Below, piece after piece: positions 1 to 64,000 of a stretch of DNA of 64,000 nucleotides. The stretch's first letter is position 1, and every line of letters begins with the position of its first letter. Source of the stretch: Pseudovirgaria hyperparasitica (lineage: Eukaryota; Ascomycota; Dothideomycetes; Acrospermales; Acrospermaceae); the NCBI RefSeq assembly GCF_010093815.1, contig NW_022985550.1:881074-945073 (forward strand), given 5' to 3'. Below the pieces are notes generated by a model. The model was given only the letters and a program-made list of their open reading frames with translations, searched no databases and was not told where the DNA came from. Both the position numbers and the translations under genes were made by a program.

Positions 1-757
1 CACACACACACACACAAACAAAACACGCGAAACAAACACAGTCATCACAGCGCCATAACTCTAGAAATACATCCATCAATGCAGTGATATAAAGTCCACA
101 TAGACAAAAAATCTAATATTCCTATATTCTCTCTTCTCTCTCCGTCTCCTCCCCTCAGAAAATAAAAAAAAAATCCCATCTGTTCCCTATGTCGCAGCTC
201 CGGAGAGAAGCGTATGTTTGCGAAAAATGCCCATATCCCCATATCCCGAATGCACCAACCAGAGTAGTCGATGCCATGATGCCATAATCCCGCTCATCGA
301 TACGGAAATGCCAAATCTCCAGAAAGGAGTAAGAAGAAGAAGAAAGGAAAAAAAAAGATCCCACCATCTCCAGAGAGAAAATAAAGGTGATGAAGAAGAG
401 GAGAAAATCCAGTAAACGCCAGTCCAAACCAGGCCCCGAATTCGTATCGTTGCATGCGGGCGCATGTGTGCGTGCGTGCGTGCGTGGGAATAATTTTGAG
501 AAAAAAAAAAAACAAGGTATAAATTGTAGGAATTAAAGTGTGTTGTTGTTGTTGTTGAAAGAAAAACCCCGGCGGTGTAGAGTGTCGTCGCGTGTTGCGT
601 GATTGTTCGGCGGGCGTATGTGTATGTGTGTGTGTATGTCTGTGTCTGTGTATGCGTGCGTGTATGCGTGTCTGCGTGTATGCGTATACGCAACCCCCCA
701 ATCCCAACCCCATAACCAAGACCCAAACCAGCCCCAAAAACTCACGCACACACCCCC
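1..757. repeat. Gene-free left edge rich in microsatellites
   Basis: The window opens in a (CA)8 tract (1-16). Further on are A-runs (166-175, 500-511), a TGT triplet run (541-556), a GCGT-rich stretch (466-486) and a long alternating purine-pyrimidine stretch of TG/TA/CG steps (616-691) that could adopt Z-DNA. The open frames here read only as low-complexity Thr/His or Cys/Val protein and are produced by the repeats. The stretch is probably the 3' flank of the small minus-strand gene that ends at 758. No other gene is visible. Confidence 0.7.
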
Positions 758-1123
758 TCAAACCGCCCCATCCAAAACCTCAAAAATACCCACACGCCCC
801 CTCGGCCTGGGCTCCAGCAAGCCCAAGCCCTCGCCGAACCGCCGCTGCTCGTCCTCCATCTCGCGGTCTAGCGGGGACGGGCTGTGGCGGCGGCTGCGCA
901 GCAGGGCGTGGATGGAGGATGTGCTGCTGGTTGAGGTTGTGGTGGAGGTGGAGCAGATGGAGCTGGAGGGGGATATGCTGCGCATGTGGCGGGTGGGTGA
1001 TGTTGTGGTGGTGGTGTCTGCTGGGTTGGATGGCGAGGGTGAGGGTGAGGGTGAGGGTGAGGGGGAGGAGGCGGTGCGGAGGCGGATTAGGGGGGTGAAG
1101 GGGTGGGTGCGAGGGGCGGGCAT
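758..1123 (-). CDS. Small Ser/Thr/Pro-rich hypothetical protein (121 aa)
   Basis: Single-exon minus-strand frame read from an ATG at 1121-1123, preceded by a CAAACAAACAAACC context typical of fungal starts. The frame stays open further upstream, but that part is Leu/Ser/His low-complexity and I exclude it. The product begins MPAPRTHPF, then carries a run of Ser-Pro dipeptides encoded by a hexanucleotide repeat (about 1030-1065) and Thr/Ser-rich sequence. The last 50 residues are charged and non-repetitive, including HALLRSRRHSPSPLDREMED and a Gly-Leu-rich end (GEGLGLLEPRPRG). That part looks like a conserved motif in an otherwise disordered protein. No domain or function is recognised. The repetitive core could also be chance coding, so confidence is moderate. 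Confidence 0.45.
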   Translation of the reverse strand: MPAPRTHPFTPLIRLRTASSPSPSPSPSPSPSNPADTTTTTSPTRHMRSISPSSSICSTSTTTSTSSTSSIHALLRSRRHSPSPLDREMEDEQRRFGEGLGLLEPRPRGRVGIFEVLDGAV

Positions 1124-3513
1124 GGTTTGTTTGTTTGTTGATGGGTGGTGGTGAGGTTGAAGCGAGTGGTGGTGTGAGTAAAGTAGAGAGCGGCTGATGG
1201 AGAGATCCGATCGTAGTGAAAGAGTGTGTGTATGGACGAATATGTCGAACGAGCGTGTGGAGGAGAGAGAAGGCAGTCGTCGTTCGAACCCAAAAAACAC
1301 AGTCGAGAGGCGGAGACGGGTCGGTATATGTGCTTCGTTGACGATAAGTGACGATTGAAGAAGATGAAGGTGTCGTGTCAGGGGGGGGGGGGGGGGTTCG
1401 CGGACGCAGCAGTGCGAGCGAAAAGGAAGACGCAGAGACCTTTCGATAGCACGGTATAGAATACTCCGAATGCAAGACCTATCCTCAAAGAAGAATGGGC
1501 AAACTGGTCAGGAGTTCCGGACTGGCGGGTTCGACGAAGCCACGCGTGATGTATGCAGGCAAAGTCCGGTGCAGGAGAGCAAGCGAGAGCGAGAGAGCGA
1601 GAGAGAGCGGGATAGTGTAGTGAGGGAGAGCCAGTGGGGCGTCAGGCAGCAGATGATATAAGTCCAGAAGCAGATCCTTGCGCAGGAGGCGTAAACCAGT
1701 TCGTTTAAAAAAAAGAATGACGATGGCGCAGAGATATAAATATATCTCTTTTTCCGGTGGTATGAGTTGGTATAGCGTAGTCGAGGGAAGGGTATAGTTC
1801 GATATTAGGTCGGCTGGGATCTGCGTGCAGTCGAAGCGCAAAACGCAGACTCCAGACTAAGCCCGAGTCCTGGTGAATATTTCGCGGAATTACTTTCCTA
1901 CTATCAAACGATAATAATAATAACCTCCTGGGCAAAGCAGAATTTAGACCGGGCAATAAAAGCGATGAGTCGGGCTGGGGCCGATAATACACCCACACAC
2001 ACAAGTCTGGCTGTGCGTGCTGTATATAGGAAGAAGAGAAAGAAGAGAGAGAGAAAGAAAGCAAGGATGATGGGATCCTCCTTAATAGCAGAGGCTGTCT
2101 TTCATTCCAGATGAGACAGGGAGACCAGAATAGCACACGCACGCGTGAGACGAGGAGGGCGGAATGCAATATATGCGGCACGCAAGCAGGCGACTCGAAG
2201 TGAGGTCTTTTATGGATATGAAATTTCGCGTGTATCAGGTCTGGCGCGGGTGAGACTTTAAACCAAAGCGCACAAGACCCCTTGCTTTGGAGTTTGGAGC
2301 TGCATGCTTCTCTCTGCCTTCACAGTGCCCTGTCACACACATTCTTTCAGCCATTGTGAAGACCTGCGACACTAGTTTGCCTCCGACTATGGGCTTGATA
2401 GATAAGATCGTCGTTGTGTATCAAGACCGTTTCTGCGCGGACGGGTATGACAGACTGCTTAGGAAGGTTGAGAACGCGAGCTGTGTATCATGTTAAGCGG
2501 GCGTAGACAGGGATGTGACGCTTGGAAGTCCTCCTTGCGCGGGCCAGTATTACTGTACAAATCGATGACCTTTCGCTGGAATGTTGCCATATATACAATT
2601 GCGGTATTTATCATAGGACACTGTGTGGCCGTTGTCGTTAGTGGCATTCAACTCTCCTGCATGTTCACCGGGTGCAGTAGATGTCGCACCAACAACAACA
2701 ACATCATCATCACCACCATCAGCATCAGCATCTTATCTCGCCTATGCCGTCACCTCGCATCACCAAGCATTTCTCGCTGTCGCAGATGACTGTCGATCAA
2801 CCTCGTCTCGTCAGAAAGCCGTCTCGTGCGGGTCTCGTCTATTACCGGCTTTCGTAACAACAGCCGGCTTCTGACACCATAGCATGCATGCAAAGGATCA
2901 GGATGGATACAGGAATGCCCGCCAGCTGTTTGCGCCATTGGGCGGCGGGCTTTTTCTCGTGAGACGCGCGCTGAGACGCTGGGACGCGTTAGTTTACGAA
3001 CTCTAAGCCGCAAGTCAAACTCAAAATAGTAGCAATTCTTGTGTTTCAGCCAGCTTGAATAGGTATCATGAAATGGACCATCAAGCTAGGCCCGAAACAG
3101 CAATAGTAAATGCCCAGGCTGGGCGCGAGTTGCATTCCTTCAGCCATTACAGTACTGGCGACTGTACAGCCAATTATCATTGACTTTTCTGATAGGAACG
3201 ACAAACCCACGAATTTACATTCTATCGTAGCGATGACCGCTGTGTCTCGGTATATGTAACGCCGTCGCTATGCCTCTGCTATGACCTAATCAATCATCAA
3301 AAATCAAGCTTCCACCCCATTGCACATCCTCCAACGCCTGTCCCGGCATTTATATCGTCATGACTGCCACGACTTAATTCGGCCTTCATGCGCCTCGCCT
3401 GTCTATCCCCTCTGCCCTCCAATATCACCCGTCTATTCTTTCCCCTCCCACCTCTGACCACATACATGCTATTCCATGTCCCCTCCCTGATACGTATTCT
3501 GCTCCAAAGACTC
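1124..3513. other. 2.4 kb intergenic region, no supported gene
   Basis: Contains GA/CT-rich purine tracts (about 1580-1620 and 2030-2065), a 16-G run (1381-1396), and AAC/ATC/AGC triplet repeats (about 2690-2735). These are probably the upstream region of the small gene at 758-1123 and the 3' flank of CCH1. Open frames here are short, lack domains and mostly follow the simple repeats. I see no exon chain with matching splice sites. Confidence 0.6.
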
Positions 3514-6500
3514 TTATCGCCTGTCCTGTGGTCGCCGCAGAGTGAAGCTCCTGCGGATACTCTCGCCCCACGCTGAATCGTTGAAGACGTCCAGTGCATC
3601 TTGCGCGGCATTGCTGTTAGCCCTGCTGCGTCCTCCCTCGGGAGTTCCTCCACCGAGAGGACTAGGCGGTCCGCTCAGCGCTGCGGCAAACTGCCAATCT
3701 GGTCGATCGATGCTTTCTTGGCCTACTGCTCCCATCGGGCTGATGCCGCGCATTGTAGGAGACTGCGAAGGTGAGATCTGGATCGAGCTAGAGCGACCAC
3801 GGATGCCAATCGGAGAACCGACAGGAGAATCTCCAAGACGTGCATGCTCTGATCCAGATCCGCTGCGGAACGATGTGTTGATTGGCGACAGAGAAGGTGT
3901 TTGGTTCCTGCGCTCCGGATTGGTAATGTCCTCATCTTCAACGAGGATCTCAGGCACCGTAAACTGCGGAATATCTGTCATTCTCCCTCCTGAACTTCTA
4001 GAATTGAAGCGTCTTCTCCAGTACAATGTATCGAAGAATCCAACAACTATGTTACGACGAACAGCTTCCTCGACACGCTGCATGCGTGCCCGTCGCCGCA
4101 AAAACTCTTCCAGACGTAGACTCTTGTTATCATTGATGACCTTGTGATGCGCTAGAATGATGAGAAGGGCGTTGAAGTTAATGCCCCGATCTGGATCCGC
4201 CGATACCATGACTTCCTCATAGAACAAGTTCATTCGTCGACGCCTCATTCGAATTTCCGCGAGTGGGAGCTGTGCGATTCTGGCGTTGAGTTTAGCCAGA
4301 TCGATCTCGCGAGGTCGCTTGTGGTCGCTGACTTCAAGAGTAGAACCCCTGTGGTCGTCCACACAGCATTCTCTCAATATGCAACCCAGTGTAAATTCAC
4401 CGTCATAAATGCGCATCTGGAAAACTCCCGAAAGTTCGCCTAGAAGTCTAGGTAGCACTGCCTTTGGAATGAAACCTGTGCCGCTAGGATCGAATTCCGC
4501 CCATGCTTGCTTGAATCTGCGGATTTCCTCTCGACTGATAACGGAGAGCCCATTGCTCCTTTGATATACGTAACTGAAACTCTCGTATATCAAGGAAACG
4601 AAGAGATTGACAAAGATATACATGCTCAGGATGTTCCATGAGATAAACAGGAATCTGGCCCATTCAGGACTGCCACAGTCACTTTCGAAGTACCGTTCTC
4701 CAATAGTGCAATATGGCGGTTTGATGCTGGCGAAGTCCTCCATGAGTGCGTTCCATCCTTCTCCGATGCTTGTCCTGAACAAGAGGATTAAGGCTTTTGG
4801 TACTGTCCTAAAATTGACATTGTTCGACTCGTTCTCGCCAAATCGGGTCAAGCCAAAAGTCTGCGATAAAGCTATGGCGTAGACCAGGAAAAGGACGAAC
4901 CACGTAGCCAGCAGATTGGCAATCGAAGGCAGACTAGCGGCAGCCGTCTTGAACAGCTGGTCGAGAGCGTTGTTGCGAGGTATAATCAGCAGTGCAATTC
5001 CGACCAAGGAGAATTTATGTAGCTGCGTGTATGTTCTGTTGTGCAAATTTGACAGCAGTAAGATGGACGTGACCAGTGCTGCAGTTACGGCGACCAGCGA
5101 GAACAAGTCCCACGAGCTTTTCCGAAATCTCGTCCAAGTCAGGCCTACGATGCGGATAATAATGTTGGCCGTGTATATGAAGACGAAGAAGAGGAAGATC
5201 AAGTCGCGCACTCGATCCCACAATAGAACGCCTGGATAGTATTCCGTGCACAACAGAACCACATGCAGCACTAACACAACGGTGATGAAACGTTGCCATC
5301 GTCCGCTCTTTCTGACCGCCCGGTGGTAGCACCACTCGGCCCACGTTTGACGCTTCTTCGCTGTTGGCCGTTTGGAAGGCGATATCTGACGAAGCAGCTT
5401 TCGAAGTTCAAGCCAGGATCTTTGTTCAGATGTCAGAAAAGCAACACCAGTCTGTTCCGTGTAGTTGCGCATGAAGACGGAGACAAACAGAGTCAGCACA
5501 AAGACCGCTCCAAGCAAGTTGAAAACAACGAAGAATACAGCATTCCCCTCCTGCGAGAACGACGACGGTTGGGTGAAAACGCCTGTGATGCTTTCAGCGG
5601 ACCACATCACGTCCGTCCAGCCTTCTTGAGATACGATCTGGAAGAGGATGAATAGGGAGTTACCAAAGTTGTCGAAGTCATAAGAGGGATTTGAAGCCTG
5701 TCGAGGAGCCAGGACGGTCCAGTTGTACGGTGTGCTCATGTACTCGCCGACGCAATCGTTTAGATCCCTAATGTTTGACTTGCCATCATTACATGACTGA
5801 AGGCGACCATTGAACAGGTTCAAACCGTACATAGCAAAGGGGATCAGCAGACTCAGGGACACAAAAGCCGCCGAGGTCAATTTCCACCAGCCTCTTACTA
5901 TCAGCGAATGGAAAGTATCTCGAGCACTGTCGCTAACGTTGAGCAGTCTGAGCGCTCGCAAGGCTTTGAACGCACCAACAACTCGAGAGATTTGGCCTTC
6001 GTTGTCCAGGGATGTGATGATATTGATCCAGAGTGTTAGCAGTACGACCCCGTCTATGAAGCCCCATGAACCTCGAAAGTAGGCGTTTGGTGTCCAGAAA
6101 AAGCCATCCGCGATGACTTTGATCAATGCTTCAATAGTGAATACGGCAGCGAAACCCATGTCAGAGAAGACAAACCAATTCTTCACGCTAAATGTATGCT
6201 TGAGAAAGTATTCGCGCTGGTAAAGCGGTGTTGTCACACATGCGAGTATGACCATGGCGATAATCGCGGCGTAAATGAATGCAGAGAACGCATACCAAAC
6301 TGGAGTGGAAGGGTCAACTCCCTGAATACGAGTTCCACCACGGCCTGGACCGACGATCCGCTGGCAAGCTCTGCGAAGCCAGTTGTCCGGCTGAAAGATG
6401 AACAGTGATACATTGTACTTCGGATGCTTCTGAAGATATTGACGTTGAGCCAACTTTCGGCGTTCAGTAGCATCGACTACGTGCTTCGCCATTTCTCTTG

Positions 6501-9500
6501 GGTCCAATTCCTCTTGAGCTTTCGTCAATCCGAGACTTTCGTAGAACGGATTTGGCTCTCTGTTCTTGAAACGTCCAATGATATTTGCCCAGAGTGCGGA
6601 CAAAGATCCCGAATTCACGAGGGGAATGGTTGGAGCTGCACGTAACGTAGGTCGAGTATCCATGCGAGGGATGGCCGAAGTCTCAGGTTCGTCCAAAAAG
6701 TCTTTGACTACGGCGTCCTTCAATAACATTTCCGTAGCCGCAGATCCGAAATCTAAAGGGTCTTTGCGTCGGCCGGTATGCTGTCCAAATTTGAAGATTG
6801 TAGACAATGAAAGATTGCCACCGCCCGAATGGCCAATCTCCTTACGTTGTAGGAATGCTTTGACTTGCTGTAGGCGTTTCTCGTCCTCTGAAACATCAAA
6901 ATTCTCCTGAATGACGGCAATAAACATGTTCAGGACTATGAAGTTGGCAAGAATGAACCAGATGATGAAGAAGGCAGCTCCTATCCATGCGGTGTTGTGG
7001 ATACGGTTGAAAGTCGTGACAGTGTACAGCACTGTCGTCCAATTCTCACTCGAGAGTATCGTGTACATTGCCAGGAACGAATTGTACATCGAGAAGAAAT
7101 TATACCGTATAGTCTCTCCGTTCCCGTCTTCCTCTGGAATGTCTCCTCGAAGCAGCTGGGTCGCGAATATGGCCCCAAGAAAGGTAAGCAGGAACACAAA
7201 CAAGATGAGATTCAATAGACCACTAACGTTTCCCAGCACTACCATGATAAGTTCTCTCGTCATTGGGACTGCCAATACAACACGGTATATCCGCATGATT
7301 TGAAAGACAGTGAGCCAAGCATAGGCGCGCCCGTCGTGGGAGTGCTTGACTGTAGGTAGTTGGATAACCATGGTTATGATGGCGATTGCAGCGTCTACAA
7401 GATTCTGCTTGCTGCGATGGAAGTGACGCCAGTCTATGACGAATCGAATGATAATCTCTGCGAAAAGGATAATGGTGACTCCGGTCTCTGACACGTCTAG
7501 GGTGGGTATTAGCACACGCATTGTAGCACGTACGGAGAAACCTACTGATGAAGGTCTCTCTGCCTTGTCCCATTGACGCGCTCCGCAAACATTGACATAC
7601 CAATCCGTAGGCTATCACGAGGATCCATATCCAGTCTGTTCTTTCATAGAATCTTTTTAGAGCACTCGGTCGAATTTTGGGCTGCTCATCCGAAATTCCC
7701 GGAACAGGTTCGCTGTCTTGCCCAGTGAAGGCACTTGTCTTGCTCTCTTCGCGAATGACCTGAAACGACGAAGTGATGACCGCCACCAGCAAACTTATCA
7801 GCCAGAGACTGAGTAATAAAATCCCAATCGCGAAGAAAAGCGCTGCAACGAGATACTCAGAATCCACGAGTTTGTACATCAGATCCGACCACGTATTTGA
7901 TGACATGACAACGAACACTAGCTCAAAAGATTGGAAGATATTGTCAAAGCTGACAGTTCCGTTGTAAGGATTATGTCCTTCCAGACATATAGAATTTCTC
8001 GGACATAGATAGCCTTTGGGTGTTCCGGTGTTGTTGGTCCCGTCCTTTCTTATCCAAGCTCTTGCGTCTCCTGTGACGTTGTCTCGAAAGCCCCCACAGA
8101 ATTGATTCTCGTTATCGAACTGGTCTAGCTCTACCCCTAATGGATCAGTCCAAACACAATGTCGCCTGAGACTCGCTTTGAAGCTTTGGACACCAACAAT
8201 AGCAAATAAAAGCCAGAAGTAACAGATAAGAAATGCAACGTTGACGAGTAATGGGGCTGCCTTTTTGAGACTTCGAAGTATTACAGTTGTGCCGCTGGTC
8301 ATGTTGAGAAGCCGTAAGATTCGAAGACAGCTCAACATACGGAAGAGATATGCATGCTTTCGTGACTCAATCCCGGTGATTGACATTGCGAAGCTGATCC
8401 AAAATGCTATGACGGCCAGGAAGTCCAAACGATTGAACGAGTGCCTGAGAAAGGCACGGTGTGCAAGTCTGATACGTTGCCGCTGCCTTGCGTCTTTTGG
8501 CTGGTCTGGATCCGTCTGAGCCATGGTAAAGGTTCGTATGATAGAAGGCTCAAATGAACTTCCTGCTCTTTTCAGTGAAGGCTGTCGCGTAATAGCAAAC
8601 AGCTCATGACCCTTGTTCATAATAGCTTGCTTGAGCCCAACTTTGCGATTAACAGTGCTGTACTCCACTGGATTTATAAGGAGACCGGAGACTATGATAC
8701 GTATCAATAGCTCGATGGTATATAAGATAAACAAGCTCAGAACTCCATAGTCTATCCACGAAGACCCCCATCGATTACTGGAGTGTTCGCTGTTGCCATC
8801 GTTGTACACATTACGCCTCGAATCAGCTGCAAGAAGTACTGTTTGTACTACAATCAGAACGAAAATGCAAGGTTCGAATAGCGGATGAACCAGTAAGCTA
8901 CACAGCCGGACTCGAATCGGATTGTCAGCAGAGAAGATACCCAGCGATCTCCCTCGCAACGGATTCACGTTAATTTGTCGAGAGCTGCCCGAAGAGCTCT
9001 TCTCTATCGGAGGGGAAGTCCCACCATCATGCGCATACTCTGTCATCGCTGGAAATGACGGTGGTGCTTGCAGACGTGCTTCAGGTTCTTGGGGAGTCTC
9101 AGTCTTTACCGACGATTTTCTCTTGATACTACGCTCGACCACATCCTGTTCGTTACTAATGTTGACAACTCGCATTGACATGTTCCTCATGATTGTGCTA
9201 GCTCGCTGCAGAGGCGACGTGGGTGAGAGGGACCTTTGACGTGACCCGGATCTTCCCAACGCACTTGTAGGCGACAAGCCCACCTCGACATCGCGCATGT
9301 CTTCACTACGTCTGTCACTTGAAGAAGCGTGCTCTGGGGCGAGGAAGCGAACACTTTGGAAGTTGCTTGTCCTGTCATATGTCGATTCATCAGCTACAGC
9401 TCCGCTTATTGGTTGGAGATGTCCAGGATCTGTGAGTGGCGTGGTGTCTTCGTCTATGGGCGATGAGTAGCCGTAATCGTGGCCTTTTGCGTGGTCGTTC

Positions 9501-9985
9501 GCATAAGGATCAATTTCTCTCTGTGATGAGAAAGATTCGGATGTACCTCGTCCTCTAGGAACAGGACGCTGGCTCAGCGGTGGTGTGTATGAGGACTCGC
9601 CTTGAAAGGTTAAGCCTGCAAACCCACCAATAGCGGATTGGAAGCCACTGATATCTTCAAGTGGTGAGTAGTCCTCGTATTCTTGACGTGGACTGGTCAG
9701 ATGGTCTTCTTCTGTCACGAGGCGTGGTGCTCGAGAACCTCTGCTTCGACTCTCCGAGTCCTCTTGTATGGCAGCATATCTTGCATTGTTGTGACGCGGT
9801 CGGCCAGAGATCGAGTCGCGGTTTCTGTTGAACAGGTTCCTTCCTCTTTCTCCAAGGCTTCTCCTCCGCTGCGAGCCTGAGCCATACTCCTCGTCCCCAG
9901 TATCCTGTTGGCGACTGAAATCCTGGAGAGGTATCGATTGTGGGGTTGACTGATTGCGACGATGGTGGGGATCGCTCGAGTCCAT
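3514..9985 (-). CDS. CCH1: Cch1-type voltage-gated calcium channel alpha subunit (2140 aa)
   Basis: Pore subunit of the fungal plasma-membrane high-affinity Ca2+ influx system, which in other fungi works with Mid1. Two exons, 9985-7546 and 7496-3514. The 49-nt intron (7497-7545) has a GTAGGT donor, a TGCTAAT branch site and a CCCTAG acceptor, and joins the frames as ...ETFI-N-VSETG. The roughly 350-residue N-terminus is Ser/Arg-rich and probably cytosolic. Four six-helix repeats follow. The pore loops read SSNTW (about residue 695), SSENW (about 970), SQEGW (about 1442) and GEGW (about 1725), so the selectivity positions are N-E-E-E. A C-terminal EF-hand-like segment (AWAEFDPSGTGFI) lies near residue 1815, followed by a Ser/Pro-rich tail. 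Length fits Cch1 (about 2000-2200 aa). It is divergent to the PHD gene, 1.2 kb away. Confidence 0.95.
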
Positions 9986-11200
9986 TGAGACCTTCTGCGC
10001 CGCCTCTTCTCGAGCCTGATTGTTATGAAGTCATCGAGATTCCAATGTGGACTTCAGGTGAATGTTGGGCCAAGGCCTCGCGCGAAGGGGTACGCCTATG
10101 CCAGCCAGATGAGATAGATGCGTAGTACGGTCCAAGAAAGTTGTGAGACGCTAAAGGGGTATCACAGATGCGCAGAACAAGCGGAATTGTTTCAGGAGCG
10201 AACGTGAGAAGCAACGACTGAAAGCTGAAGCGTCAATGTTGGATAGACAAATATTAGAGCAACGAAGTAAGAATGCGGAGGTATGACAGTCGAGGCCAGT
10301 TTTAGAACGCAAGGATGAGGTGCGCGTCTCTCCCGCAGGCATAACTTAATTAGTCGTCTACGCCCCAAACAGTTGCCCGCTAGCCCCTAATGCTCCCTGC
10401 TGTACTAGGATTACTGCATACATAAATTAGTACGCCCACGCCCACAGCCTTAAAACCCACTTCAGGTTCCAGTCTACACAATTTACCTTGATCCCCTTAG
10501 AAAAGGTTAGGTGGCTCTGTCTAGGGCTCTCTTGCCGAGACCGACCATGCCGCATCCCCCCCGCAAGACGAGATGTGACAGTGCCTACGAACTGAAGCCT
10601 TGTGTGTATTGCTTGCTATCCTGACGCTCCCAGGCCGTATATCTGCTGCTGTCACACAGTCCATACTGTCAATCACGAATCGTCAGGATTCCTCAGTGTT
10701 TGGCAAGTTCAAGAGTATTTACGGCAGTGGTGGCCTTCTTTGAGAGATAGCACGATGCAGAACTTGATTCCCGATCAATGCATGATAGAACGAAGTACTC
10801 GTGTCATGGTAGTACCGTGCTTCCAGTATGCTGTGAATCTGCGAAAAGAGTCAAGTAAAATGGTAGTATAGTATATTATAAAAGTAGTAATAATGATGAA
10901 CTCATTCTTCTACAATCATCGGCTGAAGTTCGGCGCTTGAACCTAGGGAATTTGGCGCGCGGTCGCGCTCTGCCCGTCACCTCAACTTTCGCGACGGGAT
11001 CTCATCTATCACTTTTCCCGCTTCGCGACTTGGAGCCCAAATCTTTAACACCCACTATCGCAAGGTCTTGTTACCCCTTGATGCCGACCCGCCTACCACT
11101 TCTCATACTCCTATAGTCCTCAAATAGACTATTCGCTCACTCTGCTTCTTAATAAATCTTACCTCGCGCGCGCGGTGCTCGAGGGTAGGTTCCTGGCATC
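9986..11200. promoter_or_regulatory. Divergent promoter region of CCH1 and the PHD-finger gene
   Basis: About 1.2 kb between two divergently transcribed genes. No open frame with domain content. The PHD-gene side is C/T-rich with a CG-rich spot (about 11161-11180) just before the ATG. No individual operator can be named. Confidence 0.5.
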
Positions 11201-14087
11201 ATGGTGACAAGGAAGCGTGCTGCTGCAGAGATGGAAACGGATGAGGTGGTAACCGAGACTTCTAAAGAGGAGCCGGCATTACTGGATCGAATCAGGAACA
11301 TGTGGCAATTCGCATCACTGTTTCAATACATATTCATCTTTGGGAAAGCCGTAAAGATCGACGAAGACCTAGGTATCGAGGTATGTATGGAGGGAGATAA
11401 TTTTCGTTTCCAGAGCTAAGTGTTCTACAGGACTTGGAGGCTGAGCTGCTCAAGCCTGTGCACTCTCCCAAACTATCAGAAATTGGTCTTGCGCTCCTCA
11501 AATACGTCTCTTCACACAAAGGCCTCACGTACGCTGCAAAATCTCTATTTATAACGCCAGTTGACATACAATCAGAATCGAGATATTTGACGAATACACG
11601 AGACGACAATACATAGCTAAGGCACCTTCACGGAACCCCTTCGGCACCGAAGAAGAGCCCAAGAAATTTGCGGAGTTTGATGTCTTCACAAAGATACGCG
11701 TCCTACACCAGCTTTCGACGTGGACACTTGGTAATGCAGATCGTATCCGGGAGAAGATTGATGAAAAGAATCATACTGAATGGGTATATAGCGTTTCTGA
11801 TCACAATGCACAACGCTAACGTCTGCAGCGTATTGAACCTTTCGGTTGGGACGCCGAGCAGCTCACATATTTCGTGCTCGATGACAATCGTCTTTATCGA
11901 CAGACTCCCGCGCCCCTTCCACTACCTCCGAAGGCTAAATCCAAGGCCAAAACCAAGAAACGCAAATCACTCCGTGCAAGCAAACGTCGGAGGGTTGTTG
12001 AAACAGAAGATGAGGAGACCAGTGACACCGAATTGGTCGATGATAACACAACTGAAGAGCAAGAAAAGCCCACCGAGCCTGATGATGATGGCTTCGGGGG
12101 TATGAAATGGGAATGTCTTGCCGTCACACGAGAAGACTACAGCAGATTCCTCGACAGCATGCGTCGAACTCGTGACCCAGACCAAAAGGACTTGGTCAAG
12201 AGGATCGATGATAATGTACTACCAATTCTTGACAAACAAGTCGAAGAGATGGAAGTCAAGCGCCAGAAACAGTTACGAGAATTGGAAGTTATGCAGAAGT
12301 TGGCCCAAGCAAAAAGGTCCAGTAGATTGGCCGGTAAGCAAGAGGCACGCAAAGAGCAGGAGGCTGCTGAGGAGGCAGAACGCAAGAAACAGGCAGACTT
12401 GGCCATGGCCCATAAGGAGCAAGAGAGGCAATCAAGAATGGAGCAGGATCGACAATCTCGGATGATGACGCGGGAGCAGCGCCTCAAGGACCGTGAGGTG
12501 AAGCGCATATTACACGAAGAAGAGCTCGCAAAACTTGAAGAGGAGAAAAAGAAAGTAGAAGCCAATGAAGCCCGTGGATCGGAGCGATATCTCAAGGCGG
12601 AAATGCAGAGGAGGAAAGAGGAGCTCGAGAAGCTCACTCAAGAGGAGGACTGGGTCTTCGACTGCTCTAAATGTGGTGTCTATGGCGAGAATTTGGACGA
12701 CGGGACCCACAGTATTGCGTGCGAAACCTGCAATGTCTGGCAACACAGCGCATGTCACAATATTCCCCAGTCGCAGGCAGAGAGCGAAGACTTTAAGTTT
12801 GAATGCGGCGACTGCAAGAAGAAATCCGCCAGTGCAGCACGACGGGCCAAAGAACCTCCTTTGAAAATTCGCCTCAACACCAATCCGTCATCGCACACCA
12901 ACGGAACGTCCACTGCGCCCGGCGTTTTCAAGGCAGTAGAGATACCAGTGCCTGGCACCAACCAGCAAGCCCATCAACATCGCGATCACGTCGGCTCTGT
13001 CATGAACGGTCCAAGTCTGTCACCTCAAGGTCAAAGAGCTGGTCCACCAGGAGCATACGCCCCGCCTGCTGAGCCAACTGGAGGATTCATGTTTCCGCCA
13101 GCGAAGTCAATATCTCCTCCAGTCCACTCGCAATCAACACAAGTACCATCCCAAGGACAAACGACTGCGCATGCGCCAGCTTATGCTAGGCTGAACAGAT
13201 CGCGGAATTATTGGTACGATGGCCGCTACGAGTCGAACAATGCGCAAATGTCCCCTCCTCCACCAAATATGCCCAGCCATCCTCAACAAAATTCGCAGAA
13301 TCAGCAGTCGCAAAATCAGCAAAGTCGACATCAGAGTCAAGGCCCTGTCCCTTACGCCTCTCAGCACCAATACTCACCACAGTACTCGCCACAGTATAAT
13401 CAAACCTATCAACCTCCACCTCCTGTGCCCTATCCCACGGTACCACCGAAACCGAAAGCCCCATCATCGAGTCCGCAACCAAACGTATATCTTCAACTCG
13501 AATACCCTAACCACTCCAACCGCCGATCATCGCTCCCTGGCAGTAACAACAGCTCCACAAGCCGAGTTCTCCATCATGACCCCTTCAGAAACGACTTCGC
13601 CCGCGTCACGAAGAACTCCACATCCGCATCCCCAACAACACCAAATGGTGCTGCCGTAACTCCACCAGCAGCCCCAGACAGCACAGCCCGCCCTTCATCT
13701 CAAAATGGCCCCCCTTCTCCTACAAAAAGCGCGATCGCGACACCACGTCCACACTCCCAAACAAACAGCCATAGCCCTGCTGTCCCCCTGATGACGCCCC
13801 TGCAACAGTCTTCACAGCCACAACCGACCGCCTCGCCGCACCCCATGCTCCCCGATCCAGCAACCGGTATTTCACCCGAGAAACACGATGTTGCGCGGCC
13901 GCTGTCCAGCCAGGGCACCGAGCTGCTGCCTGGCCCGACCCTGAGTCCGACAGCTAGTCAGAGCATCCTTACGCCACCGGTCAAAAACCCAACGCCTGTG
14001 AGGCCGGTTGCGGCGCCGGAGGATATGACGAGTCTCAACGGAACGGATGTTGGACAGAGTAGCTTCGATACTAACGGAGTTGTGTAG
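11201..14087 (+). CDS. DDT/WHIM and PHD-finger chromatin protein, RSF1/CECR2-like (914 aa)
   Basis: Probable subunit of an ISWI-type remodelling or histone-modifying complex (inference from domains). Exons 11201-11380, 11431-11528, 11576-11783 and 11829-14087; introns of 50, 47 and 45 nt keep the frame. The N-terminus (about residues 35-160) resembles a DDT domain followed by a WHIM-like segment ending in EPFGWD and DDNRLY. A Lys-rich stretch and a long Lys/Glu/Arg coiled coil follow (about 250-430). A C4HC3 PHD finger lies at about 438-495 (CSKCGVYGE, then CETCNVWQH, CGDC). The last 400 residues are Pro/Gln/Ser-rich and likely disordered. In the PHD reader pocket the Trp of CNVWQH is kept, which suits methyl-lysine binding. 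Exact orthology is not assigned. Confidence 0.85.
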
Positions 14088-14741
14088 GATGGGTTTCTCC
14101 GCATCTATTGGGTACGGTCGGGCCTTGGAACTAGATAGTGGGTCGTCTTTTTTGGTCAGAGGGTTTGGTGTCTTTTCTTTTTATCCTAGAGCTTACGCTT
14201 TTGGGCACACGGGGATGGGGTGTCAGGCGACTAGGCTTTCGATCTGATGTATCGGATTGCCTGTTGGCCATTCCAGTCATGTGGCAAATCAATGTCAACT
14301 AAATGTATCATGACATTGTATTACTGCATCTGCCTGGGCAGAGCCCATACATATATATCAATCAAGCGCCCGTCGCAATGTGCACGGTCCACTTGTTCGA
14401 GTTCCACATGTGCAAGTCACTCACCTGTTTACTTCCAAGTGCTTCACCCCAAGTCAATGTAGAACTACGGTAGACCCGTATGATCTTTGTAAACATTCTA
14501 GATGGTGCGGAGCTTTTGATCTCTAGGGTCGAATTCTGATCAGACACTTGGCGGACACGAGTCAAGCAAACGAAAGGAGGTCAAACATTATGTAATCCAT
14601 TGCTACTCCTTGCTAATTGCTAACACCGACGAACGATACGAATAGTCCACCAGGACACGAAGAACACAGCCATTCTACGCTACAGTCTGCCTTCTTGACA
14701 GGGCCATGAAATGATCAATGTCGGGAATAGGGCTGCTGCGC
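14088..14741. other. Convergent 3' flanks of the PHD gene and beta-tubulin
   Basis: About 650 bp between two converging genes. Only short frames without domains are present; these are presumably the two 3' UTRs and terminators. Confidence 0.5.
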
Positions 14742-16572
14742 TTACTCCTCGGCCTCAATGGGCTCCTCTTCAGCGTACTCCTCCTCAGCATCGGAGACCG
14801 ATGCCTCCTGGTATTGCTGGTACTCAGAGACCAAATCGTTCATGTTGGACTCAGCCTCAGTGAATTCCATCTCGTCCATACCCTCACCAGTGTACCAATG
14901 CAAGAAAGCCTTGCGACGGAACATAGCAGTGAACTGGTCACCGACACGTTTGAAGAGCTCCTGGATGGAGGTGGAGTTACCAACGAAGGTAGATGACATC
15001 TTGAGACCACGGGGAGGGATGGAGCAAAGAGCGGTCTGGACGTTGTTGGGGATCCACTCAACGAAGTAGGAAGAGTTCTTGTTCTGGACGTTTCGCATCT
15101 GGTCCTCGACCTCCTTTCCGGAGAGCTTACCACGGCTACATCACTCTTAGTATATCCTGTGTGGTCAAAAAAGATCGGGAAACTTACAAGATGGCAGAGC
15201 ATGTCAAGTAGCGACCGTTCCTGAAGTCACTGGCAGCCATCATGTTCTTGGGGTCAAAGATTTGCTGGGTGAGTTCGGGAACAGTGACGGCACGGAAAGA
15301 ATGGGCGCCACGACTGGTTAGAGGAGCGAAACCGACCATGAAGAAGTGGAGACGAGGGAAAGGAACCATGTTCACAGCCAATTTGCGTAGATCAGAGTTG
15401 AGCTGACCAGGGAAACGTAGACAGGTTGTTACACCGGACATGACGGCGGAGACAAGGTGGTTCAGGTCGCCGTACGAGGGGTTGTTGAGCTTGAGGGTTC
15501 TCATGCAGATATCGTAGAGCGCCTGAGAGAGTATCAGCATAAATCTACACCGTCAAATGAGCAGAATATACCTGGTTGTCTATACAGAAGGTCTCGTCCG
15601 AGTTCTCCACAAGTTGGTGGACGGACAGAGTGGCGTTGTAAGGTTCAACAACGGTATCAGACACTTTGGGTGACGGTACAACCGAAAATGTGGCCATCAT
15701 GCGGTCTGGAAACTCCTCACGGATCTTGGAGATCAATAGCGTACCCATACCAGCACCAGTACCACCACCGAGGGAGTGGGTAATCTGGAAACCCTGAAGG
15801 CAGTCACATCCCTCAGCCTCACGGCGGACAACGTCCAAAACTTGGTCGACGAGTTCGGCACCCTCAGTGTAGTGACCCTTCGCCCAGTTGTTACCAGCAC
15901 CGGATTGACCGAAAACAAAGTTGTCAGGACGGAAGAGCTGACCGAAAGGACCAGCACGGACAGCGTCCATAGTACCAGGCTCCAAATCGACGAGTACAGC
16001 GCGAGGGACGAACTTGTTGCCAGAGCCCTAAAATGAACTATTAGCTCCATGAGCTGAGGCGAAGGTAATGAGAAGCCTTACCTCGTTGAAGTACACGTTC
16101 ATGCGCTCCAATTGAAGGTCTGAGGTACCATTGTAGCTAGTGTCGTTAGTCGAGAGTCTTGATGCATAGCACATCGCTGAGTGTCTACTCACACTCCAGA
16201 GCCATCTAGACCGTGCTCGCCAGAGATCTGTTGCCTTTATAACATGTCAGTCCATATTCGATGTGATTCGTATTTATCCCAATCTGTCAGGAGCAAAATC
16301 GAAGTACGGTAGGGTTGGCGGGAACACACCAGAAGGCAGCACCAATTTGGTTACCCTGTATAAGTCAGCGTCTACTCAATTGATGAGATTCATAGATGAC
16401 TTACACATTGACCGGTTTGAAGATGTACCTATTTGCGAGAAAACTCATGTTAGCGATGTTGCTCAAAGCCAAGGGGTGCGAAATTGTGGTGCCTAGACCA
16501 ACGCGGGGCATTCAGGGGACGCGTGAAAAACAACTGTATGTACGAGAGGGGGCGACGTACGATTTCACGCAT
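14742..16572 (-). CDS. TUB2: Beta-tubulin (447 aa, eight exons)
   Basis: Beta subunit of the alpha/beta-tubulin dimer of microtubules. Exons in transcript order: 16572-16561, 16428-16405, 16355-16330, 16234-16193, 16136-16082, 16027-15572, 15522-15188, 15135-14742. All seven introns have GT-AG ends and the exons sum to exactly 448 codons. The first 12-nt exon encodes MREI, the autoregulatory tetrapeptide. The GTP-binding signature [12 protein letters not shown] and an acidic tail ending in EAEE are present. The positions tied to benzimidazole resistance are wild-type: Phe167 in MATFSVV, and Glu198 and Phe200 in SDETFCIDN. Codon 205 is CAG (Gln), where most beta-tubulins I know have Glu. Whether the genome has a second paralogue cannot be seen here. 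Confidence 0.98.
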
Positions 16573-17859
16573 ATTGGCTGAGAATAGAAGTTTCGGATGA
16601 AGCTGGTAGAGAGTTGAGTAGCTATGGAGCTGATGATGCTGCGAGTTGGGCTGGTGGATGGAGAGGAAGTGGAGGAAGAGGTGCTGTTTACTCAAACTTG
16701 TAGCGGTGAGAAATGGGCGTAGGAAAACGGTAAGAGCGGTCGTTTGTTGTGGGGTGCAAGCGGATAGGCTGCACGTGCACGCGCCAGGGCTAGCTGCTTT
16801 GGGACCAGCTAGCCTTGAAAAAGCATTTCAACCGCGCTAACATTCTTCATCTGTGGCGCGTTGCGGTGCTTTATACAGGACAGGAGCAGTGTAAGCGTGC
16901 ACAAATGGCCAACACAGTCAATTCCGATTCAAGTCGAATGTGCTTCGATTTGTATTCCTCGAATCCCCGACTCTTGCCTAGGTTCTGATATCTGGATTAG
17001 TTTGGTCGTCTCGTTTTCCGCTACGCCTAAAATGCACTACAATAGCGAAACTTCTTTTGGAAAAGATGAACATGATCACCTCACGCAAGGACCACGCTGC
17101 AGTTGAGAGGCTGTTAGCTGTCGACTGCGTTTAAGATGCTTAGCCGTTGAACGTCAACTAAATCCAATACTCTTGCAGCAGCGGTACGGTAAGCAGATTT
17201 ATAGTGGTCTGGACTCATCTGTATAACTGAGCACACGACAGCGACATCGAAAGTTGTAGTACTTACGAAACAGTATACTGTATAATTATTGGATTTCTAG
17301 GTCTATGAAGGATTGTCTTGGCTACCAGTCTCAACCTGATATAGCGATGCTCGTAGGTCTAAACTCAAGTATTGTGAGGAGGTATGAGATGTCAAGAGAG
17401 CTGTGTTAACGAGCTCTACGAAGTTCTGTAAGACAGTCTGTACAGCAAATGCCACTTAACACGCGCTTGAAAGAAAGACAGGGTAATGTCTATAGAAGTA
17501 AAGCTGCCCCCCCAAAGTGTAGCGATCATGTCGGCATCGAACTTGTTGCGACTTGGTCTAGTGCACAGTGAGATGTTCTGAAGCGATTTGGGCCTGACAT
17601 AAGGCCTAGAGGAAGAAAGTGAAATCACCACTCCAGAGTGGTAAAGGGGCCAAATATGCACAGGAACTCAACACTTGTTTCTGGTTGGATCATGACTTGT
17701 CATTCCGGGTCATACATGTCTAATCTGGTACGCTAATAACTTCATATTATGGCTTATAAAATGTGAATCAACTCGAAAGACGTGTCGCAAAATTACACCT
17801 GCCAGAGCTAGATATGCTGTGGTAATGACAGGGTGGTTCGTATCCCTGCTAATTGTATA
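16573..17859. promoter_or_regulatory. Beta-tubulin promoter and tyrosinase 3' flank
   Basis: About 1.3 kb without a supported gene. On the coding strand of the tubulin gene the first 130 bp upstream of the ATG are C/T-rich, as is usual for strongly expressed fungal genes. The remainder holds only short domain-free frames. Confidence 0.5.
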
Positions 17860-19002
17860 CTAAGCATATGTGTAGCATAATCTCGGCGTGTTAATCTTCA
17901 TTACGTCTCGTATTCTCTGATACGCACCACCAGGCGCTGCCTTTACGAAATGGCCCATCCACATATTGTAATCCAGTGTCACTTTCTCGGACGTAACTGG
18001 ACCATGGAAGTCGAACGGAGGTGCGAACGGTTGGATCGGGCCAGCGATATCGTATGTGCGTTTTCCGGCGTCCTTCGCTTGCCACAATGCCCAAAGCCGA
18101 TCAAGGTTGGCATGGTGGAGGAAGAAAATGGGGTCGCTGGGGCTGTTGTAAACGTCACCCATCATTCCAATATCACCGCCGACACTGAGGTGGCCTCCAC
18201 CATGGTAGGTCAGGCCGGGAACATCAATCATGCCTTGGACTGCGATATCGAAGGTGGCAAAGTGGGACTTCGACAAAGTAAGGTCTACAACAGACTTCCT
18301 GAGCTTCTTGGAGGCGAGCCAGGGGGAGAAGTCACGTCTCAGGCAGCGAGGATTGTATGCCGTCGAGTTCAACGGACCCATGTGGACAAAATCAGAGATG
18401 TTGGCGAAGGGCCCAGTGGTCACACAGCCCCCTCCAGTCTTCCCGGGTATGTGCAATCGAACACTTGGATCTCGAATGGTATCGACAAATGGACCATTGC
18501 CACCAAAGCCGTGCTCAGCGTCAAAAATGGGAGACTTGGGAAAGCCTTCGATCGTGGCATCCAGAGTCCAGTCCCAGTAAGGTTGCCCTCCTTTGTAGCC
18601 ACATTCTCCGAGGGCAGTTTCGTATTCGTGCACGAACACACGATGCCACACCTGGAAGAAGCCAACGAAGTGTATGAAGTCTGTTTCATTTATGTGGCCT
18701 GCTACAAAATCGTCGTAGCGGTTCTTGACACCCTTGAAGTAGCTTGCGGACTGAGGTGGCTTCTCTCTCAAGCACTGTACTGCGTTGATATAATTATCCT
18801 TCTGGTCGTCGCTCAATTGGCGCCTGTTTGACGTAAGTGATAATCAGTCAGAAATGCTTCTGAACGGTAAGGCTTACCATTCCCTGCGCACCAATGGCTT
18901 CGAACACGATGCTCCTTCAGGAGTGTGTTGCTTCTGAGGCAAAGCAACTGTAGTAGATAGGCATGTGATCGCCGCAAGCAAAACCGTGATTGAAAATATC
19001 AT
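17860..19002 (-). CDS. Secreted short tyrosinase / catechol oxidase-like protein (362 aa)
   Basis: Type-3 copper enzyme oxidising phenols or catechols, probably outside the cell. Two exons, 19002-18878 and 18823-17860; the 54-nt intron (GTAAGC...CAAACAG) splits the Trp codon of REWRQ. Residues 1-20 form a signal peptide ending in a TVALP cleavage context. CuA ligands sit in DFVAGHINETDFIH and FFQVWHRVFVHEYE, followed by ECGYKG and PYWDW. CuB ligands are in HGGGHLSVG and FFLHHANLDRLW. The pattern matches the short fungal AoCO4-like catechol oxidase group. The protein lacks the C-terminal lid domain of classical melanin tyrosinases and ends soon after the catalytic domain (CYTYA), so it may need no proteolytic activation (inference). 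It lies alone between tubulin and a membrane protein. Confidence 0.9.
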
Positions 19003-20857
19003 GTTGGGCGAAGTTTCGACCGAAAAAGCGCGCGAGAAAGGACTAACATGTACTGAGGGGAGGGAAAGTGACGCAGGACAAGACGCTGAGCTACGCCAGC
19101 ACTTATGGGTATGTGTATTATCCCATGGACACTGACTCCATAGTATCTCAAGATTTCGATAACGCCTGGACTCATAGCATCTCCATCAGCGTACAGGCGC
19201 TTGACGTGTCGTTTGACTCTGCGACTTAAGCGATAAGAACAGGCCATCTATGACCTTTTTTAAGGTATTTACCTCGCAAATATGCAACTACCGTATACGT
19301 TCACAGGGATATCCGAGCCGTAAAACTGGAAGCACTATAAGCATAGTCCGTGTCATAAGCCCTTGAGTGACATTAAAGGCAAAAGATGGCTAGCACTTCA
19401 CCGGGGTTACTAGAAGAGGGAAACGCCTGGTTTATATGGAGGCTATTGTCATGATTCACGAACGACCCATTTCTTGACCGATCATTATTCATATGTCGTA
19501 TACGTATAGAGGGTGAAACTGACACTAAGGCTATATAGCTAGCGACTGATATCTATTAGGCACCTAGATCCTAGCCTAGAGCGCACCTCAGCGAGTCCAT
19601 AATTTAGATTTAATATAGACTGGATCCTATATGGGCCCAGAGTAATGGTATTCTGAAACAAGCATCCTGGTCTCTGTACTGGGGCTCCCCGAATCCCGTA
19701 CATCTCCGTGCCTACCAGGCCAAATCTTACTAATCACTCTTAGTCGTAGGGAGTCCATGGACCATCGGACAGAGTTCCGATAAATAGAGACGAGCAACAT
19801 TTAATCTGCTTCGTCTCAAGGTCTGGTTGTATGCGAGGGCGAAAAAACATACGAAGTACGTTAAAAATTCGCTTGACACATGAGACAAGAAGATACACGA
19901 TCTGATGTCCCGACTATAACTAAGCGGAAACATTTGACAGCTCAATAGAAGACTGGTTTGACTCGAGACTGACCGAGATCAAGTGGATCTTTGTATAAGT
20001 TAGCGAAAGTTTAAGTCAGCACATCACATTTTGTGATCGTTTCACCTGTTCAGCGCGTTCATATGTAGCACCAGGGCGTCAAAAAATCATGGCTTTACAT
20101 GCATCAACCATACAATAAACGGTCGATGCTGGAGAGAGGTTACTAATGGTAAACTTTAAGGTTTTGACAAGAGCTCGGTACTGTGTTACGGTATGAGGCA
20201 TAGTAGATAGGATCGCACCTGAAAACCTCACAACAGTCTTTCTCTCCACATATCATAGAGCGGGGTCACCGTATCGGAATCCTGCAGAGCCCAACATCCT
20301 CTTTGTAAAGGCTAGGAACTATGTGGCACAGGATAGAAAGCGAACTTCGAAGATACAATGATAATTATCTGGCCTCCCGGGTTGTTAGGCAGTATCTGCC
20401 GGATATGCTCGGTGGGCATCGATCCGATTTTAATGTAAGCTCATAGATTTTTCATCCACAGTCGCAGGCATGACTTCTTGATTTCAGAGCTTAGACAAAG
20501 ACTTGCCTACCAGGAAAATATCCCATTGTCATATAGGCACTGTGTCCTCGCATACGCAAAGAGTCATTACTTATCTATTTCTACATTCTACTCAAGTAAG
20601 GAGGGTTGTCCAACGCGGCAACGGCACAGGAATTCTAGCATATTCAACCACACTTTGCAGAGCATGGAACCGGTGTGAGCCGCCGATGTTGAAACCTGGT
20701 CCTTTGGATCGTCTATATCAGACTCACATACAAGGCTGTTCTCAGCATCTGCTTCACTCACGGCAGGGTATTTTGCTATTTGCATTCATTGCATACCGAG
20801 AAGAAAATCACGAACAGGGTACCCCATACCTAGCCCTGCATATCGAAGTCTGAGATC
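19003..20857. other. 1.9 kb intergenic region, no supported gene
   Basis: Upstream sequence of both the tyrosinase (-) and the membrane protein (+). Moderately A/T-rich with short, domain-free frames. No tRNA-like or repeat structure stood out. Confidence 0.5.
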
Positions 20858-22420
20858 ATGCAGCAACGAGCAACACTGGTACGATATCTCAATGTTGCGT
20901 TGGTCGTCGTTTCAACGATAGCAATGTTCATGAGGGGCTATGCAAGACTCTTCATAGTCAGAAAACCTGGGTTAGATGACGTATTTGCTGTTCTTGCATT
21001 TGTGAGTAGATCCCCACAATGAGGCTGTAGCATTACTAACATACCAGTAGGGTACTTTAGTTAGTCTGTCAGCTTTGGAAATCAAGTGTACGCCTTCAGA
21101 CGGCTTCTCAGACATACACACTGACACATGATAGTAACATACTATGGAATCGGCACGAACCAAACTGAAGTGCCACCAGAGCACTTGGCCGTATTCTTCG
21201 GGGTGAGTTGATAACGGAATAGTCTGGGTATCAAGACTAACATATCGAGCTCAGACACTGCCCACCATGCAACTATTATATCTTTCGTCTACAGGGCTTG
21301 TTAGAATATCAATAGCATTATTCATTCTACGTCTGGGTCGTCAAAGTAAGAAAAGACTCCGATTACCTACATCCTTATCATCTCCGCTGACTATAATCTT
21401 TTGGAACAGCTAATTATATGAAGAGCTTCTACGCCCTAATAGCCTCGATCGCGGTGGTAACCATAATCTCTGTCTGTATCTTGCTTTTCGAATGCGTGCC
21501 TGTACGGTGAGTGATGTCATCAAGTATCAAGAAATAAGGCATCTAACAGACAGCAGAGCCCTATGGAACCAAAGCCTACCTGGCGCAGTTTGCGTGCCCA
21601 AGTCAGAAGAAGCCACTCTCATGTATGCGCATGCGTCATTAGGAATCCTATTCGACTTCATCCTGTTCCTGACACCAATATACATACTCTCAGGATCAGT
21701 ATTCAAGAGGTGAGCAAGCTTGACAACCTCTCATACCCACTGAACTGATCACACTGTAGTATGAGAATGGTCAGGCTGTCACTCCTGTTCTCCCTAGGCC
21801 TTTTCAGTGCCATCACGGGAATCGTCCGGCTGTCCCAAATCGTCAACATTGACATGGCACACAACACCACCATGAACGTCTCTTACGCTTCCGTATGGAC
21901 CGATCTGGAGGGCCACACCGCGCTCTGGATCGCATGTCTGCCCGCTACACAGCCAATATTTCGATGGGTCTCTTTTTCGCTAGGCTTTAGAAGCAGGCTC
22001 AGGAGTACTGGTCCGACGCCCAATGGATACAATGGCTACCAAAACTCTCGAAACAAGGGTACACCAAAAATAGGAGGATTAGCCACCGTCTGGTCAAACA
22101 GATCAAGACGAGCCTCTAGAGGGATGGAGATACTCAATACAATCGAGATGGAAGAAATGGATGAGATGGACGAAGAGAGTGCCAGTGCAACATTACACAA
22201 CAGCAAGCCTTGCAGCAGAAGGAATTCCAATGATGATATCAGTCCAGCGCGAATGGTTCGGCATGGCTCATCGCTGTCTGGAACCCGGAATGAAAACTCA
22301 CTAATTATCGTCACGACCGAGGTTTGTGTGGCTAGCGAGAAGATTGAAGGGTTGACACGCCCTGCTCCTGCCTATATGTCGGCCAACACCTCGGCTACAG
22401 GGGGTGTGCACCACGCGTGA
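20858..22420 (+). CDS. Rhodopsin-like seven-helix fungal integral membrane protein (416 aa)
   Basis: Seven exons: 20858-21001, 21051-21087, 21135-21202, 21255-21345, 21410-21506, 21557-21709 and 21760-22420. The six introns are 47-64 nt with good GT-AG ends and an ACTAAC branch site in the first. The joined frame is 417 codons including stop. Seven hydrophobic helices are visible (for example YLNVALVVVSTIAMFMRGYA, and FYALIASIAVVTIISVCILL). The order and loops, such as KPGLDDVFAV after helix 1 and a Trp-rich extracellular loop, match the large fungal rhodopsin-domain (PTH11-related, CFEM-less) family. The 130-residue cytosolic tail is Ser/Arg/Glu-rich. Ligand and role are unknown; members are often treated as putative receptors. 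Confidence 0.85.
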
Positions 22421-23382
22421 GAGCGGCTTGAACAATCAAGTAATGGAGGGCAGGTTAGGTTCTAGCCCCATCTGAGAGGGATGATCAGCTACAAGAACGT
22501 CATCGTAGAATTGTGGCAACCATTTTCGACGTTCGAAAGCCTCAAAACCTATTTCTACTTGCAACACCGCAATCGGTCAGTCGAGAAATGCTCCTGGAAG
22601 AGAAGCAGGACCCGGAGAATCAGCGTCCATTCATCTCGAAATGATGTCGACGCAGTCCCGGGATCTGTCTTACGAAATTACGCAAGTACCCGTACTTCCA
22701 GAGCATATATTAGAATTTGACAAGGCGCTCCAAGATGGGCACTTAATGGACGGACTGACAACTTGATACAGGACCAACAGCGCTCGGGACCTTTGGCATG
22801 TACCAGCTGCGAAGGTCCACAAGAAGCTGCGGATGCTGCACGGCATACTGTTGAGGTCGTTGATGAGATTTGGAGCAAGGAGTATACAGGACCAAGACGA
22901 GATAACGAATAATGTCTGGAACGGTCGTGTTGGAGAGATCGAAAACACTTATTATCGTGATGAACCAACTAGTGCTACGAGCATAAGAATCATGATGAGG
23001 GAATTTCATGACATGGCCTTATGTGGATATATGTATTAGGGAGTGGACAATAACATATCCGTTGCAGACATGTCGACCTATTAGTGCATAGATATTTCTT
23101 TACTCCTGAGAAAACAGTCGCATATTTAAATCGTGCGAGTGGACCTTCTCTAAGTCAATACCAATCTGGGCATGCGGTCTAACAGTAATATTCCCAACAT
23201 AGCTACCCGTATAGAGCTACGCCCTTGAGGTATATAGATTCTAGTAGCTTTGACGAATTGTGCGCGGTATATGTCCGGAGATAGAAACGACTTGAATTGA
23301 TACACACCAAAGGTAAGAGCTGTCTCTTTCGTAACCAAGTCAAAAGCGAGATCTGAGCCGAGAGCAAATGATTACGCCCGTA
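22421..23382. other. Intergenic region with possible eroded coding sequence
   Basis: About 960 bp between two converging genes. On the plus strand, 22480-22630 and 22640-23035 contain protein-like segments in shifting frames without a common start or clean splice sites. They could be a decayed gene fragment or chance. No domain is recognised, so no gene is called. Confidence 0.35.
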
Positions 23383-26341
23383 TCACACGGAAAAGTTCTT
23401 CTTTTTCTGGGCTCTCATTGCAGGGACTGTGCCATCTTTACCAAATTTGCGCCCAACTTCGATCACTATCATCCTTACGAAGTCTCTCGATAGCCAGTAA
23501 CTGCTGTGTGCACCCAGCATAGTCAAATATTGAATCTCCAACGCACCGCCTCCATAGCGCATGAAGTAATCGATTTGGCCATTATCATTCAATGCATAAG
23601 CACGCTTCTCAGCAATCTCTTCTCGCGAAAAATTGTGCGTCTCAAGTTCGACATTCGAGGGGAGATGCGGATGTACAGGCCGGGTGGGAGTCGTGAACTC
23701 ATTTGTGGAAGGCGTTGATCTGAAAGGGTTGCGGAACACAAGCCAGCCTGAGCTTGCTGAAGGTATGAAGGCTTGCTTCAGTGAAGATGCGTATATTGCG
23801 TCAACTGCGGCATTTACGCGATACGCAACTGGATCATAGGGATTAACGATGTTATAAATATTATCGACAGCCAGGCATCCATAGTCGCCGTACTCTCCAG
23901 CAACTCCAGGCAGAGTGCTACCATCATCCCCAGGCTTGTCTCGATCGTGCCGAGGTAGGAGGGCGGCATTCTTAAGTAGTAGGAAGAAACCTGCAGGGCT
24001 TCCACATAGAAACAGAGACTTTGTGTCGAACGCGAAGTGAGACGTCGGGAGTTCCGATTCAGGAGTTGAAGGATTGCCGTAATGAGGGGAGATGCGAGAG
24101 GGTTGCTTGCTGAGTACGTCAACGGCCATCACACTACCTAGCGAGTGTCCGATAATATGAACTCGTCCCCACTCGGAGAAGCCAGGATTGTTAGCACACC
24201 AGAGACGGTACACGCGGTTGGCTTCGCCAATACATGCTGCGAGGACTTTCGGGTTATGTTCTCGAGATAAATAATATGGAATATCGAGCATGACGTCGCT
24301 GATAACATTTCGCACGGACGGCAGGGTCTCTGGCGTGATGTCCTTCAAGGTATACTGATTGAATGCTGGATCGTCATGGTCACTGCGATAACCACCATCT
24401 TCAAATGAGAGATCGACTCTCCAGTTGACCTAGACCACGTTATTGGCGGTTTCTTGCGGGACACTTTTTTACTTACGGGTAGTACCATGACACCACCCAT
24501 ATCTTGCCGTAGATGAGCCTTCACACTGCCTGTACCCATCTCCACGTTCACCTCTCGCCGGAATGCGTTAATCGCATGAGTGAAATGGAAGCTTTCCATT
24601 CGCTCCGAAAGCTTTTGACCAATGCCATGTATGACAAGTACTAGATCGGTGACCCTTGGCCGCAGAGATTGTGCAATCGCTGAATCTTCATGTTGACGTG
24701 TCTCCGGTGGAGCGCCGCCAAGTGATGTGGACACTCCCTCAGCAGCTTTGGTGGTCATTAGATCGTTTTTGGGAGGATGCATTCTGTTCCACGCTACTTC
24801 GTTGAAGCCCCTACAAACACGAACACCTATAGCATGGTTCTTGCGGATATAGTTCGCCAGAGGTCTTCGGCCGTAGTAATGTGAAGGTTGCAAATTTGGT
24901 CGCAAGAGGTACGCGTCGGTCTGATTAGCGTATATGACCCCAGCTGTCAAATATTGTCGAATACGCCCATCACGCCCATATGGTGCTGAGCCACTGGCTT
25001 TGTTGTCAGGCCCTTCAGGCCCTGTAGAGATATCTATTAGATCACAGGCGTGGGCGACAGTTTCTTGTCTCTCTTTCTCAGGAGTCGTCTCTTCAGGCTC
25101 AAGCAGACTGGCGCTACGTTAGACGCTAGGTCTCCTTGCTTCAGTATAAAGATAAAAACTCACTTCTGAACGCCCAACATTCCGCCGCCTCTTGCAGTCG
25201 AAGGGCGACTATCGACTGGCTTTGGTGGAGGATTTTCGGGCCATAAGCGATGTAGTATCTTCATCTCTCCTATGGCACCAACTTCCACGGCACTATTCAA
25301 CTCGTCCGCCCAGGTCTCTGTCCACGGTTTAAGTTCCACATAGCCTATCTCTAACATATTGGCGACATCTGTCTCTACTGGTAGCATGGTGTTTTTGTAG
25401 AACCAAGTACCTCGAGTCACAACAGCAACGTCACTGACCGGCTTCCAGTAGATTGGCTCCATACGAATTGGGTTCTTGTCCATGACTACGTTGTGCAGAC
25501 GGCTCACGCCTACAGGCACCTTGGCTGAAGGCCCAACGGATTCGGGGCTATTATCACTGGTACTTAATACATTGGGTTTTGTTTGTCCATGAGACTCTCC
25601 AGGATTCTCATCCCAGTTGTAGCTATCCGCTTGTTGAGGACTGGGTCTCCGTTTTGAACTCTCCTCCCTTAGCGTATGCACCTTCGACCTGGACGGTGCT
25701 CGAATGAAGGGATTGCCAGTGATTGCTGGTGTATCGGTCTCCATATGACCATCAGCAGGGCCAACTCGAATCGGCCCAACTGCCGAACCAGCATTGCCAC
25801 GGGTAGGTTCGATCCTCTCCTCAAGCTTTGCAAATCGGGCACCAAAGGAGCTTGGTGATCCTTGACTACCACCTTGTGTACCCTCTGCGAAAGTGTTCGT
25901 AGCACGGAGAGACCCAATCACAGGTCGGCCCCTCTCCTCTGTGAGAGATGTTCCTCTACTCCTATTACCACATTTTTGCAGTGATAGGGCGGCCAGATTT
26001 ACACCGGGAGACTCACGTCTCGATTCCGGATTCTTTTTCTTCTCGTCCCTCAGCTCTTCGTTGTGTTTTAACAATTTCGTCCGCAGGTCGAGCCATGTTT
26101 TCTCTAAGGCTTTATTATCGTAGATGGAGAATGGACGTGGTGGCTGGTTGTATGTGGAAGATGACGTCGAGGTCAGTGGAGGCAACGGAGATAGCGGGTC
26201 GTCAATAGCGAGAGGAGATGTATAGAAGTAGCGAACGTTGATTGAAGGAGGCGCAATAGGTGCGTGGAGGACTTCGCGAAGATATCTGTTCGTTTGTCGA
26301 GCTACTGAGCCCGCGGGCTCATCTGAGTGAGAGCTCGCCAT
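23383..26341 (-). CDS. DDHD-domain phospholipase, Ddl1-like (953 aa)
   Basis: Predicted intracellular phospholipase A1-type enzyme related to yeast Ddl1 (YOR022C) and mammalian DDHD1/2. Three exons: 26341-25164, 25113-24477 and 24429-23383; introns of 50 and 47 nt keep the frame (954 codons). The N-terminal 390 residues are largely disordered, with a conserved part around residues 310-380 (YWKPVSDVAVV, GTWFYKNTMLPVE) as in the WWE-like front of DDHD lipases. The lipase motif GHSLGS places the nucleophile at about Ser701 (RVHIIGHSLGSVMAVDVL). The C-terminal DDHD region (about 750-935) ends in GAHSSYWLSRDFVRMI. In yeast the family acts on mitochondrial phospholipids such as cardiolipin; the target here is not known. 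Confidence 0.9.
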
Positions 26342-26990
26342 GGCGCATTAGTATGCCGGATTCAACTGAAAAGGCGATAGCTTCTCAAGTCAATGAGATG
26401 TAGCAGCATACACCGCCCCATAGTGACTCAACATGGATTGTCTAGGTGTTGTTGTCTCAGACCAAACATTGGGAGCCTAGAATCGGAGGTTAAGAACTGC
26501 GTAGTGCAAGAAGTCTAAGGAAGTCCGCGCTTGGACCTACGCGCGACGTCACATCACGCAGTTCTAACGCGCCTTGAGAAGTGGACCCACAAACACCTGC
26601 AAAATACAACACCCCTCTGTATCACTATACACATCTAGTGATGTATAAATCAAAATTTGTATGGAGATAATGTGATCAAGCATGTCCCTCTCATAGAAAA
26701 GAACCTCTCCCTTCGATTAAGTCCGAAATATGTAATGATGTTGATTCTGTGGTGGGAGCACATGACAGTATACTGACTGCTATTAAATCGTATCTGTTAA
26801 CACCTGTGGACGTCCTTGACGGAGATTATTTTTGGCAGATCATGAGCGAGAAACGCCTCCACATGTTGCAATACACGTTCCCAACATGGTGGCATACTAC
26901 CCCTCGCTTCGAATAGGATACCGAGCGCTGTTGTGAGTAAAGGTTTTGCCATTGTATAGGAAGAATTTGTCCCCAAAATCATGTAGCTTA
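26342..26990. promoter_or_regulatory. Upstream region of the DDHD gene
   Basis: About 650 bp, A/T-rich, holding the DDHD-gene promoter on one side and, since the next gene is also on the minus strand, that gene's 3' flank on the other. No coding sequence is supported. Confidence 0.45.
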
Positions 26991-28094
26991 TCAACTCCAA
27001 CGTCTGTTTTCTGCATCAGCACCAGCACCCTTCCTTTCCCGTTCTAGCTGCGCATCGAAGTCTAATTGAGCTTGAGACTTTCCGGACGTCGCATCCGTGA
27101 ATGTACCTCCATCCCCCCTTGACTCTTTCCCCTGGCCTCTGCCAGACTTCCCGACCGTAGGCTCCGATGTATGAGATGAGGATCCTCTTCTGACACGTTC
27201 CCACGCAGAGTTGCTGGACGATTTCTCTGCTTCACTGTCAAAATCAAAAGTACCCAGCCCACCGGTTGGTGACGCATCATCGTGTGATTGATGCTGTGGT
27301 CGCTCTCGCTGCCCTGACCGAGACCAGGTTGAGGATTTGTCAGACTGAGAGTTACCGAATCTCTCATTTAGTCGGCGCTCGTATTGGTGTCGCTGAGGGT
27401 CTGTGACGACACCCGTGTTAAGACTCTCGTCTTCACGGCCATACTGCTGATTGGTGTTCTCTCTGATTGTATGATCGGTCGAGGTGATCGGCCTTCTTGT
27501 ACCCGTGTGCTCCGTTCGCGAATTCTTTTGGGCACCTTGTCTGATTTCTTCTATAAGTCTTTTCAGAATAGGACTGGCCCCAAAGTGTGAAAGAGTGTGT
27601 CCATTGCGGAGTGCGTCTCCGATAACAGCACCTATTGTCGAATAGACCAAAAAGTAACTAGGGAAGCGTAAGAGTTGCCACGCTATTCCTGCCTGGGCAC
27701 CCCTAAGAGAGAAGAATTTATCCAGGGTGAATCCTTTCTTCCTAAGATCGATCCCTGGCATAGTGCAAGCCCCACGCAACTGATAAAAGCGGACAATGCC
27801 CATGATATTACCACCCCGTCTACCAAGCTTCCTATACTCTTCAGACTCCGTTGAAATTCTCACGAGTTCGTTCACTTCTTCATCGGTAAGTCGCCGCTTA
27901 ACTTGGGCAGACATATGGGCGAGTAATGCATCGTTTCCGTCGTATAGGGTGCGTATGATGCCGCTAAATCTCCTATGCTCATTTATGTCATATTTGTATT
28001 TGTAGGCGAAGGGCTTGGTGGAGTCGGAGCTTTGGAGGTCATCGTCGCTGGGAAAATCACCTTCGGGCGACGAGGCTACTTCATCGAGCACCAT
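26991..28094 (-). CDS. Conserved-looking protein of unknown function (367 aa)
   Basis: Single-exon minus-strand frame from ATG 28092-28094 (context CACCAGAATGG). The frame is open 17 codons further upstream to another ATG at 28145, which I consider less likely because that stretch reads as random Cys/Pro/His. Residues about 30-170 are ordered (HRRFSGIIRTLYDGND, LTDEEVNELVRISTESEEY). They contain one hydrophobic segment, WQLLRFPSYFLVYSTIGAVI, that could be a single membrane helix. The C-terminal half is hydrophilic, rich in Ser/Arg/Gly, and ends with a charged AQLDFDAQLERERKG motif like the tails of several small fungal mitochondrial membrane proteins. Location and function are not established. 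Confidence 0.65.
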   Translation of the reverse strand: MVLDEVASSPEGDFPSDDDLQSSDSTKPFAYKYKYDINEHRRFSGIIRTLYDGNDALLAHMSAQVKRRLTDEEVNELVRISTESEEYRKLGRRGGNIMGIVRFYQLRGACTMPGIDLRKKGFTLDKFFSLRGAQAGIAWQLLRFPSYFLVYSTIGAVIGDALRNGHTLSHFGASPILKRLIEEIRQGAQKNSRTEHTGTRRPITSTDHTIRENTNQQYGREDESLNTGVVTDPQRHQYERRLNERFGNSQSDKSSTWSRSGQRERPQHQSHDDASPTGGLGTFDFDSEAEKSSSNSAWERVRRGSSSHTSEPTVGKSGRGQGKESRGDGGTFTDATSGKSQAQLDFDAQLERERKGAGADAENRRWS

Positions 28095-28902
28095 TCTGGT
28101 GTGTGGGTAAGGTTGTCTGGATGCACATGGGCAAGCTAAGAGCACTCGTCACGATACCCAATTGGAGTTCAAGGTCCTGACGTTGCCTTCGTTGGTCGTT
28201 AGTTCTGTTGCGTGCTGCCAAGTATGAGCGTCGAGGTACTGGTGAAGCCTGAATTCTGAGTAGTGATGGTGATAGTGACGTTGGAGACGAGCACAAACCC
28301 TGAGTCTGGAGCTACGTACCTTAATTACTTAGTACGCGACCCGCCATCCAGATTTTACCTTAGCTGTCCTAGAGCCTAACGCTCTTGGCACTCGTATGCT
28401 TAAGTCCCTCTACCTCTATAGTAGAAGAGTATATATTAAAACATATGTAGATAGGCTCATAGACTGAGGTGCTCATAACTTTTAAGGAGTCTAACTTAAT
28501 TTAGCTTTTGATCAGAGAATCAGTATGTATATGCCTTGTCTTATAAATTATATCTTCAAAATACTCTTTTTTAAGTTTCAAGGAAGGCTCTATCCAGATA
28601 AATTGGAGTGCTAAGATTTTCCCATAAATATATGTGATCTTCTCCCGAAGACTGTTGGGTTAGAATCTAGGCAAGTAACGGATGGATGCAGGTCTGAGCC
28701 TCAAAGGTTCTGTCCCGACTCGTGGAGTATACATGGAGCTAATGAGAGGTTTCGCGTGCTGTATGCATTAGAGTCATGCATCTAATTATTGCAATGCCTT
28801 TGCCTCGAAGACGGTTTTCGTTCAGTTTCTCGCCATTATCACTTAGTGCTATGGACCGACGCATACCCAACTATTGTAGTCGATGGCAGAAACCAAGAAC
28901 GA
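28095..28902. other. A/T-rich intergenic segment, possible RIP-eroded DNA
   Basis: About 800 bp. From roughly 28320 to 28660 the sequence is strongly A/T- and TpA-rich and poor in CpG, unlike its surroundings. In Pezizomycotina this often marks repeat DNA mutated by RIP, but no element family can be read from it. No gene is supported. Confidence 0.4.
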
Positions 28903-30798
28903 CTATCCATTGTTCCCAACACTTGAAGCGCGTGCCCGTTTCCTTGTCCCATTCGCCTTCTTTCGTTTCACTTTCTCGTTATCTGGATCGAATGGCTTTC
29001 TTCGCCTCACCAATTGATAGCCTCTATCCAGCTCGACTTCTACCGCACATCGGACCTTCAAAGCGCCAACAGCAGGCCACACACTTCTTTCCCCTCTAAG
29101 AATCCAGTATTCGATACTTTCACGACTGGGATTCTCCAATAGCCGGAAGAAATCGCCCGTTGTCAAATCCGGGACGAGTGTCAGGCTTTGACCAGGAACG
29201 CTCTCGTCCAACAGGAAACGCCTTATTCCAAGCGGCAACCAGCCGAGCGAATCGAGCTGGTGTAAGCGGTGCTGTACTTCCATTACCACGAGTCTAAGTA
29301 TTGGCATAGTGAGTCGCCAGCGTCCATCGATGCGAGGGTTTGGATGATGGAGCTCGGATCGTAAGAACGGCGCAAGGTACGGCCGGGCTTGCGAGACAAT
29401 GAAATGGTTCACGTTGAACAGCTCAGCAATACGTCCCAATGGAGACTCCTTCTCTGAGTAGCTTGCATGCGTCCATGGACGGAAAGTCGCTTCTTGTGCG
29501 GACACCCAGGGGACTATAGACCCACTTTCGTCTTTGCACATGAGAGTGACCGGAGAGAAGAGCGCCGAGGCGGACGCGTTTGATGCGAGCGCAGCGGACC
29601 AGATGAGCTGAATATGTCAGGAAAGCTATCAGATATGCGACTGACGATACTTACCACATTAGGCGCAGTGAGATAGTTCAGCAGATTCGGAACGCCGCCC
29701 TCAGTAGTCGAGACGGTAATGTTGAGCACCTTCTTCGTCTTTGCGTACGCCTCCTCAAACGTGAGGTCTCCGACGTTGTCTCGAACACATTGCTCCAGTA
29801 CGCCAACATCAAGGAGGTAGCCTTCCCTGAGGAATCTTTTTAGTCTCCTCGTCAATGTTTGTAACAGTCCAACACTGCTATCATCGCACTCCTTCTCAAA
29901 CCGGCTTGTAAAAGCGGTGAGGTCTATCCCATCTTCAGAAAGAAATCCAAGTAGTTCATCCTCTGTATGTACTCCAACAAGCGCAGCTATCAAAGCGCCT
30001 GTAGCAGTTCCAGCAATGATCCTAGGCAGGAGACCACGTAAATGCAACGCCTTAACAACCCCTAAATGGCACAGACCAAAAATAGCGCCGCCTTGCAAGA
30101 CAAGACATGACCGACCAAAAGCTTGCCTTGTGTCGTGTAGTACATCAAGTTTCGCTTGATTTGTCAAGCCCGTGTCATTGCTCATAGAGGTTGGATACGC
30201 TGTGACATATTCCACCGCAAGAGCAACTTGTGTTATGTAGTCTTCGATCAACAGCTTTGTCCCAGCATAAGCACGATTGAAAAGTCGTGGTGTGGTGATG
30301 TTCCCGAGATTGCGGACAAGCCCAGAACGAAGTAGATTTACGAGGCCAAGGATGTCTTCATCTTCTCTTGATTCGATTATAGCTTGGAGTCGTTCGTATA
30401 TCAAGCGATAATCGTAGAACTTGCTCGTTGGATTCTGACGCCTGCTCAAGGTCAAGACTATTGGACAGTTCCAAAGACGCAGGTACTTACCAAAGATCAT
30501 AGCCTTTTTCTTCGTCCAGTTGGAATGCAGCAGCTTCCCATTCTTCGAAAATGCGAGCATCGGCTATGGTTTCGAGAAGGGTATCCCAAGCCGACTTCCG
30601 TGTCCACCAAGCCCAGATACGCTGTGCAACAAAGGACATAAGGTTAGCATGAGCATATGTGGGCTAGAGGGAGATATGCGAGAGATATGTTGAGCAAATG
30701 AGGAGTACGGTAGCACATACATAGAACCAGAAGGATACTATGTCCCAGCAGAATCCAAATACCGAGCTTGGAGAGCCGAGGACTCGTGATGAAGACAT
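28903..30798 (-). CDS. Patatin-like protein with degenerate catalytic residues (566 aa)
   Basis: Exons: 30798-30721, 30621-30491, 30441-29655 and 29607-28903; introns of 99, 49, 47 nt, all GT-AG, 567 codons in all. The N-terminus has a membrane-embedding hydrophobic segment (VFGFCWDIVSFWFY). The fold follows the fungal Tgl3/4/5-like patatin family: an oxyanion-type LVLQGGAIFG, then a nucleophile-elbow segment, and LFNVNHFIVSQ at the end of the domain. The elbow reads GTATG (residues 214-218) where lipases have GxSxG, so Ala216 (codon at 30003-30005) stands in for Ser. The segment where active relatives have Asp-Gly (DGS) reads HASYS (379-383). Both members of the Ser-Asp dyad therefore appear absent. 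It may be a lipid-binding or regulatory pseudoenzyme (inference), although the hydrophobic core is intact. Divergent from the next gene. Confidence 0.88.
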
Positions 30799-31138
30799 GA
30801 TGGGACGGACCCTTCAACGTCTCGATAATTATCCATGCGTTCTAGTATTGTTTTCAGGTCCAGTCGCAAATCGATCTGATGCGGGATGGCGACGCTAAGA
30901 CGATTTGCGAAGTATCTCATAGGAAGACGGACATGTAAGCTCACGAAGGTCCGATCCTTTCACATGCTCGAACCAGGGAAGCATCCATGCAGATAAGTGG
31001 AGGTCTAACGTCAGGCCTCTTGGCACCATGATCCGGGGAATGATTCTAGCGATCGTCAATTGCTTCTGACTACAACGTCTTGCAACATGTAATACTATGA
31101 AGAATAGAAGGGGACTGCACTCGGTGCCTAATAAGAAG
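30799..31138. promoter_or_regulatory. Divergent promoter between patatin-like and GPI-protein genes
   Basis: 340 bp between two divergently transcribed starts. No coding sequence. No specific site is identified. Confidence 0.5.
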
Positions 31139-31816
31139 ATGCCCACAATCTTTTCCGTTCTCCCAATCTTTCTCTTCCAAGCTTTCACCACATCCGCCGC
31201 ACCAGACGATTCCATCGCCATCGCCGTCACCACAAACCCCCAAACCCCAACCTCCCTCCCATCCTACTGCACAACCGCGCCATCCAGCGTCTACATACCC
31301 ACCTACACCCTCTCCGGCGACGACGACACATCCACACCCCCTCTTCCATGCAACAAAGCCACATACGCAACCCAAGAAGGCTACTGCTGCAGCAACGGCA
31401 TCGCGTGCGCCAACGGTGAATGCACCTGTCCCAACGGCACCCTGATCTACTCCCTCCCGCTCGAGCCATGCGTGACACTGAACCCGTACTACTCGGGCTG
31501 TCCGGGGAATATATTGCGCGATCTGTGTTGTTCTGGGCCGGGGGTGTTTGCGTATGCGGAGGAGTATGGTGGGAGCATGACGACGCCGCAGTGCTGGCAC
31601 GGTGCGACGCAGGTATGGACGCGGACTACGATGCCGGGTGGTGAGGTGGTGACGAGCACTTTGCCGCCCGGGATAAGCTATACGGAGACTCGGTGCTTCA
31701 CTTGTCCGTTGTATACTAGGAGCTCGACAGGAGCTGCGGCTATGCCTACTGGTCGTGTGAAGGGAGATGATTTTGTAGTTAAGATCATGGCCGTTATAAT
31801 ACTTATTACGTTATAA
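31139..31816 (+). CDS. Secreted cysteine-rich, probable GPI-anchored protein (225 aa)
   Basis: Single-exon gene read from ATG 31139 rather than the in-frame ATG at 31097, because the later start places a signal peptide right at the N-terminus (MPTIFSVLPIFLFQAFTTSA). The mature part has about 14 cysteines, many paired or clustered (GYCCSNGIACANGECTC, LRDLCCSG), several NG/NAT-like glycosylation contexts and Thr/Pro-rich stretches. The C-terminus has a small-residue site (SSTGAAAMPTG) followed by a hydrophobic tail (VVKIMAVIILITL), the layout of a GPI-anchor signal. It is not a recognised CFEM domain. A cell-wall or plasma-membrane surface protein is likely; its role is unknown. G/C-rich third codon positions support real coding. 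Confidence 0.75.
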   Translation: MPTIFSVLPIFLFQAFTTSAAPDDSIAIAVTTNPQTPTSLPSYCTTAPSSVYIPTYTLSGDDDTSTPPLPCNKATYATQEGYCCSNGIACANGECTCPNGTLIYSLPLEPCVTLNPYYSGCPGNILRDLCCSGPGVFAYAEEYGGSMTTPQCWHGATQVWTRTTMPGGEVVTSTLPPGISYTETRCFTCPLYTRSSTGAAAMPTGRVKGDDFVVKIMAVIILITL

Positions 31817-32215
31817 TTAAACGTCTTACAGCTTGACAGGGAGAACTCAAACTCGGCAGAGGAACTCACAAGACTTTGGTATCTGCGAATGGTCAGCGCA
31901 TTGATACACATGCCGATCTCTCCGTGCCTGTGGAGCGACCATTTCCAGTAATCACGGCAGGTTGCTCATTCTGAGTCATTCATGAGTATGCAGCGCCGAT
32001 AAGTAAGACGAGTATGTCGACCCAACGCCCCTGGGTTCGCATATATTCGTCAGTAATTCGCAGATAATGGGTTCACGACCGTCATTACTGTTTACTTCTA
32101 TAACTACATCTAGGTTCATGTGCGCTACATGCTACCAGATCATACATGGTGCTGGACATGAGCAAACCGCCTCCGGATGATCGCCCTGAGCCAGATGATG
32201 TTACTCCTGATCGAC
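31817..32215. other. Convergent 3' flanks
   Basis: 400 bp between converging genes (GPI-type protein and NAT1). No coding sequence is supported. Confidence 0.5.
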
Positions 32216-34956
32216 TTAAGCACTTTTGAACGCCGTGACATTCGGCCATTTTTCGCGCGCTACGTCAACGAAGCTCTTCCTGACTGCTTGTTCACTATTC
32301 CATTCTTTCAAAACGGAAATTCCCTTTACAACGTCGTCTACTGTGGCTGATGGTAGCTTAATTGATTCCATAAGGTCCTTTTCGTTCTGAGGTAAGGTTT
32401 TTAAATCTAGAAATTGGCGGGTTTTGAGGCCGTGTCGTATGTGAGAGACGCTCTGTTTGTTTTCGTTAAGGTACGAGTCGTTGTGAGCAGCTAGCGATGC
32501 CTGTGCAGGAACGAGCGTAAAACTTGACTTGATGACCTCGGCGACTGGTATGGCTAGAGGTTCGGACAGAGCGTCCACTGTGAAGAGTGTCAGCAAAATA
32601 TTGGAAATTACATGTAGTACTTACGAGTGTATCGAAGTCGGATAGCTTGCTCATGGACCACTGGGCTCTCTGGGTCTAGTGCAGCAGCAGCCAGAAGGCA
32701 TTTGAGAGCAAGGAGGTATTTTCCTGCGGTAATCAGTCGCGTCCCACATCTATTGAGCCTTGCTACTTACTCCTTCGGATGAAGACCTCAAAACCTAAGT
32801 TCTGGCCCTCAACACTTTTCGGACTGAACTCGAGTACGGGGGCCAAGAATTTCATGGCATCCTCGAGAGGAGTTTTCGTTGCGAGCAGTACTTTACCCTC
32901 TGGATCGGGGTCTTCCTTCTTCGACTCGCCATCTGCACCAGTCGACTTCTTACCACTCTTCCTCTCGGCCTCCTTCTTTTCAGCCTCGGCTTTCTCGCGA
33001 GCTTCTTTCTCTTTCTTGGCCTTTCTGTTCGCCTTCTTTTCAACAGCGGTATCCTCTCCATTGACTTGTCCGGATGACAACTTGGGGTTGTCAGCAAGGT
33101 TGAGGTAGATCTTGACAGCAGACAGAGCCATGCGGGTGAACATAGGGTGACTTCGAAGATTGTCTTCCCATCTTATCATATCGACATAGGCACGTATTTG
33201 TCCTTTTCGTAACGAGAAAGTATGGAAGTCATATTGGTCGTCGGACCAGACGTCAAAGATGTCGTACAAAGACTTGTATCTCTTCAAGGCAAGATTGAGA
33301 ATGCCTCGTCTTTGGAAGGATTCTGCGTCTTCCGTGAGGAACCACATACATTGCATGTCGTGCAAATCTCCAAGGGGCCCTCCTGCAGTCTCGTTCCTAG
33401 TAAATTTGCTCATGGTTTCTATAGCGCTGTCATTCTCATTATTGCGCAATTGATATTTCGCACACTTCGTGTTGATATATCGATCTCTGAGGTCCTGCTC
33501 TCGAGCATGGTTCATTTGTCGTGAAGCAGCTTCCGTATCTCCAGTGTGCTTTATAATTCTAGCCTTCGTCCGATTCAGGTCCACAGATGTAGGTGTAAGC
33601 GTCAAGGCTTTCTCTATGTACTCCGTCGCCTTATTCAAATCACGGCTGAGATGATAGTCGTAGTGCTGTGCAAGAAAGTACAGGACCGCTTTTTGGAATC
33701 CTGAGGCGGATTCGCCGTTGGTCTCTGCATCTCCTGATCCGTTCGTCTCCTTTTCAGCAGCGTATTTTGTTATGAGTTGTTGGATGGTAGCCTGCTTCGC
33801 AGGATCAGCATAGAGTGCCTTCACATTCGTGAACGTTGAAGGCACCCCTTTCTCAAGCATGCGGCGCAAGTAGGCATCAACGGCAGCTTCGAAATCCTCT
33901 CCTATGAAGGTGCGGTCAGCTATATTAAACACACTCGAAGTGGAAATTCCAAACCTTGTAGAAAGTCCAATGGTATTCGTCTAGCCGCATCTAACCTCTC
34001 ACTTTCTTGTGCGAATGACTCGTACAGTGCCTTCAGTTGTTTCTTATGTTCAGCATTGCTGCGATCCAGATCTAATGACTTTTCAAGACCCTCATAATAA
34101 TTTCTGTATTCATTATTACGTTTGATCAGAGCCCGGTACGCTATCTGTGCTTCTTCCTTGCGCCCTAGTTGTAGTAGATACTGTGCACGAAGCTCCATAA
34201 CTGACGTGCGGTCCAGATTGTCTTTTCGAATCGTGTCCAAATGCTCCAAAGCTCGCTCGACATCGCCAGCTTCGGCAATGATTGAGTTCTTGTACAGTAC
34301 AGCCTCGGAGTGCTCGATATCGGTCTTTGTAGGTGGGCTTTTCAGGGTGTCTTCATACATAGTCAGGACTTTCTCGGCTTCTGCTAAGTCTCCTTTCAAA
34401 TGATGCGCAAGCGCCAATGCGGTCCAATTCTGCCTGATTGAAGCCCTCTGCTTGAGCATCTCGGTTCTGCTCTGGATATACCCTTGGTAGTCTCTGATCT
34501 GAACCTGCAATTGGCTCATATCGCGCATGATGTTGGGGTTTCCCGGATCCAGACTGTGTGCAAACTTGAAGGCCTTCAGAGCCTCCTCATAGTTCTTTGA
34601 GTGTTTATGTAGCAATCCGTACACATGCCAACATATATGGGACTTCATTCCTCTTATTTCCGACTTTGGATCGAGCTTTGAAGCCAAAGCTTTTTTAGCG
34701 AGCGCGAATGCTTCATCTGGCTTTCCTTGGGAGTTGATTATGAGAGATTTCATCGCGAGGGTATCCGCATGATCAGGGACTTTGCGCAGAATCTGATCTG
34801 CGGCTTTGATGCCTGTGAGGACTGTTAGAACTGCTGCTTTATTCTGGAGTGTATATAACCTTTTTTGTACTGTTTGGCCTCATAGTTCTTGACAACCTGT
34901 CGGAACAGTGACGATTCTTTTGGAGGTAGCTGGGGTAATTGTTGCGATTGAGACAT
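32216..34956 (-). CDS. NAT1: NatA N-terminal acetyltransferase auxiliary subunit Nat1/Naa15 (848 aa)
   Basis: Scaffold and ribosome-binding subunit of NatA, which with the catalytic Ard1/Naa10 acetylates N-termini beginning Ser, Ala, Thr, Gly. Five exons: 34956-34860, 34812-33955, 33901-32771, 32723-32625 and 32577-32216, 849 codons in all. Introns are 47, 53, 47, 47 nt; the first two have weak donors (GTTATA, GTTTGG). The start is MSQSQQLPQLPPKE followed by LFRQVVKNYEAKQYKKG, a highly conserved Nat1 opening. TPR-type helices run through the protein, for example EEALKAFKFAHSLDPGNPNI and AEKVLTMYEDTL. A Lys/Glu-rich stretch (KKANRKAKKEKEAREK) near residue 610 matches the usual charged linker. 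Length fits the family. Confidence 0.95.
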
Positions 34957-35489
34957 TGCCGCAGATATATATCCGGCGGGGCTGGTGTGATAGATGGCTT
35001 AGAGGAGCTGGGAAGCGGGCGTAGGTTTTAGGTCGTGATTTGCCAGAGGCACTTAGCGAGTCGACAACATAACAGTAGGTCAGAATGGAGGAAGAGAGAT
35101 TGAGAGCAGGTCTTAAGAGAATCAGAACTATCTTTAAGACTCGTATAGTTTTTGACTCCAAGTTGTGCTTGAAGCTCTTATTTTGAAGTTGTGTCCCACC
35201 GAAGATTCTCCGCGCAGCTTCATCATGTTCGATTGTCGTAGGTTTGCCATGAGAAGTTTTAACTATATTTACTGATTCGTCCCATCTTTGATTCTACAAC
35301 GGCCTGGGGTCATCTTATAACCATTATCTACAGAGTTGCAGATCTTAATATATGTGTATATTTGTGCATTTCTACATTCCTCATAGGAACTTAATGACTT
35401 CTGTATGAACAATAGCAAACAATCCCTGGTATCATGCTATGTGGCTAAATATATGGCTAACTTTCAACATCGTTTTTGGAATTGATCGT
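34957..35489. promoter_or_regulatory. NAT1 upstream region
   Basis: About 530 bp: promoter of NAT1 on one side, 3' flank of the hydrolase gene on the other. No coding sequence is supported. Confidence 0.45.
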
Positions 35490-37617
35490 CTACCAACCTT
35501 CTCTTGATAGGCGCAATGAAAGCCGAATGCTCTCTATAGCATCTAAAATCCTCTGGTCTTCGCTATTACGCTTCTCTTCTTTCTCAATCCTCCCAACAAA
35601 AGGTCTTTCTATAGGCGGGCAAATCGTACCTGTCTTAGGAGTAGCTCCGGTCTGGAAGTAGTTTCGCACGGCTTTTGCTGTGCAGATCGATGGTGAAGCA
35701 ATCGTCGTGTGACCTTCACAGTCCTGCTGGAGCAGGACAGCGTCCTTATATTGCTTTGACATGCGTGCCGCGTTTGCAAGTGGTGTCACCGGGTCGAGGG
35801 TATTTCCAATGAAGAGCAAGGGATGCGCAGTGTTACCAGTAAAAGGTCCATCAAACCTCCACTTTGCCTTTGCCTTCCATCCGACACAGCCCAATCGCTC
35901 ATGGCTCCACCAGTACCCCAGCACAGAGCTCTGGTTTGCTAGTGCTTCCATGTACTCGGAGAAGGCGCTGATGTCCAGCTGTCCTAACCCCGGACTATCG
36001 GTACACATAATCGCAGAACTAGCATCGCCACCATTCTGCCGATTGCAGGGAGGTGAGTAAGGACCTGCGAGCTTGCATTCTTTTGTCGGGCATGACTGGG
36101 CTGTTTCGGATTGCTTCCAGTCTGCGAAAGCTGACCCATTACCCTTAGCTAGAGCTCCAAAGACATCCGCTACAAATTTGGATTCAGCCAAGGGCTGATA
36201 TATGGCCATTCGCATGAAGGATATCATGTCGCTCCAAGTAATGACATCGGGGCCGCGAGTCAAGGACGCAGGCACAGGTAGCGGATCAAACCAGATGTCA
36301 CGTAGCAGTCTGTCGTATGATGCCATGATCGCGTCGGAGCCTCCTTCGACGTACATTGGACAATCCTCAGGACCGGCCTCAGCACAATGCTCGAAGAGCT
36401 TCCATAAGATCTTGTCGGTGTCCGGGAGGTTTGTGAACCAAGGGCCATGATGATAGTCCTATCATCATTGGTCAGTCAAGTCGTACATGCTAGCAGCCAG
36501 AACTTACATTTGGATCAACAACACCATCCACAGCGATGCGTGCAACGCGATCTGGATACATCGCTGCAAAGGTCTGACCAATAATGGTGCCGTATGAGAA
36601 ACCCCAATATTGAAGCTTTACGGGTTCTTGTCTTCGCTGTAGTTCTTTCGGCTCGTGTGGTTCTTTGAGCTGCTTGTGAACCCAATCTTGGTGCTTTTCA
36701 GCAATTTCTAGCATGTCTCTGATGACGGGGGTTGTGTTCACGTGCTCGCCAACATAGTTAGCTCCCTCTTCAACTGGAATCATTGCCACAGAGCATCCCT
36801 CGCCCCTAGCCTTCGACCGATACCAGTGCTTAGTCAAGGCCGTCTCTGAGCTCCCGAGAAGCCCAATGGCATCCTTTCCAAGTTGCCAATTCATTCGTGA
36901 ATTGGCGTCTGGAAAGCACGATATTGATGGCGTGGTCAATCCAATGCCCCGTGGATCAAAGCTAATGATGTCAAAGTACTTGCCAATCTTTAGATTTGGA
37001 TCATCACTAGGTCCACCTAGATCCCCCTCTGGATTCACGATAGTCTGGAGTCCACTGCCCGCGGCAAGCACCATGCCTACTCCTGAGCCACCAGGGCCCC
37101 CGGGATTGACAAACACAGGACCGCCATACCGAGCATCTGTGACGGGAACGGGAGCAGGCAGACGAATGACAGCAATCTGCATCTTGCTGCCTTTGCCATC
37201 TGTGCAATTCCAGTCCATGGGGACCTCTAAACGAGCACATTGATATGTGCTGTTATAGCAATCGTGATATTCTAGATGAGTACTAGGTGTTATCTGTAAA
37301 CCATATCAGCGCAGCCCCAAAGACACCTGAAATAACAGAAAGTCGAGGACGATTCCACATACACCACTCCATCTGACAGCTGCTTCCTCCGCTTTCTCTG
37401 CTTCCTCCACAGCGGCGTCTCCCCCCACACTTACACCCAAAACCCTCCTCCCATCCCAGAAATGCCACCCAAAGAGCAGAAACACAAAACCAAGCATCAG
37501 ATAAATCGTGCTAGACGGCTTCCGTTGCTTCTTCGCCAGCAGCGCATCTGGCGTGATATATTCTTTCCCATTATCAAGCCCAGCGAGCCCAACCTTACTG
37601 TCACTGCTCCACTGCAT
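35490..37617 (-). CDS. Membrane-anchored alpha/beta hydrolase with TAP-like C-terminus, S33 type (669 aa)
   Basis: Exons 37617-37363, 37293-36508 and 36458-35490; introns 69 and 49 nt, all phase 0, 670 codons. Start chosen at the ATG before QWSSDSKVGLAG. A signal anchor (STIYLMLGFVFLLFGWHFW, about residues 35-53) suggests a type II membrane protein with the catalytic part outside the cytosol. The catalytic domain opens with ITPSTHLEYHDC and shows an oxyanion-type NPGGPGGSG, the nucleophile elbow GFSYGT, the acid in NTLDPVTP and the histidine in CEGHTT. This is the layout of tripeptidyl aminopeptidase-like S33 hydrolases. A peptidase or esterase role on secretory substrates is likely; substrate unknown. 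Confidence 0.88.
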
Positions 37618-38509
37618 ATTGGATGAGATCCCCAATCCTGCAAATTTCCACGCGACGGGTATCGCGCCGTCCCTAATAGCTCCGAAGGTCCCACTCTCTT
37701 TCGGTATTAAAATCAGGCTCAAATCCCAGCGAAGCAACGTGAACAACGAGCGAGTAACAATGAACCAGCAAAACCCCTCCCCCGACTGCAAGCAAAGAGC
37801 GCAGCGCAGGCTATGCAAATCACGGCCAAAAACAGAACGTGTAGATAGTGGCTAGAATCTGACAATACTTGCGGCACAATCAAAACAGAATCCCCAAAGG
37901 TGAGTTGACGATCCTGCACTGCACTGAGTGCAGCTGCAGATGGATGAACCTGGACGATGGAAGCTTGCCCAGCTGCCGACATGAAGATACCTGGCGCATC
38001 CTGGCTTTTTATCTTACGGATGGACCGCTGGCATGGTTTGGAGGGGGGCCTTTCCGCTCCCGCTTCCGGGGGGTGACATCGCATTGCCAGCCAGCCACCC
38101 GCACGGGGTGATTATGCAGACCGGCGGCGGCGCATTGGACGTGCGTCTGGCGAGCCAATCATAACATTCGGGTTTATCAGATCCGACGATCGTGTGTGCT
38201 AATAGTCGGTCTGTTGCAGACGGGCGAGCAGATGTACGGTGCAGATAGTTGGTGGATGAGCGGTGGACAGCTTTTGTTGGACTTGTGCTGCTGTTGGCGC
38301 GGTGCTAATTATGTGCGGCCGAGTGTGTTTGGTAAGTGGGGTCTTGGGTTTACGGCTGGATCCATGATGCTTGAATATTTTTTTTCTTGCGCTGGATGGT
38401 CTGGAAGCGTATGACAGCACTGAGTTGACGTTTTGAGTAGTGTTTATAGTGATCATCATTTGGGAGGCTATGCTATTTTTATGCTATGCTAATGCGCTCA
38501 TATCTCTCT
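37618..38509. promoter_or_regulatory. Upstream region of the S33-type hydrolase gene
   Basis: About 890 bp between two minus-strand genes. The minus-strand frame of the hydrolase stays open some 67 codons upstream of the chosen ATG but carries no recognisable protein signature. The rest is non-coding as far as I can see. Confidence 0.45.
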
Positions 38510-40655
38510 CTACACATCATTGCGTTCTTCATCCGGCTTTGATTCAGGCGTCTTGGCAGCAACTTCATCAGGAGCCAGTGTTTGTTCGTCCCTATAGTCC
38601 TGTCAATTTGAGCAGAGCGAATTGCCAGCGAAACCTACTTTAACTTGTGATCCTTCATCAGCAACGTCAAAAGCACAGTCGGCGCTGAGCACCCCAGCGC
38701 CGCCAGCGTTATACTCCGTATCACATCAGAATACTATTCTCATCAGTCCATCATCCCCTCCTATCAGGTCTTTCTTTGACTCACCGCAGCATTCACTGCC
38801 GCTCTCTCCACGGTCCCCCATGCCGGCAACAATGCAGTTGTGATACTCTCAAAGACCGCCCTCACTGTCTCCTCACTCGCCCCCGTGCCCAGATGCGTCC
38901 TCAACCTACTTTCAAAGGTACTCGTATATATGCCGCCCGCAATCGCACTCCCGACACCCCCGCCTAGGAACGAACAGAGGAGAATGACGGCTGTGATTTG
39001 TGCCAGCTCGGCATGCGGGACCATGATTTGCGCCGCAGTGATGCACACGATCTGAATCACACCACTGCCGATACCTTGCACGCACTGCACAAGCCACACT
39101 TCTGCATCGGAGTTGCTGGATCCCCGGAGGCGTACCATGAGGCCGTATCCTGGAGGGACTGATTAGTCGTAGGCTGAGTAAAGGCAGTGGGCGAGTTCAG
39201 AGGCACACGAACCGATTAGACGAATTACAGTGGAGGAAAACAACAGCCATTTGAACCGCCTTGTACGTGCAATGACGAGGCCGGCGATAAGGGCGATGAA
39301 CACCTGGACCGTGCCGTTCTGTGAGCGTAAGCTTGTTGGTGGTCTACGTCTCCTGTGGAAGCAAACTTACCAAGTAGAGGAAGTACGTCGAAGTGGTGAT
39401 TTTGTAACCTCGTGATATGGTCGCCCAGGAGTATAGATAAACATGAGTACACTGAAATGCTAGCGTGTCCAGGAATATGGTCGCTGCCGCGATTACGATG
39501 GTTGCGTTTCTGAGATACCTCGGCGGCAAGACGGGATGCGTGGCGACGTAATGCTCATACAGCATCAGTCCGACTAGTAGTATTGCCCCAACAGCCATCA
39601 GCGCCGGGATCCAGGGCGTGCCCCAATTATCCGGACTCGTGCTCGTGAGAGAGATTGGCAGAAAGAGCAATGCAAAGCCGACGCAAAGCAACAGCAAACC
39701 ACCTGCATCAATCAGGCTGAAGAACTTCATGAATCCAATCTTCTGTGTCAAGACGACCTCAGACTTGCGAGCCCGTGTCTGGTAGACGAACAAACTGATG
39801 ACCAGCAAACTTGCTGCTGCAGGCATTAAGAAGCCGTACATGCCAATGCCCCAGCGCCAGCCGATAGCATGGACGACGGAGTCGCAAATCAGGCCAGCGA
39901 CGAAAGGGATGACAAGAAAGGGGAAGAAAGAGATGGAGAGGGCGAAAGACCGCCACCGCGTGCTCGAAAGGTCAGAGAGGACGATGTCATTGAGGACGTT
40001 GGTGCCTGTCTGGCCGATTGCGTAGAAGATGATGCCTTCGAGTATGTCAGAACAAGAATATCGAAACACAATACGATGAGGTTACCTCCAGCATATGTGC
40101 CAAAGTTTCGAGATGCAGAACAAAGGATGTAGCCCAGGATGTAGCAGCTGATGGTGATACAATACGTCTGCGCTCGACCAATTACATCTGATATCTTCGC
40201 TACGGGAGGCTTCGCCACAGCAGCAACTATGACCCCTGCTGTACTCAGAGTGGCCTTTTGTGATAATGCATTGAACTCGCTAGGTGCGTAGTTCTGGTAC
40301 ACATAAACAGTCGTGTTGTCAAGTTCACTTATGCCAATGATCAGTTCGCGCCCAGCTAGAACTCAGATATCGCTACCACTTACTACATAATCATTATCAA
40401 AGCAATGCTAACCTTTGAGTCAGTGAATGATGAGAAGATCAGAGTGTCAACTTGCCCTAGCCATATCACATATTTACCCTTCTTCTCCAGGAGAAGCTTC
40501 GCAGCTTTAGCCTGAGCAACCCCAGCTGGAACATTGCCAGTAGCTGAAGATGGCCTCCGTAACTTGTCCATATCCTTGACACCGATGCTTGCTTTGGCCA
40601 TTGTCTTCGGATTGTTGCTGTTTGTGATTGCTGAATCGTTACTTTCAAGATACAT
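38510..40655 (-). CDS. MFS transporter of the siderophore-iron (SIT/ARN) family (592 aa)
   Basis: Proton-coupled transporter, probably importing ferric siderophores (family-level inference). Eight exons: 40655-40456, 40407-40384, 40327-40086, 40035-39371, 39318-39213, 39149-38785, 38733-38639 and 38591-38510, 593 codons. The first intron (40408-40455) begins GCAAGT, a GC-AG intron; the others are GT-AG, 47-63 nt. The cytosolic N-terminus of about 60 residues is followed by the SIT-type first helix (WLGIALIMIMYELDNTTVYV) and QNYAPSEF. The MFS loop AKISDVIGRAQTY follows helix 2. About 12-14 hydrophobic helices are visible, with the usual GWRWGIGM segment. It lies next to the polyketide cluster but lacks the cluster promoter motif, so I treat it as outside. 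Confidence 0.9.
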
Positions 40656-41090
40656 GATGACAACTATAGTTTCACGCGATCTTTGATCAGACCACCAAAA
40701 TGGATAGCCGCTAATACACTGTCCTACGATTAAGCTCTGACGCACAGATAATATTGGTCTTCGCAGAGAACAAGATCTAGGTGGTAGCTTCGGCGACCAT
40801 AATTTCAACAAGTCAATTCCTAGATTCAACCCACAGAACAAGGGACAGGATGGTCTAAAATATTATGAACCTTATTAGAGCTGTTGGACCAGCCCCCGCA
40901 CCCTAAGCCAAAAGATGCGCATCCACAGCTTGTACTTGGGTGGCACTAGCTGGGTTTTCACTCTATTTCAGACCGTCATCGTCTCAGGTGACATGACGTT
41001 CCGATAAGCATGGTCAGGGATCCCGACCATCTGGCCTTTTCTATATGAAAGAGTCAACGCTGGCTGCAGACAATTCCTTCGAACTCGACC
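40656..41090. promoter_or_regulatory. Upstream region of the siderophore transporter gene
   Basis: About 430 bp upstream of the transporter start, up to the hAT relic. No coding sequence. No GATA-type cluster was confidently identified. Confidence 0.4.
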
Positions 41091-41700
41091 ATGCGTGAGT
41101 CGTTACTATGCGATATTGAGACATCTTATCAGCAACAAAAAAGTCAAGCTGCACCTGCAAAGGAGCTAGATCCTCTTGATCTTCCTGCTGCTAAGATAAC
41201 TGTCACCTCCATCAATGAGGACGAGTTAAAGGCCTTTATCTTACAAGCTCCGCTAAAATACATGGAAGGTACCGCTCTACAATGATGGATGAGACCTGAG
41301 CAACGTCAAGAATGGCCATGCTGTTCTTTCATGGCTATTGAGGTGTTGGGTATACCAGGCCTCTCAGATGAGCCAGGGCGCGTGCTTTAGGCTTTAGCGG
41401 TGGTAGACGCACTTGCAGGTGGGATAGAGGAAGTCTTAGCGCTCAATTAATTGAAAGAGCTGAGTTCCTGAAGGGACTCATGCGATCGTGGCTTCTAGAT
41501 GGGAGAGTTTAAGCAGAGGCAGGGCCCTCTGATTGATCAAAGGTCAGTCAAAAATACCTTCAGATGCGTCGTATACTTTTCTAACTAAACAAGTTGTCGA
41601 TTGTCGATCCTCGTGCCGATATTTGATATTTTAATGTTGTCGATACTCAATTGTCGCTATGCGGGCTCATATCGACAATTGAGTATTGAGTACAGCCCTG
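41091..41700 (+). mobile_element. Decayed hAT-family DNA transposon, 3' part
   Basis: Plus-strand remnants of the C-terminal hAT transposase dimerisation region are readable. The fragments are PLDLPAAKITVTS, then WMRPEQRQEWPCCSFMAIEV, LGIPGLSDEPGRV, and FSGGRRTCRWDRGSL. These match the family pattern of Trp-Pro-x-LS-x-MA, IP-x-SDEPERVFSG and RRT-x-x-WDR. In the decayed copy a TGA lies just before WMRPEQ (about 41283) and the frame changes near 41387 between the SDEP and FSGG parts. The 3' end is TACAGCCCTG (41691-41700), the inverse of a hAT-like CAGGGCTGTA terminus, and the next 8 bp (41701-41708) would be the target duplication. No matching left end is visible, so the 5' half is missing or beyond recognition. 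Confidence 0.75.
41643..41686. repeat. Perfect 14-bp inverted repeat near the hAT 3' terminus
   Basis: ATACTCAATTGTCG (41643-41656) and its exact inverse CGACAATTGAGTAT (41673-41686) flank a 16-nt loop just inside the terminal repeat. Subterminal repeats of this kind often bind hAT transposases; that role here is inference. Confidence 0.8.
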
Positions 41701-41738
41701 TGAACTGGTCTAACTTCAATCAACACTCGATCCTAACA

Positions 41739-42960
41739 CTATCTCGTCCAACAGCTCATCGCAATCGCCGCAACTTCTTTTGCTCTCGAGACAGGAGCTT
41801 CGTGCCCACCCTTGATAGTATGGAATTCAACGTCGGCGGCCCCAAAGAATTCCCGCGAATCTTCGATAAACTCGTCCTTCACCACGATGACATCGCTGTC
41901 GGGTAGAATGACACAAATCCTGCCACCGGTCAATCCTGGCGGAGCATTGACGGCTTTCCGTTGCCTCAACTCCGCAGCTAGAAGTCTCCATATTCTATCG
42001 TGACGTCGATAGACTAGCGCGCTGCGTATGGTGCTCAGATACGAGTTCACAAATCCTTGATTTGCACCCAGCTGCCAGCGTATTACGTCACCAATGGTCA
42101 CATTTGGCTTGGTTGCAGCGATGGAGACGTTGTCGAATTCCACGTCAGCGTGTCTGTCTTGGTCTGGAACGTCGGCGGACGGGGCGCCATTGCGCGGCTC
42201 TAGACTTTCACGGATATATCGCAGTCGGAGTACATCAGGTATCAACCCTGAAGAGTAAAGGAATCGACTCCGAGTGCTGATGTGCGATGTGCGAATTAAA
42301 CCTCCCGGGGCGATCAAAGTGAGAGATCGTAGCATCGATGCGTGGTAGGCAGCGAAGGCGACAGAGATAGAACCGCCAAGAGAAAAGCCAACGAGGTGAA
42401 AAGCGGCGATGCCTGACCATGGTAATGGGGAGGAGGCTAGTACTAGGAGTATTTGAGTCGTGTAAAGACGGGCGTCGTGCTTGAGGTCGTTTGGGGCATC
42501 AGAATATCCACGTCCAAATAGATCTGTTGGTAACGGTTAATCGCTGCATCGTCCCTGTTTTTGAGAGGAAAGGAATACCAAACATCATGACCCTATATCC
42601 TTTACTGACAAATTCTCTAGCCATATCGCCCATTGCAATACAAGGCGTCCCCAGACCATGCACTAAAAGTATCTTCTCGCCGTCTTCGGGACCCCATTCG
42701 AAGACTTGAATCGTGCCATAGATGGTTTTCACTTGTTGTCGCCCCGGAAACTCATCCATATCATACGGCAGGGCCGCATCATTGCCTCTTCGCTTCGGAG
42801 ACGCTTCAATCCTCGCTCTAGCAACCGTCGCCGTGTCTTCCTCGGGAGAATGCTGCACAGTCCTCAGTAACGGCCAAAGCTGTAGAATGACTCTCGCGCA
42901 GAGCGCAACGAAGAGCAGGGTCCACACAGAATTGCGTGAAGAGTCTACGGGGCTGCTCAT
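41739..42960 (-). CDS. Alpha/beta hydrolase, putative cluster member (388 aa)
   Basis: Two exons, 42960-42579 and 42523-41739; the 55-nt intron (GTATTC...CAACAG) joins VMMF to DLFGRGYSDAP. A hydrophobic N-terminal segment (SVWTLLFVALCARVILQLWP) may anchor or target it. The fold shows the oxyanion HGLG (LLVHGLGTPCIA), strand-4 DLFGRGYSDAPN, nucleophile elbow GFSLGG, an acid position in ILPDSDVIVV and the catalytic His in KGGHEAP. In polyketide clusters such enzymes often release, cyclise or hydrolyse acyl chains; that is inference. CCTCCGA lies 244 bp upstream (43204-43210), shared with other genes of the region. Its stop is only 39 bp from the hAT terminus. Confidence 0.85.
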
Positions 42961-43203
42961 CGTGCAGTTGAATGTCGGTTACCGGGTACTCGACTGCATT
43001 GCTACGCCGAAGTGTAAAATCATTTCCTCGTGCCAGGGGCGCCATGATCAGACTCCGATGCACAACTATACCGCCCTGGGATGTCGTCAGCGCTGAATTG
43101 AGTGGGAGATAAAAATGGGTCGCTTGCCCGAGCCTCATGGCCTGCCGACTCCGATGATGGCCCATGCCGGAGAGTTCTGTGATAGTCCGGATCCACTTGA
43201 AAT

Positions 43204-43210
43204 CCTCCGA
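43204..43210. promoter_or_regulatory. CCTCCGA motif upstream of the alpha/beta hydrolase
   Basis: Exact CCTCCGA, the inverse of TCGGAGG, 244 bp upstream of the hydrolase ATG and followed by GCCGGGCGG. It is one of seven exact copies in the intergenic DNA of the putative cluster. Confidence 0.4.
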
Positions 43211-43299
43211 GCCGGGCGGACCATCCGGACGGACAGCCGCGCGTTCGAAGTCAGCAAGTCTAGCCTTTTCTGTCCATATGGTCCAAATGACACAGTTGT

Positions 43300-43522
43300 C
43301 GTGGACGGTATGTGTCTAAGGGCCACACTTCCAAAAGTCAAAAGTCAGAAGTCAAGTCTTAAATCCTGCTTAGTCCACGTTGCAATCAGTCAAAATGAGT
43401 CAAAATCACGTATATTGAGTGTTGTTTCGAGGCACACACCGGGACTCAAGACTGAAATTCTTACTTTTGACTTTTGAATCTTGACTTTTGGAAGTGTGGC
43501 CCTCGGACACATACCGTCCACG
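43300..43522. mobile_element. MITE-like element with long terminal inverted repeats (223 bp)
   Basis: The left end starts CGTGGACGGTATGTGTC and continues through GGGCCACACTTCCAAAAGTC. The right end is the inverse of the same sequence, with two differences (TA versus CG) over about 42 bp, after which imperfect AAAAGTC-type repeats extend the arms. The roughly 120-bp interior has no coding capacity. A 2-bp GT flanks both ends and could be the target duplication, but this is weak. It is a non-autonomous DNA element by structure; the superfamily is not determined. It sits between the hydrolase promoter and the acyl-CoA synthetase 3' end. Confidence 0.75.
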
Positions 43523-43534
43523 GTATACAGTTCG

Positions 43535-43573
43535 ACCGTATGTGTCCGAGGGCCACACTTCTAAAAGTCAAGG
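43535..43573. repeat. Partial second copy of the MITE left end
   Basis: ACCGTATGTGTCCGAGGG and the following GCCACACTTCTAAAAGTCAA repeat the left terminal sequence of the adjacent element in direct orientation, then stop abruptly. Both copies are preceded by an ACAGTT sequence (43292 and 43527 areas), suggesting a local duplication, a nested insertion or a truncated neighbour. Confidence 0.65.
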
Positions 43574-43919
43574 GGATCCTAGATTACTGATTGTCGATTA
43601 GATTCCTATTACTCATCATTTTAGAGAAAGGTAGGGAGACGCTTGGTCTTGATGCAGCTCATTGAGTTGACCTGCAGCTACTATTCACTAAGTCAGTGTA
43701 ATGTATCTAGAATGTAGCGCTATCACGTAGGGAGATATTCAACACCTCGAAGAAAGTCTAACCTCTAGTAGCTACACGATGACCGTTTATAATGGCAATG
43801 ACAGGTGCTGGGAACGAATTCGCGGCAAATAACGATAGGCGAAATCTTTCAAACCCTACTCTACAAGTACGCCTGATGTTCGATGAAGTCATACAGTCGT
43901 ACATTTTCAACTACGACAG
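43574..43919. other. Non-coding interval downstream of the acyl-CoA synthetase
   Basis: About 350 bp between the partial MITE copy and the synthetase stop codon. No gene or clear repeat is seen. Confidence 0.4.
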
Positions 43920-46203
43920 TTACTTTGCCTTCTCCAGTGCCTTGTGTTTCCCATTGCTCAACTCGAAGTACTCCCGTATTCTCGTCCGGGCGACATTCAC
44001 AGTGTTGACGTCTTCGATCGTACTCGGAATTCCTACCTCCTTCTCAAAATCATTATTAACTCCATTCTCAAGCAACTCTCTGAGTACCCGCCGCAGAATC
44101 TTTCCACTTCTTGTCTTGGGGATAGTTCCGGAGCCTTGAATGATGCCGCCAAGTGAAGCAAAGGCCCCAACTTGTTCGCGCACCAATTTTTGTATCTCTC
44201 GGTAGATTTCAGAAGGTGGAATGGGCGACGAGTGGTATGACGAGGTAGAGAGCGTGATGAAGGCGAATGGCAATTGCCCTTTCAATGCGTCAGGAATACC
44301 CACAACGCAGGCCTCAATAACTAGCGGATGAGATATCACAGCCTGCTCGATGGAACCTGCTCAATTCGTGTTAGCAGATTTGGTTGCCTTGCCTGGAGGA
44401 TTGTCCTTGATCACGAGTGACGCTGGAGAAGGACTTACCACTGCTCAATCTGTACGCGCTTACATTAAGCACATCATCGTTTCTGCCCATCACCCACACA
44501 TACCCATCCTTATCAATCCAACCATTATCTCCGGTGTCCATCCATCGTCCGTTGAACCTTTCTAAGTAGCTTCTATAAAATCTTTCGTCGTTATTCCATA
44601 AATTGTGAAAAGCAGTAGGCGCGAGTGGTAACCCCAGAACAACGTTACCCATAGCACCCCTCTCAATCTCTTCGCCTGCATCATCTACTACCCGAACATC
44701 GAACCCGGGCATTGGTTTACCAGCGCTACCCGGTTTGCTGGACACGAGTGCATAAGATGAGGGATCCATCTCCGGCAATTCGAGCGCAAGATTGGGCATC
44801 AATGCGCCGCCGGTGATGGGACTGCCAACTTCTGTTGACCACCAATTGTCGATGCATCTGGCGTTGGGTGCCGCATGCTTCTCCAGTAAATGTTGGTAAG
44901 TCTCAATCAGACTCGGCTCGCTCCTCTCACCCGCCAGGAAAAGAGCGCGCAGCTGTTTCAGTCCACCCATCTTGCCGATGTGCTCAAGCATAGTATTCTC
45001 CGGATCATCGTTTCGTATTGCTCGAAGCGCAGTGGGCGCCGTAAACATCGTAGTTACACCATACTCCTTCACGACCCTCCAAAACGCGCTCGCATCTGGG
45101 GTACCTACGGGTTTACCTTCGTACAGCACTGTCGATGCACCCGCAAGCAGAGGCGCGTAGCAAATATAAGAATGCCCGACCACCCATCCGATATCCGATG
45201 CGGTGAAAATGACGTCGCCTGGACCCTGAATGTTGAACACAGAAGCAATCGATAGCGAAAGTCCAACGGCGTGGCCTCCTGCGTCTCGTAAGACACCCTT
45301 GGGAGTGCCTGTCGTGCCGGAAGTATACAGGATATACACAGGTTCAGATGAACCAATGGGCACACATGCGGCCTTCAACCGATCGTTCTTTGCCCTTTGA
45401 ACGACGTTTTGCCAGACTGATTGTTTTGTGGATGTCTGCAGGCCGATGATCCGTCGGAAAAATGACCATACGCGCGACCACCATGGCTTCGTGGTCCAGC
45501 GGAGTTGTGGGCGTTGCCAGATCCATACGTTCTCTGGTTTGTGAGATGAAAGGCGGATTGCTTTTTCTACCAAAGGCTGGTATGCGATCGCAGGTCGATT
45601 GCCGACGATTCCACAGGAGGCAGTAAGAAGAATCTTTGGCCTGCAGTCGTCTATCCGTTGAGCGAGGGCAGTGGGAGCAAAGCCACCGAAGACGACGGAA
45701 TGTATAGCGCCGAGACGATTTATGGCGAGCATACCGATGATAGATGCAGGAATCATGGGCACTGGACTACCTCGTGAGTGACACTACGCTATCATCTTGG
45801 TATTTGACGTACTGTAAAGCATTACCACGTCGCCTCTCCTGATGCCATATCTTCTCAGCGCTCCAGCCAGGGCCTCCACCTCTCTCAGAAGATTGTTGTA
45901 AGTGTACTTCTCTTTGACATGGGTGACCGGGCTGTGGTAGTAGATAGCGACAGTATCGCCATTGCCCGCAGCAACATGTCTGTCCACACAATTGTAGCAT
46001 GTCGATATTTCCCCACCCGAGAACCAGTCCCACGTAGGATGCGAAATGCCATTTTCAAGAGCTTTCCTCCCCTTCTGGAGTGCAACTTTTGGTTTCGTGT
46101 GCCAGAACAGCCGATCTGCTTGCGATAACCAAAACTCCTCTGGATTCTGCAAGCTTTCGCGCAGGACGTCGTCTTGGACGATTCTTTCTGGAACGCCAGC
46201 CAT
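43920..46203 (-). CDS. Short-chain acyl-CoA synthetase, ACSS3/PrpE-like (719 aa)
   Basis: AMP-forming ligase activating a short carboxylic acid (propionate, acetate or similar) to its CoA thioester. Three exons: 46203-45813, 45770-44439 and 44356-43920; introns of 42 and 82 nt, 720 codons. The 42-nt intron is short but is the only one keeping the frame (VVMLYSSPVPMIPAS). The N-terminal ACAS region has NPEEFWLSQ and HPTWDWFSGGEISTCYNCVD. The P-loop reads YTSGTTGTPKG (about residue 290). Adenylation motifs DNWWSTE, GRWMDTGDNG and the C-terminal Lys in TRSGKILRR follow. The end (KHKALEKAK) is not a clear peroxisomal signal. CCTCCGA 130 bp upstream links it to the cluster, where it could supply a starter or extender unit (inference). 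Confidence 0.9.
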
Positions 46204-47396
46204 TTCGACGTGAAAGGCAATATGTCAAGCTATGATGCTATGACGGCACGTAGGCCTTCATCTAAGGCAGAACATGCCGCCAATCATTTCGCCAGTGCAC
46301 GAAAACCGCGACGAAGCAATGGCCATCGAAAGCCTCCGAGCAGTGAGCGGTACAAGAAGCTAGATACCAATCGGCAATCAGAAGCCTCATGTGCATCCCA
46401 CTTGGAAGTATATGTTCAGGTTCGGATGCTTTCCACGGAGTGTTTATAACACTAAAGTGGAGCACACGTGACCGTAAAGACCTTTCTCGTAACTGCACCC
46501 AGTATGCCTGAGTCTATTACAAGGTAATCTGTTATCAATGAGAACTTCATTGATAAAAGTGGATATGGTTGGTTGGTCGTTTGATTCCTACTTGGTTCAG
46601 GCCGCGTTGTCCTCGCTGCTATGCCCGGCAGGAACGACTTGGTGAATAGCCGACGCGTCTTGCGTATGTAAAGCAGTAATTGTACTAAAAGCACCATAGT
46701 GCTCGGCTCCTTGAGGCTTTCGCCCTGCATGCTGATCCTTCTACCTAGAGACCCCCCCCGGTGCTTGATTCGACTACTCCTCTCTGACCCGGAACTGCCC
46801 AAGGGTCTCCGTTCGTTCTATGAATCTGATAGCTTTGGTGGCTAGCTTGCGCCCGTTCAATCTCGCTCGGCTCGGTGATCTCGTCTCCTGATGCTGGATC
46901 GGTGATAGCCGGGGTGGTGTTCGGAGACTGTTCAGTCTCTTGTTCTTGCCCACTTAGCTACCATTTGATTGTGCCGGTTCTTAGTGTGCTTGACATATTG
47001 AATTGTTCCATGATATCTAGCAACTCTTCTGTCTCGCGATCTGTCAGAATGGAGTCGGGTCGACACATATGTACAGCAATCAATCCTTTTCTCCTTCTAT
47101 CTCTTTTAGATTCAACTGGCGTAGAGAATCACGTGGTGCTCTCATACGATCTGTCCGGACTACTCGTGATCCTCCTTATAGCGGATGATGGAGGTTGAGG
47201 ACACCTAGGTCTATATGTTCTTCCTGATGATGTCCCACCAATGCATTGCGAAGGGTTAGAATGGATATGTGCAAATACGAAACAAAATGCCATTCCGCGA
47301 TTGCTATCACGTGTTTGACCCTAGCTCTATTTTAACTCTTTCGATTGTTCTTTGACCTAGGCACAGATTTTCGCCGAATACGACTATGCACGAGTA
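46204..47396. other. 1.2 kb gene-free interval in the cluster
   Basis: Holds the synthetase promoter (first about 250 bp) and then sequence with no supported gene. The longest plus-strand frame (46875-47198) is Ser/Leu-rich with no domain. The minus strand shows short Glu/Ser/Thr-rich frames. Because an LTR-like segment follows, part of this could be old repeat DNA, but no family is readable. Confidence 0.4.
46333..46339. promoter_or_regulatory. CCTCCGA motif upstream of the acyl-CoA synthetase
   Basis: Exact copy of the shared 7-mer, 130 bp upstream of the synthetase ATG. Confidence 0.4.
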
Positions 47397-47541
47397 TGTT
47401 GAAAGATGAGGTTGCAGGAGTAACTCATTGAATTGAATTAGTTGTAAGTCGTTAAGAGAGAGAGACTGCAGAAGCTATTTAAGTGGTTGGCCACTAGTCC
47501 CAATCAGGAAGCTGGCCCTCACTATGGAGCCCCTTTTAACA
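47397..47541. repeat. Possible solo-LTR-like fossil (145 bp)
   Basis: The segment starts TGTTGAAAG and ends TTTTAACA, i.e. TG...CA with short TGTT/AACA inverted ends, the form of a fungal retrotransposon LTR. It has a TATA-like TATTTAAG inside. The flanking pentamers GAGTA and CAGTA differ at one base, compatible with an old target duplication. No internal region or second copy is visible in the window, so it would be a solo fossil. The evidence is structural only and could be chance. Confidence 0.3.
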
Positions 47542-47561
47542 CAGTACTTACTCACTTACAA

Positions 47562-48613
47562 TCAATTCATCCAGTCTCTCATGCCTTTTTCCATTAATTT
47601 TTCACTAAACCGCTGGTTCTCTTCTAGGTGATGATTGCCAAGGAGGTTGGGATAGAGGCTTTCCAGTACCACCTCTCTCGTTTGCACGCTTGACTCTACT
47701 TGAGTTTCGCTGATGGCCACAATCTCCACGATATTGCCATCGCCATACTTGGCCTCTGTCAAGATCTTGAAGATCTCTTCTGCTGCTTGTCCTTGCGTTA
47801 AGCCGATACTGCATTGCGTTAGCCAAAATAATCTCCTGAGCGGCGAGAAGAATAACTCACTCGGTTGGAAGCAGCTGGTCTCTGCAATAGTCTTGATCGA
47901 ACAGTGGAGTCTGGAGTACGTCAGTGTATGCGCACTGGAAAGAGCTGTCCTATGGCACATACTTTCGTTGGGCCAGGACATGCTGCAGCATTTCGGATCC
48001 CAAACATCTGCCTTAGAGGGCCAAAGCTCTTGGCTATACTGATGATGGCTGCTTTACTGCTACAATACAGTGGAGTCTGCATCATGTGCACATAGCCAGT
48101 CACACTGGCTACCCACATCAGATTTCCTTGAATGTCCCGGTTTTGCAGCCAATAATCCATTGCAATTTGCGACAATCGGATTGGAGCCATGGTATTGATA
48201 GCAAACAGCTTGTAGACTCCAGGATTGCAATCGACCGAGTCACTCGCGTGTGGTGAGATACCGGGAGCGTTCCAAAAAGTGCTCCATGGAGGCTCGTAGA
48301 CCGCTGCTCCGTTGACTACGATGTTGACTTTGCCAAAGGCTGCCACTGAACGGTCAAACAGGCTCTGCAGCTGCGCCCAGTCTGCCAGGTCTGTTTGCAA
48401 GAAGATTGCAGATGGTTTACCGGCGTCCGGTGCTGGGTGAGGGTACTTTAAGAGTGTGGCCTCCGCCTCCGGACGCAGTCGCAGATCAACCATAACCACA
48501 GAACAACCATTCTGCAACAAGATCTCCGTCAGCGCATGGTTGATACCGGATCCAGCCCCTGTGACAATAGCGACTTTGTCTTCAACATCGTATGCGGTTT
48601 GGTGTGGAGCCAT
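47562..48613 (-). CDS. Short-chain dehydrogenase/reductase, putative cluster member (315 aa)
   Basis: NAD(P)-dependent oxidoreductase for an alcohol/ketone pair. Exons 48613-47963, 47910-47861 and 47808-47562, with two 52-nt introns, 316 codons. Start chosen at MAPHQTAYDVEDKV, which puts the cofactor motif TGAGSGI near residue 20; the frame remains open 27 codons further upstream without an SDR signature. An acidic residue after strand 2 (VVMVDLRL) suggests NAD preference. The NNAG motif is NGAA, the catalytic Ser is in WVASVTGY and the YxxxK motif is YCSSKAA. The overall form resembles the 15-hydroxyprostaglandin-dehydrogenase-like classical SDRs of fungi. It shares a 508-bp bidirectional promoter with the flavin monooxygenase, which suggests joint expression. 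Confidence 0.9.
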
Positions 48614-49121
48614 TGTAGTGTGTTGAAGTTGTGGCTGTATTGGATTATCGAGAAAGCCTCGGGCGGTCTCAATAAGGCGTGAAGCCACGATCACCCGGCT
48701 CTTGTCATTATGCCACGACCGTAGATGCTGCTCGCGTAATTATCAGGGTAGTGGCCCTCCAATTTTCTCAGTTTAACCCCCCGAGGTGGCACTCAATACC
48801 CTCCGGGTTCCGAATCACCCAGACAGCGGTGCTCATTCTCACGAAGGGACCGACTGTATCGGAGTGCTTCGTAACCGACTATACCATTATCGTAGCCTGG
48901 CGAGCTCCAGAATGCAAATATTGGGTATGCACATTGTCAAACGCCATCTGGTCTTGCGATACGAGGTCGCATTTTCTATCCCTGCCTGTCATTTCCGGGG
49001 ATAACAAGCATGTTGCGAAACTTCTGCAGCCTGTAGATAGACCAGAACCATTCCAGGAAAGCAATCCCCGACTCAGCTTGCGCACTAAAACTCAACTGCA
49101 ACCGCATAGAGCTTTGTCTTC
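48614..49121. promoter_or_regulatory. Bidirectional promoter of the SDR and BVMO genes
   Basis: 508 bp between divergent starts. It contains one-mismatch versions of the cluster motif: CCTCCGG (48800-48806, followed by GTTCCGAATC) and TCGGAGT (48859-48865). The CGG/CCG triplets are of the type bound by Zn2Cys6 proteins. Confidence 0.45.
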
Positions 49122-51113
49122 ATGGCTCAGGCACAACCAGTCCAACCTGTTGTGGACGTCGTCACAAATGCTACCGATCATGGACCTTGTCATGTAGCAC
49201 AATCTAAAAATGCTTCTGAAGAGGCCGAGAAATTGCAGAAGAAGTATGAGGAGGAACGAAATAAACGACTCCGGTCCGACGGCCTCTCACAGTATCTCAA
49301 CCTGAGCTCTACAGAGAACCCAAAAATACGCCGCTACCTCGACGATCCTTGGGACGACGGATCTATCTCTTCAATTCCTTTGCAAGATGGTGCTCACACC
49401 AAAATTCTTATTGTGGGTGCCGGTTTCGGAGGACTTATGTTTGCTGTTGAGCTCATCCGAGCAGGAATTCCACATGGTGACATTTTGATGGTCGATCAAG
49501 CCGCTGGGTTTGGTGGTGCATGGTACTGGAACAGATATGCGGGCTTGATGTGCGATGTCGACAGTACTGTCTATATGCCTCTTTTGGAGGAGACAGGCTA
49601 CAGAGCAAAACACAAATATGCATATGGTGAGGAGCTGCGCGAGCACGCCGAGAGGATTGCTACCAAGTACAAATTGAGAGATCGTGCCATGTTTCGAAGC
49701 GAAGTCCACAGTTCTCAGTGGGATGACACTACGAAAATGTGGAAGCTGAAGCTTACACAGCGCTCTCCCAATTCGAACGACATTTCCGCTGCCGTAAGCG
49801 CTGACTTCGTCATATTCGTGCCAGGGCTTTTCACGCGCCCAAAGGTCCCCAATTTGTCGGGTCTAGAAACCTATTCTGGCAAAAGCTTTCTCACCTCGCG
49901 TTGGGACTACGAAGTAACAGGCGGAAACCAAGAAAACCCTTCTCTCGAAAACTTACGAGACAAACGGGTCGGCATCATCGGTACTGGCGCCACAGCCTTA
50001 CAAGCTGTTCCTCATCTCGCAAAATGGAGTAAGCATCTGTATGTCTTCCAACGCACGCCATCTTCCGTGGATGTTCGCCGCCAGAAGACCATCACCGACG
50101 CGGAATGGGCAAATGTCACCAAGTCTGGACCTGGATGGCAAGCAGTACGGAGCAGAAATTTTACGTCCTTCACAGCTCGCGTTGAACCGTTGCCAGAAAT
50201 CGACATGATCTCCGACGGATGGACTGATTTCCCATCGTACCACGTCCTTACTGGTGGTGGGAAGCCCGTGACGTCAGAAATGGTAGCAGCACATATTGCC
50301 GACTCACACCGTTTGGATCTTCCGCGCATGGAGAGAATTCGCGCGCGGGTCGATCAAGAAGTCAAGGACCCAGCTGTTGCTGAAAAACTTAAACCCTGGT
50401 ATGCGGGATGGTGCAAGCGGCCCGGCTTTCACGATGACTATCTTTCGACCTTCAACAAACCCAATGTCGAGCTCATCGACACAGCGGGACGAGGAGTGGA
50501 TGCTATCACCACGACAGGTGTGCAAGCAAATGGGCAAGTATACGATGTGGATGTCCTCATCTTCTCCACAGGCTTCGAATCTGGCTTCCATTTAGACCCT
50601 GGATCTCGATGCGGAATCGAAGTCATCGGGCGGGAAGGGCGACGAATGGCGGATAGATGGGAGAAGGAGGGCACGGCAACACTACACGGTATCATGAGCC
50701 GTGGCTTCCCCAACTTATTCTTCACTGGAACACCGCAATCCGGAGTTTCGCCCAACTATACCCCCTCGCTGGAGATCTTTTCGCGGCATACGGCCTACAT
50801 CATTTCCGAGGTTGAAAAGAAGCGAGCAGTGCTCCCAGAATTGAGAGTCGCGGCAGAGCCTCATGCGGATGCTGAGAAGGCTTGGGTGATGGGCGTGCTT
50901 GCCGGGGCATATTCACTGGCTCCACTGGGTCATTGTACACCGTCATATTTCAATGCGGAGAGTGATGTAACAAAGCTACCGATGGAAGAACAAGTCAAAG
51001 GTGCTGTAACGGCAGCTTGGCCGGGAGGTATAAATGACTATCTGGATATACTCCAAGCTTGGAGGGAAGCTGGTGATCTTAGTGGACTAAGCATCACACT
51101 GACAAGTAAATGA
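49122..51113 (+). CDS. Baeyer-Villiger-type flavin monooxygenase, putative cluster member (663 aa)
   Basis: Single-exon gene. By family it inserts oxygen next to a ketone using FAD and NADPH, giving an ester or lactone. The N-terminal 80 residues carry the extension seen in fungal BVMOs (KKYEEERNKRLRSDGLSQY). The FAD Rossmann motif is ILIVGAGFGG (about residue 95) and the NADPH motif is VGIIGTGATA (about 285). WYWNRYAGLMCDVDS and the C-terminal FFTGTPQSGVSPN fit the steroid/cycloalkanone BVMO lineage. The BVMO fingerprint FxGxxxHxxxW reads Y-S-G-K-S-F-L-T-S-R-W (251-261), so the expected His is Leu257 (codon CTC at 49890-49892). Activity may be altered or the residue may be dispensable in this clade. 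Divergent to the SDR. Confidence 0.92.
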   Translation: MAQAQPVQPVVDVVTNATDHGPCHVAQSKNASEEAEKLQKKYEEERNKRLRSDGLSQYLNLSSTENPKIRRYLDDPWDDGSISSIPLQDGAHTKILIVGAGFGGLMFAVELIRAGIPHGDILMVDQAAGFGGAWYWNRYAGLMCDVDSTVYMPLLEETGYRAKHKYAYGEELREHAERIATKYKLRDRAMFRSEVHSSQWDDTTKMWKLKLTQRSPNSNDISAAVSADFVIFVPGLFTRPKVPNLSGLETYSGKSFLTSRWDYEVTGGNQENPSLENLRDKRVGIIGTGATALQAVPHLAKWSKHLYVFQRTPSSVDVRRQKTITDAEWANVTKSGPGWQAVRSRNFTSFTARVEPLPEIDMISDGWTDFPSYHVLTGGGKPVTSEMVAAHIADSHRLDLPRMERIRARVDQEVKDPAVAEKLKPWYAGWCKRPGFHDDYLSTFNKPNVELIDTAGRGVDAITTTGVQANGQVYDVDVLIFSTGFESGFHLDPGSRCGIEVIGREGRRMADRWEKEGTATLHGIMSRGFPNLFFTGTPQSGVSPNYTPSLEIFSRHTAYIISEVEKKRAVLPELRVAAEPHADAEKAWVMGVLAGAYSLAPLGHCTPSYFNAESDVTKLPMEEQVKGAVTAAWPGGINDYLDILQAWREAGDLSGLSITLTSK

Positions 51114-51603
51114 GATGGCGATGGCAACATGCCTTTACATTCCTTGACGTCCTCAATTCTAATTAAAGTACGCATGCAGAATCTCCAATCAGCCCGATGA
51201 AGTTGTACGTACTCTTTCCTATAATAGATACGAGCGGCTTCCAGCGAGAACATTGCGTGAGTGCATACTATAAGCATCTCTCGCAAGATGATCATGCAGC
51301 CTTGTATCGTAGACTTGCTCTGATATTCCGGCGAGTTTACTTGAACTACCGATCCCTGCCATGCAATGCTTGAAGCCGGAAGTAGAGGAGTGGTACACTT
51401 CGGAGGTTAAAACCACTCTCCGTGAAATGCCGCCCTCGGAGAGCAGCAGCACATTCACGTGGATCCGACATAAGAAGCGCCGGACACAGTCGGCCACATC
51501 GCAATGAGTAATTTAGCTGAGCGGTCTTCACCTGTTTCATCCCACACCCGATTCCATTCCATCATCTCATTTCATCTCATCCCAAACCTCGTTTTCAACC
51601 AAG
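51114..51603. promoter_or_regulatory. Promoter of the ABM-fold gene with a TCGGAGG site
   Basis: 490 bp between the BVMO stop and the small ABM gene. TCGGAGG at 51400-51406 is 198 bp upstream of the ATG, and a related CCCTCGGAGAG follows at about 51433. Confidence 0.4.
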
Positions 51604-52020
51604 ATGGCCGCATCTGCACCTGCCTCGGGCGTCTCGCGCCACATCACCGTCTACATCAAGCCCGAGCACGCCAGCACGTTTCTCGGAGCATTCAAGACCC
51701 TCTTCGACCAAGTAGTCACCAATCCCGAATGCAAGTTATTCGAGGTCTACCGAGATTCCAAGGAGCCCGGTGTCTTTCACTGGGTCGAAGACTGGTAAGC
51801 AGGGTCACCGGCGTCGACGACGAATAATCAAATCTTGCGAGATTACTAAAAAAAAAATTATGGCAGGGATGGAACTGCCGAGTGGCTGGCCGCTGCACAG
51901 GAGGGCAGTGAGGATTACAAGAAATGGCTGGCGTTTGAGGAGACGCTGTATGCGAAGCCGAGAGAGGAGCGCATTGTGGAGAGGATGGCAGGTGATTTCT
52001 TTCACGTGAACAAGGCATGA
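51604..52020 (+). CDS. Small ABM (antibiotic biosynthesis monooxygenase) domain protein (114 aa)
   Basis: Two exons, 51604-51794 and 51867-52020; the 72-nt intron (GTAAGC...TGGCAG, with a ten-A run near its 3' end) splits the Trp codon of VEDWDGTAEW. The product is one ferredoxin-like alpha+beta ABM domain. It has a start SRHITVYIKPEHASTFLGAF, a central KLFEVYRDSKEPGVFHWVED and an end VERMAGDFFHVNK. In polyketide pathways such proteins act as cofactor-free oxygenases or as cyclase-like helpers; stand-alone ones can also be stress proteins. Its place between the BVMO and P450, with a TCGGAGG upstream, suggests a cluster role (inference). Confidence 0.85.
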
Positions 52021-52488
52021 GTAGAGAAAGAAGAGGAACCAAGACGTTGCGAGATAGTTTGCCATGGCAGGTGTTCCATGCTCAATCCCTTCTATCGCCT
52101 AGAGGCCAACTACACATTTTGGCTGCAAAAAATATGTACATCGTGTTTGTCCTTCGTATAGTCATCAAATCTAGTCCAGTTACACATTTCCACCATAAAG
52201 AATTCTGTAACCCGTGATTTACCACCGCATAGTCATTGAAATCTTACCCGGGCTGCGGTGAGAATGGTCGTGGGCCGGAGATCGGATGTAATATAAAACC
52301 CTCCGAACGGGTGGATAGCGCTCCCGAACCACCTTATGCTCGATTCTGATTGGCTTGCAAATATTCTCAGCAGTCCAAGGATTTGCAGACACTTGGTTGA
52401 TCAGTTGTCCCTTTGGTAAGATCCAGTCAAGCTAAACTGGCAAGGCGACGTTATTCAGTCAGTCACGAAGTAACAGTCATTCATCACG
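52021..52488. promoter_or_regulatory. P450 promoter with a CCTCCGA site
   Basis: 468 bp upstream of the P450 start. It contains GCCGGAGATCGGATG followed by a TATA-like AATATAAAA (52290 area) and CCTCCGAACGGG with the exact motif at 52300-52306, 183 bp before the ATG. Confidence 0.4.
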
Positions 52489-54255
52489 ATGCTCAGCACA
52501 ATTTTATTAGTCATTGCGAGTATCCTACTCTTCTTCTACTTTTCCTATCGATGGGCATTACCCAGACCTATACCAGGGATTCCGTACAATGCCTCGTCTG
52601 CAGGCAAGGTGCTTGGCGATGTGCCGGACCTCCTCAACGAGCTCGCCTTGACCGGCGATATGGTGCAATGGCTCTTGAAGCAGAACTTGAAGACCCAGTC
52701 ACCGATCAGTCAAATCTTTGTGCAGCCACTGGGGAAACCATATGTGCTGGTGAGCGATTGGCGCGCTGCGCGAGATGTCATGATGCATCGGTCCAAAGAA
52801 TTCGACCGATCGAGTCTAATCACCAATCTTTTCGAGGGCCTGCTTCGAAGGCAGCAGTTCACGCTGCAAACCGGCGCAGAGTGGAGGGCGCATCGATTCT
52901 TGGTGCAGGATACCATGACCCCTGCGTTCTTGAACAAGATGTGCGCACCGGCAATTTATGCCCGCAGTCTGGATATGGTGAAGCTGTGGACGATCAAGGA
53001 AAGACTTGCGGGCGGAAGACCATTTAGAGCAACCGACGACATCTTCCATGCAACCTTCGACGCCGTCAACAGCTTTTCCTTTGGCGAGCAGTTCCAGCAC
53101 AGTTCGACGCGGCCACATATCGAATTACTCGAGAAGGAAGAACCAGAGCGCATCCAGGAGGGCCAGGATATCAATGCCCCGGTTGAATTCCCCAAGGCCC
53201 ATATCGACCCATCCCTCGATGCCATGCTCGAACTGTCCGAGATAATGGAAGCTGTCAAAAACGCCCCTTCGCCCTCCCTGCAATGGCGCTGGACTAAACT
53301 CACGCGTTCGTTCCGCCAGCACACGGCGTTGAAGGATGCATGCCTCCGGACGGAGATCTCCAAAGCCGTGCTCCGGGCCCAGCGGCGCGACGAGCGCGGA
53401 ACACCAGCAGGACACGAGGAAAAGGTGGAGGAACCCAGCACGAGCACCATCCGCTCTGGTATCGATGTTATCATCGATCGTGAAACACGCGTCGCAGCCA
53501 AGGAACAGAGAGCGCCGGACTACACCTCCCAGCCCATCATGGACGAGCTCTTCGGTTTTGTAGTCGCCGGCCATGATACCATGTCCACGACTCTCTGCTG
53601 GGCTGTGAAGTTCCTTGCTGACAATCCCGGCACCCAGACCAAGCTACGCCAAGCACTTCGTGTCGCTCATGCAGCGGCAGTGAATGAGTCTCGCGCACCG
53701 GCGGCAGAGGAAATTGCCAGCGCCAGGATTCCGTACCTGGAAGCAGTCATGGAAGAAGTGCTCCGGTGCGGCTTGACTGTCCCAATCGGCGATCGGGAGG
53801 TGGTCGCGGAGAGCGGAGCTGACCTCCTCGGTTATCGTATCCCAAAAGGCGTGATTGTTTTCTTCTTGCACAACGGTCCGGGTATGCGCATTCCGGAATC
53901 CGACGCAAACATTGCAAAGTACGGCACCGAAGCTGGCGCTCTACACGGTGGTAAAAAAGGAGGCATTGCTCCATGGAGCGATGATGATATAACAAACTTC
54001 AAGCCAGAGCGGTGGTTATCGGACGATGGTAGCTTTGACGCACAAGCAGGGCCAAGCATGCCTTTTGGGCTGGGCATACGCGCCTGTTTCGGAAAGAGAT
54101 TGGCATATTTGGAGTTTCGAATTTTGTTGACGATGATGATGTGGCATTTCAGCTTAGGACCGTGTCCGGAGGAGTTGAGTGGATATGCAGGGCAGTTGGC
54201 GGTGGTACATAAGCCTAGAGTGTGTTATGTCAGGCTGGAGAGTATCACGAAGTGA
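52489..54255 (+). CDS. Cytochrome P450 monooxygenase, putative cluster member (588 aa)
   Basis: Single-exon, ER-membrane haem-thiolate oxygenase. N-terminal anchor MLSTILLVIASILLFFYFSY is followed by a Pro-rich hinge (ALPRPIPGIPYNA). The C-helix has WRAHRFLVQD and the I-helix oxygen-binding motif is AGHDTMST. The ExxR is EEVLR, the aromatic region is FKPERW, and the haem loop FGLGIRACFGKR gives Cys533 as the axial ligand. At 588 residues it is longer than the usual 500-530. The extra length lies between the F/G region and the I-helix (about residues 210-330), including a Glu/Arg-rich part. It is likely to hydroxylate or epoxidise the polyketide product; the CYP family is not assigned. Confidence 0.93.
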   Translation: MLSTILLVIASILLFFYFSYRWALPRPIPGIPYNASSAGKVLGDVPDLLNELALTGDMVQWLLKQNLKTQSPISQIFVQPLGKPYVLVSDWRAARDVMMHRSKEFDRSSLITNLFEGLLRRQQFTLQTGAEWRAHRFLVQDTMTPAFLNKMCAPAIYARSLDMVKLWTIKERLAGGRPFRATDDIFHATFDAVNSFSFGEQFQHSSTRPHIELLEKEEPERIQEGQDINAPVEFPKAHIDPSLDAMLELSEIMEAVKNAPSPSLQWRWTKLTRSFRQHTALKDACLRTEISKAVLRAQRRDERGTPAGHEEKVEEPSTSTIRSGIDVIIDRETRVAAKEQRAPDYTSQPIMDELFGFVVAGHDTMSTTLCWAVKFLADNPGTQTKLRQALRVAHAAAVNESRAPAAEEIASARIPYLEAVMEEVLRCGLTVPIGDREVVAESGADLLGYRIPKGVIVFFLHNGPGMRIPESDANIAKYGTEAGALHGGKKGGIAPWSDDDITNFKPERWLSDDGSFDAQAGPSMPFGLGIRACFGKRLAYLEFRILLTMMMWHFSLGPCPEELSGYAGQLAVVHKPRVCYVRLESITK

Positions 54256-54365
54256 GCGATCGGTTCAAAGATCATCTCTCATCATGTCGAGTCAGATTCA
54301 TCCGTTAGAAAATCGTTTCGTTCGTGAGCTTCATTCTTATATACCCACGATATCATCATGTCTCA

Positions 54366-55782
54366 TTAGTATGACAAGTCTAGGTACTTTGCACCGTCAA
54401 AGGTCTTCTTGCCTCCATCACTCTTCCAGATCTCGACTTCACATCCACCCATCAGGACACCCACACGCATTGTAGCAAGCAGGTTGTGAGCGGCATTACT
54501 GTGATCGTAGATACCTTTGTTGAACAGAGCCGTAGCGTCTTTGCCAATGGCACTCTTGATCAATGCTTGGCCGCCAGGATGCTCATTGATGAAGCTCGAG
54601 ACGTCGTGGATGACTCCAGCAATTGAGGTTAGTGCTTTGCCTTCAGACCAAGCTGATTCAACAAAAGCATCCCATGTGTACACCGGTAGTTCATTGAGTG
54701 GTGTACCCCAGTCGAGCTTTGCGCGACGGACGTCAAGCTTCTTCTGCATTTGTTGTAATCTGCCCTTTTCCACCTCGTTCGAGCGGAACTGCTTAAGATG
54801 ACTGGCAAGGCCAAGTTTACCCCAGATCGTGATCATCCTGTGTTTAATCAGTGTAAGTTCCAAACGTAAAGGCTGTGCGATGGGACATACCACTTCGTAG
54901 GATCGTACTGGTACCACTCAATCGCATTGCGAAAGTCAGAGGGAAATTCATGGTGATAATTGTGATACCCCTCGCCCAGAGTGACTAATGCAGTAATCCA
55001 ATTATCGCGTGGTGAGTTGCGGTCGTCAAATGGTTGGTCGCCAAGCCAGTGAGCAAGACTGTTTATGCAGAAGGTCGCTTGCTGTACAAAGCATGCGCGA
55101 ATGATTCCAGCGTACACCAAACCACCGAGCATGTCTCCCCAGATCCCGCACACCAGAGCAGGGAAAATGAAAGCCATGCTGAGCACGCACACTAGGTAGT
55201 GCTTGTGTTGCCACCGGACAATTGGGTCCGAATTCAAATCGACAACGTCAGCTCGGCCAATCTTCTTTGCATCTTGGTTGAGTACCATCCAACCAATGTG
55301 AGAATACATAAGACCCTTGCGGACAGAGTAGGGGTCCTTCTCGGTGTCTGTGTAACGGTGGTGTGCTCGGTGGCCGCGTGACCACCAGCGGATTGAGCCT
55401 TGAACGGAGCCGGCGCCGACCGCGGCAAGATATATCTGAAGGGGAAGTGAGGCTTTATACGAAGTGTGAGCCCAAAGGCGATGGTAACCTGAAAAGAAAT
55501 TGTTAATTGACAGCTTGAACGAGAGACGTGCATCTGCGGATTACCAGCTGTGATACCGAGGCCGGTATTGAAATAGTAGAAGACGGCGAAAATAGCCGTG
55601 TAGAGCCTCAGAGGTACGAAGAAGGTAGCGATGAATCCATATAACGGGATAAGGACGACAAAAATGACATTCAGCCAATTGATATGCTTATACCAATTGG
55701 ATCGAGTCCATGGCTCATCGCTGATATGAGGCTTTCGTGTTGCTCCATCGGTTGTAGTTGACAAGACCTTTGAGACTGTCAT
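54366..55782 (-). CDS. Delta-9-type acyl desaturase fused to cytochrome b5 (435 aa)
   Basis: Membrane di-iron desaturase that introduces a cis double bond into an acyl chain, related to Ole1. Exons 55782-55545, 55488-54891 and 54837-54366; introns 56 and 53 nt, 436 codons. Four hydrophobic helices are visible. The histidine boxes are HRLWAH (from residue 82), HRAHH and HNYHH, all eight His kept, though the first box differs from the common HRLWSHRSY at Ser and Arg (here A and T). The C-terminal cytochrome b5 has its haem histidines in INEHPGG and YDHSNAAH. At 435 aa it is shorter than yeast Ole1. As a copy inside a PKS cluster it probably acts on a pathway chain or on a fatty acid feeding it (inference). 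Two GCGGAGG near-motifs lie 40-64 bp upstream. Confidence 0.92.
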
Positions 55783-56320
55783 TATGGGTGATATCAAGAA
55801 AGTCGTTGGCGGGAATGAGAAGCGGAGGTGGATATATGGGCGGAGGAGAAGGAAAGAGACAGAATCAAAATGTGAAGCGTTGGAAGGTCATTTACTCACA
55901 TTTACATATGGCGGAGCATGGGAATTCAAACATGTCGTTGGGGTTGGGGAAGTTGAAAGTGGGGCCCGAGTGTTTCCTTGCAACTTGTGAAGTTGGCTGT
56001 GACCGCGGACGTGGTTCTGTTGAAAGTGGAGCCAAGTGGGGCAAAGTGGGGCAAGAGCGGCAATCGATCCGATTCCCACTAAGTCCGACCATAAGGCCTA
56101 GTGTCTTGGCTGATTTTACAGTAACAGCAACTAATTACCTGCATCAAACGAATCACATCATAGAAATGCAATTAATCCAACAATGCTCACTAAACCCTAT
56201 CATAAGGCCATAGTGCCTTAGCTACACCAGACGAACCACATTATAGCATGGTAATCGATCCTTACTAAACCCTATCAGAAGGCCTAGTGTCTTGGTTGAC
56301 TGATGCTTATTACTGGCTAC
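55783..56320. promoter_or_regulatory. Desaturase promoter and repeat-rich 3' flank of the enoyl reductase
   Basis: The desaturase side contains GCGGAGG at 55822-55828 and 55840-55846 and is purine-rich. The other side, from about 56060, holds the degenerate repeats described separately. Confidence 0.45.
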
Positions 56321-56326
56321 CTACAT
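56060..56326. repeat. Three degenerate tandem repeats reaching the enoyl reductase stop codon
   Basis: A unit with AATCGATCC, CACTAA(A/G)CC, AAGGCCTAGTGTCTTGG and a TACATTAGACG-like end recurs three times, with AAGGCC anchors at 56093, 56204 and 56279 (spacings 111 and 75 bp). The last unit runs into the final codons of the reductase (CGT CTA ATG TAG). Its age and origin are unknown. Confidence 0.6.
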
Positions 56327-57633
56327 TAGACGTACCACCAGTTTTTGCGCGTGGACTTCTCCCGCCTTGAGCATTTCCAGGCCCTGGATGATGCTCTCCC
56401 ACCTGCCATGTGGCTCGTTGGACAGCTCTCGAGGCGGGTGGCACTTGAGCTGTCCATGATCGACGAGCTGCTGCACTTCGTCCCGCCAGCGTTGTCCAAG
56501 CTCCATTTTGGTATGGTCGGCGTCACGATGATAGGCTCCTTGGAGCTGTACCTCAGAGCCAAAGAGGGTATATCCCAGAGGGAAATCAATCTTGACAGCT
56601 TTGCGCGTTCTCCACGCGTCGGGAATATGGTCTAGGGCACTGATGCGCGCACCGGCCCGCCCCAGAGCTTCGAAACAGGTCGCTACCGATTCTGGTGACG
56701 TAATGCAGTCGATGGCGTATCGTAGGGTGCCCTTCGTCTGCTCCTTGATTGTGTCGCCGCACGAAGGAGCGGTGTAATCGATAGTGCTGACGGCTCCATA
56801 GCTTTTTACCAGGGTTGAATTGGCGGGAGAGACTGTCGCAATAGGATCGCATCCGGCACTGCAAAGGAAGAATGTCAGCTCTGTTCTGGCGCTTGTCCAT
56901 TTTGGGTCTAGCGCGTTGACTCATCATATATCGTACATCGCTTGGAGGTTTCGTTCTCAACCTCGTCTCGCACCTCACCTCCACTTCTTTCATCTCCACC
57001 ACACCACACACGAAAGCACCAACAGCACCTTACCTCGCTCATTCGATATGGGTAAGAAAGTCTCTGCACATACCTTGCTAGCAGTTGACAAGCCATAGTC
57101 CCTGTTGCGGTCGCCCCCCCGGAGACCAGGACCACTGGTCGCTTGCCGTCGGCTCGTAGGTTCATTTCCGCGTTGGATGGACGTCCTGCGAGCTGGAGAG
57201 ATTTTTCAATTGCCAACGCCACTGTCCCCCATCCAACGCCTCCTAGTGCTGCAGCTTCTTTGTCGCTCCAGGTGTCGGGAACTTTGATGAGCAACCGGCT
57301 GTCTGCGACAAGGAACTCGGCGAATGAACCAATGTCGGGGTTCCCAGGGTTAGATCCGTGAACGAAACCGCATACGCGCTGCCCAACTTGCAACCCTTCA
57401 GTGGAGGATCCGGTCGAGACAACTGTCCCCGTGAAGTCGCAGCCGATGATAGCGCCAGGCTTCGGATTGGATTCTGGAGACTTGAAGTCCGTTGGGTTCA
57501 AGGCAACAGCAGCGACCCTGACTAAAACATCATGCGGTTTTCGTATTTGCGGTATAGCATGCGTCTGCGAGACAATTGGCTTCCTCGTACCATCAGAAGA
57601 CTGGATTAGACACTCCATAATGTGAGCGGCCAT
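56321..57633 (-). CDS. Zinc-free medium-chain enoyl reductase, LovC/TOXD-like (365 aa)
   Basis: NADPH-dependent reductase of the type that works in trans with reducing polyketide synthases lacking a functional ER domain. Two exons, 57633-57074 and 56858-56321. The intron (56859-57073, GTATGT...TTGCAG) is 215 nt, long for this window, but joins ...ACQLLA-SAGCDPIATVSP in frame (366 codons). The GroES-like part contains VALNPTDFKSPE and GCDFTGTVVSTG, and the FVHGSNPGNPDIGSFAEFLV stretch typical of TOXD/LovC proteins. The nucleotide-binding part has LVSGGATATGTMACQL. The Cys/His zinc ligands of alcohol dehydrogenases are absent. TCGGAGG stands 88 bp upstream (57721-57727). Whether the PKS needs it depends on that enzyme's ER region, which is outside the window. 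Confidence 0.9.
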
Positions 57634-58571
57634 TTTGTGCTTTCTTGAGTTCAGTATGGATCAGACTGGCCCTGGTAGCTATAAGAAAGCCAAAAAATCA
57701 CTTGTCAATCCGAAAGCATGTCGGAGGCACCAAGAAGCAGTACGGTGAATTTCTCTGGTTTCGGAGCCTTTCGCGGGAGCTATCACGTCAATTACATCTC
57801 CCGTTCGAACATGTATCCCACTAATAGCTTTCTAGTGTCTTTTACACAGCCTCTCAGCTGACATAATTCCGGCAACAAAAGCTAATGCGTGGTCCTATAT
57901 CTCCCATCCACATTTAGGTGAGAGTACTGTTGTTAGACATGATTAATAGATATGACTCGGAAACGTGCTATACTATCCTAGCCTCTTCTAATATTCTATT
58001 ACTTTACTAGACTGTTATTCTGATTCGTTCCTCAAAAGAATGGAGGTTGTAATGGTCACCCTCCATTACGCTTATGTTACCGGAATTATGTCGGCTGATA
58101 GCGCAGCCTTATTATGCCTTGGATTACTATATAGACTAGTGCTAAATCGTAGTTGTAGGATCTGTTTCCTGGTCCCTGTGTGGGACTTTTTTTTCGAGAC
58201 TCGGTCCTCTTGGTATAATTGGTTGGTGCATGGAGCTCGGCCTCTTACAGAGGAATATATAAGGAGCGGTCTCTCCATGTATTTGGTTCTCGCTCTATCT
58301 AGTCTTTACCTTAAGAACTATAATCTATCTTCTCTATTATATGATAGTCTATGTTAGTATATATTCCATTACTAAGGAATATTATCCACCCCTTTACCTG
58401 TCCTTTTTACATCCTCTATATATATGTAAGACTTCATACAAGCCCTCCGATGGCCTGCCCATACCTCCATCTTAATGTATCAATCGATTGATCTAACGAC
58501 TGAACTTACTATCATTAGAATATCAAAGGGTCTTCACATTTGTCTACACAAGGGTGACTTCGCTTTTCAGC
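57634..58571. promoter_or_regulatory. Divergent promoter of the enoyl reductase and the C6 regulator, with an A/T-rich core
   Basis: 938 bp. TCGGAGG (57721-57727) and a nearby TTCGGAGCC lie on the reductase side. From about 57940 to 58440 the sequence is A/T- and TpA-rich. The 105-codon plus-strand frame there (58040-58357) has no domain and looks like chance within eroded DNA. Confidence 0.45.
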
Positions 58572-59933
58572 ATGCCTAGCGGCCAGATCGCCAAAAGGTC
58601 CGCTTGTGACCGCTGTCGAGATCTCAAACTGCGCTGCACCCGAGAGCAAACTGCGGATGAACATGTTCCATGTGATCGGTGCACCAGGTTCGATGCGCTT
58701 TGCATTACGGGTAGTGGTCGGCGATTAGGGAGACCATCGGTGGAGAACAACGATACTCGACCCATCCGAAGGAATTCTTCAAATCATCAACATCGCAACG
58801 ACCGCAATTCGTGGCAGAGGTTGAATCATCGACCTTTGACGACGAACAATACTCTAGGTCCTCCCAGGCCAGACAACCCTAAGAACGACAACCTTTACAG
58901 ACTTGCAGACTCGGACTTCTTTTCAGACCCGAATCTCGATCCTATGTTGTATGAGTCTGACTTCTTGGGGGGTTCTTCCAGTGCAACTCCAGCCAATAAC
59001 GCAAATGGAAACGGCCAACTGCCAATGACCCTCGGTATTGATACATCAGATTTACCAGACTTGGATGTCGACAGTCCATGTGACATGACTGCCCTGAGTT
59101 CATCCACTATGCCAGCGCTGGCGAATCCTAACAAGAGGCCTGCTTCACGGAATGATTCTGGTATTGTCCTTAATCAATCTGCAGAGGCCGACTCTTCATC
59201 CCTAGCAGGAGTTATCAGTGACACTTCGCGTCAGTTATTTGAGCTGAGAAGCAAGGCGCAGCATCACTCACTCGAGACAATGCTGGATCAACGCAGCGTT
59301 AGTTCAGATATAAATGCCGTATCTCGACAGCTATCCGACCTAAGAAACCGAGCTAGCGAGTCATCGATTGATTCAATTATGACCTCAGCAGGCATAGCAC
59401 ACGACTTTGCGAGATTCAATGACCCCATCAAGACAGGACCTCTCGAGAGCATGCTCTCGACGTCCATGCGTTTCATCCTTGTCTTGCAAATGCTTGCACC
59501 CGCGGAGTACGACACGGGTAGCACATCACGTCCAAGAACGAGCAGCAACTCCACAGCTCTAGACACCATGCTTATGCTCCTCTCGATATACGTACGCCTT
59601 GGCCAGTCCTTCGAGCATGTCCTTAACGGGGTGGTGCAGAACCGCAACTTTATTTCGTCAGGCTCCCAGCCTTCTTCGCCGGCTTCAACGTACAATCAGC
59701 AGTATTCAGCACAGTTGATGATGGTAGTCCGTGCTTTAGGACATCAACTGTCCACCGTGGAACGACTGATGGGTATTCCCGCGAGAGTTAGACTCTGGGG
59801 ACCGAAAGATGACTATCCGGGTATCTTGAATCAAGACCAGTCATTTTTGACCAAGGCGGCGATCTCCCAAGCCCAAGAAACGTTTTATTCGTTACGAAGA
59901 ACTATGCATGATATCGAAATTTCTTGTACATGA
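58572..59933 (+). CDS. Zn2Cys6 transcription factor, putative cluster regulator (453 aa)
   Basis: Single-exon gene from ATG 58572. The binuclear zinc cluster is near the N-terminus: Cys12, Cys15, Cys22, Cys34, Cys37, Cys44 (CDRCRDLKLRC, then CDRCTRFDALC). A basic linker follows (GSGRRLGRP). Residues 60-250 are Asn/Ser/Asp-rich and likely disordered. The C-terminal 150 residues are helical (MRFILVLQMLAPAEYD, MLMLLSIYVRLGQSFEHVL, MMVVRALGHQLSTVERLMG), as in AflR-type pathway regulators; no large fungal-specific middle-homology region is seen. Its position between the reductase and the PKS makes it the likely activator of the cluster. Its CGG-type target could be the shared TCGGAGG (inference). 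Confidence 0.9.
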   Translation: MPSGQIAKRSACDRCRDLKLRCTREQTADEHVPCDRCTRFDALCITGSGRRLGRPSVENNDTRPIRRNSSNHQHRNDRNSWQRLNHRPLTTNNTLGPPRPDNPKNDNLYRLADSDFFSDPNLDPMLYESDFLGGSSSATPANNANGNGQLPMTLGIDTSDLPDLDVDSPCDMTALSSSTMPALANPNKRPASRNDSGIVLNQSAEADSSSLAGVISDTSRQLFELRSKAQHHSLETMLDQRSVSSDINAVSRQLSDLRNRASESSIDSIMTSAGIAHDFARFNDPIKTGPLESMLSTSMRFILVLQMLAPAEYDTGSTSRPRTSSNSTALDTMLMLLSIYVRLGQSFEHVLNGVVQNRNFISSGSQPSSPASTYNQQYSAQLMMVVRALGHQLSTVERLMGIPARVRLWGPKDDYPGILNQDQSFLTKAAISQAQETFYSLRRTMHDIEISCT

Positions 59934-60875
59934 GCAAGGGAGGCAAATCGGACACCAGATTTTTGTTTGTAACATTCCTGATCGCCACAGCTCAAGACAA
60001 ATCCAATGCATATCAACGTGTTTGAACAAAAGTTTGGCTTAGATCTCAGTGACTTTCGAAAAGCCCTAGCCAGAATGCCAAATGTACACTGCAGTAAGTC
60101 AATGTCAGGACTGGGTTTTGGATTGATTACCTATGATTCACACCCAGGACAAGTCATTCCACTTGGAGGAGACTCCTCCCTGCGTCAATTGCCAGTCACG
60201 AATGACTCGATTGTCTAAAACCTCCACGTTCGCACGCCATTCGACCCCACTAAGTGACGTAGAAACAAAACCAGGTGTGGTTTATACCTCCTTCTAAAAC
60301 ATGATTTATGGACCCCTGCGTGAAGCCCGGCCGAAGTGTCAGCTAGAATTTTTCAGCTTCAGCGCGGATGGCTGCGACCGATGAATGGTTGTGGAGATCA
60401 CGCGCGTAGATTACAGATCTCTAACCCTGCACGCACGAGGGCCTCAGAATTGCTTTTTATCCATTTTGAAAACTCTGAGTCGGACGGTTTGCTTGGAAAT
60501 TTGTGTAAATCCTCCGACAGGCCTCGGGTAGGGACATCGGAGGGTTTGCGCATAACGGCTGTCACGATTCCGGTAGCTTTTAATACGGTATCGGATCTAT
60601 CTGAACGGGGCATTCCCAGCGCAGAATCTTCTCCTTGCCCGTGGTTCGCCCTGATGCAACGGGTCGGATAACAAGGCTTTCTAAACTAAAGCACTAAACA
60701 GTTAAGGGACTGACATGGTCTCTATTGCACCACCGCCACCAATCTTCGACGAATATACTATGGGATCTCTGTTATATCATCCTAATTACTTAGATCTTAT
60801 TAAGCCCTAGGGTTATATACATAGAGTATAGCTAGATTAGATAGGAACGCTAATTACTCTTCCATACACACCAAC
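59934..60875. promoter_or_regulatory. PKS upstream region
   Basis: About 940 bp between the regulator stop and the PKS ATG. A 70-codon frame (60006-60218) has no recognised feature. The last 120 bp before the ATG are A/T-rich with several TATA-like stretches. A CCTCCGA/TCGGAGG inverted pair is listed separately. Confidence 0.5.
60511..60543. promoter_or_regulatory. Inverted pair CCTCCGA...TCGGAGG in the PKS promoter
   Basis: CCTCCGA (60511-60517) and TCGGAGG (60537-60543) form an exact 7-bp inverted repeat with a 19-nt spacer, about 333-365 bp before the PKS ATG. Paired CGG half-sites are a usual target form of Zn2Cys6 dimers. Function is inferred, not shown. Confidence 0.45.
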
Positions 60876-63800
60876 ATGCCTCACCAAACTTCAACACCAG
60901 CGAAGGGAGTACCAGAACCAATCGCAATTATTGGTAGCGGTTGCAGATTTCCTGGCGGCGCCTCTTCTCCCTCCAAACTATGGGATCTCCTACGTGAGCC
61001 GCGTGACGTACTGAACGAGATCCCTCCCTCTCGATTCGACACTAAAGGCTTCTATCACCCAAACTCGAACTTCCCAGGTCACGCAAACGTCAGACATTCG
61101 TATCTCCTTGAGGAGAATGTCGCGGATTTTGATGCTCAGTTCTTTGGCTTTAAACAGGCGGAAGCCTCAGCTATGGACCCGCAACAGCGGATTCTGCTTG
61201 AGGTCGTGTATGAGGCCCTTGAGGCATCAGGTTTAACGATTCAAGGTCTGAAAGGCTCTCAGACCGGTGTCTACTGTGGAATGATGTACGGTGACTACGA
61301 ATCCCTCCAATATCGGGATCTACAGAGTGTACCTACATATCATGGACTCGGTAAGTTGTAGTTCAACCCTTAAATTCGTGACCCAGAACAATGCTAAGGG
61401 AGAATCTATCAGGAATTGCGAGAAGTATTGTGTCAAACAGAGTCTCATACTTTTTCGATTGGCATGGTCCGTCGTGGACTGTGGACACTGCGTGCTCCTC
61501 TAGTCTGGTCGCTCTGCACTCAGCAGTACAGGCGCTGAGATCTGGAGAGGTGCCCATGGCTGTTGCGGCCGGTACCAATCTTTTACTGGGCCCAGAGCCT
61601 TACATTTACGAAAGTAATCTGCAGATGCTGTCACCTGATGGCCGGTCTCGTATGTGGGATCAGGATGCTAACGGGTACGCTCGCGGTGACGGTGTTGCCT
61701 GCATAGTCGTCAAGACGCTGAGCCAAGCGTTGGCAGATGGTGATCACATCGAGGCTATCATACGTGAGACGGGCGTTAACAGTGATGGGCGCAGTCCAGG
61801 CATTACAATGCCAACGATGAAGGCGCAAGTCGCACTCATCAAAGAAACGTATGCCCGAGCCGGGCTTGACATAACTTCCGCGAAGGACAGATGTCAATTC
61901 TTCGAGGCCCACGGTACTGGAACTCCTGCAGGGGACCCTGTAAGTAGCCGTAGTCAATTGTGCCTATCTGTCGAACGAGGGATTACTGATAAGTTATAGA
62001 TCGAAGCCGAAGCTGTCCACACAGCATTCTTCGGCCATCTACCTGTGTTAAAAGACAACGAAACGACAGAAGACCAGAAAGAGAGCCTCCTAGTAGGATC
62101 GATCAAAACTGTGATCGGGCACACCGAGAGTACAGCTGGAATTGCTGGTATCCTTAAAGCGGTACAAGCCATTAAGCATGGCTATGTGCCCCCGAATATG
62201 CATTTCAAGAATTTGAGCTCCCGGGTAGCTCCGTTCTACAATAACCTTCAGATCCCTACCGAATTAACTCCTTGGCCGCAGCTGGAAGAAGGTCTGCCGC
62301 GCAGAGTATCAGTCAACTCTTTTGGGTTTGGAGGGACTAACGCTCATGTCATTCTCGAAAGCTTCGATCGTAGTGCGGTTGCTATCCAGAAGCGCCCATT
62401 GTTCTCGCCCTTTGTGTTCTCAGCACAGTCAAAGCAGGCACTTGCTGGAAACTTTTCATCTTATATGAATTATCTCGACCAACATCCTGATGTAGACGCG
62501 TCAGACCTAGCTTGGATGCTCCGTTCCAGACGATCACACTTACCTCTACGAGTGTCCTTCCCAGCCTCATCGACAGCGCAGTTACAGGCCACTCTAGAGA
62601 AACTGACGGCGAACTTTCAGCTGGAACCCAAGACAACACCTGTTAATCGCCAGACAAAACTCCTCGGTATATTTACTGGTCAAGGTGCTCAATGGCCGCG
62701 TATGGGAGCGCAGTTGATCGAACAGTCTCAACACGCTTCCAACATCCTCGCTGAGCTTGATCAGGCACTTGCGGAGCTTCCCTTGCACCGCCCTACGTGG
62801 ACATTGCGCGAAGAGATCCTCGCCGATGCCGCATCAAGCAACGTCATGAAAGCTAGCGTTTCGCAGCCTCTTTGCAATGCAGTTCAAATTCTCCTTGTCG
62901 ATCTGCTCAAACTCGCTGGGATCGAGTTCTCTGTCATAGTGGGACACTCTGGAGGAGAGATCGCTTGCGCCTACGCCGCTGGAAAACTCTCAGCGCGCGA
63001 CGCCATTCGCATCGCCTACTATCGCGGCCTTCACTCCAATCTCGCATGTGGCCAAAATGGTGTCCAGGGTGCTATGATTGCGGTGGGTACAACTCTTGAG
63101 GATGCAGAGGAGCTTTGCAGTGATGAAGTTTTCGAAGGAAGAATTAAACTAGCCGCTTGCAATTCTCCGTCGAGCATGACCCTCTCTGGTGATGAGGATG
63201 CCATTGACGAAGCTATTGAAGTTCTGAAAGACGAAAAGAAATTTGTGCGGAAGCTTCGAGTGGACAAAGGCTATCATTCGCACCACATGATCCCATGTGC
63301 AGAAGAGTATCTGAAGTCAATGAAGAGTATCTCCATTGACCAGACTCGCAATACCAATGCAGGTTGCACATGGGTGTCAAGTGTGTTCCCCGACCAGCCT
63401 TGGGAGGAGATGGGTAAGATCGACAATCAATATTGGGTGGACAATCTTCTGTCTCCAGTTTTGTTTAAGCAGGCTATCGAGCGAGCGGCATCTTTGGGAC
63501 CATTCGATGCTGCTATCGAAATCGGTCCCCACCCATCTCTGAAAGGCCCTGTACGAGAAACGTTACAGGATTTGAAGGTTGAAATAGCATATACTGGTAC
63601 GCTTAAGCGAGGCGAGAGTGACATTGCTAGCACGTCCGAAACTCTTGGTTACCTCTGGACCCAGCTGGATCATCTGGACATTGATTTCGACCGATACGAG
63701 AGCACTTTGACTGGGGGAACATCGCACGACTTTCTTTCAGACTTACCCCTATACCAGTGGAATCACACCCAGTCTTACTGGCACGAGTCCAACCAGTCCA

Positions 63801-64000
63801 AGAACCTACGCCGACGAAGTGAGCCCGTTCATCCGCTCTTGGGTGATCTCCTACAGAACAGCACCGCAAACAACCTCACGTGGAAGAATTTTCTCCGGCC
63901 ACAAGATCTGCCATGGATCCATGAGCATCAGATCCAAGGGCAAAGCGTGTTCCCTGCCGCCGGATATGCTTCTACAGCTATCGACTCGGCCAGATATGTC
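60876..64000 (+). CDS. Reducing-type iterative polyketide synthase, N-terminal part (KS-AT-DH..., truncated by the window end)
   Basis: Type I fungal PKS building the carbon chain. Exons 60876-61350, 61413-61939 and 62000 to beyond 64000; introns of 62 and 60 nt keep the frame, and exon 3 is open to the window end. The ketosynthase begins [15 protein letters not shown] and has the catalytic Cys186 (DTACSSS), His in [12 protein letters not shown] and His in IGHTEST. The acyltransferase has [10 protein letters not shown], nucleophile Ser651 in GHSGGE and a YHSHHM substrate motif. A product-template domain is absent. A dehydratase starts with HPLLGDLL and shows the HxxxGxxxxP motif from His977 ([10 protein letters not shown]). 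This KS-AT-DH order marks a reducing PKS. Methyltransferase, ER, KR and ACP parts lie outside the window and cannot be judged. Confidence 0.96.

Follow-up and report, generated by a model that had tools for sequence, protein, structure and literature searches.

The promoter word TCGGAGGNTTT is probably a cis-regulatory element specific to the PKS-NRPS gene cluster that runs from an alpha/beta hydrolase gene to the megasynthase (~41.7-73.2 kb), and it is most likely read by the cluster's own Zn2Cys6 (C6) protein, encoded at 58572-59933; we give this reading a probability of about 0.68. Positions are those of the window, i.e., the whole 64,000-nt stretch of DNA that was analysed. The core of the word, TCGGAGG, is far denser before the cluster genes than in the surrounding genome and is therefore the probable site of the cluster's own regulator; its extended form is concentrated here genome-wide, and the gaps adjoining the cluster lack it. 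For an uncharacterised PKS-NRPS cluster, this offers a testable regulon with both borders (hydrolase to megasynthase, with the adjoining MFS transporter outside) and matches a putative C6 regulator to a putative site.

Eight copies of TCGGAGG were counted in the ~6.2-6.3 kb of intergenic DNA in the cluster, and six of the eight promoter regions are hit, whereas genome density predicts 0.74 copies in that ~6.3 kb (Poisson P 1.2e-6). Elsewhere in the 183 kb region, 55.7 kb of intergenic DNA contain three copies (Fisher P 1.4e-6 versus the cluster). Predicted genes with a score below 5.5 were dropped ahead of counting, and gaps of 30 bp or less were left out of these enrichment counts and of the ranking of 7-mers, in which TCGGAGG is first among those with at least three copies in cluster promoters. 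The enrichment agrees with a sequence-only reading of this DNA, which had reported seven exact copies against ~0.8 expected; all seven were found where it had placed them, but it had overlooked an intergenic copy at 58444 and one at 49426, which lies within BVMO coding sequence, in the codons of a GAGFGGL stretch, and was excluded from our count. Distances from copy to start codon, given there as 88-365 bp, were measured as 87-358 bp. Over the full window the TCGGAGG count is unremarkable (14 copies versus 7.6 expected; 14 or more in 5/100 shuffles), and the signal is in the intergenic gaps of the cluster; across the 35 Mb genome, no enrichment was observed against the reversed control (4125 copies versus 4411).

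The element looks longer than the 7-mer. Five of the eight intergenic copies in the cluster read TCGGAGGNTTT, compared with 60 of the 4125 genome-wide; the binomial P for the NTTT tail is 3.5e-8, uncorrected for the choice of flank, which was selected after the sites had been inspected. These five extended sites span 17.35 kb, a density unmatched in the rest of the 35 Mb genome: elsewhere such a span holds at most two, as it does for the reversed control, and none of 20000 random placements reproduced the grouping. Cluster promoters also contain four extended sites with one mismatch, against ~0.36 from genome density by our own arithmetic; since sites within one mismatch are not enriched genome-wide (2115 versus 2296 for the reversed control), their evidential value comes only through their location. 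In left-one-out scoring, five of the eight promoter regions scored above all 200 background draws, and the six top matrix matches in the 183 kb region all lie within promoters of this cluster (matrix scoring left out gaps of 60 bp or less and N runs, which amount to 485 bases in the region).

Promoter by promoter, the picture is uneven. The earlier statement that the motif marks the cluster promoters is too broad: the ABM promoter has the bare 7-mer only, the ABM and desaturase promoters score as background, and the SDR/BVMO promoter is weak (left-one-out scoring, eight regions; Table 1). One-mismatch copies had been listed at 48800, 48859, 55822, and 55840; all exist in the sequence, but the desaturase pair (55822, 55840) is not above background. 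That pair matches the CreA word SYGGRG, as given in the accessible part of PMC8939176, which is not enriched in cluster promoters (18 versus 19.0 expected).

Table 1. Genes of the PKS-NRPS cluster and candidate regulatory sites, in window coordinates
Feature	Position	Strand	Remark
Alpha/beta hydrolase	41739..42960	-	Left-most motif-bearing gene; Pfam scores slightly below cut-off
Two CGGA-N14-TCCG inverted dyads	43168..43209	.	Hydrolase promoter; 43168-43189 and 43188-43209, 2-base overlap
TCGGAGGATTT	43200..43210	-	Hydrolase promoter; arm of CGGA-N14-TCCG dyad 43188-43209
Acyl-CoA synthetase (AMP-binding)	43920..46203	-	
TCGGAGGCTTT	46329..46339	-	Acyl-CoA synthetase promoter
TCGGATGCTTT	46422..46432	+	Acyl-CoA synthetase promoter; second site, one mismatch
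CGGA-N14-TCCG without 7-mer	46790..46811	.	Upstream of acyl-CoA synthetase
Short-chain dehydrogenase/reductase (SDR)	47562..48613	-	Start codon assigned by hand
Three weak matches (48774, 48796, 48858)	48774..48870	.	Common SDR/BVMO promoter; best score P 0.035
Baeyer-Villiger-type flavin monooxygenase (BVMO)	49122..51113	+	
Bare TCGGAGG, then TTAA	51400..51406	+	ABM promoter; left-one-out P 0.635; arm of CGGA-N14-TCCG dyad 51401-51422
Antibiotic biosynthesis monooxygenase (ABM) domain protein	51604..52020	+	
TCGGAGGGTTT	52296..52306	-	P450 promoter; CGGA-N15-TCCG from 52283
Cytochrome P450	52489..54255	+	
Fatty acid desaturase with cytochrome b5 domain	54366..55782	-	
Enoyl reductase-like (ADH_N), presumed trans-acting ER	56321..57633	-	Intron ~56860-57083 uncertain
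Bare TCGGAGG	57721..57727	+	Enoyl reductase promoter
TCGGAGCCTTT	57761..57771	+	Enoyl reductase promoter; one mismatch
TCGGAGGGCTT	58440..58450	-	Exact 7-mer (58444), one tail mismatch; 121 bp upstream of C6 regulator ATG
Zn2Cys6 regulator	58572..59933	+	CX2CX6CX11CX2CX6C at residues 12-44; GRP at residue 53
TCGGACGGTTT	60480..60490	+	PKS-NRPS promoter; one mismatch
TCGGAGGATTT	60507..60517	-	PKS-NRPS promoter
TCGGAGGGTTT	60537..60547	+	PKS-NRPS promoter
PKS-NRPS, first part	60876..64000	+	Gene runs on past the window to ~73151

Motif density, the ranking of 7-mers, and genome-wide clustering all support the hydrolase as the left border, as had been proposed, and on the right the megasynthase is the final gene preceded by the motif. 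Intergenic TCGGAGG is absent between 26990 and 42960 and from 60876 to 84379; no copy had been noticed upstream of the neighbouring transporter or the S33 hydrolase, and the gaps adjoining the MFS transporter and the S33 hydrolase indeed contain none. A cytochalasan-like product was considered as a possible one for the cluster, and a search of the open-access literature gave no match for a cytochalasin-type cluster combining these enzymes.

A high genome-wide frequency, named beforehand in the sequence-only reading as refuting its proposal, was looked for with the extended word and not found (60 copies versus 68 for the reversed control), and no extended site lies within 20 kb of 19 of the 21 ketosynthase loci elsewhere; a generic genomic element was rejected on these grounds. 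The remaining two loci have one extended site apiece (1.4 expected in total). Duplicated repeat copies were also rejected, as triplet sharing among the flanks of 11 sites is no higher than among random stretches; the hydrolase promoter also carries a dispersed palindromic repeat (43300-43572), which contains no motif site. Counts are raised at C2:1064-1074 kb (four bare and one extended copies in 6.3 kb of intergenic DNA) and at C3:208-248 kb (three bare and two extended copies in 18.2 kb; the only other place in the genome where three extended sites fall within 30 kb), and a C29 stretch has no bare intergenic TCGGAGG in 13.4 kb, but these three were chosen for holding extended sites and so are not a fair background. 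The PKS-NRPS-like locus on C8, with one bare and no extended copies in 27.3 kb treated as non-coding, is a weak control because the gene finder predicted no gene over 20 kb of it.

The C6 protein of 58572-59933 is a plausible binder of the TCGGAGG element. Its six cysteines fit binuclear-cluster spacing (Table 1), and Pfam Zn_clus scores 18.7 bits (E 0.0019), below the curated cut-off of 21. Most likely, its zinc cluster would contact the CGG, the AGGNTTT flank would confer specificity, and the protein would jointly activate the genes for the megasynthase and the enoyl reductase as well as several tailoring genes. The C6 gene lies inside the cluster with a 7-mer 121 bp ahead of it, which we count in favour of this explanation and which suggests that the regulator also acts on its own gene. 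Nine residues past the zinc cluster is a GRP-containing stretch that may resemble an AT-hook. It is conceivable, though quite unlikely, that the regulator reads an asymmetric composite, with the zinc cluster on CGG in the major groove and the GRP stretch on NTTT in the minor groove, one monomer being enough at most promoters and a CGGA-N14-TCCG dimer forming at some; if true, such composite recognition would be a C6 mode departing from the paired-CGG rule. The asymmetry of the site itself (CGG plus a T tract, with an optional partner arm) raises the question of how C6 proteins recognise DNA.

That a word picked post hoc out of thousands stands out by chance is, in our estimation, highly unlikely. 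Random and resampled sets normally yield some 7-mer in five or six of eight promoters, and when 300 sets were resampled from actual intergenic DNA, 24 matched the P value of TCGGAGG, the ten strongest of them all via CACACAC/ACACACA. After words of period 1-3 were excluded and at least four promoters required, 6/500 resampled sets matched it (AATATAT in five, CAACGTC in one; gaps of 60 bp or less left out), so that the significance of the bare 7-mer after correction is only about 0.01. Set against this, none of 300 simulated promoter sets matched TCGGAGG (gaps of 100 bp or less were left out of the simulated and the 300 resampled sets), and further evidence comes from the NTTT tail and from the way the extended sites cluster. 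If the element is real, its reader may instead be a different zinc-cluster protein or a factor of the C2H2 type, which we regard as unlikely. One Azf1 word reported in the accessible part of PMC8939176, 5'-AACACGGAGGAG-3', does include CGGAGG, but its flanks differ, a global factor should have sites at many loci, and the sole dense genomic group of extended sites (n=5) surrounds this C6 gene.

It is also very improbable that the functional site is an inverted CGGA-N14-TCCG bound by a C6 homodimer, with TCGGAGG merely its better-conserved half. This is the top inverted 4-mer dyad in the cluster promoters, with four sites in three promoters versus 0.047 expected (gaps of 60 bp or less left out), a level reached by 1/300 resampled sets, and none occurs in intergenic DNA elsewhere in the 183 kb region; the copies at 43204 and 51400 are arms of such dyads, and that at 52300 belongs to an N15 version. 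However, a partner arm accompanies just three of the eight exact copies, no fixed partner triplet around the 11 sites rises above the random level, and the four dyads include one overlapping pair. Single dyads also occur in the 13.4 kb of C29 intergenic DNA and in a coding gene at 99825, and TCGGAGG-N12-TCCG is found seven times genome-wide, two of them in this cluster, versus 12 for the control. Within the preferred reading, in which the C6 protein reads the extended word, this second signal is a hint that a dimer may bind some of the sites.

By analogy with characterised systems, TCGGAGG would belong to a known kind of cluster switch, but with its own word. The apicidin F regulator is an 'atypical' regulator of the ankyrin/basic type. 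According to the accessible portion of PMC4109984, the Api-box is likewise a single short word before cluster genes from which a regulator site was inferred; its word is TGACGTGA, it was proved through point mutation, and it is absent from the promoter of its own regulator, whereas TCGGAGG does precede the regulator here. In the Fusarium PGL1 cluster, a C6 regulator within a polyketide cluster, PglR, is similarly paired with a CGG-containing promoter word, present in four of five PGL1 promoters at ~1.9 per kb versus 0.10 per kb in the background (PMC4872168, in part). The PglR word differs in being the palindrome CGGN3CCG, which is not significantly raised in our cluster (2 versus 0.45, P 0.07), and in Fusarium its placement is conserved across species and the regulon was confirmed by overexpression (PMC4872168, in part). 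TopC of Tolypocladium is also a Zn2Cys6 regulator of a PKS-NRPS cluster and binds its gene promoters, but the word predicted for it is A/T-rich, 20 bases long, and lacks CGG (excerpts of PMC10609478). Drawing cluster borders from a common promoter motif resembles the 'islands of sites' of CASSIS (excerpts of PMC9335490). Among the matches listed from the open-access literature, none reports a regulator for a TCGGAGG-type site, and the accessible part of a terrein-cluster paper contained no such word.

Several established regulator words were counted in the cluster promoters, with gaps of 60 bp or less left out. Those of AflR (TCGN5CGR; 4 versus 4.8 expected), GliZ (TCGGN3CCGA; 0 versus 0), and MlcR (WCGGN6KCGG; 0 versus 0.22) are not enriched, nor are the PacC, CCAAT, GATA, and CGGN11CCG words, and the Rgt1-like CGGANNA is not raised. 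The FarA word CCTCGG (6 versus 1.8) and the oleate-type CGGN3TNA (14 versus 6.9) are weakly raised, each with an uncorrected P of 0.01.

Across the window, TCGGAGG has 14 exact occurrences against 7.6 expected, a number reached by 5 of 100 shuffles, and genome-wide it is no commoner than the reversed word (4,125 versus 4,411); it is the placing of the copies, rather than their total count, that carries the signal. Eight copies, spread over six of the eight cluster promoter regions (6.2 kb), compare with 3 in the 55.7 kb of intergenic DNA found elsewhere in the 183 kb analyzed (Fisher P = 1.4e-6) and with 0.74 predicted from genome density (Poisson P = 1.2e-6). The seven exact copies listed in the sequence-only reading are all correct, and there is an eighth, 121 bp upstream of the C6 regulator gene. 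Of the 7-mers that occur three times or more in the cluster promoters, TCGGAGG ranks highest. None of 300 simulated promoter sets matched its P value. When 300 sets were instead drawn by resampling real intergenic DNA, 24 matched it, the ten strongest via CACACAC/ACACACA; once simple words were excluded and presence in at least four promoters was demanded, 6 of 500 resampled sets matched it, so the corrected significance of the bare 7-mer is about 0.01.

The 183 kb comprise 40 kb to the left, the window (C2:881074-945073, on contig NW_022985550.1 of the 35.03-Mb, 59-contig genome) and 79 kb to the right; genes were predicted by a small finder that had been trained on long ORFs from the retrieved DNA. 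Gene content and introns point to a filamentous fungus. From left to right, the cluster encodes an alpha/beta hydrolase, an acyl-CoA synthetase, an SDR, a BVMO (best solved-structure match, 5mq6), an ABM protein, a P450, a cytochrome-b5 desaturase, an enoyl reductase, a C6 regulator, and a megasynthase. The last had been read as a PKS; the gene is a PKS-NRPS of 4,009 predicted residues, with its ketosynthase in the window and with AT, DH, MT, KR, carrier, condensation, adenylation, carrier, and terminal reductase domains after the ketosynthase (three exon pieces searched). The next gene looks, from its sequence, like one for a Sir2-type protein. The enoyl reductase frame is broken by a stretch, single copy in the genome, that resembles an unusually long intron (~215 bases) and at which the gene model mis-splices.

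At each of offsets 8, 9, and 10 from the core start, taken singly, six of the eight promoter copies have T, and five of the eight conform to the extended site TCGGAGGNTTT (core plus NTTT tail), compared with 60 of 4,125 genome-wide (binomial P = 3.5e-8, prior to correction for flank choice). These five span 17.35 kb; any 17.4-kb span elsewhere in the genome holds at most two, as does any for the reversed control (68 sites), and 60 sites placed randomly on a genome-length line brought five this close in 0 of 20,000 placements. With up to one mismatch, the extended word is common as such (2,115 genome-wide versus 2,296 for the control); the window has 16 such matches versus 3.7 expected, 9 of them in the cluster promoters, with second or third sites upstream of the acyl-CoA synthetase, enoyl reductase, and PKS-NRPS genes. 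Four one-mismatch sites fall within the 6.2 kb, where genome density gives ~0.36. The 11 sites, which occur in either orientation, are 87 to 389 bp away from start codons.

In a leave-one-out scan, a matrix built from the other promoters was run over the omitted one, with 200 background draws. The score exceeded every draw for the hydrolase, acyl-CoA synthetase, P450, enoyl reductase/regulator, and PKS-NRPS regions and gave a P of 0.035 for SDR/BVMO; no signal above background was obtained for the ABM (P = 0.635) or desaturase (P = 0.61) promoter. The one-mismatch copies proposed for the desaturase promoter (GCGGAGG) and at 48800 (CCGGAGG) conform to the CreA word SYGGRG, which is as common in the cluster promoters as elsewhere (18 versus 19). 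In the enoyl reductase/regulator region, the top matches were sites other than the copy previously listed at 57721. The full matrix placed its top six matches over the 183 kb all within cluster promoters, partly by construction, as it was built on these sites. A cluster-specific element and the cluster borders are supported; to take the motif as a mark of every promoter in the cluster went too far where the desaturase and ABM genes are concerned.

Positions of features (window coordinates unless a contig is named; C8, C25, and C3 are other contigs of the genome)
Feature	Position	Detail
Nearest intergenic TCGGAGG, leftward	26483	
Nearest intergenic TCGGAGG, rightward	84380-84663	
Hydrolase promoter repeat	43300-43572	arms 43300-43355/43467-43522 and 43480-43518/43534-43572
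Desaturase promoter repeats	56070-56299	
Broken frame, enoyl reductase	56860-57083	
Top matrix matches	58440, 57760	enoyl reductase/regulator region
Inverted repeat	57851-58101	
Eighth TCGGAGG copy	58444	
Megasynthase end, predicted	near 73151	beyond the window
Sir2-type gene, putative	74199	
Locus with four bare copies	C2:1064-1074 kb	
L028, intergenic segment of that locus	C2:1069319-1069561	
Locus with three bare copies	C3:208-248 kb	
PKS-NRPS-like frame	C8:800309-809410	
Condensation-domain matches	C25:24458-38573, C25:82822-87408	

The cluster's C6 protein is a plausible candidate binder. Its six cysteines are spaced CX2CX6CX11CX2CX6C, its Zn_clus score is below the Pfam cut-off, and only two weak matches were found elsewhere in the genome, confined to the zinc-cluster region. 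In the simplest model, it would bind TCGGAGGNTTT in the cluster promoters, including its own, and would switch them on together. Two modes of recognition are conceivable. The protein may read one asymmetric site without a fixed partner: over the 11 sites, a second triplet at fixed distance is not above the random level, and a GRP tripeptide nine residues past the last cysteine, with a putative likeness to an AT-hook, might act like one on the T tract. Alternatively, a dimer may bind CGGA-N14-TCCG, the strongest inverted dyad of the cluster promoters: four sites lie in three promoters versus 0.047 expected, and of 300 resampled sets one equals this enrichment. Such dyads take in the copies at 43204 and 51400, and 52300 has an N15 version, but two of the four dyads overlap one another and one such dyad also occurs in a control stretch on contig C29.

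When 21 other ketosynthase loci were examined out to 20 kb, 2 had a single extended site each and the rest none. Two loci, chosen for analysis for holding extended sites, count against a cluster-specific reading: in C2:1064-1074 kb, 6.3 kb of intergenic DNA contains four bare copies, three within 250 bp, and C3:208-248 kb has three bare copies, two extended. Within the first of these loci, an intergenic segment (L028) 125 kb from the cluster carries three bare copies, one extended, in ~240 bases, and may be a further target of the same factor. On C8, another open frame, of 4,156 residues, is PKS-NRPS-like in having both ketosynthase and condensation matches; no extended site lies within 250 kb of it. 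Two stretches of C25 match condensation domains, most frames having several internal stop codons, and can be described as resembling decayed NRPS genes.

A cluster-specific word is a known pattern, ordinary in kind, and the element is useful for annotation. Examples are the PglR word CGGN3CCG (1.9 versus 0.10 per kb; PMC4872168), the Api-box (PMC4109984), and the TopC word (PMC10609478), predicted for another PKS-NRPS cluster; all three differ from the word found here. CGGAGG is also part of one Azf1 word tabulated in a review (PMC8939176), with different flanks. Among the open-access literature matches listed, no report of this site for any regulator was seen.

Other promoter features were also observed. 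The hydrolase promoter contains a palindromic, MITE-like repeat, pieces of which match 35 genome stretches, including 3 at the locus analyzed here. The desaturase promoter has degenerate direct repeats with 27- and 44-base units, and the DNA that separates the enoyl reductase gene from the regulator gene holds an inverted repeat with 32-base arms spaced by 187 bases.
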